Below, in pieces: positions 1-39,450 of a stretch of 39,450 nucleotides of DNA. Source of the stretch: Pseudoclavibacter sp. AY1F1 (GTDB taxonomy: Bacteria; Actinomycetota; Actinomycetes; Actinomycetales; Microbacteriaceae). The stretch spans positions 1 through 39,450 of the forward strand of contig NZ_PSTQ01000020.1 in assembly GCF_002931075.1 (NCBI RefSeq), read 5' to 3'. How positions within the stretch are numbered: position 1 is the stretch's first letter; every line of letters begins with the position of its first letter. The notes below the pieces were generated by a model. The model did no database searches. It was not told the origin of the DNA and was given only the letters and a program-made list of their open reading frames with translations. Made by a program: the position numbers and the translations under genes.

Positions 1-1
1 G

Positions 2-190
2 TACCTGACCGGCGAGGTCGACGATGATGCGCCGTTGCGTACGGTCGAGCAGGGAGAAGAGTGGGCCCGGTGGGGCTCGAACCCACGACCCGCGGATTAT
101 GAAGTTTCGGCCCGTGCCGGAGACGCGTTCTGGCAGTTGCCGCTCGCCATGCTCGCCCTCATGAAGGGGCAGCTTTCCGAGACGGACTAG
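2..190 (+). CDS. C-terminal fragment of an open frame crossing the att-like site
   Basis: An open frame enters from outside the window and runs about 63 codons to a TAG. Its middle part, reading WARWGSNPRPADYE, is only the translation of the opposite-strand tRNA 3' half. Frames of this kind are commonly annotated at att sites and are often not real proteins. No domain is visible. It may be the end of a real upstream gene or spurious. Confidence 0.25.
   Translation, partial: YLTGEVDDDAPLRTVEQGEEWARWGSNPRPADYEVSARAGDAFWQLPLAMLALMKGQLSETD
62..105 (-). other. tRNA 3'-half fragment, probable attachment-site core
   Basis: On the minus strand this stretch reads as a tRNA from the anticodon loop to the discriminator base. 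It has loop TTCATAA (CAT anticodon: Met or Ile2 type), 3' anticodon stem TCCGC, a five-base variable loop, T-stem GTGGG/CCCAC around loop TTCGAGC, acceptor strand CGGGCCC and discriminator A. The 5' half is missing: the bases before the loop do not pair with TCCGC. Identity that starts inside the anticodon loop and runs to the 3' end is the usual att core of tRNA-targeting tyrosine recombinases, and the recombinase gene lies 130 bp away. Confidence 0.7.
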
Positions 191-233
191 CCGATAAGAC
201 TACAGCCCGGCCCTCGCAGGTGGGTTCTGCTAG

Positions 234-1208
234 ATGAGTATCGTGAACGACGAGTACAGGGATTACAGCCACTTCCTCTACGCAGGCAAGAAGGCCCCGG
301 GAACGATAGAGCAAAGACTCGGTGACTTGAAGCGGTTTCAGACCTCAACGAAGATCGCCCCCAACGATGCGACCGCACAGCAGCTCCTGTCCTACATGGC
401 TAGTGGGTACGCCCGATGGAGCCCGTCCTACAGCAAGCGCATCCGAGGGACTCTCCGGAGCTTCTACCAGTGGAGAGTGGCGGAGGGACTGGCGACAACC
501 GACCCGAGTTCGAAGCTGCCGCCCATCAAAGTACCGAAACGCCGCGCACGCCGCCCGGCACCAGATGACCAAGTCTTGGCCGCGTTCGAGGCCGGGACAC
601 TCGTGGAGCAGGCAATCGTTACTCTAGCCGCTTCCATGGGCCTTCGCCGCCAAGAGATAGCCGGACTCCCACTTGACGCCAGAGAGGGTCGAGAGTTGAG
701 AGTCCTTGGCAAGGGCGGTCACGAACGCACACTCCCCCTGGACGACGAGTCTTACCGCGTCCTGCTTGCCCTCGAAGCGCAAGCCTTACCCGGCGAACGC
801 TACTACCTCCCGGGCCGCTTTCCAGGAACGCACCTTCACCACCACACCGTGTACGAGTACATCAAGCGCCTCATGCCCAAACAGTTCCCGCACTCACTTC
901 GCTACCGGGCCGCGACTGTCGGGTTCCGTGAGACGAAGGACATCCGAGCCACCCAGGAATTTCTTGGACATGCCTCGCTGGCAACGACCGAGATCTACGT
1001 GGAGTCCGACCGGCGCGATGTCGCTGCATTAACGCGGGCCACAAGCATCGCCCGGATCCGTCAACCGACTCAGGCTCAGCTCTCAGGACTCGACGCTCTA
1101 CTCGCCGCGGCCGCGGCCATCGGCACCGAGCTGGAGCCGCACGGCTGGACCATCAACATAATCAAATCCAGCGCTGTGACCCCCAACGCGACAGTAGGCA
1201 GCCAATGA
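234..1208 (+). CDS. tyrosine recombinase / integrase
   Basis: A 324-aa site-specific recombinase, expected to integrate and excise the element at the adjacent tRNA fragment. Residues 1-90 form a SAM-like core-binding domain. The catalytic domain spans about 110-260. Visible active-site residues are R138 (GLRRQE), K160 (GKGGHER), H220 and R223 (HSLR), H246 (LGHAS) and the nucleophile Y255 (TEIYV), so the R-K-H-R-H-Y set is complete. About 65 residues follow the tyrosine, longer than usual, ending in a hydrophobic segment and a polar tail. ATG at 234 is chosen because it gives the full core-binding domain. The stop overlaps the next start as ATGA, so at least the next gene is translationally coupled. 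Confidence 0.95.
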   Translation: MSIVNDEYRDYSHFLYAGKKAPGTIEQRLGDLKRFQTSTKIAPNDATAQQLLSYMASGYARWSPSYSKRIRGTLRSFYQWRVAEGLATTDPSSKLPPIKVPKRRARRPAPDDQVLAAFEAGTLVEQAIVTLAASMGLRRQEIAGLPLDAREGRELRVLGKGGHERTLPLDDESYRVLLALEAQALPGERYYLPGRFPGTHLHHHTVYEYIKRLMPKQFPHSLRYRAATVGFRETKDIRATQEFLGHASLATTEIYVESDRRDVAALTRATSIARIRQPTQAQLSGLDALLAAAAAIGTELEPHGWTINIIKSSAVTPNATVGSQ

Positions 1209-1870
1209 GAACGTTCGAACGAGCCCGCAGCATCCCCGATGTCGCTCTCCTACAGGGGCGGCTGTGCGCATGGTGTCGCAATCCGATACCTGAAGCAGCA
1301 CGAGCTGATGCCAAGGCCTGTTCGGTTGCTTGCAGGAAGCCGCTTTCTCGGTTCAGGAAGACCATTGGGTCGGCTCCGCCTCATAACGACGTGAGTGCGC
1401 GTTCGTTCGCGTTCGCGGAGCTTGCTGATGAGCGCAGACATCAGGGCACGACTACTGTTCGTGCGTTGCACGTCGGCGCGCCTGGCGTGGCCGCGTTGCT
1501 TGGTGAGCTCGGAACATTCGAGTCTTGGGCGATCGCTCTCCCCGTTCGGTATGTCGACGGTGCTTTGTACGAGCGGCCTCAAGCTCGCATCGGTTTCATC
1601 TACCGCCCCGGCAGCGTCCGCCCAGTGGACGCAGTGCTGTTCGGCGGCCACCTGGAGGCAACAACCGAGGTGCCTTCGCTGCGGCTACATACGCGTCACC
1701 TCGACCGTCAACAGCCCACGATGCACAAGCCTGCTCAGTTCTGGCGTTGGGCGTTCGAGGCGTTGGACGTTCGGCAGGGCGATCAATTCACGGATGTGTA
1801 CCCGGGGGCAAGTGGTGGCAGGCAAGCGTTCGAGATCTACACCCTCACGACGGAAGGACAACGACCATGA
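1205..1870 (+). CDS. zinc-finger protein with a methylase-like motif, function unknown
   Basis: A 221-aa protein. Residues 21-43 hold C21-x2-C24-x14-C39-x3-C43, a compact zinc-binding motif followed by a basic RFRK stretch, which suggests nucleic-acid binding. Near the C-terminus a KPAQFWRW segment followed by DVYPGASGG resembles the 'KP..F.RW' and 'D.FPGSG' elements seen at the SAM-binding site of DNA methylase-like phage proteins, but the remaining catalytic motifs are absent. It is therefore either a truncated methylase-like protein or a family reduced to that fold element. It overlaps the integrase stop and the next start by 4 nt each (ATGA), so the three genes form one translational unit. 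A role with the integrase, for example as an accessory or directionality factor, is only an inference. Confidence 0.8.
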   Translation: MRTFERARSIPDVALLQGRLCAWCRNPIPEAARADAKACSVACRKPLSRFRKTIGSAPPHNDVSARSFAFAELADERRHQGTTTVRALHVGAPGVAALLGELGTFESWAIALPVRYVDGALYERPQARIGFIYRPGSVRPVDAVLFGGHLEATTEVPSLRLHTRHLDRQQPTMHKPAQFWRWAFEALDVRQGDQFTDVYPGASGGRQAFEIYTLTTEGQRP

Positions 1871-2469
1871 CCCACGCACCAGCACCGGCCTTTTACGCCG
1901 GCATGCACCAGGCGACCCGCTCGCCCCTGGATAACGAGGGGATCGATGCACGCGGAGTGCAGCATCGCTTCGGCACGCCGAATGAGTTGGAAGCGGGGAC
2001 ACGGGAGGTCGCTGGGCGTTTGCATGCGATCGCGGAGCACGTCGGGGAGCAGTTGGCCCGTTTGGACGCTGCGGGATCCGCGCAGGAGCGCGCCGAGCTG
2101 ACGTTGGACGCGGCCGCGAAGATCCGTGAGGCGCACCAGGCTGTTCTGGCTCCGGTCGAAGCGCTCGAGCGTGCTGAAGTGCTCGCCGCCCTGGACGCGC
2201 TGACGGCTGGTTGGGAACAGGTCGATGAGGCGGAGCGCGCCGAGCTGCTGAAGGACGTGATCGATTCTCCGCAGCTGATCCCTAGAGTGTGGGTGAACGA
2301 TCGAGCGGCCCATCGGGAGGTGCCGATCGCACTCATCTATGAGACGGTCTCGCCTCTTGGCGTCGCGATCCGCGACGTGGTGTGGCCGTCTGGGTTCTAC
2401 CCCGCTTCAAGTTGGAGGCTGCGCGATGCGAAACCCGCGCCGCGCCGGCGCAACCCCCCGAAGCTCTGA
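1867..2469 (+). CDS. hypothetical protein coupled to the integrase unit
   Basis: A 200-aa protein of unknown family. The frame is open further upstream, but ATG at 1867 is preferred because it overlaps the previous stop as ATGA. Residues about 35-135 are rich in Ala, Glu, Arg and Leu with heptad-like spacing and are probably helical or coiled coil. The C-terminal part looks beta-rich (PRVWVNDRA..VPIALIYETVSPLG) and the tail is basic and proline-rich. No catalytic motif or membrane segment is visible. As the third gene of the integrase unit it may serve integration or excision. Confidence 0.75.
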   Translation: MTHAPAPAFYAGMHQATRSPLDNEGIDARGVQHRFGTPNELEAGTREVAGRLHAIAEHVGEQLARLDAAGSAQERAELTLDAAAKIREAHQAVLAPVEALERAEVLAALDALTAGWEQVDEAERAELLKDVIDSPQLIPRVWVNDRAAHREVPIALIYETVSPLGVAIRDVVWPSGFYPASSWRLRDAKPAPRRRNPPKL

Positions 2470-2639
2470 CCCTCCCCGAACCGAACACTGCTGGGGTTAG
2501 TCTCTTGTCGTGGACATCGCCGGAACAACCCGCGTGCATGTGGGTACCGACGAAGAAGTGTCGGAGCTCGATGACGATTTCCCGGGCAGTGATTGTTGAC
2601 GAAATTGGAGAGCATGGCGCATTTTAGGCCCGAGTCGGC

Positions 2640-3092
2640 ATGTCAGGCGTGATTCTGACCATGCCGGGTATTCCGTTCACGCCCGAAGACGTGCAAGTTG
2701 CGCACGACGATGTGGTGCGTATCGTGAGGACCACTGACTGGCCGAGTGAAAATCTCAACGCGATGCCCAGTTATCCGCTCGGCTGGTGCTCCGCGATGTC
2801 TTACGCGGTTGGACGGCTCCTGCGCCGCCGGGGGCTGGGCGTGTGGAGGATTGCCGCGAACGGCCACCACGACTGGCTTGAATACGTCGACGCTGGCGAC
2901 GTCATCTATTCTGTCGACGCGACCCAGCACCAGTTTCCCGGACACGAAGCAGCGTGGCTCGGGCTCGGGTCGCCTCCTATTGCAGATCTTTACCCTGCCC
3001 ACGACTGGGCTGTGTGCGGTGGCGAGCCACGTTCGTGGGCGAAATGGCCATCGCAGGTGCTTGACGCCGTGGTAACGAGGCGGCTGAGGTGA
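2640..3092 (+). CDS. small cysteine protease/transglutaminase-like protein
   Basis: A 150-aa protein with a likely papain-fold catalytic triad. C50 lies in GWCSAMS at the start of a helix, H77 in NGHHDWLEY and D93 in YSVDATQHQF. The pattern 'Cys-helix ... HxW ... xDxTxxQF' is that of transglutaminase-like/papain-like small proteins found in mobile elements and as toxin domains. There is no signal peptide or membrane segment, so it should be cytoplasmic unless exported by another route. ATG 2640 is used; a second ATG lies seven codons inside. It stands alone on the plus strand, convergent with the next gene. Substrate is unknown, and an amidase or a deamidating/crosslinking activity is equally compatible. 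Confidence 0.75.
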   Translation: MSGVILTMPGIPFTPEDVQVAHDDVVRIVRTTDWPSENLNAMPSYPLGWCSAMSYAVGRLLRRRGLGVWRIAANGHHDWLEYVDAGDVIYSVDATQHQFPGHEAAWLGLGSPPIADLYPAHDWAVCGGEPRSWAKWPSQVLDAVVTRRLR

Positions 3093-3140
3093 TTCGCTGG
3101 CACTCACATGTCGACGTTGCTTGGCTAGAGAGCCGCCCAG

Positions 3141-3446
3141 CTATAAGTTCATCTCGAGTGCGGCGCCAGCGGTGCGAGCAATAAAAACTGCGCGGACCGC
3201 TGCGCTCGCTCCGATTCGGCGTTGACGCTTCATGTCAATGAAGATTCTTTTCGCCTCATCAGTGAGGGCATCGTCATCTGGAAACTGAGAAATGCGAATG
3301 CGATCGAACGCAGACAATCGCCCTTTCGGGATCTGCATTTGGGGGCGTTCGTACACGAGACGATCCTCGGTGTCATCCTCAACATAGATGATGCACACGG
3401 TGCACAGCGAATCGTAATCCACGGTCTCAGAGCGTTTCGTAGTCAT
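3141..3446 (-). CDS. small hypothetical protein
   Basis: About 101 aa from ATG 3446; an in-frame TTG lies four codons upstream. The N-terminal half holds two close cysteines in LCTVCIIYVEDD followed by a region that looks beta-stranded (RLVYERPQMQI). The C-terminal half is helical and basic (AKRIFIDMKRQRRIG). No known family is recognised. It lies 70 nt downstream of 3517-3939 on the same strand and could be cotranscribed with it. GC content looks lower than in the transfer genes. Confidence 0.55.
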   Translation of the reverse strand: MTTKRSETVDYDSLCTVCIIYVEDDTEDRLVYERPQMQIPKGRLSAFDRIRISQFPDDDALTDEAKRIFIDMKRQRRIGASAAVRAVFIARTAGAALEMNL

Positions 3447-3516
3447 CAAGTGAGCCAATCACATGTTAGGGAACGTAGCAAACGAGCCGACACCAAAACA
3501 GGGGTGCGGTGACACC

Positions 3517-3939
3517 TCACCGAGTCACGTAGAACTCGTGTGGTGCGCTGGCCTGTACCGAGAGGGCCCCACCCGGGCCATCTCCTCCTACGGCCACTTC
3601 GTAGGGCGCGCCCGAACCATGGTTTCTTCCTGCGCAGGAACACTCGCAGAAAAGCACTCTCGCTGGGCTGCCCCTCTTCCAACAGGCCTCGACGCACTTA
3701 TCCACGCCTCCGTGTTGAACGACTCTGACGCTCCCGTAGCGCGTCGCAAGCCCCTCCACGACCGCGTCCGTGTGAGTTCGACCCACCGACCAGACTCCAC
3801 CTAAGTAGGCCACTTGCCCCTGACGCGACGCGCCGAACATGTCTCCTAGTATCCAATAGCCCGCCCCCTTGCCCTCGAAAGGTAACCCTCGGATCTCGGT
3901 TCGTTTGCCGGGCTGGATTACAACGGTTACAGGACTCAT
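3517..3939 (-). CDS. hypothetical protein with a CECSCxGxNHG motif
   Basis: A 140-aa protein. Its middle part has an aromatic/glycine-rich strand pattern (GYWILGDMFG). A cysteine-rich block follows, with C82, C86 and then LFCECSCAGRNHGSG, which could bind a metal or form a knuckle. I recall similar CxCxCxGxNHG blocks in small unassigned phage and plasmid proteins, but no function can be given. ATG 3939 lacks a good ribosome-binding site; an AAAGGA is too far (14 nt). A TATGCT hexamer ends six bases upstream, which suggests a leaderless mRNA. Confidence 0.65.
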   Translation of the reverse strand: MSPVTVVIQPGKRTEIRGLPFEGKGAGYWILGDMFGASRQGQVAYLGGVWSVGRTHTDAVVEGLATRYGSVRVVQHGGVDKCVEACWKRGSPARVLFCECSCAGRNHGSGAPYEVAVGGDGPGGALSVQASAPHEFYVTR

Positions 3940-3945
3940 GGTGAG

Positions 3946-3951
3946 AGCATA
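3946..3951 (-). promoter_or_regulatory. candidate leaderless -10 box for 3517-3939
   Basis: Minus-strand TATGCT with exactly six bases between it and the ATG at 3939, so transcription would start at or next to the A of the start codon. The -35 at 17 bp spacing (GCGACG) is poor. Confidence 0.3.
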
Positions 3952-4131
3952 GATCCTTTCTTCCGACGCGTCGCCGCGAGATCATCCGTCGTAGATTGAT
4001 CTGCTTCACTGGGCGGACAGAGATGTTCGCGCGAACCTCTGGTCCTTGCGTAACTCTGGCGCACAAAGCACTACATCGAATACGGGGACGCTTGACAGTT
4101 TCCTCCGGGTAAGGAACGAAGTGGCGTCGCG

Positions 4132-5346
4132 CTACGGCATGCCTGCTGCCTGCGCAGCTTGGAATTCTAAGAACGCGGTATCTAAGACTGGTTCACTGAG
4201 GACCCAGCTGCGGCCAACTTTCTCCAGCACTCCACCAGCTGTTAGCGGGAGTTTCTTCCGGTGAGCTTCGATGGCCCAGTCATAGTCCGTGCCAGACAGG
4301 GTGATTCCAACCTTGCGCCATGAGCCGTCGATGTCAGCTCGCAGAACGACTTCTCCCGCGCCTCTCCCATCGCTGACGGATTCAGACTCCGCGCCTCGAC
4401 GTAGTTCTACCACCGGCCCGGTGATCGTGAGGTCCTTCGGAGGGTCCTTCCTCACTAGACGTTCAGAGATGCGGTCTAGTAGCAAAACAGTTTCCCGGCT
4501 CATGTCGATCTTATCTTCAACAGCCTCTCTTTGCGGTTCGATAGGCGCCCACTCAAAGGACATGTCGAGCGAGCGGAGCCCTTCGCTTGACCCCATAGAC
4601 TGGAGTGCTTTCACCATCGGCAGACGCATTCCTGTCTCCATGGCCTGGTCAAAGTCAGGCGCATGTGCACTACTCTCGGCAACTTGCTTCGTGACTTCGA
4701 GAGTGCGAGCAAGGGTTGTCATAACCTGACGAGTGAAACTGGCAGCTCTCTGCGTTGTGGCTTTCACCGCTACAGACCCAGGTTCCGCAGATGAGGCCGC
4801 GTCAGCTGGTGAATCTAGGCGCGCAGCGACTGTGATGATGAAGCTTCCGCGCTTCGTGTGCCCCATCCGAACGTCGTCGTTGAGAAAGTCGTTGACAAGC
4901 GTAGGCATGCGACCGCGGCCGGTCGACAACGGGTTCGCCGTGGTCAGAGCGGCAGACCGAATCATATCGTCGATGCTCTCCAACAAAGCGCTGGCTTGAC
5001 GAAGAGGGATGGTTCCGTCTGTCATGTGTTGATCAACGCGAACGAAGAATAGATCGGCACTTACAGCGGCGATCTGCTCTGCTAGGTCCGCTAACGACCA
5101 CGCATAAGTCTCACTAATTCTTGAAAGTGCCTGCGAAAGGCGGACCTTGTAATCGTCAAGCGTGGGGTCCTTTGGGATAAGTATTCGCCGTATGAGCTTG
5201 TCTACCGCGCCTGGTTCGGACCAAACTTGGGCATAACCTAAGTCCGACTGAATCGTCCAGTTTTGGGTGGCGAGGAATTGGGCGACCCGCGCACCGTCGA
5301 GTACCGCCTCATAGCTACCTGCGTCGCCGTTTAGTGAGGCCGCCAT
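4132..5346 (-). CDS. unknown partner of the DUF4365-like protein
   Basis: A 404-aa protein of unrecognised family. The N-terminal part (about 1-150) is mixed alpha/beta, starting with a short domain containing ARVAQFLATQNW and GYAQVWS. The middle, about 170-300, holds two strand-rich stretches around a helical linker. The last ~100 residues form a distinct beta-rich domain (ITGPVVELRRG ... VVLRADIDG ... GTDYDWAIEAH ... GVLEKVGRSWVLSEP), which looks like an OB- or barrel-like module. No signal peptide or transmembrane helix is visible. It starts inside the last 16 nt of the DUF4365-like gene, so the two are translationally coupled and probably act together. Confidence 0.8.
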   Translation of the reverse strand: MAASLNGDAGSYEAVLDGARVAQFLATQNWTIQSDLGYAQVWSEPGAVDKLIRRILIPKDPTLDDYKVRLSQALSRISETYAWSLADLAEQIAAVSADLFFVRVDQHMTDGTIPLRQASALLESIDDMIRSAALTTANPLSTGRGRMPTLVNDFLNDDVRMGHTKRGSFIITVAARLDSPADAASSAEPGSVAVKATTQRAASFTRQVMTTLARTLEVTKQVAESSAHAPDFDQAMETGMRLPMVKALQSMGSSEGLRSLDMSFEWAPIEPQREAVEDKIDMSRETVLLLDRISERLVRKDPPKDLTITGPVVELRRGAESESVSDGRGAGEVVLRADIDGSWRKVGITLSGTDYDWAIEAHRKKLPLTAGGVLEKVGRSWVLSEPVLDTAFLEFQAAQAAGMP

Positions 5347-5897
5347 GTGCTCGCTTCTTCCATAAGTTCAAGCAGGGACGCAGGAGTCAAGAGATTACTC
5401 TTCGGCAAATGCACAATCTGCGTGGCATTACCGACCTTCAGGGCGGGGAACTTGTGTCCCCATTCGTAGTACATATGACTCCGTGCAAGTAACCCATCCA
5501 TATTTGGATGAAGCCACACGTCCGGTTCTGACTGGGTCACCAGTACACACAGGAGATAGGGAGTTGCACGATTCGTCTTACGTAGCTTGTTGAGAGTTCG
5601 CGCTGAAACCGACCACGCAATGGTGTCAGGGCGGTCCACAGACTCCTGGCCCGTACATTTGAGCTGCACGTCGATCCCCGCGTCCGCAAGATCGGGGTAT
5701 TCGACACTGGATTTCAAGGTGACGTCCCTGACGTCGTAGTCCTGCGACCATCGCCCCGTCGTGAGGCCTGTCGCGCTGGCCAGCATGTGGAGGTAAGCGA
5801 CGCTCAGCTCTTCTTTCATCCCGCCGAGTGGCAATGAACCGACCGGCAGGACGTGCGAGGGCACCCACGTCTCTCGTACAGCTTCTGCGCTCGTCAC
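5331..5897 (-). CDS. DUF4365-like protein, PD-(D/E)XK-type nuclease fold
   Basis: A 188-aa protein. From residue 27 (MKEELSVAYLHMLA) it follows the DUF4365 pattern: an acidic first helix, then strands ending in AGIDVQLKCT. There D76, Q78 and K80 match the D...(E/Q)xK half of a PD-(D/E)XK nuclease core, with E29/E30 as candidate outer acidic residues. DUF4365 is known from defence-type and mobile-element loci. The frame opens with a GTG at 5897. The ATG at codon 27 (5819) is an alternative that would start directly at the domain. It heads a two-gene unit and overlaps the 404-aa partner by 16 nt. DNA or RNA cleavage is predicted, not shown. Confidence 0.8.
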   Translation of the reverse strand: MTSAEAVRETWVPSHVLPVGSLPLGGMKEELSVAYLHMLASATGLTTGRWSQDYDVRDVTLKSSVEYPDLADAGIDVQLKCTGQESVDRPDTIAWSVSARTLNKLRKTNRATPYLLCVLVTQSEPDVWLHPNMDGLLARSHMYYEWGHKFPALKVGNATQIVHLPKSNLLTPASLLELMEEASTWRPH

Positions 5898-6114
5898 CCC
5901 TAGATCAAACCACAGGGAGGGCCGCTTGGTTTGCCAGATCTGCCCCAGCGCGCTGTTGACGACATGGAGGCTTCTCCTGCGGGTATTGGCTTGGGGTTCG
6001 CACCGTGGCGGTGATCCGACTCATCTGTCGTCAGTAGCTTCGCCCAAAAGAACGTCGGGGGTCTTTCTCAAGGACTTGCAAGGGGCCGTAATTTTCTCGT
6101 TGACGTTGGCCTGG

Positions 6115-6714
6115 TCAGCTTGAGGTCACAGGGTTCAACGCGACGAAGCGCATGGTGTCTCTCCCCCAGTAGCAGGACTGGACCAAGAGGGTGCCGTCAA
6201 GGCCGAGGAGGTCGCCTGTGGTGCTGCCGTGCTTGCCGACGTCACGCGAGTCGGTGACGACATACGTCGCGGTACTTCCGTCGTGCTGCTGGATCGTGAC
6301 GTTCGTGCCAACCTGCCAGGCAAGGATGATGTCGCCGCCACAGTTGTTGTGTGCGGCGTAGACCGGCTGCAGGGTGGCTTCCACCCGGTACTGCTCGAGC
6401 TCGGGGAAGCTGCCGTCACACACGTCCAGGAGCGCTTCGGGGCCAAGCTCGCCCAGGCGCACGGTCGGCAGCGCGGGACCGGCCACCGGATCGGTGCTCT
6501 CGGCGTAGAGCTCCACGGCCTGCGCCACGTGTCTGACCTGGCCGACGGCCTGCTGGGTGAGGTCTGGGGCGAGGACGGACACGGCGAGCGCTGCGGCGCC
6601 CATAGCGATCAAGGTCAGCGAGGCGACGTTCGTGCGGCGCTGTCGACGGCGACGCGCGAGGCGGAGCGTCCGGCGCGTGGGCAGTGGATCTGGGGATGCA
6701 GTGGACGTTGGCAT
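6115..6714 (-). CDS. sortase-like cysteine transpeptidase
   Basis: A 199-aa membrane-anchored protein: basic cytoplasmic N-terminus (LARRRRQRR), one transmembrane helix at about 31-50, then an extracellular sortase domain. H122 lies in YAAHNN, C181 in LLVQSCYWG (the usual T-L-x-T-C position) and R189 in DTMRF (R185 is an alternative), giving the sortase His-Cys-Arg triad. It is short for a sortase. Its substrates are probably the two LAxTG proteins encoded just upstream. Actinobacterial class E sortases prefer LAxTG, which would suit, but class assignment needs an alignment. An AAGGAG ribosome-binding site precedes the ATG by 6 nt. A strong hairpin separates it from the upstream gene. Confidence 0.85.
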   Translation of the reverse strand: MPTSTASPDPLPTRRTLRLARRRRQRRTNVASLTLIAMGAAALAVSVLAPDLTQQAVGQVRHVAQAVELYAESTDPVAGPALPTVRLGELGPEALLDVCDGSFPELEQYRVEATLQPVYAAHNNCGGDIILAWQVGTNVTIQQHDGSTATYVVTDSRDVGKHGSTTGDLLGLDGTLLVQSCYWGRDTMRFVALNPVTSS

Positions 6715-6751
6715 GCGGCTCCTTCATCTGCTGGTGGTGATGCGGTGGCAG

Positions 6752-6795
6752 TGCGCAATGGCCCGCACCCAGTAGTGGGTACGGGCCATCGCGCA
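6752..6795 (-). terminator. 20-bp hairpin between surface-protein gene and sortase gene
   Basis: Arms 6752-6771 and 6776-6795 enclose a 4-nt loop. On the plus strand two positions are mismatched. On the minus-strand RNA both become G-U wobbles, giving 20 continuous pairs, so the structure is built for the minus-strand transcript. No U-tract follows, as is common in actinobacteria. It probably limits read-through to the sortase or stabilises the upstream mRNA. Confidence 0.7.
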
Positions 6796-6825
6796 GCTCA
6801 GGCAGCGGCTGCTACCTGGTGTGGG

Positions 6826-8598
6826 CTACTCCGCGATCTGCTCGGCGTTCCCCAGCTCACGCTTTGCGCGGACGCGCTGCGTGATCAGGAGGGCCACGGC
6901 GGCTGCGAGGAGCACGCCTGCGGTGCCGAGTCCGAGCGGGAGCATGCCGTCAGCACCCGTCGTTGCCAGCGGAGGCGTTGCTACCGGAGGAGTCGACGGC
7001 GCGGGAGGCGTCGTCGCTGCTGGCGGCGTGGTCGGTACGGGCGGGAGCGGGTTCACGACGGTGGTCTCGTTCGGAGCTCCACAGTCGCCCTTGCCGATGA
7101 CCTTGCCGGACGGGTCGCGCAGCGTCTCGATCCAGTTGAGGTTACCGACCGTTGCCGTCACGTACTCCTCCGAGGTGTACTCGCCAGCCTTGGAGATCTC
7201 GATGGGCGAGCCCTTGGTGTCGAAGACCTTGTTGGCGTCCTCGCAGACGAGCTTTTCGCCGGTCTTCTGGATGAAGGCCTCGAACGTGATGGTCGAGCCC
7301 TTCTTCACCTCGCCGGTCACGATTGCGACGTCGTGCGCCTTGTCGCCCACGGTCACGGACGGGATGGCCTTGGTGGTGATGGTCGGGAGGGGCTTGACGA
7401 CGGTGGTTTCGTTCGGAGCTCCGCACTCGCCCTTGCCGATGACCTTGCCGGACGGGTCGCGCAGCGTCTCGATCCAGTTGAGGTTGCCGACGTCCTTGGT
7501 CGTGTACTTGCCGGACGTGTACTCGCCGGCCTTGGAGATCTCGATTGGCGAGTTCTTCGTGTCGAAGACCTTGTTGGTGTCGTCGCAGACGAGCTTTTCG
7601 CCGTTCTTCTGGATGAACGCTTCGAACGTGATCTTCGAGCCAGCCTGGACTTCGCCCTTCACGATCGCGACGTCGTGCGCGTCGTCACCGACCGTGACCG
7701 AGGCGAGTGCCTTGGTCGTGATCGTCGGGACCGGAGGCAGCGGCACGTCAACGCGCGCCTGACCCGAGAACTCCCATGGAAACTCCTTGGGGCCTGCACC
7801 GAGGAGCGTCTTCTGTGCGTCGCCGCGGTCAGCGACGCCCCAGACGGAAACCTCTGCCGGGTAGCCCTTGACCGTGCCTGCGACGGTTCCGGAGAACGAC
7901 GTGGATGCGCCTGGAGCGGCGACAGGTGCCGTGTAGGTGTACGACTCGCCCAGGTTGACCGTCTTGCTCGAGCTGCCGTCCTCGAACGTCGCCCCGGTGA
8001 GGGTGAGCGTTCCGGAGGAAGCGCCGGTCGCCTTGGCGGTGACAGTGCCGGTCGCGGGCGTCGAACCCTCAACGAACTCGACTGATCCTTCGACGGGTGC
8101 GGTCGCCGCGGTGACCGCTGCGGATGCGTCAGTGATGTTGTTGAAGTATTGCTCGACCGTGGTTCCGGCGTCACCCATGAGGGAGGTGTACCCGGTCACG
8201 CCGCCCTTGGAGGCGAACGTTCCGGGGTCGATGGCCGACCAGATGAACAGCTGCGCGGCAGCTGCGGAGTAGTCGTCGGTGTTCGCGAACTGGTCGATGG
8301 CCCAGTTCACCTGAGCGAGCGTGTCGCCGGATGCCTGCTTCCAGGTCGAGACGGTCTCTTCCTGCACGCTCTCGCCAACGCCTGGCCAGACCTCGTTCTC
8401 TTCCTCACCACAGAGCACGTACTCGCCGCTCTCGGTCAGGTAGGAGCCGATGTGACCGCGGTCCCCGGCGCGGATGCCGTGGCCGTGAGTTGCCGCCTGG
8501 GCGGCAGGTGCGGATGCGACGAGGAGACCGGCCGCGATCGCGACGGCTCCTGTCCCCGCGAGAATGGCACGCATACGTGCCCCGATGTTGACTGTCAT
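6826..8598 (-). CDS. LATTG-anchored surface protein with probable thioester domain and two Ig-like repeats
   Basis: A 590-aa exported wall protein. It has a signal peptide (cleavage near AQA, residue 35) and an N-terminal domain in which C63 (YVLCGEE) and Q116 (AQLFIW) match the Cys ... PhiQxxPhiW arrangement of thioester adhesin domains. A beta-rich region spans about 160-285. Two tandem repeats of 114 residues (about 292-405 and 406-519) carry TVGD.AHDVAIV, TFEAFIQ, a Cys pair and a closing ETTVV. A Pro/Thr/Ala stalk, sorting signal LATTG (544-548), membrane helix and charged tail follow. Its start overlaps the stop of the upstream LAKTG gene as ATGA. A covalent adhesin attached by the adjacent sortase is the likely role. 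Confidence 0.9.
   Translation of the reverse strand: MTVNIGARMRAILAGTGAVAIAAGLLVASAPAAQAATHGHGIRAGDRGHIGSYLTESGEYVLCGEEENEVWPGVGESVQEETVSTWKQASGDTLAQVNWAIDQFANTDDYSAAAAQLFIWSAIDPGTFASKGGVTGYTSLMGDAGTTVEQYFNNITDASAAVTAATAPVEGSVEFVEGSTPATGTVTAKATGASSGTLTLTGATFEDGSSSKTVNLGESYTYTAPVAAPGASTSFSGTVAGTVKGYPAEVSVWGVADRGDAQKTLLGAGPKEFPWEFSGQARVDVPLPPVPTITTKALASVTVGDDAHDVAIVKGEVQAGSKITFEAFIQKNGEKLVCDDTNKVFDTKNSPIEISKAGEYTSGKYTTKDVGNLNWIETLRDPSGKVIGKGECGAPNETTVVKPLPTITTKAIPSVTVGDKAHDVAIVTGEVKKGSTITFEAFIQKTGEKLVCEDANKVFDTKGSPIEISKAGEYTSEEYVTATVGNLNWIETLRDPSGKVIGKGDCGAPNETTVVNPLPPVPTTPPAATTPPAPSTPPVATPPLATTGADGMLPLGLGTAGVLLAAAVALLITQRVRAKRELGNAEQIAE
7051..7734 (-). repeat. two tandem copies of a 342-bp Ig-like domain unit
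   Basis: Copies at about 7051-7392 and 7393-7734 are in register with a 342-bp (114-codon) period and are nearly identical over long stretches, for example the block around GGTGGTxTCGTTCGGAGCTCC at 7060 and 7402. Third-position identity is high, so the duplication is recent or kept uniform by recombination. Copy number could vary between strains. Confidence 0.85.
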
Positions 8599-9131
8599 GC
8601 TGCCCTCCGAGCTGAACGAACAAGTTTGGTAGTGACGCCCGCGGCAACCGCGAGCAATCCGGCAAGACCGACACCGATGAAGGTGTCGTCGCTGCCGGTC
8701 TTTGCGAGCGACGCCGATCCCGACGTGTCCGCGGTTTCGGAGCTGGACGAAGAATCCGCGTCCTCGCTCCAGGCGCTCTCCTCGGAGTGTCCTGCAGGAG
8801 CAGCCTGCTCAGGAACCGCGAGGATGGGCGATGACCCGGTCCCGCTGCCTCCCGGCACGCTGGGCGTCACCGGCTCGACGGGATCTGTCGTCTCAACTGG
8901 ATCCGTGGTCTCGACCGGGCCCGTGGATGGCTCAGGGTCGGTGGTCTCGCCTGGGTCGGTGGTCTCGATGGGTTGCGGGTTGTCTGTGCCCAGATCGGGT
9001 GCGTCGATGGTGATGCTGGATTCAGGTGGTGGCTCCGATGCGGTGGCGTGTGCCACGGGGGCGGTCAGCATGAGCAGACCCGCCCCACAGACGGCGGCCG
9101 CGGCCGCGGCCAGCCCTCGTGTAGACGGCAT
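8595..9131 (-). CDS. LAKTG-anchored small wall protein with acidic Pro/Thr stalk
   Basis: A 178-aa exported protein: signal peptide (cleavage near AHA, residue 29), then a low-complexity stalk of ETTDP-type repeats (about 56-90), a Ser/Asp/Glu-rich segment, sorting signal LAKTG (142-146), a membrane helix and a basic tail (VRSARRAA). No folded domain is evident, so it may be a spacer or a pilin-like minor component. GAGAGGA lies 5 nt before the ATG. It heads the surface operon and overlaps the thioester protein by ATGA, implying coupled production of both sortase substrates. Confidence 0.85.
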   Translation of the reverse strand: MPSTRGLAAAAAAVCGAGLLMLTAPVAHATASEPPPESSITIDAPDLGTDNPQPIETTDPGETTDPEPSTGPVETTDPVETTDPVEPVTPSVPGGSGTGSSPILAVPEQAAPAGHSEESAWSEDADSSSSSETADTSGSASLAKTGSDDTFIGVGLAGLLAVAAGVTTKLVRSARRAA

Positions 9132-9259
9132 GTGCGTCCTCTCGATTAGCGAACATGTTCACCACCCATTGACGAGAAGCCGACCGTTCGCGCACGAAAC
9201 GCGCACGAATTCAGGAAGTTCCATTCACGAATGTCCGTGGTCGCCACTAGCGTGCAGAC
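9132..9259. promoter_or_regulatory. divergent promoter region with a tandem CGCGCACGAA repeat
   Basis: This 128-bp gap lies between the divergent surface operon (minus) and a small membrane-protein gene (plus). CGCGCACGAA occurs twice head to tail, at 9189-9198 and 9200-9209, with an 11-bp period (one helical turn), and a related CACGAAT occurs near 9229, which suits an operator. On the plus strand TAGCGT (9248-9253) stands six bases before the ATG at 9260, with TTCACG 18 bp upstream of it, so the plus transcript may be leaderless. Confidence 0.4.
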
Positions 9260-9625
9260 ATGCCTTGGATCCGCTACCCGTTCAGCATCAGCGCCGTCCT
9301 GTTCAACCCGTTCGCATGGATGCCCGCCATCCTCATCACAGCCCTGTGGCTGTGCACCTTCTGGCTCGGCCAGTCCCTCATCGCGACGTTCGTCTTGTCA
9401 CGGTTCTGGGCGAACGAATACATACAGAACCCAGGAACGATGACGTTCTCGGAGAGCCTGTGGTGGTGGACGGGGATCATTACCCTCAATTGGGTGCTGC
9501 TGTTCGCTTGGCTCCTGCGTCGACATGATGGCTCGGCCAGGATCCGCCGTCGGTGGCGTCGCAGCATGCCGATCGCCAGACCAGAAACTCGCTGGGCTGA
9601 GCTTGCGCGGGAGCAGCGCACCTGA
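9260..9625 (+). CDS. small membrane protein, function unknown
   Basis: A 121-aa protein with two hydrophobic helices (about 19-45 and 66-86), many tryptophans, and a strongly basic cytoplasmic tail (RIRRRWRRS). No family is recognised. It is divergent from the surface-protein operon and shares its promoter region, so the two could be coregulated. It has no ribosome-binding site; a -10-like box lies six bases upstream. Confidence 0.65.
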   Translation: MPWIRYPFSISAVLFNPFAWMPAILITALWLCTFWLGQSLIATFVLSRFWANEYIQNPGTMTFSESLWWWTGIITLNWVLLFAWLLRRHDGSARIRRRWRRSMPIARPETRWAELAREQRT

Positions 9626-10023
9626 CCCGCGTTGTGTGATTTCGAAGGTGCGCCAGGCGCGGTCTCGCTCACCTGCGCTTCGAGGAAACTGCTGGACTCT
9701 TCGGTCCGAGGCGAGAATTGATTGCTGAGTATCGCCAAACAACGCCACGGTCGTCGTCGCGGCGCGCCGAGGTCCGTGTGCGCACATGCTGGAAGCTGCA
9801 CAAGCACGCCAAGGCGCCGTTTCGCCGGCGACCACTCGCAGCGTCTCAGGCGATCATGCGCTCGACCATAGGGCGATACCGTCGGCCCGAGCCTTGGGAA
9901 TCGAAGGACTGGGCCCTAACTTACTGACTACACGCCGCCTAGCCGTGCGGGGTGAGCTTCAACCTCCAGCGGGAGAAAAAGTCGTTCACAGCTCGAACAC
10001 TTGACACAACACACGAAATCGTG
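9626..10023. other. non-coding gap between convergent genes
   Basis: No convincing gene: the short open frames here have basic, low-complexity translations and no ribosome-binding sites. The right end holds terminator-like structure for cassette A, listed separately. Confidence 0.5.
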
Positions 10024-10027
10024 TCAA
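9976..10027 (-). terminator. possible terminator of export cassette A
   Basis: Minus-strand RNA forms a 7-bp stem (TTGACAC, 10001-10007, with GTGTCAA, 10021-10027) enclosing a smaller alternative ACACG/CGTGT stem. A U-rich run follows about 20 nt later at 9976-9980. The upper part overlaps the stop codon of the ABC gene. Moderate structure only. Confidence 0.35.
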
Positions 10028-11949
10028 TTGGCCCGCAGCGCCAACGCCGCTTCAATACCTGCAGCTCTGCGCGCCGGAACAATCGCGGAGACTGAACCCG
10101 CGAACAGGCTGGCAGCAACTGCCGCCAAGGCGCCAGCTGGGTCGAAGGTCGGTGCCCAACCCAATGCGAGGCAGACGGCGCTTGTCGCCACGATTCCCAC
10201 AGAACACCCGGCCACACCCCCCGCCAGCCCCAGTATCGCGCCCTCCATCAAGAAGAGCGTGCGAACGTCGGCCTTGCTAGCTCCGACGGCACGCCTGAGG
10301 GCAATCTCCCGCGTCCGAGCTAGAACCGTAAGAAACATTGAAATAGAGCTCGTGAGACACACGAGAAGAAGAAGTACCGATGAAATCACGAAGACATTTA
10401 CGGCAAGATCACCATTCACGCCGGCAGTAAGTTCCCTGAGATCCGCGACGGTCTCGATACGGACATCTTCGGGGTGCACAGGGTCTATGGTCAGAGGCAA
10501 GGCCTCGGCGATCTTTGCTGGAAGGCCCGGTTCGGTTCTCACCAGCAGCTGCCAGGTGCCGCTTTCCGGGAGGATGAAGTCCGCCTGGGAGAGGAGCACT
10601 CCGCGTGCCAAAGTCACGTCGCGTATCGAGGACTCAATGTATCCAACGACTACTACATCTTGTTCGTTCACCCTGATGATTTCGCCGACGCGGCTTGTAT
10701 CCAGGCCGAGCTCGGCAGCGACGTCCGGGCCCAGCAGCGCTGTTGGAGAGCCATCCTCCGCTGCGAACAGACCCGGCGCATTCGACGGCCCAACCACAAT
10801 CTCATTTAGGGCCAAAAACGCTGGATCTACGACCCTCACACGGGATGGTAGGTCGAAACTCTGGCTGCCTACGTTCCTCCCAAGGTCAGCATCGCTTGGC
10901 TCAATCTGCAAATCGCTCGCTACCGCAACCACACCTTCCAGAGACCGAACTCGATCAGCGCCGAGTTGAAGTTCCTCTGGTGATTCGAAATGCACGACAA
11001 CTTGGTCCAGGGCAGCGGCCGAGAGTTTGCTGGACACCTGACTCGCTGCCGTCGCGGTCAAGTTCACAGCGGAGACTAAACCTGCGACAGCCACTATGAA
11101 CGCAAGTAGGATCGTCATGGAGCGTATTGGGGACAGCAGTAGTGCCGTCAACGCCTCCGCAGCATGCCAAGTTCTACCTTTACCTGTCCCTCGCCAAGCC
11201 GAATCCTCCTGAGGAGCGATCGAGAATGTCCTCTTTTGAGAGCTACGTCGGCTATTTGAGGATGATGACACTGACAAAGAATCTGCAACGATGCGGCCAT
11301 CCGAGACCCTAATCTGACGCTCGGCTGCGGCCGCGACCTCGTCGGAATGGGTAATCACGATAACCGTGACGCCGTGCCGATGCAAGCGACCCAGGTGATC
11401 CATGACTCGCCGCGAGTTCGCAGAGTCCAGATTTCCCGTGGGTTCATCCGCGAGAAGCACGAGGGGTTTCCCCACAATTGCACGGGCGAAAGCCACTCGC
11501 TGGCGCTCTCCGCCGGACAAGGTTCCAGCGGATTGGTTCGCCTTTTCGAGGAGAACGAACTCGTCCAGCGCGAGTTCCACCATAGAAATCTGATTGAGGC
11601 GCTCTACACCTTCCATCCTCAACGGCAACGCAACATTCCTTGCCACTGACTCTTGAGGCAAGATGAACGAGTCCTGAAAAACGAAGCCGAACGTAACTGC
11701 ACGAAGGCGGTCGCGTTCACTGTCGGACAGCGCCTTGGGATTCTCGCCGTTTATAAGATACTGACCCGAGGTTGGACTGTCCAGGAGACCGAGAACATTT
11801 AGAAGCGTGGACTTGCCGGCCCCTGATTGACCGACAATCGCAACAAATTCGCCTTCGGATATGTCAAGGGACACCTCATCTAGGGCTAACGTCGTGCCAG
11901 TCGGGAACGATCGCGATACATCGACCAAGGAGAGCAGTGGTCCGCTCAT
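10024..11949 (-). CDS. MacB-like ABC exporter, ATPase fused to FtsX-type permease
   Basis: A 641-aa protein. Residues 1-225 are an ABC ATPase: Walker A GQSGAGKST (40-48), signature LSGGERQ (144-150), Walker B VLLADEP (164-170), H-loop H201. A cytoplasmic linker follows, then a transmembrane helix at about 277-297, a large extracytoplasmic domain (about 300-500), and three more helices with the FtsX motif (ALRRAVGASKADVRTLFLMEG). That is the MacB topology. ATG 11949 is chosen because it overlaps the adaptor stop as ATGA and carries the right domain start; the frame is open 13 codons further. With the upstream adaptor it should export or extract a substrate at the cell surface, perhaps the I36-like protein or an antimicrobial compound. 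Confidence 0.9.
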   Translation of the reverse strand: MSGPLLSLVDVSRSFPTGTTLALDEVSLDISEGEFVAIVGQSGAGKSTLLNVLGLLDSPTSGQYLINGENPKALSDSERDRLRAVTFGFVFQDSFILPQESVARNVALPLRMEGVERLNQISMVELALDEFVLLEKANQSAGTLSGGERQRVAFARAIVGKPLVLLADEPTGNLDSANSRRVMDHLGRLHRHGVTVIVITHSDEVAAAAERQIRVSDGRIVADSLSVSSSSNSRRSSQKRTFSIAPQEDSAWRGTGKGRTWHAAEALTALLLSPIRSMTILLAFIVAVAGLVSAVNLTATAASQVSSKLSAAALDQVVVHFESPEELQLGADRVRSLEGVVAVASDLQIEPSDADLGRNVGSQSFDLPSRVRVVDPAFLALNEIVVGPSNAPGLFAAEDGSPTALLGPDVAAELGLDTSRVGEIIRVNEQDVVVVGYIESSIRDVTLARGVLLSQADFILPESGTWQLLVRTEPGLPAKIAEALPLTIDPVHPEDVRIETVADLRELTAGVNGDLAVNVFVISSVLLLLVCLTSSISMFLTVLARTREIALRRAVGASKADVRTLFLMEGAILGLAGGVAGCSVGIVATSAVCLALGWAPTFDPAGALAAVAASLFAGSVSAIVPARRAAGIEAALALRAN

Positions 11950-13178
11950 GGGGCGATGCGCACCGTATCGCCGACGACAAGACCGCACTTGGGGTCAATT
12001 TCAACCCACCCGTCGCCGGTACTCAAAACATCGACCGACAGTCGGTCGCCGGGCCTCCCAAGTCCAGAATCCTGAAGGATCACAAAGGGATCGGTGGACG
12101 CGTCACGAATTGAGGTGAGCGGCAGCGCAAGAACGGGTTCGGCAGAACTTGAGGGTGAGATTTGCACTACCAAACCCTTCTCGACACTCTCCCAACTCGC
12201 TGGGATCTCGACAACCGCGTCACGGCCGGCACCTTCTCCCTGAGCTTCGTCCCCTTCGTTAGGAATGTCGAACTCACCCAATGAGACGACAGTGGATTGA
12301 ACGACCTCACGCCCTTCAGCTCGGAGGTCCACCTTGGTGCCGACGGAGAAGGCTGCTTCGTGGAGGAGCGATACCCTCAACTCCACAGCGCTGACGCCGC
12401 TGGCTAGGACCGCCAATGGCTCGTCAGGCGTTGCCAACTCCCCGAGGTCAGCAATGCTCATGACTTTCGTCTCCCCGATAGGCACCTGCAGGATTTCGTG
12501 CACGTCTACGTAACTCACTCTGATCGGCACGGCCTGCGGCGCGGGGCTTGCCGACGCAGTAGGTATGGGGGCGGGAACGGGAACTGTCGTTTCGGCTTCC
12601 TCCGTGGGTAGCGCGTACCCTGAGCGTTCCCAGAGCGCCGAGGCCGCTGCCATCGTATTCTCGGTGAACTCATCGTCGACGTCGAAGTCTCCACCTATCT
12701 GTTCCGCAAGAGCCGATTCGAAAGCGCGGACGTCTGCTCCGGAGTCACCGACACGGAGCGAACGATAGAGAGGGTAGTCCAGAGCCAGAACTAGCCTCGG
12801 CCTACCCGCCACTGCGAGAAGTACAGATCCGCTAGCGATCTGATCTCCGGACTTCTTATTGGATGCGGTGACGTACGGCACCGTATCTGGATCCTCAGTC
12901 GCGCTGAATTCTACTCTGACTTCCCGACCAGCCTGAACAGTGCCCTGCAACGATACATTCTCTTCCACAACCCGCTGTTCAGCTGCTGCCGTAACGACAG
13001 CAGGTTCCGTATCCGCCAACCCATCGGCAGCATTGGAGCGCGGGATGAGAAGGCCAGCGACCAAGCCCGCGGCGCCCGTGATCACCACTGCCACCAAGAA
13101 GGCGAGCGCGAGTCGCGACCGAGCTATACGCGGAAGCCTAATCGCGACCGTATCACGAGTAACTCTCGACGATGCCAC
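11946..13178 (-). CDS. MacA/HlyD-like adaptor with peptidoglycan-binding domain
   Basis: A 410-aa membrane-anchored protein. GTG 13178 is preferred over ATG 13220 because GGAGAAGG lies 3 nt before it, whereas the ATG has no ribosome-binding site. One transmembrane helix lies at about 24-46. The outer part holds a split barrel/lipoyl-like stretch interrupted by a peptidoglycan-binding_1-type domain (about 135-188: YPLYRSLRVGDSGADVRAFE), an arrangement common in actinobacterial partners of MacB-type transporters. Further beta-barrel and membrane-proximal domains follow (VELRVSLLHEAAFSVG, PLTSIRD). It overlaps the lipoprotein gene by 26 nt and the ABC gene by ATGA. It probably links the ABC protein to the cell wall. 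Confidence 0.85.
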   Translation of the reverse strand: MASSRVTRDTVAIRLPRIARSRLALAFLVAVVITGAAGLVAGLLIPRSNAADGLADTEPAVVTAAAEQRVVEENVSLQGTVQAGREVRVEFSATEDPDTVPYVTASNKKSGDQIASGSVLLAVAGRPRLVLALDYPLYRSLRVGDSGADVRAFESALAEQIGGDFDVDDEFTENTMAAASALWERSGYALPTEEAETTVPVPAPIPTASASPAPQAVPIRVSYVDVHEILQVPIGETKVMSIADLGELATPDEPLAVLASGVSAVELRVSLLHEAAFSVGTKVDLRAEGREVVQSTVVSLGEFDIPNEGDEAQGEGAGRDAVVEIPASWESVEKGLVVQISPSSSAEPVLALPLTSIRDASTDPFVILQDSGLGRPGDRLSVDVLSTGDGWVEIDPKCGLVVGDTVRIAP

Positions 13179-14028
13179 GAGCCTTCTCCACAATAAGCTT
13201 CTGCTGTTCAAGTGACTCATTCAAAGCAGCCTGTTGCTGGTCAATCAGCGCGGCTTGGAATTGCGCCTCTATGTCCGCAAGTCGCTGCACGCGATCAACA
13301 TCCTTGCTGCAGCTCGCAGCCAGCAAGGCGGCACGAATTGCCCCTTCCTGATCTTCTGGGATGGTGGGACCCATTGCTGACTCATCGATTGTGTAGCCAG
13401 CATCTTCCACACATTCGTAGTACTCAGAGTCGACCGACGCCCAGCGAGGGTCTTTCTGCGCCATTTCGTACGCGGTGCGACCGATTCCAGGAGCTATGAA
13501 CAAAGCCGCATCACTACCATCGCTAGGGACAGCACCAGCCTCCACGTACGTGAGGTACTCAATTCCAGCGCAGTCCTGGTCGGCAACCAAAAGATCCTTC
13601 TCGCTCAGCTGCGCGAGAGGCCCATCGTCTTCGGGGGCAGCCGGGGGAAGGCCATAGCCGAATGAGGCGGCTTCTTCTGAATTCCAGATCCCGTATCGCC
13701 GAAACCCAATCTCAGCGTTCGATGGGAGGTAGGAAGGGATCGTGTAATTGGCGCCGTGTTCCTTCATGCAGGCTTCGAACTGCAAGTAGTAGGCCGTCGC
13801 TATTACATCGCCATCCTCCACCGACATGTAGTAGGCATCGATGGGGTAAACGACCGTGTAATTCTCATAGCTGACCGTCGCCTTGACATCAGCGTACGCA
13901 CTCAAGTCGATACTCTCGATGTCGGGCGCAGCCCCGGGCTGATTGTTCGTCTGGCTGCACCCGGTGAGAATCGCCGCAAGGGCGACGCCCAGGAGAGCGC
14001 CGCCCTTGCGGATTTGCGCTGAGGTCAA
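13153..14028 (-). CDS. lipoprotein of export cassette A
   Basis: A 291-aa protein with a basic N-terminus and lipobox LTGC (C24), so it is anchored outside the membrane. Most of the body is acidic. Three more cysteines lie in extracellular segments (FEACMKEH, DQDCAG, YYECVEDAG), and the last 60 residues form a Gln-rich coiled coil. The start is TTG 14028, sharing TTGA with the stop of the I36-like gene. It resembles no named family known to me. Position between the secreted protein and the MacA/MacB pair suggests a substrate-capture or immunity role. Confidence 0.8.
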   Translation of the reverse strand: MTSAQIRKGGALLGVALAAILTGCSQTNNQPGAAPDIESIDLSAYADVKATVSYENYTVVYPIDAYYMSVEDGDVIATAYYLQFEACMKEHGANYTIPSYLPSNAEIGFRRYGIWNSEEAASFGYGLPPAAPEDDGPLAQLSEKDLLVADQDCAGIEYLTYVEAGAVPSDGSDAALFIAPGIGRTAYEMAQKDPRWASVDSEYYECVEDAGYTIDESAMGPTIPEDQEGAIRAALLAASCSKDVDRVQRLADIEAQFQAALIDQQQAALNESLEQQKLIVEKARGIVESYS

Positions 14029-14393
14029 CGCAGGCTCGACAGCTTGTCGTTGTATCCGATGTAGCTCAGGTTGCCGTACTTGCCTGACGACGCGGCGTTC
14101 TTCGGCGTGGAGGTCCAGTAGTCTCCGAGGTAGTTAATGTCGTTGTGGTTGCGGAAGCTGCGTCCGGCAGTGTTCGAAATGCTCGAAACCCTGTCGTTCC
14201 AGTACGAGCCGACGGTTGTCGCCTGAAGGAAGTAGCCCACCTCGCCGTTATAGTCTGCGTGCTCCCAGCCGCACTGGGCACGCACCCCACAGTCACCAGT
14301 CCCAGCTGACGCGGGTGCTGCGGAAACAACGGCACCGGCGATCCCTGCCGCAGCCACAGCCACGATCGCGAGAGTCTTCTTGGTTCTCAGCAT
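14025..14393 (-). CDS. secreted I36-type peptidase-inhibitor-like protein
   Basis: A 122-aa secreted protein. Signal peptide 1-30 (cleavage PASA|GTG). The mature part of about 92 residues has C35 and C41 (probable disulfide), then CGWEHADYNGE and WNDRVSSISN, the hallmark pattern of beta/gamma-crystallin-like I36 (SMPI-type) peptidase inhibitors. AGGGGGA lies just before the ATG. It is the first gene of a four-gene coupled unit with a lipoprotein and a MacAB-like exporter. It may be a protease inhibitor, or a bacteriocin-like effector of the same fold with the transporter conferring export or self-protection. Confidence 0.8.
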   Translation of the reverse strand: MLRTKKTLAIVAVAAAGIAGAVVSAAPASAGTGDCGVRAQCGWEHADYNGEVGYFLQATTVGSYWNDRVSSISNTAGRSFRNHNDINYLGDYWTSTPKNAASSGKYGNLSYIGYNDKLSSLR

Positions 14394-14437
14394 GCTTCCC
14401 CCTAAATTGACCCGGATTCTCGGGCATCTTCGCGACG

Positions 14438-14590
14438 TAGTCCGTCCAGCACGATGTTAGTGCAGATTCGAAGATTGGGACTCGCGACAGACCATGAACG
14501 ACAGATTTAGTCCTGTGGAGTAGTCCACCTCATGGGATGACTAGTCCATCAGAATTGCGCGACCTCCGCAGAAGTTCCGCGCGATAGTCC
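14438..14590 (-). promoter_or_regulatory. cluster of five GGACTA (TAGTCC) motifs upstream of cassette A
   Basis: TAGTCC occurs at 14438, 14508, 14521, 14542 and 14585, always in the same orientation (GGACTA on the coding strand of the cassette), within 153 bp directly upstream of the I36-like gene. The copies at 14521 and 14542 are 21 bp apart (two helical turns), and the one at 14521 sits in a TGGAGTAGTCCA palindrome. This density suggests operator sites for an unknown regulator. Confidence 0.45.
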
Positions 14591-14957
14591 ACCAGCAGCT
14601 CGGGAGACCTGTCACCAACAGAGGGCATCATGCCACGTAGGGGTGCTGAACCAGAACGCACGAGGCGGTAGATGGGGCATCCGGGAGCTCCCGACTGCCG
14701 GGGTGAAGACTCGAACTCACCTCGCGGTCCGTAACACTTAGAAGCGTGACGTATGACTCCGGGCGGATGTTCTGCGCGCGGATCGCACCCCGGTCCGACC
14801 GCGGGAGCGTGCCCACGATGTACTAATTCGTGACACAAAAATCTCCCCTTCGCACGTAGGCTCGGACGCCAACGCTTGCAGCTTCTCGTCGCGGACCCCT
14901 CAGAAACCTTCAGGCTAGGCCCGGTCTCCCCGAACGCATCGACCCATAGGTTGGAAA
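14591..14957. other. non-coding stretch with a tRNA-like relic
   Basis: No supported gene. The minus strand of 14696-14744 resembles the 3' half of a tRNA (CTTCTAA loop, GTGAGTTCGAGTC T-arm, CCCCGGCA end), but the stems do not close properly. It may be a decayed tRNA or old att scar. Confidence 0.3.
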
Positions 14958-15221
14958 TTGACTAAAGCACCTTCAAGGGCATCAGACGCGACCATAGGCG
15001 AGTCACTTGCCACAATCAGCGCACTCGCCGACGGGCTGAGGCTGTCACTGTCCACACGCGACGAGGCGGAAACCCTCTCGGTCCTCGAGCAGATCTCACG
15101 CCTGGCCCGCACACTCCTAACGCTCACGCCAGACGATAACTGGACCTCCATAAGCGACTCGCGGCCGTGTGCTGCTACCGCCGAAGACTATGCGGAGGGC
15201 GGACCAACACAGCTTGACTGA
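14958..15221 (+). CDS. small hypothetical protein
   Basis: An 87-aa frame with a TTG start and an AGG 7 nt upstream. Residues 12-58 look like a real amphipathic helical segment (SLATISALADGLRLSLS, LEQISRLARTLLTL); the tail is less convincing. No family is recognised. It may be genuine, since its composition is better than that of surrounding frames, but there is no coupling or strong start to support it. Confidence 0.35.
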   Translation: MTKAPSRASDATIGESLATISALADGLRLSLSTRDEAETLSVLEQISRLARTLLTLTPDDNWTSISDSRPCAATAEDYAEGGPTQLD

Positions 15222-16045
15222 CTCTGTGAGGCCTTCCGCACGGACGGAAGACTACCTCTCCGCACCCGCTGCAACGAAGACGGCTTGGAGCGGAGGAGTC
15301 CACACCCACTCAAGCCTCCCAAATGCGGGGAGTCGGGCACCGTCTACTCCAACCTAATCCGGCGATCTGCTCCCAATCAGCCGCGTCACGAGTTCTTCGC
15401 TCTCAGTCTGTGCACACACTCGATCCGCTGGCCCCCCTCGCGGGACCAGCCCTGCGTTGAGCGACTCAATATTGAGAGACTTCATGCGGCCAGTTCGACT
15501 CTCGACAGCCAGCCTGCGGCTGTGGTTGCCGCGCGATCGCTCTCCGCTGCGCTCCGATCGATCCCACGCCTCCGAGGCAGGTTGCCTGACTGTTCGAGGC
15601 GGTGATGTTCCCGGAATGGCAGTCACCGCAGGCTCGCGTTTCGAGGTGGTGTAGGAGTGAGCATGGTTGAGCGGAGAGCGGCTACGGCGATCAGGATGAC
15701 GTTGAGCAGAAGTTCTCTTCACTGGCCAGCCATCCGCCCTGAGACAGGCTCGCGCCGTTCGGAATCTGGAGGTAGTTGAATCGACTTGCAACGGGCGGTC
15801 CCCATCGACAAGCACCGCCGCGGGCTGAAGCCCGTGGCCCGGCACCATGATTTCCTCGGCCGGGTCGGATGCCCATGGGGTGAACCGCACCGACTAGGAG
15901 TAGGAAAGGAGGTGCCTCGAATTGCTCGGCATCTCGTCGCATTCAACCCGGACAATCTGTGTCGTGATCGCCACACTTCTTGGACGTGGGCCACCAGTAC
16001 GACGCTTCGTTCTCATCCACCACGACACAGAAGTAGGGACTCTCT
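15222..16045. other. 824-bp gap without a supported gene
   Basis: Several overlapping frames exist on both strands, but their translations are arginine/serine-rich and lack starts or domains. A short perfect hairpin (CGGGCT-GA-AGCCCG) lies at about 15821-15834. The stretch looks like decayed DNA between cargo blocks. Confidence 0.45.
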
Positions 16046-17122
16046 ATGCCCATCACAGCACGTCCGATCCGCAGTAGTTCTCAACAGCTTCGCGGTGCAC
16101 CAACCCTGACACACCTCGTCGCACTCACAGTCGTGACAACACTCGCTCTCGCCGGCTGCACGGCTGATTCAAGCGTCAGCACCGACCCTTCCTCGACAGC
16201 AGCTACGTCATCCGAGGCCAGCGCTACACCAACCTCGACGCCCACGGTGCTGCCTGCCCTCACGCTCGAGCAGTTCATGACGGCTGAGGTGCCCTCGCTC
16301 TGCGAGCAGCCAGCCGGCGCCCTCGTCGACGGGCAGCTGCCGGGCATAGATCGGGCCAACGGCATCGTCGTGCTGCAGGCCAAGACTGCGATGACCGATG
16401 GCACCGATCGCGACCCGCTCACGCTCGTCGCGATCAACCCCACCCCGATGGCCAGCGAGCTCGCTGGGCTGGCGGCGTTCCGGTGCGACAAGGGCGGCGT
16501 GGAGTGGCCGGCACAGCTCGTCGGCTACGACGCTGACATGAATGTCCTCGGCTCGGTGAACCCATCGGACCTCAGCAAGGGCCCAAAGGACTACGCATGG
16601 AACCTTGTCTGGGACGACACCAGCGATGAAACAGCACAGCGCGTCACCTTCGACTGGGCGAGCCACTACTACCCGGAGCCCAGTGCTCGGGGCTCGCTGC
16701 GCACCACCGGAACCGTGTCGTTCGACACAGCGACGCGCGAGCTCGTCATCGAGACGCCGCCGATCTTCGAGGCCACGGCGCTAGCCGGTGAGTACTTCAC
16801 GGCCATCCAGAACCAGGACTGGGCGACGGTCCAGTCAATGACTACGGACCCGCAGGTCTCGTCCGGTATCCAGAACAACGAGCAGCCGCAGCTCGTTCTC
16901 ACGCTCGACTGGTCGTCAGAGAAGCGAGCGATCTGTCTGCCACCAGAACACGAGGAAGTGGGCGAGTACGGCGCACAGCAAATGCAGGCGATGGGTGCGA
17001 GTTTCTACTGCACATCCAGCAGCCAGATCATCGGCGAAGTCCACTGGATGCCAGGCGTCTACGTGGGCCAGGACAGCTCGGGTGCCTGGAAGGTCACCGG
17101 CGTGCAGCTCTACGCGGATTAG
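16046..17122 (+). CDS. secreted lipoprotein, function unknown
   Basis: A 358-aa protein with a basic N-terminus, hydrophobic segment 22-35 and lipobox LAGC (C38), followed by a Ser/Thr-rich linker to about residue 68. The mature part looks like two globular halves: an N-terminal one with cysteines at SLCEQ and FRCDKG, and a C-terminal one (AGEYFTAIQNQDWATVQSMT ...) resembling the NTF2/DUF4878-like repeats of actinobacterial lipoproteins, with cysteines at AICLPP and FYCTSS. AGGGA lies 7 nt before the ATG. It is monocistronic, closed by a strong terminator. No function can be given. Confidence 0.8.
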   Translation: MPITARPIRSSSQQLRGAPTLTHLVALTVVTTLALAGCTADSSVSTDPSSTAATSSEASATPTSTPTVLPALTLEQFMTAEVPSLCEQPAGALVDGQLPGIDRANGIVVLQAKTAMTDGTDRDPLTLVAINPTPMASELAGLAAFRCDKGGVEWPAQLVGYDADMNVLGSVNPSDLSKGPKDYAWNLVWDDTSDETAQRVTFDWASHYYPEPSARGSLRTTGTVSFDTATRELVIETPPIFEATALAGEYFTAIQNQDWATVQSMTTDPQVSSGIQNNEQPQLVLTLDWSSEKRAICLPPEHEEVGEYGAQQMQAMGASFYCTSSSQIIGEVHWMPGVYVGQDSSGAWKVTGVQLYAD

Positions 17123-17136
17123 CTGTCTGCCTTCCC

Positions 17137-17181
17137 AACGCCACAGCCCCGAGAGCTCAGAACTCTCGGGGCTGTGGCGTT
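17137..17181 (+). terminator. strong hairpin terminator
   Basis: A perfect 19-bp stem (17137-17155 with 17163-17181) and a 7-nt loop sit 14 nt after the lipoprotein stop. Because the stem is symmetric it could also stop the minus-strand transcript of 17321-17734. No long U-tract follows. Confidence 0.9.
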
Positions 17182-17320
17182 CTTGGGCACGGTGCGATCG
17201 TTGTCCGGCTCTGGTCACTGTGGGCGGACAGCGGTCACGGGCCACCGTGCCCGCTGTCCGCTGTCCGGCGCCAGCCCTCAGCCTGGACAGCGGCCGGTCA
17301 CTGGCCGCCCTGTGTTGCGG

Positions 17321-17734
17321 TCACGCTTCGATTCGGTGCGCGCGCCCGATCTCGTTGCCGAAGAGGTCACGTGTCCGCTTCACCGGTTTGCGGTCAGCGC
17401 CGTCCAGCGGCGGGCCGACCCAGAGGTCGAGAGCGGCCAGGTATCCCTCGACTGCGGCGCGATCGAGACGGCCTGTCACCGGGTCGAGCGTGGCCGGGTC
17501 CGCGAGACGGATCGTGGTGTCCGTGACGAGCACGGCCATGCCGAGGAGCGCGTCCGCTGGTGGGTGTCCAGCGTCGGTGGCCGCGGTCACGAGTTCCTCG
17601 AGCTCGGGAAGCTCCCGTGCGGCCATCTCTGGGTGTCTCGTGAACCAGGCGACGAGCGCCTGGTGGTCTTCGGCTGCCCACTGCTGGTCGAGCTTGCGGA
17701 GCTGGATCGCTGCGATGCGGTTCGTGCGTGTCAT
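17321..17734 (-). CDS. hypothetical protein next to the relaxase gene
   Basis: A 137-aa cytoplasmic protein, mostly helical (IAAIQLRKLDQQW, ALVAWFTRHPEMAARELPELEEL), with a basic C-terminus (RKPVKRTRDLFG). ATG 17734 is preferred over an in-frame GTG four codons earlier because GAGG lies 6 nt upstream. Divergent from the relaxase, with the candidate origin of transfer between them. That position fits an accessory oriT-binding or regulatory protein, but no DNA-binding motif is recognisable. Confidence 0.75.
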   Translation of the reverse strand: MTRTNRIAAIQLRKLDQQWAAEDHQALVAWFTRHPEMAARELPELEELVTAATDAGHPPADALLGMAVLVTDTTIRLADPATLDPVTGRLDRAAVEGYLAALDLWVGPPLDGADRKPVKRTRDLFGNEIGRAHRIEA

Positions 17735-18094
17735 GACTGACCTCACCTCGCCGGGCCGCGCTGCCGCGCCCGACGGTGTTCCCGGGTCGGCAATGGGCGT
17801 TCCCAGAGGGCAAGCCGTGTGCTTTCCCTATCCCTCCTGTGCGTGAGCCCGGCCGGAACGCGTCACCGACGGCTGAAGCGCCTCGATTCGCGTCGAGAGA
17901 CGAACGGTCAACGTCACGCGGAGAGGACACCAGCGACCAAGAGCAGCGAACGAATGAGGGCGAGGAGAGAGAACGAGGAATGACGGAATCAGGGAGAGAT
18001 GAGTGAAGAGGACGAGGGAAATGGAGAGAGGAAAGGTGACGGACACGAGGAGAGAAAGGATGTAAGGGATGTAAGGCACGCAGGCACTTCTAGT
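17735..18094. other. candidate origin of transfer and purine-rich leader
   Basis: This region separates the divergent 137-aa gene and the relaxase. It holds an imperfect inverted repeat, GGGCAAGC-CGTGT-GCTTTCCC (17808-17828), followed by TATCCCTCC, and two copies of GTTCCC about 21 bp apart near 17780-17802. From about 17880 to 18075 the plus strand is almost all purine (runs of GAGGAGAGA type), very unlike the rest. MobF origins of transfer lie beside their relaxase gene and contain such inverted repeats. The nick site itself is not identifiable. Confidence 0.35.
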
Positions 18095-21000
18095 GTGAGC
18101 TACGCTCATTCCGTGCGCGGCGGAGTAGCGAGATGGAAGCGGGGCGTCGCAGGCCATGGCCTGCGGGCCGCGGTCCACTACGCCTTCGATGGCGTCTGCG
18201 ACGGCGCCAGGGCCGATCGGCTCGCGTCCGTCGACGCCGCAATCGGGTACGCACACGCCGGGTCGACCGTGACCCGCTTCACCGCCACCGAAGCGGGCAT
18301 CGCCGCCGATGAACTCGGCGTGGAGCAGCTCAAGGCCTGGGTCGCGGGCAGCGACCCTGTGACGGGCATGCATCGCGGCTACCAAATGCAGGGGCCCGAC
18401 GCGGATCTCCTGTTCGATGCGACCGTGAACGCCCCGAAAACGCTGTCGCTCGCCGCGATGCTCGACCCGGAGATCGCGGCCGCATTCGACGCGCTGCAGG
18501 AGCGGATCCGCGATCGCACCATCGACATGTGGCGCACCGAGCTGAACGCGCGCCGCGGCGCGCAAGGCCGCATCAGCATGGACCTCGCGCAGATCGAGGT
18601 CGTCGAGCTGAAACACGCCCGCTCCCGTTCCCTCGACCCGCACGCCCACACGCACATGTGGTTGAACGCTCGTGTCCTCGGACAGGACGGCCGCTGGTCG
18701 AACCTCGACTCCCGGACAATGCTGCGCTTCCAGACGTTGGTCAACGCGGAAGGGCAGCTGGCCGCGGTCACGGACACCGAATGGGTGGCCACGCTCGCGG
18801 CCAAGGGCTTCACGATCGACCCGGCCACGGGTGAGGTCGAGCAGCTGCAGCATCTTGTCCGGGCGTTCTCGAAGCGGGCAAACCAGATCGAAGCGGCCAA
18901 GACCCGCTTCCTGGCCGAGTGGCGGGCTGACCACCCTGGACAGGAGCCAACGGTCAATGACCAGATGGCCATTGACCGGCGCGCATGGGCTGTCGGACGT
19001 CCCGAGAAGCCGGACATGGTGTCCGAAGAGGACTGGGCGGACAGTGTCCGCCGCGAGCTGACCGACCTCGACTCGGCCCTGCTGAAGCAGCGGAAGCCGG
19101 TCACTCCCCCGGTCACCGACCGAGCAGTCCGCGTGTTCGCGTCGGATATTGACCGCGTGGCCAGGCTGGCCATCGCGGACGCCGACTCCCGGTCGACGTC
19201 TTCCAGTGGCCGGTTCTCGGACTTCACGCTGCGCGCGGGCGCGGTCCGCGCGGTCGCTCGCGTCGTGGCAACCGGCGACCGCGACGTCCTCGCCGCAGCC
19301 GTGGACGCTGCCCTCGACCGGGCGCGCGGCCACTACCTGATCGACCTGGCCGCGGACAGCATCGATGTGCCGGGTGGGGTTGGCCGGTACATGCTGACCG
19401 AAACCGCCACCCTCAAGCGCGACGTCGACGAAGGGATGAAGGCGCAGGCCAAGCGCGGGAAGAACGTGGCGACGCACCTCATCGACCAGCTCGCCAGCAA
19501 CACGAAGATCGGCGGCGAGCACGGCCTGGACGAGCAGCAGACCGCGGCAGCGTGCGCGATCGCTGGCTCCTCGCGGCTGGTCACGGTCATCGGGCCCGCG
19601 GGAGCGGGCAAGACAACCATGCTGAAAGTGGCCAGGGCCTCCTTGTCCGGCCAAGGCCGGAAGGTGCTCATCGTCGCGCCGACAAAGAAGGCTTCGTCCG
19701 TGGCCGGACGCGAAACCGGAGCGGACGCGACCAGCCTGCACGCGCTGCTCTACCAGTACGGGTTCCGGTGGAGCGCGGACAAGGACACAGGACGGCCAGT
19801 CTGGCAGCGCTTGGCCATCGGCCAAAAAGACCCCATGTCCAAGGACGGCCACGTGTACCGGGGACCGAAGGAGAGCGCCGTCGTTGACCGGAAGACGCGC
19901 ATCGTCGTCGACGAGGCGGGCATGGTCGACCTCCACACCATGCACGCGCTGCTCCAGGTGACCGCCGAGACGGGCGCCGGGATCGCACTCGTCGGAGACC
20001 CCGCCCAGGTCAACCCCGTCGGCCACACCGGGGCCATGGCACTCGGCCAGCGCTACGCGGACACGCACGTTGATCTGGAGTCCGTGCACCGGTTCCGCAC
20101 CGAAGAGGGCAAGACGGACACGGCCTACGCGAACCTCACGCTGCGCATGCGCGCGGGCGACGCCCCGGACGAGGTGGCACACGAGCTCGTGACCACCGGT
20201 CACGTCCGGACAGCGGCCACCATGACCGAGCTGCACGCGGCCATGCGTGACCGCTACCTGGAGCTGGCCGGACACAAAGACCGCGCCGCTTTGTGCGTGG
20301 CCACGAACGAGGAAGCGGTCACCCTCAACGACCTCATCCAAGAAGAGCGCATCGTCCGCGGACAGGTGACCGGCAAGGTGCTGGCCAGCGCCACGGACGG
20401 GTCGGTCATCTACGCGGGCGACGTCGTGCAGACCAGGCAAAACGACAGCGACCAGAACGTGGAGAACCGACAGGTGTGGACCGTCCGCAAAAAGACACTG
20501 ACCGGGAAGCTGCTCCTCGAGTCCGTCGACCAGAAGGGGCTCACGACCTCGATCGACGCGGACTACGCGGCGGACAAGCTCGCGCTCGCCTACGCGTCCA
20601 CGATCCACGGCATCCAAGGTGAAACCGTGCACGGCTCCATCGTCGGCCCCGGCGTCGACGCCGCCGGCCTCTACGTCGGCCTCACCCGCGGCAAGCGCGT
20701 CAACGAAGCGTTCCTCGTCGCGACCGACGATGCCACCGCGGAACGGCAGCTCGTGGAGTCGCTGCGCCGCGGTGACCTCGAAGCCAGCCTGCAGGACAAC
20801 TACCGGGCGCTGCACCGCGAGCTCGGAATCTCCGCACGCGAAGGCGTATTCGCACCAGCCGCCTGGCAGCAACGCCCAGCCGGGCACCTCCTCGACCTCG
20901 ACGCCGCCGAAGCGCAGATCTCCCCCAAGCACACACACGACGAGCTACAGATCATCAAGGACGACGCCGACCGACTCGAGGACGAACTGCGAAAACTCCG

Positions 21001-21334
21001 CCAGGCCCGAAACGACGTCAACGCAGACCCACGCCGAGGCGAAGGGCCAGCGGTCGAGGAGATTGACGCTCTCCAGATCCAGGCGAATGCCGCGCGCGTG
21101 CTCGAGCGAGAAGCAACGAAGGCGTCCATGCCAGAGCTGCGCAAGCTCGACGCGATCCAGGCCGAGCGCACCACCCGCGAACGGATCCTCGACGCGTCCA
21201 CCGCAACGCGAGAGCATCACGAACGATTGCTGACTGCGCGGCACGGCCGCGTTCAGCGACCGGTTGACGTGCACGCTACCCAGTCAGTCGGTATCTCAAA
21301 GAGACTCGGCGAGACCGCTGGGCCAGCGTTGTGA
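17999..21334 (+). CDS. MobF conjugative relaxase with TraA/RecD-like helicase
   Basis: A 1111-aa protein that should nick and unwind the element for conjugation. The relaxase domain spans roughly residues 39-330, with the histidine triad H215-A-H-T-H219 (PHAHTHMW) and a candidate catalytic tyrosine Y84. The helicase part has Walker A GPAGAGKTT (532-540), motif II DEAGM (638-642), GDPAQVNPV (about 666), STIHGIQGET (from 867) and YVGLTRGK (about 892). A charged coiled coil precedes the C-terminus, which ends RPVDVHA (21257-21277) then 18 residues to AGPAL. The first ~38 codons are a translation of purine-rich DNA, so GTG 18095 or 18113 (VRGGV, matching related relaxase starts) may be the true start; ATG 17999 has AGGGAG just upstream. 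Transcription converges with the ASCH operon. Confidence 0.92.
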   Translation: MSEEDEGNGERKGDGHEERKDVRDVRHAGTSSVSYAHSVRGGVARWKRGVAGHGLRAAVHYAFDGVCDGARADRLASVDAAIGYAHAGSTVTRFTATEAGIAADELGVEQLKAWVAGSDPVTGMHRGYQMQGPDADLLFDATVNAPKTLSLAAMLDPEIAAAFDALQERIRDRTIDMWRTELNARRGAQGRISMDLAQIEVVELKHARSRSLDPHAHTHMWLNARVLGQDGRWSNLDSRTMLRFQTLVNAEGQLAAVTDTEWVATLAAKGFTIDPATGEVEQLQHLVRAFSKRANQIEAAKTRFLAEWRADHPGQEPTVNDQMAIDRRAWAVGRPEKPDMVSEEDWADSVRRELTDLDSALLKQRKPVTPPVTDRAVRVFASDIDRVARLAIADADSRSTSSSGRFSDFTLRAGAVRAVARVVATGDRDVLAAAVDAALDRARGHYLIDLAADSIDVPGGVGRYMLTETATLKRDVDEGMKAQAKRGKNVATHLIDQLASNTKIGGEHGLDEQQTAAACAIAGSSRLVTVIGPAGAGKTTMLKVARASLSGQGRKVLIVAPTKKASSVAGRETGADATSLHALLYQYGFRWSADKDTGRPVWQRLAIGQKDPMSKDGHVYRGPKESAVVDRKTRIVVDEAGMVDLHTMHALLQVTAETGAGIALVGDPAQVNPVGHTGAMALGQRYADTHVDLESVHRFRTEEGKTDTAYANLTLRMRAGDAPDEVAHELVTTGHVRTAATMTELHAAMRDRYLELAGHKDRAALCVATNEEAVTLNDLIQEERIVRGQVTGKVLASATDGSVIYAGDVVQTRQNDSDQNVENRQVWTVRKKTLTGKLLLESVDQKGLTTSIDADYAADKLALAYASTIHGIQGETVHGSIVGPGVDAAGLYVGLTRGKRVNEAFLVATDDATAERQLVESLRRGDLEASLQDNYRALHRELGISAREGVFAPAAWQQRPAGHLLDLDAAEAQISPKHTHDELQIIKDDADRLEDELRKLRQARNDVNADPRRGEGPAVEEIDALQIQANAARVLEREATKASMPELRKLDAIQAERTTRERILDASTATREHHERLLTARHGRVQRPVDVHATQSVGISKRLGETAGPAL

Positions 21335-21503
21335 CGTTGAGGGACCTGCTACACGATAAGCGGCGCGCTCTCCGCTCTGAGAGCACGCTCACCTGCGTAG
21401 CTGAGGACAATATTTACCTGGGACGCTGCCCCGTCTTGCGGATGCGCAAACGCGCCTCTGGACCACCGGTGTCGTCACACCGCTCAGCGCAGAGACGCGA
21501 TAC

Positions 21504-21944
21504 CTACTCGATGGGTGCCTTGGCACCAGCCAGCCGGGACAACTCGATTTCTGCCTCTGCGGGCAGGTATCGGAAGCTCTGCGACGGCTCAATGCCGACT
21601 TCCTCGCGGAGCTGTTGTAGGTTCACCGGCTCGGTGAAGCGGGTGACACGGCTGGTCTTGATTGCGACACCGTGGGTCAAGTTGTGGAAGTACGTGTCGT
21701 ACTCCACTGTCTCGATCCCGAGTTGAGGCTGGAGAGTCTTCCAGAGCTCTTTCACGGAATCGTAGCGAACCTCGTCCGACTCGAAACTGCCCAAAACAGC
21801 TTTCACGGGGCTGCTTGCGTAGAGGTACACGACCGTGCCCCGCTCGAGGTCCGGGAATCTCCGGCGGAGCTCGTAGGTCTTCGTCCCGTTGAGGATGCTC
21901 TCAGCGAACTTCGGTCGGATCGACAACAAGACAGGTCTGGTCAA
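21504..21944 (-). CDS. ASCH-domain protein
   Basis: A 146-aa protein with an N-terminal ASCH (PUA-related) domain. It opens LLSIRPKFAESILNG and carries the family signature GxKxxExR (G20, K22, E25, R27), followed by VVYLYASSPVKAVLGSF. ASCH domains are predicted RNA-binding or RNA-processing modules. The C-terminal ~60 residues are unassigned. Its ATG overlaps the stop of the large GNAT-PIN gene (ATGA), so the two are made together. Possible roles: antitoxin or regulator for the PIN protein, or a shared RNA-targeting partner. Confidence 0.85.
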   Translation of the reverse strand: MTRPVLLSIRPKFAESILNGTKTYELRRRFPDLERGTVVYLYASSPVKAVLGSFESDEVRYDSVKELWKTLQPQLGIETVEYDTYFHNLTHGVAIKTSRVTRFTEPVNLQQLREEVGIEPSQSFRYLPAEAEIELSRLAGAKAPIE

Positions 21945-23995
21945 GATGCTCCGTTCGAGAGTTCGATGAGGTCGAGGAATACGGACCGAAGGACTCGACG
22001 CGGCGACTGGGGCGGGTTTCCGCTTACACCGTGACGAACAGTGACCATCCTAAAGTCCGCCAGCGACACTGGGCGTCTGAACACTTCAGTGTCTTCAAAC
22101 TCGAGCACATGCACGACCCCGTCATGTGACGCTCTGTCGAGATCGCTCCGTTTGTAGGTGCCCATGTGAGAAAAACGCTCGTGCGCCTGGTCCACCGCCA
22201 TGTCGCGGGACGCGACGAGCCTCGAGAGAGCGAACACCCGCGACACTTGCGCACGCCCATCGCTGGAGCAGTACCAGAGGAGCCGCGCCGGTACATCTTG
22301 AATCGGATTGTTCCGGGGCGACCTGAAGTACACGTGCCGGCGTGCAAAACCGAGCGATTCCCGCTGCTCGAGCAAGTTCTCGGGAAACCCGAACAAGTTC
22401 ATCGAGAACTCGGGCTTGATGGGCACGAGGAAGACACTCGTGTCATCCCAAATTTTGAGCGGCCAGTGAGCACGCTCCAGCTCAGCGACCGCGCCCGGGG
22501 TTAGCATCCGCAGTGACTCCGCACGTTCATTGCCAAGGAGAGACGCAAGCTTGGCTCGATCGTCATCAATCAGGAGGTCGATCTCCGCGACAACGACAGC
22601 TGCGCCGATCGCACCATCCACGTCACGGAACCCGTCCGCTTCGAGAGCTTCCCTGACCTCACGAGACAGATGCTGGTCGGTGACAGCCACGGACGAGATT
22701 GCAGCGGCGACTGCCGATTCTCGGATCTGTCTCGTCAGTTGCAGAGCAAGGTCAGCGGAGCGGGCGCCGCGCTTTACTCGAACCTTGTGGAAGTTGATAC
22801 GGTCCGGTGACTCGCTGAAAACCAAGAGCCCGACGTCCTCGTTTTTCCGAGACTGCAACACTCTGACTTCATAATCACGGCTTGCGAGCGAGGCCTCCAG
22901 CTCGCGTCGAAAGTCCTTAGCACGTTCTCCCGTGCTCGCGTTGACGAACAGCCGCTCCAGACCGTCGATCGATGACGCGGCTCCGCTACCCAAGCGCAAG
23001 ACTCGCGAGAGGTGCTCTGGTTGGTACCAGGAAGCGGGTTCCGGCGCGTGAACATGCAGAACCACTTCATGGGGTTTCATCACGTGAAGCTCGTGTGCCG
23101 TCTTTAGATAGTCCTTCAGAAGGCGTATGAGGTTCACATCGTTGGTGACGAAGTAGGTCGCGTCCGCGTTTACGGCGTCGGCAAGATGTCGAACATCGAC
23201 CGCCAAACTCGGGTCTGCCTGCCACTCCGTTTCTCCGATCCGCGCCCGAAGCTCGGTTTCGATCTCTATGGATCGCGGGCGTCGCGTCCCCACCCGGGCG
23301 AGGTGAGCTGCGCCGACACGCTGCGCGGCGCGCTCTGCTGCTTCTTCGAGAGCGTTGAGTTCAAGGTCGACGGCGGGTGAGATCGCGACCGCCAGATACT
23401 CCTGGAGCCAGTCGGCCATCAGCGCCTGCGAAGCTTCCCGATTTGGTCGTTGCACCGATGACGTGGCGACCAGGTCGATAACGACGTTGGCATCCAGGAC
23501 TGCAAGTGGACGAGCCGACTCGAACGCTAGGTTCTCGAAAAGATCCGGGCCGCCGAGCGGCCGCCACCAGATATCCAGGGGTTCGCCCAACAGGCCACGC
23601 CCTGGGCGTTCATTGCGTGGGCTCATGCCCATCGATTCCCAGAACCCGTGAAGCCCGTAGCTTCTCCGACAATGCGCCTCAACTCCAGCGCTGTTCGGAT
23701 TAGCCAATATGACTTCATCGAGCATCCGGAGGGCCAGCGACTGCCCTCGATGCGAGTCCGCCACGCAGACGTGCAAGAGCTTGATATGTGCACGCTTGCG
23801 GTTGTAGAGCAGGTAACCGGCGAGTTCCAGCCCTTGGTACGCGAGCACCAGCCACCCGCGTTCAGCTCGCTCTCTGAACGCAGAGTCCGGGAGGAAACCC
23901 AACGTTCGCTTGTGCTTCTTGTGAAGAACAAGCACATCCCGCATTTGACGCTCGCTGTCTGGCGAAGTGGCGCTCCATGCGCTTATCAAAATCAA
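21941..23995 (-). CDS. GNAT-PIN multidomain protein with C-terminal PUA-like region
   Basis: A 684-aa protein. Residues about 20-127 are a GNAT acetyltransferase (LAGYLLYN, then HVCVADSHRGQSLALRML as acetyl-CoA motif A, ending GFWESMGM). Residues 163-295 are a PIN-type ribonuclease domain with D168 (VLDANVVIDL), E212, D267 or D273, and D286 (FVTNDVNLI), so the acidic set looks complete. Residues 300-560 are unassigned. About 575-665 (LLWYCSSDG...VSRVFALSRLV...FEDTEVFRRPVSL) resembles a PUA/ASCH-like RNA-binding fold. TTG 23995 opens the frame; ATG 23944 is an alternative that still covers the GNAT core. RNA cleavage combined with acetylation suggests a translation-targeting toxin or defence effector. 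Confidence 0.8.
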   Translation of the reverse strand: MILISAWSATSPDSERQMRDVLVLHKKHKRTLGFLPDSAFRERAERGWLVLAYQGLELAGYLLYNRKRAHIKLLHVCVADSHRGQSLALRMLDEVILANPNSAGVEAHCRRSYGLHGFWESMGMSPRNERPGRGLLGEPLDIWWRPLGGPDLFENLAFESARPLAVLDANVVIDLVATSSVQRPNREASQALMADWLQEYLAVAISPAVDLELNALEEAAERAAQRVGAAHLARVGTRRPRSIEIETELRARIGETEWQADPSLAVDVRHLADAVNADATYFVTNDVNLIRLLKDYLKTAHELHVMKPHEVVLHVHAPEPASWYQPEHLSRVLRLGSGAASSIDGLERLFVNASTGERAKDFRRELEASLASRDYEVRVLQSRKNEDVGLLVFSESPDRINFHKVRVKRGARSADLALQLTRQIRESAVAAAISSVAVTDQHLSREVREALEADGFRDVDGAIGAAVVVAEIDLLIDDDRAKLASLLGNERAESLRMLTPGAVAELERAHWPLKIWDDTSVFLVPIKPEFSMNLFGFPENLLEQRESLGFARRHVYFRSPRNNPIQDVPARLLWYCSSDGRAQVSRVFALSRLVASRDMAVDQAHERFSHMGTYKRSDLDRASHDGVVHVLEFEDTEVFRRPVSLADFRMVTVRHGVSGNPPQSPRRVLRSVFLDLIELSNGAS

Positions 23996-24251
23996 AAACT
24001 CACGCCCCCACGAAAACTCGCCTGTCAGCTCGGAGTCTATGCGCTGTTTGGTGCTTCACGACCCGGTTCATGTCGCGAAGTCAGTGTCGTTCCTCCCACT
24101 CATAGAACTGTCCAACGTCCTCGGTCGGGCGCTCGAGGATGCCATGCTCGCGCTTGCGCGGAGCGCAGTGGGGGCCCTCGACGCGCCCCATTCGCCGGAG
24201 CACACTTATCCCTTTCCTCTCGCCAGCACCGGCCGACGGGGAAGCACTCAG

Positions 24252-24734
24252 CTAGCAGTTGACGGTCCTTGCGGTTCCAGAGACGTTTTTCTGCGTTCCG
24301 GGGGTAGCGGTGGCAAGCACGGTGCTCCCGTTCCGCGCGCGCAGGGTTTCAGATGTCCGCCCGTTTGCGATCGAGCGCACGGACCCGAGCGCGGCGGTGG
24401 AGTGCGTGCCGCAGGACGACCAGGAGAGCTTCGATCCACTCAGACTTGACCCACTGTATGCGCACACGTTGCCGCTGGCGCAGGAGCCCACAGCTCGCTG
24501 TCGGTCCCGCGACGGGGAGGCGCTAGCTTCCTCGGAGAGGAGCGTCATACCAAGATCTGGCCAGTAGGCGGTGTGCTCCCCGGTCGCGTGCCCTCCCGGT
24601 ACCGCATCCAGCGCGTAGGTCACGATCTCGTCCACATCGACAACAGTCGTTTCTGCCTGCGCTGCTGGAGCGCCAACGAACAACATGAGCAGTGCAAGGC
24701 TGCCTGCGAGTGTCGCGGTGTGTCGTGCTGTCAT
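24252..24734 (-). CDS. second secreted I36-like protein, end of cassette B
   Basis: A 160-aa secreted protein: signal peptide 1-27 (AQA|ET), a pro-like segment to about 80, then a compact domain with four cysteines (85, 91, 108, 160). GNVCAYSGSSLSGSKLSW followed by SVRSIANGR resembles the I36/crystallin-like pattern of the cassette A protein. It overlaps the anti-sigma stop as ATGA and is the last gene of the seven-gene operon. It may be the exported effector, or a protective inhibitor produced together with the peptide. Confidence 0.75.
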   Translation of the reverse strand: MTARHTATLAGSLALLMLFVGAPAAQAETTVVDVDEIVTYALDAVPGGHATGEHTAYWPDLGMTLLSEEASASPSRDRQRAVGSCASGNVCAYSGSSLSGSKLSWSSCGTHSTAALGSVRSIANGRTSETLRARNGSTVLATATPGTQKNVSGTARTVNC

Positions 24735-25765
24735 GGTGTCGTCTCCCAGATGGTGTAGGCGGTTGTGGCGCCGGCTGGAATATCTCCCCAGTCGGTAGTT
24801 CGGAGGGTTTCGAGACCTACGACTCGCCCGGTTTCGGTAGAGATCAGCAGGACGTCGCGGTTGCCGCTCGTCGAGTCCGCGGCGATCCCGATCACGGGCC
24901 GTCCGGCACGGTCAGTTGTGGTGCCGTACACCCTGACGTCGGGCTGGCTGAGCAGGATCTCGAGGAGTGCCCCGTGTTGACGGTCAGTGAGTGTCCACAC
25001 GGCTAGAAGTCCCGAGATGGCTTCGATGACCTCGAACCCTGACGCCTGTGGAGTTCCGCCGTATTCCTCAAGCGCTTCCCGCAGCTGGGCAGGTGAGTCG
25101 CCTGGGAGGGTGGTGCTCGTTGGGACGTCGTACTCCCCCGCAGCGTAGATCTCATCGACAATCACGGTGCCCGGGGCCGGGGCATCTTCTGGGACGAGCT
25201 GCGGTGCTTCCACACTCTTATAGGGGACGCCCGCCGTGAGTGTAAATCGGCCAGACCGGTCTTCCCCCCAGCTCAACTCGGCGACCTGCGGGCTGATAGC
25301 AGTACTCGTGTCCTCGTCCCCCTCGGTGTACTGCAAGTACCAGCCAACGGAGCGTGCATATCGCTGCGCTTCGGTGACTGCCGGGTTTGCCGTGAGCTTT
25401 TCAAAGAGCATGGTCCGGACTTCCTGGTGCGTGAGCTCAGTGGGCTGGAACTCCAGCGGCGGTGGGGTACGCGCTGCGGCGGTGTTGGTCGGCGTCATCA
25501 TGAGACCGACTATGACGAGCAGTACAACGACGCTTACCGCGACCCGGGTGAAGATCGGCGTCGCTGTGCGCTGCAGAAGTACCCAACTCCCGGAACGCGT
25601 TCGCGACGGAGTGGATGGTGTCTCTGCAGCGCGTCGCGTTGCGGGTGTGGCGATGATGCGAGCGAGGAGCGCTTGGTGCCGCGGGGCGAGTTCGCCGTCT
25701 TCAGCGCCTCTGACCGGATCGAGTTCTCCCATCATCGTCTCGAGGCGGCGTTCCTGGTCGGTCAT
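24731..25765 (-). CDS. putative membrane anti-sigma factor (CU044_5270-like)
   Basis: A 344-aa single-pass membrane protein. The acidic cytoplasmic N-terminus (1-70, with MMGELDPVRG) resembles CU044_5270-type proteins commonly encoded directly after ECF sigma factors. The transmembrane helix is at about 72-91. A large extracellular domain (100-344) ends in a beta-rich part (LLISTETGRVVGLETLRT). It lacks the HxxxC of zinc anti-sigma factors. It overlaps the sigma gene by TGATG and the I36-like gene by ATGA. The extracellular domain could sense the exported product, which would close a feedback loop. Confidence 0.75.
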   Translation of the reverse strand: MTDQERRLETMMGELDPVRGAEDGELAPRHQALLARIIATPATRRAAETPSTPSRTRSGSWVLLQRTATPIFTRVAVSVVVLLVIVGLMMTPTNTAAARTPPPLEFQPTELTHQEVRTMLFEKLTANPAVTEAQRYARSVGWYLQYTEGDEDTSTAISPQVAELSWGEDRSGRFTLTAGVPYKSVEAPQLVPEDAPAPGTVIVDEIYAAGEYDVPTSTTLPGDSPAQLREALEEYGGTPQASGFEVIEAISGLLAVWTLTDRQHGALLEILLSQPDVRVYGTTTDRAGRPVIGIAADSTSGNRDVLLISTETGRVVGLETLRTTDWGDIPAGATTAYTIWETTP

Positions 25766-26295
25766 CAGCGGGCCTTCTTCATCGCGGATCGTTGCAAAGG
25801 TGCTTGGTCAGTGGTGTCGGAGAGTGCGTGACGCAGACGTTTCCGTGCGCGACTCAATGTCGTCCACGCGTTGGGTGTGCTGCACCCCAGGACTTCTGCG
25901 ATCTCAGACGCGTTCAGCCCTTCCCAGTAGTGAAGGGTTATGGCCTCTCGATCGCGGTCGCCGAGGAGGAGTAAGGCATCGCGCAGCGAGAGCAGGTCGA
26001 GGGGGTCGGCGGTGTGGCCCGGCTCCTCATGGAGACGCGTCAATGCGATTTGAACCGCCTCTTTTCGCTCGTCACTGCGGTAACGGTCGGCGATCTTGTT
26101 GGCGGCCACCCGGTACAGCCATGGCAGCTGGGGGCGTTGGCCTTCGGACCAGCTCTGCCAGGCTGCCGTGAAGACCTCTGCTGCGATGTCTTCGGCGAGT
26201 GCGAGTGTGGGGAGCCGGCGTTGCGCATACTTGAGGATCTTGGGGTGGTTGATCGTGAAGAGTGCCTCGAAGGTGTCGGGGTCAGCTGTCAACAT
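25765..26295 (-). CDS. ECF-family RNA polymerase sigma factor
   Basis: A 176-aa sigma-70-family factor. Region 2 spans about 9-76 (FEALFTINHPKILKYAQRRL ... LPWLYRVAANKIADRYR). Region 4 spans about 104-158 (LGDRDREAITLHYWEGLNASEIAEVLGCS, then a recognition helix). There is no extended C-terminal domain. The ATG lies within the last 14 nt of the ATPase gene, with GAGG just upstream, so it is translated with the transporter. Placement of a sigma factor inside the operon, followed by its probable anti-sigma factor, points to autoregulation of the export cassette. Confidence 0.92.
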   Translation of the reverse strand: MLTADPDTFEALFTINHPKILKYAQRRLPTLALAEDIAAEVFTAAWQSWSEGQRPQLPWLYRVAANKIADRYRSDERKEAVQIALTRLHEEPGHTADPLDLLSLRDALLLLGDRDREAITLHYWEGLNASEIAEVLGCSTPNAWTTLSRARKRLRHALSDTTDQAPLQRSAMKKAR

Positions 26296-26974
26296 GCGGC
26301 CTCAGCGTCTCTTCATCCACGAGGCCCAGTCCCTGGATGCGGAACCGGCGTTGGCATCTCTCTGCAACGCGTTCGCTGTGTGTAGCAACGATCAGGACGG
26401 CCCCTTGCTGCTGCAGGGTGTCGAAAACGTCGAGGATGCGATCTTCGGTGTCTTCATCAAGCGCCCCAGTCGGTTCGTCAGCCAAAATGAGGGCTGGCTT
26501 CTTGACGACGGCGCGGGCGATGGCCACGCGTTGCGCTTCGCCTCCGGAGAGCCTCCCCACACGCCGCGCCGCGAGTGCCTCGATGCCAACCACACGCAGC
26601 GCGTCGAGCGCGGGCGCGCGATAGGCAGACTTGGTGGAGCCAAGCCCCAGCATGACGTTTTGGAGCACGGTGCGCTCTCTCAGGAGGTCGTAGCTCTGAG
26701 TAATGATGCCGACATGGGTTCGTCGGAACTCCGACATCGCGAGCTCGTTTCGGCGCAGTTCTTCGCCCGCAAAGCTGTAAGTCCCCCCGTACCGGACGTC
26801 GAGACCGGAGAGGATGCGCAACAGTGTGCTCTTCCCGGACCCGCTACGACCGAGGATGGCCGCGGAGCGGATGTCGTCGGGAAGGGTCAGGCTGAGATCT
26901 GCAAAGATGGGGCGCGACTGTCCGTCTGCTTCTGTGATGTTCTTCTCGACGCCGCGAAGAGTGACCGAGGTCAT
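26282..26974 (-). CDS. ABC transporter ATPase (LolD/MacB-type), bacteriocin-export group
   Basis: A 230-aa ATP-binding subunit: Walker A GRSGSGKST (42-50), signature LSGGE (142-146), Walker B LILADEP (162-168) and H199 (THS). Length and sequence style fit the LolD/MacB subfamily, including the ATPases of the lactococcin 972-type bacteriocin export group. It has no membrane segment of its own and is coupled by ATGA to the 425-aa permease. It should energise the two permeases. Confidence 0.9.
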   Translation of the reverse strand: MTSVTLRGVEKNITEADGQSRPIFADLSLTLPDDIRSAAILGRSGSGKSTLLRILSGLDVRYGGTYSFAGEELRRNELAMSEFRRTHVGIITQSYDLLRERTVLQNVMLGLGSTKSAYRAPALDALRVVGIEALAARRVGRLSGGEAQRVAIARAVVKKPALILADEPTGALDEDTEDRILDVFDTLQQQGAVLIVATHSERVAERCQRRFRIQGLGLVDEETLRPHVDS

Positions 26975-28248
26975 GCTGAGGCTCCTACCTGTGTGAATCG
27001 GGATGTGCCGAGCGCGGTCGTGCAGCCGAGATCAATCGCTGCGAGCGCAGCCAGGATCCACGGAATGCTGGAAGAGGCGACGGAGTCGTACGTTGGGAGT
27101 GCGTTGTAGAGGAGATGCAACGACACGGCGATGCATGCCCACTCGACCAGCACCATTGAGGCGAGGGACAGCTGCAGTGTTCCGCGGGATTGACCGAGAG
27201 TCCAACGCAGGCGCAGCGCCACGAGTCGTCGCCGCAAAGCGAACGCGCTGATCGCGAACACCAGCACGGTCGCCACGATGCCGACCAGCACTTGAAGCAT
27301 CCCCATGAGGCCTGCATTGCGTTGCAGCAATTCTCGAGTCATGGAGAACTGCGTGAGGTACTGAGGGACGTCGATCATTGCGTAGTCAGTGAAGCCGGTG
27401 TCTCGTGCTGCACGGTCGATCGTGTTGAGGACCTGGTCTGGGCTGTCTGTCTTGGGCGCGGCGACGTCGCTGTTCAACATCGCGAACGCCAGCACTCCAT
27501 CAAAGAACGGCGAGTCGCGGTCCTGTGAGTCCATCTCCGGCGGGTACGGAACGAGCATTGTGTCGTCGAGGAATGTGTTGATGTCGCCCTTGTAATACAT
27601 GGACGAGCCCGCGGGGAGAAGGCCGGAAACCTGGAAGGTGAAATCGCGAGAGTAGAACTGAGCGTCGAGTACATCACCGACCTCGTACACACCAGCGTAC
27701 CCAGCACCCAACAGGACTGGGATGACCCCACTGTCGTAGTCGATGGCTTCCCAATTGGGGACAGTACCCTGTTCGACGTCGAGCCCCGCAAATTCGAACG
27801 CGTGCTTGTTCATCTGCACGGCGCGCACATCTCGCACGGTTTTCCGGCTCACTTCGTCAACGTACTCCCCCGGCGCCAGCGTTTCCGCACCCAGCCATGC
27901 ATCGAATTCGTCTCCCCCACGGAAATCTGCCACAACGATCGGCTGCGCGAATGCGGAGATTAGCGTGAGCTCTTCCGAGGTGTTGAGCGTGTTGTAGAAG
28001 TCAGCGACCTTCGCCATCTCCTCGGGATCTGCCCGGACGCGTTCGAAAGCCCCATCGTCGAGAAAGGTGTCCGTGATGCTGTAGAGATTCTGCTCAGCAT
28101 CCGCGGGAAAGCTCGAACTCATCGCGTTGTCCGTCGATTCGAGGAAACTCATCGTGCTGTATACGCCCGTCAGGAACAGGACGACAATGGCACATTTGAC
28201 TGCGATGAGGAGCCAGTTCCGGCGAACATCAAACACGTTCTCACTCAT
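26971..28248 (-). CDS. FtsX/MacB-type permease 2 of cassette B
   Basis: A 425-aa membrane protein. The frame is open 84 codons further upstream, but ATG 28248 overlaps the previous stop as ATGA and starts directly before the first helix (LLIAVKCAIVVLFLTGVYS). A ~240-residue extracytoplasmic domain follows, then three C-terminal helices from about residue 300 (MLQVLVGIVATVLVFAISAF, and two more) with LRLRWTLGQSRGTLQ, the FtsX-like inter-helix motif. This is the 1+3 helix layout of MacB/FtsX permeases without a fused ATPase. It probably forms a heterodimer with the 332-aa permease. Confidence 0.8.
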   Translation of the reverse strand: MSENVFDVRRNWLLIAVKCAIVVLFLTGVYSTMSFLESTDNAMSSSFPADAEQNLYSITDTFLDDGAFERVRADPEEMAKVADFYNTLNTSEELTLISAFAQPIVVADFRGGDEFDAWLGAETLAPGEYVDEVSRKTVRDVRAVQMNKHAFEFAGLDVEQGTVPNWEAIDYDSGVIPVLLGAGYAGVYEVGDVLDAQFYSRDFTFQVSGLLPAGSSMYYKGDINTFLDDTMLVPYPPEMDSQDRDSPFFDGVLAFAMLNSDVAAPKTDSPDQVLNTIDRAARDTGFTDYAMIDVPQYLTQFSMTRELLQRNAGLMGMLQVLVGIVATVLVFAISAFALRRRLVALRLRWTLGQSRGTLQLSLASMVLVEWACIAVSLHLLYNALPTYDSVASSSIPWILAALAAIDLGCTTALGTSRFTQVGASA

Positions 28249-29243
28249 ACGCGGACCCGCCCAACGCGAAGGACCGTCACAATCAAGGAGACCAACGCCA
28301 CCAGATAGAGCGTTCCCACCGCGGCACTGAAAGGCCCTAGTAGACGCCAAGAAGGAGCCCCCACCACCGCAATGGCCGCCACAGCCGTCACCATCACCGC
28401 GGCGCACCACACCAAGGACACGGACGCGACACGACGCGTGAGCCGGCCAGGGTGACTTTGACCCCAGAGACGAAGCACTTGGTCCCGACCTTGGCTCCAC
28501 TGCGCAGAGAGGTATCCCGTCAACGCGGCTCCGAGGATCAGGAGTGCTGCCGCGAGTCCAAGCACGATAGGAGTCACGTAGTCGACGTTCGTCCTCCGCG
28601 AGAGTCCTGCGTCGACATACCTCGCGCCTTCGATGGTGGCACCGACCAACTCTGCATCGCGTCCGTCCACCACGAATGACCGCGGATCATGCGCCTCGAA
28701 CAGCGCAGGGTCGTAGATGAGGATGTCATCGGCAACGAGGCTGCGATCGGACGTACCGAGACGCCCCGCAACTTCGTACCGCTCAGCGAACGCTCCAGCG
28801 TCCAGCATCACAGCACTCTCAGCGTGCGCAGCGCCGATCATGGCCCCGGGCCGCTCGTCACTGACAGTCCATCGCAGGTCATGGATCGGGAGAAGGTCGG
28901 AAATGGGCTCTCCGGTCGAAACCACGCCTCGGAGATGCGGGTCGTCGGCGAGCTCGATGTAGATCTGCACGTCCAGGCCGGAAGCTCGTGCGTCGGTTAA
29001 CGTCGCTGCAACATCGCCCGTCATCACCATCGCCCGCCCGGAGTACAGCGCGTTCGATTCGCGCAGCACAGCAGCTTGTGCAGCCTGGAAAGACAACGCC
29101 GCCAAGGAAAGCAAGGTGAGACACAACGTCATGACTACAAGCGACACGGTGGATCTGAGACGCATACGGAACGCTTTCGGAAGAAGATCGAGCAGGCAGT
29201 CGGGGCACGGAGACGCATCAGGTTGCGTCTCCGTGCGCACCAT
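28245..29243 (-). CDS. FtsX/MacB-type permease 1 of cassette B
   Basis: A 332-aa membrane protein: first helix at about 31-57 (VSLVVMTLCLTLLSLAALSF), extracytoplasmic domain of about 165 residues, then three helices in the last 110 residues (PIVLGLAAALLILGAALTGYL and two more) with an FtsX-like VLRLWGQSHPGRLTRR loop. It is smaller than its neighbour, mainly in the outer domain. The ATG follows the peptide gene's TAA with no gap (TAAATG), so translation is likely coupled. Confidence 0.75.
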   Translation of the reverse strand: MVRTETQPDASPCPDCLLDLLPKAFRMRLRSTVSLVVMTLCLTLLSLAALSFQAAQAAVLRESNALYSGRAMVMTGDVAATLTDARASGLDVQIYIELADDPHLRGVVSTGEPISDLLPIHDLRWTVSDERPGAMIGAAHAESAVMLDAGAFAERYEVAGRLGTSDRSLVADDILIYDPALFEAHDPRSFVVDGRDAELVGATIEGARYVDAGLSRRTNVDYVTPIVLGLAAALLILGAALTGYLSAQWSQGRDQVLRLWGQSHPGRLTRRVASVSLVWCAAVMVTAVAAIAVVGAPSWRLLGPFSAAVGTLYLVALVSLIVTVLRVGRVRV

Positions 29244-29654
29244 TTACTGACCGTAGAAGGTGTACGCGGTTCCTGGGCTTACCAGGTCCCCACCGACGAC
29301 CCGGAACGGCTTCCACGCCGTCACGGCCTCTGTGCCGCCTCGACCGTAGACCCTGTTGGAATCGGCGTTGATAGAGCTGCCCGACTTCAACTGGGCGCGA
29401 GTGTAGTGGTAGACCCCCGACCACGTCGTCCACCCGTGCGAGCGCTTGTTCGTGGTCCCGTTGATGGACTTCTGCTCCGCAGTGCCGCGGTGGTTGACCT
29501 GGGCAGCGCGTGCGCCCGGCTCCACGGACGACGAGGCAACATTCCCATCGACCTCACTCCACCCCAGCGTCTCTGCACTCGCTGTCGTCGCCATGCCGCC
29601 TACGAGTGTCACCGTGGCCGCGACGACGAGTAATCCTCGAAGAGTCTTCATCAT
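29244..29654 (-). CDS. secreted peptide precursor, lactococcin 972-like export substrate
   Basis: A 136-aa precursor. Signal peptide 1-27 (LVVAATVTLVGGMATTASA). The mature ~109 residues have no cysteines and are rich in Gly, Ser, Thr and aromatics, with HGWTTWSGVYHYTRAQL, NADSNRVYGRGG and a C-terminal AYTFYG, the general character of lactococcin 972-group peptides. That family is likewise encoded upstream of dedicated ABC genes. Two adjacent ATG codons (29654 and 29651) follow a GGGATAAGGGA ribosome-binding region; the frame is open further but that part is not plausible. It is the first gene of cassette B. A bacteriocin or signal peptide is the best guess. Confidence 0.65.
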   Translation of the reverse strand: MMKTLRGLLVVAATVTLVGGMATTASAETLGWSEVDGNVASSSVEPGARAAQVNHRGTAEQKSINGTTNKRSHGWTTWSGVYHYTRAQLKSGSSINADSNRVYGRGGTEAVTAWKPFRVVGGDLVSPGTAYTFYGQ

Positions 29655-29949
29655 TCCCTTATCCCTGAGGGCCGTTCGTGGTGCTCGCGCGTGTTGACTC
29701 GCGCAAACCAGACTGCTCCCTGCAGCCGACCGACACGTCACACAAGCCAACGTGCCCCACCCCTCGCATCGTTTGTCGCCTGCCGGGCCGATTCCTGACA
29801 CTGGATTCAAAAGTTCTTAATCGGCAATTGCGTCAAAGAGGCGAACTTAGATCGTCGGGGTCGTGCACCACACAGAGGCGAGATACCGATTCCGTCCTAG
29901 CAGCTGCGCGAGAGCTTCCTGCCGTTGACGGAGCCCCACTATCTTCTTC
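29655..29949. promoter_or_regulatory. upstream region of cassette B
   Basis: These 295 bp hold no gene. They must carry the promoter for the seven-gene cassette. A TTGACG (minus strand, near 29840) is the only -35-like site, without a good -10, which would suit recognition by the operon's own ECF sigma factor, but no pair of boxes can be assigned. Confidence 0.3.
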
Positions 29950-30381
29950 CTACCGGTTGAGGAGTGATCCTCGGAGGCGTTGGCCACCCCGGGCTCGGCA
30001 TGATTCCTGCCCCTGATGGAGCACGCGATGCTGGGACTCCCATTCGCGGAGCACTTGCCATGGCAGTGTCAGCGTTGGCCACACGCGCTCGAGTCGCTGC
30101 GCGTTGATCAGCTCGACGACATCCGCCTGCGTGCCCTCGTTCAAGATTGCCGTGTAGGCGTCAGCGGCTTGGTTGTCGTCAGTGATTTCGAAGTCGCGGT
30201 TCGGCCCCCAGTAGAGGGCGTGCGAGAGCGTCAGGACTCCTGATGCTGGCCCGCGGAGCTCGCGCAGGTCATCGACCACCGCGTATGGGCGGAAGTCCCT
30301 GACGTGTACCTGCTGATCGGCGTTCACGCGCTGATCGTATCCAACCGACACGGATAGGCCCAGGACGCCGCCACGACTCAT
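29950..30381 (-). CDS. hypothetical protein
   Basis: A 143-aa protein of unknown family. Residues 1-110 look like a mixed alpha/beta domain (VHVRDFRPYAVVDDLREL, GVLTLSHALYWGPN, ADVVELINAQRLERVWPTL, LPWQVLREWE); the tail is basic. No catalytic motif or membrane segment is visible. Its ATG overlaps the stop of the upstream membrane-protein gene, so the two are coupled. Confidence 0.7.
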   Translation of the reverse strand: MSRGGVLGLSVSVGYDQRVNADQQVHVRDFRPYAVVDDLRELRGPASGVLTLSHALYWGPNRDFEITDDNQAADAYTAILNEGTQADVVELINAQRLERVWPTLTLPWQVLREWESQHRVLHQGQESCRARGGQRLRGSLLNR

Positions 30382-31226
30382 GAGCTGACTGACCCCGCTC
30401 TCTTCTCACGCACCTCCGAGGGCTGTGAGTCCTGAAGTGCCGCTTCGAGCGTCGGATAGAACTGCACGGCAGGCCAAGGCCTGGTTTCATCGTGCTCGGT
30501 CGGGGCGAACTCCACTCGCGGTGCGTCCCTCTCCGGCAAGTCCGCACCCGGTGCGGGTGCGGCCTCCGGGATCTGGACGGCGTACTTCGCGTCGCGGGCA
30601 CGTTCTTTCTGCTCCCGCCGTTCGGCGCGCTGCCATTGCCGGTCCTCCCGGGCCTCCCGGCGCGCGCTGCGCCGGAGCGCTCCCCAGACCCAGAACGGGA
30701 GGCGCGTGAGGACTTCGTTCACGTAGAGCACGTTGGAGTCTCCCCAGTGGCGTCCGCGACCGTACTCGCCTCGCACCAGGAGCACGTCTCCCCGCGTGGG
30801 CCATGCCTCCGCAAACCACGATGACGAGTCGTCCCCGTGCACGTCCTTCACGGAGTAGCGCGAGCCGGTTGGGTACGCCCCTTCGAGGCGTCCCACCCGC
30901 ACAAGCCTGGCGTCCGAGGGGCAGAGACGCGTGACGGACTCGAGGTAGTCGAGTTTGGCTTCGTCGCTCGCGAAGTACCCCCACCGGGATCCGCCGCGCA
31001 TCCACCAGATGGCGACCTCGCTGACGACCGCGCACACGAGCGCGGCCGCGCCGAATCCGGCGAGCCACCATCCAAGTGTGTCTCGCAGCACGTCGACCAC
31101 GGTCCCGCCGACCAGCCACGCCAGCAGGGCCAGGGCAGCGAGCAGCGTGCCTGCCACGACGGTGGCGCGTCCGCTCGCCCATCGCAGCGAAGACCATGTG
31201 ATCAACGGTTCCCCCTGAGTGTCCAT
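30378..31226 (-). CDS. membrane protein of unknown function
   Basis: A 282-aa protein with two transmembrane helices (about 20-42 and 50-72), a cytoplasmic domain containing RWGYFASDEAKLDYLESVTRL, LVRVGRLEG and DVLLVRGEYGRGRHWG, and a highly charged helical segment (about 190-225, RREAREDRQWQRAERREQKERAR) followed by an acidic, proline-rich tail. It starts at ATG 31226 without a ribosome-binding site, six bases after a TACAGT hexamer. First of a two-gene unit lying between cassette B and the methylase operon. It may belong to the transfer apparatus, but nothing proves it. Confidence 0.75.
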   Translation of the reverse strand: MDTQGEPLITWSSLRWASGRATVVAGTLLAALALLAWLVGGTVVDVLRDTLGWWLAGFGAAALVCAVVSEVAIWWMRGGSRWGYFASDEAKLDYLESVTRLCPSDARLVRVGRLEGAYPTGSRYSVKDVHGDDSSSWFAEAWPTRGDVLLVRGEYGRGRHWGDSNVLYVNEVLTRLPFWVWGALRRSARREAREDRQWQRAERREQKERARDAKYAVQIPEAAPAPGADLPERDAPRVEFAPTEHDETRPWPAVQFYPTLEAALQDSQPSEVREKRAGSVSS

Positions 31227-31232
31227 GACGAC

Positions 31233-31238
31233 ACTGTA
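31233..31238 (-). promoter_or_regulatory. candidate leaderless -10 box for 30378-31226
   Basis: Minus-strand TACAGT, six bases before the ATG, matches the spacing expected for a leaderless transcript. The -35 (CTGCGA at 17 bp) is weak. A hairpin terminator just upstream makes an independent promoter necessary here. Confidence 0.35.
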
Positions 31239-31271
31239 GGAGTCAGCACCGACATTCGCAGCCAACCGACA

Positions 31272-31308
31272 ACGCGGCCCCGAAACCGGGGTGGTTTGGG
31301 GGCCGCGT
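31272..31308 (-). terminator. terminator of the methylase operon
   Basis: A 10-bp stem (31272-31281 with 31299-31308), one G-G mismatch, then a further 5-bp AAACC/GGTTT stem with a 5-nt loop. It sits 57 nt after the stop of the 374-aa gene and before the next operon's start, so it closes the methylase operon. Confidence 0.75.
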
Positions 31309-31364
31309 GTGGTTGTGCGACTGCACCAGCGATCGCGCAGCCGGCGCGTGGGCGCGCACAACCT

Positions 31365-32489
31365 CTACATGGACGCTCCCGCCTGCTCAGGGACCGGCGC
31401 GACGGCCTGGGTCCGCACGTCGTTCGTGAAGCGGATTCCCTTCGACGCCTGGGCCAGCTTGTCGAGGTCGAGGAGTCGCGTCGCTCGGTACAGATCCTCG
31501 GCGCGCGCAAACGGTGCACGGAGCACCTCGCGGAGGCGGTCTGATTCGGCCTCGTCCTGACGTAGCAGCTTGTTTCCCATGGCGATGCCACGCGCGGGCA
31601 TGTTCAGCTCGAACTGGAGGATCCCGTACCCGCGCGCGTTGCGCAGCGTTTCCTGCTGAGATGCTTCTCGCCGCTCGATGCGATCGTTGTTCTGGACCAG
31701 CGCGAGCCGCGAAATGCTGGTCTTGTGCGCGTACGCGCGGAACTCCTGCGACAGGGCTCTCATGGTGGCGGTCACAGGTGCGACTTCCGGCACCCGAGAG
31801 ACAAGGTAGGCCGCGAGTCCTCCTCGAGCGCGTTCCTCCTGCATCACGTGCGCGTAGGTCGACCAGGGTGTTCCCTCGGGGTGGTCGCGGCCGCTCGAGA
31901 AGCGGACGAGCCCGTCGAGGTCCGAGCACTGATACGTGTCGAGTTGGCGCAGGAACCGCACGCTCTGCAGCTCCGCCTGGTACTCAAAGTCGAGGTCAGT
32001 GAGCATGAGTGCCTGCGTCTCTCGCTTGGCGATCGCGTATGCCCCGGGGCGGGGCCGTGCGGGGTTGGTGGGTGGCAGGGTGTGCAGGGTCCGTTCGCCG
32101 TGCGTGAATTGCTCGATGCGGAGCTCGTGGCGCAGATGCAGCAGTTGCTCTGTGGGCATGCCGCCTTCCCGCACCGACTGCCGAAGCTGAACAGGGAGCG
32201 CTTTTCGTGAAGGGTCGTGCCTGGGGTAGCGGGACTCGAGCCAGATGGGAACTGCGAGGCGCAGTGCGCGGCGTCCGGCGCTGCGCTTCACGTCCGTGAG
32301 GTCTCCCGTCTGACCTCTGCGCGCAACGTACTCGACGGCGTGCGCTCGCATCTCGCGGGTCGCGCTCCACGCGACGTGGTGCAGAAAGCGATCTTGGTCC
32401 TCGACGTGGTCGAAGCCCTCGACGGCAGGTCCGTCGGTGAAGTAGCTGCGCACCGTGCGTTCGACGGCGGCGTTGGCTTTCGTGATCAT
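31365..32489 (-). CDS. hypothetical protein with relaxase-like C-terminal tail
   Basis: A 374-aa soluble protein of unrecognised family, mostly helical and rich in Arg, Glu and Ala; blocks such as VEDQDRFLHHVAWSATREMR and DRLREVLRAPFARAEDLYRA look like helical bundles. ATG 32489 is used; it lies 11 nt after the stop of the 420-aa gene with GAGAG upstream. The C-terminus reads APVPEQAGASM, close to the PVSGPAGASI end of the methylase-helicase, but lacks RPxDxHA. Last gene of the four-gene operon, closed by a hairpin. A translocated companion of the methylase is a plausible role. Confidence 0.75.
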   Translation of the reverse strand: MITKANAAVERTVRSYFTDGPAVEGFDHVEDQDRFLHHVAWSATREMRAHAVEYVARRGQTGDLTDVKRSAGRRALRLAVPIWLESRYPRHDPSRKALPVQLRQSVREGGMPTEQLLHLRHELRIEQFTHGERTLHTLPPTNPARPRPGAYAIAKRETQALMLTDLDFEYQAELQSVRFLRQLDTYQCSDLDGLVRFSSGRDHPEGTPWSTYAHVMQEERARGGLAAYLVSRVPEVAPVTATMRALSQEFRAYAHKTSISRLALVQNNDRIERREASQQETLRNARGYGILQFELNMPARGIAMGNKLLRQDEAESDRLREVLRAPFARAEDLYRATRLLDLDKLAQASKGIRFTNDVRTQAVAPVPEQAGASM

Positions 32490-32500
32490 CAGCGGTTCTC

Positions 32501-33763
32501 TCAGAGACTCGCCACGGCGGCGTCCGCGCCCGACGTCCAAGTTGTCGCCCTATTGGCGGAAGCGGCATGGACGTCGGCAGGCCTCGTGAAGCGCCGGTCG
32601 AACGCCTCGGTACGGAACACTTCGCGCGCGTACTCGAGTTTGTGGCTTTCCCAGTTCGAATCGAACGCATCCGGTGCACCGGATTCGACACTCCAGAAAT
32701 CTTCGAGGTCCGGACGCAGCGCGGGCGCGGTGAAAGTGCCAAGATCGACTTCCTCCCTAATCGCGTCCAGGAGCTCGGCGGGAGTGAGGCGCTGCTGGTC
32801 GGCTCCGGGCGCGACGTGCACGTACGTCAACAGATCGCGGAGTTGGTCGATGCGTTCCGGACGGATGGATCGCAGCGCTGCAACCGCCGCTCGCGTTGCG
32901 GGATCCGCGTCGCGCTGGAAGGTCTGCACGGTGTGCTGTACGAAGCCGTGGTCCAGCGTCGCTGTGGTCGTGGCCCGCAGCGCATCCGGCATCCGCTCGG
33001 CTATCTCGTGGCCCGGGTTCGCGCGGTTGTACAGGTGGGTGCGGAGCCGGAAACGGTCGCCCACTTCGTTGCGACCGGCGTACATCTCGGACTCTCCGGC
33101 CTCCTCAAGGTCCGAGCGATCGAGCTGCGGCGGTGTGGATGGCGTCTCGAAGGTTCCAGCCGCGATCTCCTGGGTCATGACACGCACTGTTCCGTCCCAC
33201 ATGGGCGAGCCCCACGCATGTTTCGCTCCGTCGGGGCCGAGGGCCGCGACGATCAAGTCCTCCGTATAGGCAAGGCTCTGCCCGTCGAGTTTCCGCAGCT
33301 GCTCCATCGCCGCTCGCTGCTGCTGGTGGTCGTCGTTGAGCTGTTCCCGCGACGTGGCGATGTCGCCGGTCACGAGAAACACGGGTTGGTTGGTCTCCCA
33401 CTGAAAGTTGTCGTACGCCTCCAAGGCACGCAACCGCATCGGAGTGGGAGCGGCCGTGATCGTGTCCGAGAGCGGGATGAAGAACGTTTCGGCCTCTACG
33501 ACGCCCTTGGCCTTCTCGAGCTCGGGAGGAGCAACGCGCGTCATCACCTCCGGAAACACCACTCGCTCGACGCGTGTGCGCAGCTCCCGGGTGGGCCGAG
33601 CGAGGTCATTGACGGCTATGAACTCCACGTCGCCTTTCACGACCTTGGCGATCTCCGCGGCGTACTCGTTGATGAGCCGTTTCGGATCGTTCGTGCGCTT
33701 GAGGACTGTCGGCGCGTGGGTGGTGAGGTACTGTTCGACCGCTTTGCGGCATCGACGGCTCAT
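32501..33763 (-). CDS. hypothetical protein with RPADVHA C-terminal motif
   Basis: A 420-aa soluble protein of unknown family. The N-terminal ~200 residues are alpha/beta (DVEFIAVNDLARPTRELR, WETNQPVFLVTGDIATS, SLAYTEDLIVAALG), and the C-terminal half is mainly helical. AAAGGA lies 6 nt before the ATG. It is 11 nt downstream of the methylase-helicase. The last 27 residues contain RPADVHA (32564-32584) and end AVASL, the same layout as the relaxase and methylase tails, so it may be secreted through the conjugation channel. Confidence 0.75.
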   Translation of the reverse strand: MSRRCRKAVEQYLTTHAPTVLKRTNDPKRLINEYAAEIAKVVKGDVEFIAVNDLARPTRELRTRVERVVFPEVMTRVAPPELEKAKGVVEAETFFIPLSDTITAAPTPMRLRALEAYDNFQWETNQPVFLVTGDIATSREQLNDDHQQQRAAMEQLRKLDGQSLAYTEDLIVAALGPDGAKHAWGSPMWDGTVRVMTQEIAAGTFETPSTPPQLDRSDLEEAGESEMYAGRNEVGDRFRLRTHLYNRANPGHEIAERMPDALRATTTATLDHGFVQHTVQTFQRDADPATRAAVAALRSIRPERIDQLRDLLTYVHVAPGADQQRLTPAELLDAIREEVDLGTFTAPALRPDLEDFWSVESGAPDAFDSNWESHKLEYAREVFRTEAFDRRFTRPADVHAASANRATTWTSGADAAVASL

Positions 33764-33774
33764 GAGGATTCCTT

Positions 33775-36700
33775 TCAGATGGACGCGCCAGCGGGGCCGC
33801 TGACGGGTCGGGTGTGGGTGTGGTCGGCGTGGATGTCGACCGGGCGAGCGGGACGCTCTGCGGGGGTCTTTGGCCTGGCTGCTTCACGGGCCAGCTCCTT
33901 GTTGAGGGCCTGGAACTCGGCCCACTTGTCGCGCAGCTCGTCAGCTCTCCGGAACGGCAGACCGATGCGCTCCTCCGCTTCGTTGGCGACTCGGTGCTTC
34001 TCGTCGCGGTCGAGGCGGCGCTCGGCCAGCCCTGCAGGGATCGCTGCAACGCGGTTGGCGAGACGGGTGACCGCGCCTTCCGGGCTCTGCAGGAACCGCT
34101 CCGCGTCGGCGTTGATCTCGCTGCCTGGGACGTCCTGCAGCTCCAGGTACACGAGCTGCTTGCCGTACTCGCGCCCGCGCGACGCGAGCACAGTCATGCC
34201 GCTGAGCTCTCCCACGGCCGCGCGCGCTGACGACGTGCTGTACCCGCCACGCCCCTGCGGGATCCCACCGCGGTGGAAGAGCCGCACGAGCTGCTGGCCC
34301 GCTTCGGTGCGCTTCGAGAAGGTGCCTCGCCCGATCGTCATCGTGAAGCGATCGCCGTCGAGTTCACGTACGTGGGGCAGTGCTGCCTCGAGCTGTTCAA
34401 TCTCCCGCTCGAGCCGTGAGACGCGTGCTCGCGCGTTGTCGACGGTCATGCGCAGCGTGGCCTGGGACTGGGCGTGTGCTCGCTCGAGGCGGCGCAGTTT
34501 CGTGACGTCGGTGCGCAGCTGCGCGTGCTGCACAAGCTTCGGATTGCCCGTCGCCAGCGCCTTCGCTTCACCCGCTTCGAGTTCGGCGGTGCCGATGTCT
34601 TCGAGGTCGCGCACGCGGGCGTCGCCGCGCATGGCTTGCGCGATGAAGCGACCTTTCTGCTCCTGCTTTTGCCACATGAATGCGTCGAAGGAGTGCGACG
34701 TCGCGTACCGGTAGTGCTGCACGACGTCGTTCTGGTTGCCCTGGCGCATGATGCGTCCGGCCCGCTGCTGCAGGTCGGATGGGCGCCAGGGGCAGTCGAT
34801 GTCGTGGAGCGCGATCGCGCGGCGTTGCACGTTCGTGCCGACGCCCATCGTCTCCGTCGACCCGAACAACACCGACACCTGCCCGTCCCGGGCTGCTTTA
34901 AAGAGCGCCGCCTTCTTGGCGCTGCCTTTCGCGTCCTGCACGAACGCGATCTCAGACCGGGGCACGCCCGCGGCCGCGAGCCGGTCGCGCATCTTCTCGT
35001 ACACGGACCATCCGCGGTCTTTGTTCGGAGTGCCGAGGTCCAGGAACACGATCTGCAGCGCACCCTTGTGCGCTGCCTCGTTCCCGGTGTCGGGATCCGC
35101 GTACGAGTTCCCGGCGTTGTCCCGGTAGATGCGGGCGATGTTCTCCACGGCGCGGTCGATCTTCGTCTCGGCCCCGTCGTCGGAGAGGCCCACGAGTTCC
35201 GCGTCCAGCGCGGCCTTGCGGCCGTCGGAGCTGATGCGGAGCATGTTGTCGCTCTTATCTGCACGGGTGAGCTTGTCGATGCGGACGCGCAGCTCCCCGA
35301 TGTACTCCCGCACGGCGGGAGAGGCCGGGACGATCACCATCTCGGGGCGGGCCTGCCCCTTGCTGTTGAGCGCGAGCTCGGGAGTGGGGAGGTTCAGGTC
35401 CGCGGCGGTCTTGACGTCGCCAGCGACTCGCCAGAGGCGCAGCATTTCGGGCAGGTTCTTGAACCGACTCAGACGCGTTTTCGTCTTCATGCCACCCGCG
35501 ACGTCGACTTCCATCTCCGTGTGCAGCTCCCCGAAGGTCGCCGCCCACGCCTCGAAGTCGTGCACGCCCGCCTCCTCCAAGAGGTCGGGGCGCAGGTAGC
35601 GCTGCATCGTGTACGCCTCGACCAGCGAGTTCGAGAGCGGTGTAGCCGTAGCAACGGTCGCGATGCGACCCGTTTCGCTCGTGGCGCGCAGCAGCTCCAT
35701 CTTCATGTGCAGATCGGTCGCACGACCGGCAACTTGAGGAATGTTCGCGCCCGAGAGCTTGCTGCCGATCGCGAGGCCCTTGAAGTCATGCATCTCGTCA
35801 ACGACGAGGTAGTCGATGCCCATCTGCTCGAACGTCGCGACACCGTGGTCTCGCACGAACGGATCCTGCTTCGCGATCGTCTGTTCGAGCTTGCTGCGCG
35901 CGTCCTCGGCTTCCTTGACGGTCATAGCGCCGGACTCAACAGCCCGGTCGAGGTACGAGGACTGGACCGTGAGCTCGCGGCGGCTGTAGGTGTCCTCCCA
36001 CTCGGGCGAGACGGGGATGCCTTTGAACGCGGTGCGGGTCATGATGATTGCGTCCCACGGATTCGTGACCGCTCGCGCCACGAACTTGCGACGATTCTCC
36101 TTCGTCACATCTCCCGAATCGGCAGCGAGAACTCTGGCGGATGGGTAGAGCTGGAGCCATTCCCGGGAGAACTGCTCGAGCATGTGGTTCGGCACCACCA
36201 CGACGGGCTTGGTGACAAACCCGAGGCGGCGCAGCTCCATCGTGCCGATCACCATCTCGGCGGTCTTGCCCGCCCCGACTTCGTGGAAGAGCCCGACCGT
36301 GGGCTCCGCGATCATGCGAGCGACCGCCGCCCGCTGATGTGGGTGCGGGGTGAATGTCTCGGCCAAGCCCGGCAGCTGCAGCGCCTGCCCCTCCGTGGAG
36401 TAATCCCGCAGCGCGATCGCGTTGAACCGCTCGTTGTAGATACCCAGCAGGCGGGACGCGCGTTCTGGGTCGTCGAAGACCCAGTCCTGGAACTTCTCGC
36501 GGATCTCGTCCGCCTTTTCCAGTGCGGCTGCGGTCTCTTCTGGGTTCGGGATCTCGCGACCGTCTGGGTCTCGATCCGTGACTTTGATTTCGCTCATGTT
36601 GAGGAGCGAGCCGAAGAGCTTGCCGAACGGGCGACGGGCCGTGCCGTACTCGTCAGTGTTGGCGACACCGAAGGTGGCTCCCGTGACGCGCCACTCGGAG

Positions 36701-38844
36701 GCTCCCAATCGTTCCACGCGCGCGTTCCGGTCATTGGAGTGTGCCTGCAGGAACTCCTGGAACGTTTCGGAGTCGATCCATGACGCCCCGACCTGCGGGT
36801 AGACGTCCTCAACGCCGAGCGGCGCTGGTTGCACGCTCTCGAGCGCCGCGACGTTGACCTGCAAGCGCGGATCCTCTAACGCGGCAGCTCTCGCCTCGCG
36901 CAGCTTGACGCGGACATTCCCGGACAGGTACTCGGCGCGAGGCTGCAGGACGTTGGTCGCTGGATCCTCGAACGCGAGCCCGTCGAGCTGCGAGCGCGCT
37001 GATTCCGCGTCGACACCCAAAAGGCCGGCTATGGTCTCCACGTCGATGCGGCCATGCCGGTCAAGGCTGACCGCGACCGCGTCCGCGGGCGTGTCCACGC
37101 TCGTGACCACTGGCCGCGGGGCGCGGACACGGCCAAGCAACAGGCTCGCGGGGGTCGCGCGTTGTTCCTGCTCGTCGTAGTTCTCCAGCGCGAACACGAG
37201 CGCCGCTCCCGGGTCTTGCCGGAAGGCGCGCGTTGCTGGGGGTGTCCGGCGCTGTACGCGCGGCTCTCCCGTGTCCGGGTCGACGCTCTTGAGCTCGATG
37301 AGCTTGATGCGGTTGACCGGACCGTACGCGGCCAGGTGCGCCTCGTACGTGGTGCGCAGTTCGGCACGGAGCTCGGCCAGCTCCGCCGTGTCCTCCAATG
37401 TCTCCGCCTCGAGCGTGACCAGATCGCGAGACAAGTCCCGCATGGCCACGAGGCTGCGCACCTCGGCCAGCGCGGTCTTGGCCACCTTGACCGGGGCGAG
37501 GTTGCCACCGGTCACCTCGAAGAAGCCGCCGTCCTGCTCGAGGAGGGTTCCCTCCCACGTTCCTTCTGGGGCTGCGGTCAGATCGTCGGTCATGGCCGTG
37601 TCCGCAGCGGTGTCCGCGTCCGGTGTCCGGGCGGTCATGCCGTGACCGGCCATGACCGCTGACTGGGCGATGCTGGACAGCGCCTCCCGCAGCGGGGCCG
37701 CGTCCCACGCGTTCTCGGCCACGACCCTCAGCTCAGGCCCGAAGCGGCCGATGTCCGCGGACACGTGACCGAGGATGTGCTCGGGGTGCGCGTGGAAGTA
37801 CCGATTCATCGCCACAGGCATGTCCGCATCGCTGTCGATGTCGGCCACGGTCAGCCAACGCGCGTCGCCGCGTTCGGCGCCCTCCTCACGGCGGCGGAAC
37901 ACGAGTACGTCGGTGATGACGTCCGTGCCGGCCAGCTCCTTGTGTGCCCGCTCTGGCAGGCGGACCGCGCCCACCAGGTCTCCGAGCTCGTAGAGGCGAC
38001 GCCTGGCGGAATCGTCGGCGGCGTCGAGCGTGTGGCGGCTCGTGAGCGCCACGACCATGCTGCCCGGACGGGTCAGGTGCAGGGACTTTGCGAGGAAGTG
38101 GTTGTGCAGCGACAGCGCGCGGCCCGGGTTGTGGAGCGCGTCGCGCAGCTTCACCTGGCCGAAGGGGACGTTGCCGATCGTCGCGTCGAAGTACCCGTCG
38201 GGGAAGCGCACGTCCGCGAAGCTGCCCGTGCGGATCTCGGCCTGTGGCTGCAGGAGACGGCTGATGAGCGCGGTGGTCGCATCGAGCTCCACGCCCGTCA
38301 TGCGCGCACCGTCCGGCGCGGTTCCGATGAACGTACCTAGCCCGGATCCGGGCTCGAGCACGCGCCCACTATCGAACCCGAGCTCGCACAGGCCCTCCCA
38401 CATCGCGGTGGTGAACTCTGGCGAGGTGTAGTGCGCGTTCAGCACGGTCCGGCGCGCTTGCGTCCAGGCATCCTCGTCCAGGAGCTCGCGCAGCTCCGCG
38501 TACTCGTTCGCCCACACCTGGTCGACGGGGTTAAACACGCCTGGCACGGCACCCCAACTGGAGTACCGTGCCAGAACCTGCTGCTCATCTGCGGTCGCTA
38601 CCCGCTCTTCGTCCCGCAGCTGGAACGCGAGGCGGATCGCGGCGACGTTCGCCGCATACCGGGCCTTCGGGCCGGACGGGGCGAGCTGTGCCGACGACTC
38701 GGCGCGGAACGCTACTGCTGGAGCGCTGCCTGCAGCGTCCCTCGGTGCAGCTCCTGCCGCACCGCGCTGAACAGTTCGCTCCAGTCGAGTTGATCCGGAT
38801 CCGAGTCCGTCGCCCAGAAGAGCACCGGCTCGATCGCTGCCCAC
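33775..38844 (-). CDS. DarB-like giant DNA methyltransferase-helicase
   Basis: About 1689 aa. The N-terminal N6-adenine methylase region has VLEPGSGLGTF (SAM motif I) and IGNVPFGQ (about residue 223) in the place of NPPY. A large middle region precedes an SF2/SNF2 helicase: HEVGAGKTA (about 852), VVPNHMLEQF, VVDEMHDF (about 1010), VATATPLSNS, and QQRAGRIMRQGNQ (about 1356). A coiled coil near 1440-1480 and a basic C-terminal part follow, ending RPVDIHA (33826-33846) and 16 residues to AGASI. This architecture matches antirestriction proteins such as phage P1 DarB and the 'polyvalent' proteins of conjugative elements. The start is uncertain: GTG 38844 is the first usable codon and lies inside the upstream gene; the frame itself continues to 39435, but that part is out-of-frame translation. 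Confidence 0.85.
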   Translation of the reverse strand: MGSDRAGALLGDGLGSGSTRLERTVQRGAAGAAPRDAAGSAPAVAFRAESSAQLAPSGPKARYAANVAAIRLAFQLRDEERVATADEQQVLARYSSWGAVPGVFNPVDQVWANEYAELRELLDEDAWTQARRTVLNAHYTSPEFTTAMWEGLCELGFDSGRVLEPGSGLGTFIGTAPDGARMTGVELDATTALISRLLQPQAEIRTGSFADVRFPDGYFDATIGNVPFGQVKLRDALHNPGRALSLHNHFLAKSLHLTRPGSMVVALTSRHTLDAADDSARRRLYELGDLVGAVRLPERAHKELAGTDVITDVLVFRRREEGAERGDARWLTVADIDSDADMPVAMNRYFHAHPEHILGHVSADIGRFGPELRVVAENAWDAAPLREALSSIAQSAVMAGHGMTARTPDADTAADTAMTDDLTAAPEGTWEGTLLEQDGGFFEVTGGNLAPVKVAKTALAEVRSLVAMRDLSRDLVTLEAETLEDTAELAELRAELRTTYEAHLAAYGPVNRIKLIELKSVDPDTGEPRVQRRTPPATRAFRQDPGAALVFALENYDEQEQRATPASLLLGRVRAPRPVVTSVDTPADAVAVSLDRHGRIDVETIAGLLGVDAESARSQLDGLAFEDPATNVLQPRAEYLSGNVRVKLREARAAALEDPRLQVNVAALESVQPAPLGVEDVYPQVGASWIDSETFQEFLQAHSNDRNARVERLGASEWRVTGATFGVANTDEYGTARRPFGKLFGSLLNMSEIKVTDRDPDGREIPNPEETAAALEKADEIREKFQDWVFDDPERASRLLGIYNERFNAIALRDYSTEGQALQLPGLAETFTPHPHQRAAVARMIAEPTVGLFHEVGAGKTAEMVIGTMELRRLGFVTKPVVVVPNHMLEQFSREWLQLYPSARVLAADSGDVTKENRRKFVARAVTNPWDAIIMTRTAFKGIPVSPEWEDTYSRRELTVQSSYLDRAVESGAMTVKEAEDARSKLEQTIAKQDPFVRDHGVATFEQMGIDYLVVDEMHDFKGLAIGSKLSGANIPQVAGRATDLHMKMELLRATSETGRIATVATATPLSNSLVEAYTMQRYLRPDLLEEAGVHDFEAWAATFGELHTEMEVDVAGGMKTKTRLSRFKNLPEMLRLWRVAGDVKTAADLNLPTPELALNSKGQARPEMVIVPASPAVREYIGELRVRIDKLTRADKSDNMLRISSDGRKAALDAELVGLSDDGAETKIDRAVENIARIYRDNAGNSYADPDTGNEAAHKGALQIVFLDLGTPNKDRGWSVYEKMRDRLAAAGVPRSEIAFVQDAKGSAKKAALFKAARDGQVSVLFGSTETMGVGTNVQRRAIALHDIDCPWRPSDLQQRAGRIMRQGNQNDVVQHYRYATSHSFDAFMWQKQEQKGRFIAQAMRGDARVRDLEDIGTAELEAGEAKALATGNPKLVQHAQLRTDVTKLRRLERAHAQSQATLRMTVDNARARVSRLEREIEQLEAALPHVRELDGDRFTMTIGRGTFSKRTEAGQQLVRLFHRGGIPQGRGGYSTSSARAAVGELSGMTVLASRGREYGKQLVYLELQDVPGSEINADAERFLQSPEGAVTRLANRVAAIPAGLAERRLDRDEKHRVANEAEERIGLPFRRADELRDKWAEFQALNKELAREAARPKTPAERPARPVDIHADHTHTRPVSGPAGASI

Positions 38845-39428
38845 TGCTCCCAGGTCAGCGACCGCACGAACGCCGCGATCGGTGCCTGCTCCGCGAAGTA
38901 TGCCTCCACTTCCGCCCACGTCTCCGCGGGTCGACTCGAGTCGAGCAGCGTCGGCGGCATCGGCACGCGCTCCAGATCCATCGGCGGAACGATCACCGCT
39001 TGCTCGGTCCCCCAGAACTTCCGCTCCGTCTGCAGCAACCGCGCCAGCAGCTCCGGCGTCGGCACCTGGCCCAGCGACCGCGGGAGCTGCCGGGAGTCCT
39101 CCCACAGCGGCCGCAGCGGTGGCTCCTCCGGTGGCTCGTCCCCGTCGTCCTCCGGGTCCACTTTCGCGGGGTACGCCTCGTACAGCACCTGGTTCAGCGC
39201 GATCTCCTCCGCGGTCCGCTTGGCCTGGTTCCGCCGCCCCACTTCCTGCAAGTAGTCCGGGTTCGAAGACGTCTGCCCAAGCAACTGGTTCTCTGTCTGC
39301 TCGACCATCTCGCGGATCTGCGACGCGAGCTCCACGACCGTCTGCTCCCGGTCCTCCATGACTGCCCACTCCTGTGGCGTCGCCCGCTGCAGGTAGCCCC
39401 GCACGTTCGACTCGTACCTGTGGCTCAT
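38712..39428 (-). CDS. hypothetical protein heading the methylase operon
   Basis: A 238-aa acidic, soluble protein, largely helical (QEWAVMEDREQTVVELASQIREMVEQ), with a proline-rich middle (EPPEEPPLRPLW) and tryptophan-rich C-terminal half. No family is recognised. ATG 39428 follows GGGAGGG by 8 nt, the best ribosome-binding site in the window. Its end overlaps the methylase-helicase frame. It could be a chaperone or inhibitor for the giant protein before transfer, judged only from its position. Confidence 0.8.
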   Translation of the reverse strand: MSHRYESNVRGYLQRATPQEWAVMEDREQTVVELASQIREMVEQTENQLLGQTSSNPDYLQEVGRRNQAKRTAEEIALNQVLYEAYPAKVDPEDDGDEPPEEPPLRPLWEDSRQLPRSLGQVPTPELLARLLQTERKFWGTEQAVIVPPMDLERVPMPPTLLDSSRPAETWAEVEAYFAEQAPIAAFVRSLTWEQWAAIEPVLFWATDSDPDQLDWSELFSAVRQELHRGTLQAALQQ

Positions 39429-39450
39429 CGTCCATCCCTCCCGTTTTGGC

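What the first reader, a model, noticed from the sequence alone, without database searches (positions are those of the whole stretch)
21257..33846. Shared C-terminal tail on the relaxase, the giant methylase-helicase and companion proteins: candidate type IV secretion signal
The relaxase ends RPVDVHA + 18 residues + stop (…AGPAL). The methylase-helicase ends RPVDIHA + 16 residues (…PVSGPAGASI). The 420-aa protein ends RPADVHA + 20 residues (…AVASL). The 374-aa protein ends APVPEQAGASM, nearly the methylase ending. The proteins are otherwise unrelated, so a common ~25-residue tail is unexpected. Relaxases of conjugative systems carry C-terminal translocation signals. The tail would therefore mark proteins sent to the recipient, with the methylase-helicase as protein cargo that shields incoming DNA. 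I know of no description of an RPxDxHA signal.
Basis: partly seen in the sequence, partly recalled or inferred. Interest (0 to 1): 0.88.

Follow-up and report, generated by a model that had tools for sequence, protein, structure and literature searches.

The report
Conjugative cargo tag at protein ends
Several unrelated proteins of a mobile DNA element in an actinobacterium end in a tail like that of the enzyme that leads the DNA into a new cell, so the tail looks like an address label for proteins that travel with the DNA.

Summary
Relaxase, DarB-like methylase-helicase and a 420-aa protein end RPxDxHA + 18/16/20 residues; a 374-aa protein shares only the last residues. The window is part of a probable ~58-kb integrative conjugative element whose secretion genes, an SSB and a tagged glutaredoxin lie on a contig overlapping both window ends. 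Among the loci fetched, R[PA]xD[VI]HA marks this element, its sister copy and one Pseudoclavibacter element: all 11 occurrences there, on five protein families, lie 16-23 residues before the stop; the other eight found do not. The broader half is the extreme C-terminus (GPxL, GLEL, -ER, PRV and so on), whose form is shared within many elements by non-homologous proteins: MobF or MobP relaxase, helicase, the protein encoded after mobP, and in some elements SSB, integrase, zeta or Fic. It tracks the coupling protein, weakly but beyond helicase phylogeny. [quoted passage not shown] Translocation is not shown; 4 of 25 helicase-relaxase pairs score below zero and 3 more are weak.

The parts
17999..21334 (+). 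MobF-type relaxase-helicase (TrwC + AAA_30), 1111 aa, tagged
   Evidence: Pfam TrwC 2.8e-33, AAA_30 1.1e-38; tail by translation
21257..21334 (+). relaxase tail: RPVDVHA + 18 aa (...ETAGPAL) + stop
33775..39435 (-). DarB-like methylase-helicase, tagged; true N-terminus lies beyond the window end on contig C18
   Evidence: PHROG 10089 DarB-like antirestriction 1298 bits; N-terminus on C18
33775..33846 (-). helicase tail: RPVDIHA + 16 aa (...GPAGASI) + stop
32501..33763 (-). 420-aa protein of unknown function, tagged
   Evidence: no Pfam, NCBIfam, PHROG or PADLOC hit; fold uninformative
32501..32584 (-). 420-aa protein tail: RPADVHA + 20 aa (...AAVASL) + stop
   Evidence: RP-D-HA kept against the diverged C1 copy
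31365..32489 (-). 374-aa protein (ATG start) of unknown function; terminal half of the tail only
   Evidence: ends AGASM / AGASL / TGASM in three copies
31365..31388 (-). 374-aa protein end EQAGASM + stop
30378..31361 (-). 327-aa protein of the same gene row, not tagged (contrast)
234..1208 (+). tyrosine integrase near the left end, not tagged
   Evidence: Phage_integrase 2.6e-15; end by translation
1..99 (.). left contig end, reverse complement of the start of contig C18; resembles a tRNA 3' end by eye (possible att)
   Evidence: 99-base overlap
39352..39450 (.). right contig end, reverse complement of the end of contig C18 (secretion module)
   Evidence: 99-base overlap

Best explanation
The tail is a C-terminal type IV secretion signal of actinobacterial conjugative elements. 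The last ~5 residues (small or Gly-rich plus a hydrophobic, in some lineages ending in Arg), here preceded by RPxDxHA about 20 residues upstream, are read by the element's own coupling protein (VirD4/TraG-like). The relaxase carries the signal so that it can pilot the T-strand; the same signal has been appended to other proteins so that they enter the recipient with the DNA: DarB-like methylase-helicase (antirestriction), SSB, glutaredoxin, 420-aa and 374-aa proteins, and in some related elements integrase and Fic, zeta or AbiEii toxins. Shown by computation: a shared tail, its C-terminal position, within-element matching, tracking of the coupling protein, and its presence as an extension on glutaredoxin. 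Inferred: recognition by the coupling protein, translocation, and function in the recipient.
For: (1) R[PA]xD[VI]HA in 4.76 M six-frame residues of all loci held: 19 distinct contexts; the 11 of this ICE family all lie 16-23 aa before the stop, on 5 protein families; none of the other 8 does (Fisher 1.3e-5; the range was seen before testing). (2) Of 10 glutaredoxin hits only the two in RPxDxHA elements carry the tail, as an extension (124 and 128 aa, against 82-105 aa in six of the other eight; the remaining two are longer ORFs). (3) 25 helicase-relaxase pairs: last-5 similarity 8.32 in the same element, 2.23 in different ones, permutation p at its floor 5e-5; 19 dereplicated pairs 8.42 vs 2.38, p 5e-5 (at most 1.5e-4 over the lengths tried); helicase against 410 other annotated proteins of the 16 annotated plasmid stretches, mean -0.40. 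(4) Of 186 conserved gene clusters, the gene after mobP, never used as a reference, ranks first for end similarity. (5) Over 38 elements helicase-tail similarity follows coupling-protein identity, rho 0.22, p 0.0005, and 0.19, p 0.0005 given the helicase body; with the helicase body alone 0.12, p 0.017, falling to -0.04, p 0.74 given the coupling protein (0.0005 is the floor). (6) Proteins with such ends include SSB, an integrase, a Fic beside VbhA, and zeta; F translocates SSB (PMC8406263, passages) and VbhT is a translocated Fic (PMC5675462, passages). (7) The element has a coupling protein.
Against: 4 of 25 pairs score below zero (L007, L077, L080, L118) and 3 more only 2 (L205, L206, L211), the between-element level; 11 of 25 exceed the 95th percentile of background and 8 of 25 reach the 99th, some of them related elements. 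Within 12 MobP elements the effect is modest (7.33 vs 4.01, p 0.017). Only 7 of 25 terminal windows lie in the top 1% of positions in the helicase's last 400 aa, 12 of 25 in the top 5%. The C1 relaxase keeps RPVDVHA but ends SSELKT. The correlation with the coupling protein is weak. Much plausible cargo is untagged: the window integrase and 327-aa protein, about 16 of 20 integrase homologues (by eye), 4 of 8 zeta homologues scoring 0 or less, the Sinomonas Fic, many SSBs. No transfer experiment exists.
Confidence: 0.72

Rival explanations
1. Donor-side docking: the tail binds the coupling protein or relaxosome in the donor and gathers these proteins at the pore, but most are not exported.
For: Relaxase, SSB and helicase could all act on DNA in the donor; tracking of the coupling protein would look the same.
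Against: Tagged glutaredoxin, Fic, zeta, AbiEii and integrase have no obvious role at the donor pore; Fic and SSB are known cargo in other systems.
Confidence: 0.13
2. A degradation tag: the hydrophobic C-terminus is read by ClpX or a similar protease to keep element proteins scarce.
For: C-terminal hydrophobic ends are typical of ClpX tags (recalled); proteins of one operon would share control.
Against: The tail tracks the element's coupling protein; one genome (Leifsonia sp. TF02-11) holds two helicases with unlike ends, SAGPSLA and TRQIR; several lineages end in -ER or -DR.
Confidence: 0.07
3. Convergence without function: Gly/Pro/Ala-rich disordered ends of high-GC genes look alike.
For: Many tails are of low complexity; internal windows of the same proteins often match as well.
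Against: 410 other annotated proteins of the 16 annotated stretches do not match; within-element matching survives within the MobF and MobP groups; RPxDxHA has a nearly fixed distance from the stop.
Confidence: 0.06
4. The tails were copied between genes by recombination and are relics.
For: Several tagged genes lie next to each other.
Against: The motif is encoded by different synonymous codons in relaxase, 420-aa protein, helicase and glutaredoxin, and the residues around it have diverged.
Confidence: 0.02

Closest known systems
[quoted passage not shown]
   Same: C-terminal, shared by a relaxase and by Fic and PezT toxins (PezT counted as zeta-type from recall), appended to cargo (PMC5675462, passages).
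   Different: Here a short tail of ~5-30 residues with no Pfam domain found there, in actinobacteria, and also on SSB, glutaredoxin and a DarB-like protein.
C-terminal signals of Agrobacterium VirB/D4 substrates
   Same: C-terminal and relaxase-associated.
   Different: Positive charge is their feature (title of the cited work seen in PMC11288057); net charge of the last 25 residues in nine tagged proteins of this lineage is -1 to +1.
F-plasmid conjutome (SSB, ParB, PsiB and others)
   Same: Cargo such as SSB travels with the DNA (PMC8406263, passages).
   Different: There signals are C-terminal or internal (PMC11288057, passages). Here the relaxase and the cargo of an element share one type of end sequence.
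Polyvalent proteins / DarB-like antirestriction
   Same: The helicase is a DarB-like protein; that work treats such proteins of phages and conjugative elements as entering with the DNA (PMC5512222, passages).
   Different: The term 'secretion signal' has 0 occurrences in its main text; the passages seen describe no C-terminal tag.

Membership tests
Type IV secretion C-terminal signal | located at the extreme C-terminus of the relaxase and other substrates | tested here: met
Type IV secretion C-terminal signal | encoded with a secretion system and coupling protein | tested here: met
   C18 coupling protein: TraG-D_C 2.9e-19, T4SS-DNA_transf 3e-11; overlap with the window
Type IV secretion C-terminal signal | directs transfer of a fused reporter into recipients | not testable with these tools
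   needs a Cre reporter mating
BID domain | BID profile at the C-terminus | tested here: not met
   no such Pfam hit for window relaxase, helicase, 420-aa, 374-aa, L009 Fic and zeta, L026 SSB and integrase, glutaredoxins and AbiEii
Agrobacterium-type positively charged signal | net positive C-terminus | tested here: not met
   net charge -1 to +1 in nine tails of this lineage; over all elements 9 of 28 helicases and 7 of 25 relaxases reach +2
Dot/Icm E-block signal | glutamates around -10 to -17 with hydrophobic end (recalled) | tested here: not met
   0 glutamates in eight of nine tails, 1 in one
DarB-like antirestriction (helicase) | profile match over the methylase-helicase body | tested here: met
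   phrog_10089, residues 142-1868, 1298 bits; antirestriction activity itself not tested
MobF relaxase | TrwC domain plus SF1 helicase | tested here: met
   TrwC 116 bits, AAA_30 133 bits; NCBIfam MobF 96.4 bits, just below its cut-off of 100

The most novel reading that the evidence does not exclude
Actinobacterial conjugative elements use an address code: each lineage of coupling protein reads its own short C-terminal peptide, carried by its relaxase (MobF or MobP alike), and elements add that peptide to proteins to be delivered with the DNA, including antirestriction, SSB, integrase, redox proteins and toxins. The code could be read off a genome to list an element's protein cargo.
Probability: 0.6. 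Interest if true: 0.88.

Novelty: new variant of a known kind. Interest (0 to 1): 0.8.

Why it matters
Little is known about protein cargo of conjugation in Gram-positive bacteria: a 2025 review (PMC12857230, passages) calls the 89K system (of Streptococcus suis, recalled) apparently the first effector translocator of this superfamily in a Gram-positive species and asks whether others export effectors. A readable tail would let one predict which proteins accompany conjugating DNA in actinobacteria, would give a short portable tag for protein delivery between them, and would explain how DarB-like antirestriction proteins and SSB could protect incoming DNA before any gene is expressed.

Tried and rejected
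RPxDxHA as the universal motif: dropped, because among all loci held it ends proteins of only three related elements. The pattern scan of 297 genomes of the order is inconclusive: 171 genomes match, the control also matches widely, I did not total the columns, the match list was cut, and no positions were examined. In the genus scan (10 genomes, 7 with a DNA match) only this genome and G536 have the motif near a C-terminus.

An upstream motif R[APS][AVIN][DQ]...TGP as a generalisation of RPxDxHA: 8 of 28 relaxases have it in the last 50 residues versus 25 matches in 25,701 internal residues, but the carriers are related; kept only as a hint. Phage-contig homologues of the helicase as a control (58 loci): many are giant proteins with other ends, one (L142) ends SPRRL much like plasmid helicases (SPRGM), and no relaxase was sought there, so nothing was counted. 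Plasmid searches with the 420-aa and 391-aa (374-aa from ATG) proteins: no match. Folds of both: mean pLDDT 37.5 and 41.6, too poor for a fold search. In one search helicases and relaxases serve as references for each other, so only the gene after mobP is independent there. SSB hits: 26, two with the canonical EPPF end, roughly ten tag-like by eye, the rest neither; not used as a statistic.

Rows dropped before the pair test: L207 (relaxase annotated as a fragment), L201 and L208 (no relaxase in the stretch), L067, L075, L114, L124, L139 (relaxase runs off the stretch). Dereplication further dropped L007, L062, L064, L065, L211, L214. L007 was left out of the coupling-protein test because it shares contig C18 with the window.
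Full report
OBSERVATION. The DNA pattern for RP(V/A)D(V/I)HA occurs three times in the window and in none of 100 shuffles. A looser pattern occurs six times in the 4.1-Mb genome: these three and three on contig C1, again at the C-termini of a helicase (94% identical), a 420-aa homologue (74%) and a relaxase (91%). The 374-aa protein shares only the last residues, kept as AGASM, AGASL and TGASM in three copies.

THE ELEMENT. Contig C18 (18.8 kb) overlaps by 99 identical bases both ends of the window contig and the start of C1. C18 carries a coupling protein (TraG-D_C, T4SS-DNA_transf; 50% identical to that of a Microbacterium plasmid), then an SSB, a glutaredoxin and the true start of the helicase. 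The simplest reading is an integrative conjugative element of about 58 kb (C18 + window) with its integrase at 234-1208, and a second copy sharing the C18 sequence. The start of C18 resembles a tRNA 3' end by eye, which suggests integration there; this was not tested. A genome of the same genus (G536), whose contig length equals that of Pseudoclavibacter sp. AY1H1 (L062), holds a third such element.

THE RPxDxHA HALF. In 4.76 million six-frame residues from all loci held, R[PA]xD[VI]HA has 19 distinct contexts. Eleven belong to these three elements: relaxase (3), helicase (3), 420-aa protein (2), glutaredoxin (2; one reads RAADVHA) and an AbiEii-type nucleotidyltransferase (1; Pfam AbiEii 3.1e-12). 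All eleven lie 16-23 residues before the stop. The other eight lie at 5, 55, 73, 99, 101, 101, 105 and 136 (Fisher 1.3e-5; the range was seen before testing, and 14 of the loci were fetched by the pattern itself). Codons differ between genes. The glutaredoxins suggest that the tail is an added piece: of ten hits only the two in RPxDxHA elements carry it (124 and 128 aa); six of the other eight are compact (82-105 aa) and two are longer ORFs, none with the motif. How far RPxDxHA reaches outside these elements is open: the scan of 297 genomes of the order was inconclusive.

THE TERMINAL HALF. In related elements the last residues carry the likeness. Kocuria plasmid L203: helicase GGLEL, MobP relaxase HGMEL, the protein after mobP RGLELG. 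Arthrobacter L213: GGFER, PAFDR, NGLSR. Sinomonas L210: DLGRGR, DRGRGR. Cryobacterium L063-L065: PRV against PKM/PKI. M. amylolyticum L009: GPSLS, GPSLG. In 25 helicase-relaxase pairs the last-five similarity is 8.32 within and 2.23 between elements, with p at the permutation floor of 5e-5; 19 dereplicated pairs give 8.42 vs 2.38, p 5e-5, and at most 1.5e-4 over the lengths tried. Helicase against 410 other annotated proteins of the 16 annotated stretches gives -0.40; against secretion and maintenance proteins the family means run from -2.5 to 2.7. Within MobP elements (12) it is 7.33 vs 4.01, p 0.017; within MobF elements (13) 9.23 vs 4.33, p 0.004; 9 dereplicated MobF, p 0.017. Against this: four pairs score below zero (L007, L077, L080, L118), three more score 2 (L205, L206, L211), 11 of 25 exceed the 95th percentile of background and 8 of 25 reach the 99th, and only 7 of 25 terminal windows are in the top 1%, 12 of 25 in the top 5%, of positions in the helicase's last 400 residues.

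OTHER TAGGED PROTEINS. Ranking 186 conserved clusters from 126 loci by end similarity to the element's helicase or relaxase puts the gene after mobP first (9.9, 17 elements), then MobF (9.2), helicase (8.3) and MobP (7.2), against a cluster mean of 0.66 with s.d. 2.86. Helicases and relaxases are the references there, so the gene after mobP is the independent result. In M. amylolyticum the helicase, a zeta toxin, a Fic protein beside a VbhA antitoxin, and a 320-aa protein share TGPVT near the end; helicase, zeta and Fic then end in GPSLS, GPVLR and GPNL (zeta 6.4e-43, Fic 5.3e-10). In the 40-kb stretch L026-L027 relaxase, helicase, SSB, a tyrosine integrase and a 323-aa protein end alike. These families are not uniformly tagged: about 16 of 20 integrase homologues have other ends by eye, 4 of 8 zeta homologues score 0 or less, and the Fic of Sinomonas L210 has no such end.

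For 38 elements with both genes held, helicase-tail similarity correlates with coupling-protein identity (rho 0.22, p 0.0005) and still does given the helicase body (0.19, p 0.0005). With the helicase body it correlates at 0.12 (p 0.017), and not at all given the coupling protein (-0.04, p 0.74). The effect is weak but points to the coupling protein. Host relatedness was not controlled for separately.

MECHANISM. Most likely the tail docks on the coupling protein and sends these proteins into the recipient with the T-strand. The helicase is DarB-like (phrog_10089, 1298 bits), fitting protection of incoming DNA. Precedents seen as passages: F translocates SSB (PMC8406263); VbhT, a Fic toxin fused to the relaxase-derived BID domain, is translocated during conjugation, and a PezT toxin with BID is suggested to be (PMC5675462); polyvalent proteins are treated as entering with the DNA (PMC5512222). 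The tail differs from BID (no profile hit) and from a positively charged signal (net charge -1 to +1 in nine tails).

NOVELTY. Eight library searches on translocation signals, relaxases, Gram-positive conjugation, MobF in actinobacteria, VbhT and DarB (listings cut at 8-15 papers, with passages of five papers) showed no description of such a tail in actinobacteria. That is a statement about these listings only. The kind of thing, a C-terminal type IV secretion signal, is known; the sequence, the host group, the cargo set and the within-element code look new.

Noticed in passing
window 1-99 and 39352-39450; L218 (C18): The assembly seems to break because two copies of the element share the C18 sequence (secretion module); C14 and C18 close into a ~58-kb circle by overlap, or two elements lie in tandem at what looks like a tRNA 3' end.
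   Followed up: partly
L009 18850-19881 and 21898-22873: Zeta toxin and a Fic/VbhA pair on a Microbacterium plasmid; both toxins, but not the VbhA antitoxin, carry the tail.
   Followed up: partly
L062 17995-18801: AbiEii-type nucleotidyltransferase with an RPRDIHA tail, convergent with the relaxase gene in Pseudoclavibacter sp. AY1H1.
   Followed up: partly
L203 29330-30100, L204 17354-18412, L213 26776-28008: Conserved protein of unknown function (256-410 aa) encoded right after mobP in Arthrobacter/Kocuria plasmids; no Pfam hit for these three.
   Followed up: partly
L007 9655-10301: Partial second copy of the 374-aa gene, split over two reading frames, on the C1 element.
   Followed up: no
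window 21941-23995: 684-aa protein beside the relaxase that looks by eye like an acetyltransferase plus PIN domain, no tail.
   Followed up: no
window 10024-14028 and 26282-29243: Two ABC-transporter/efflux-like gene groups carried by the element (by eye from the translations).
   Followed up: no
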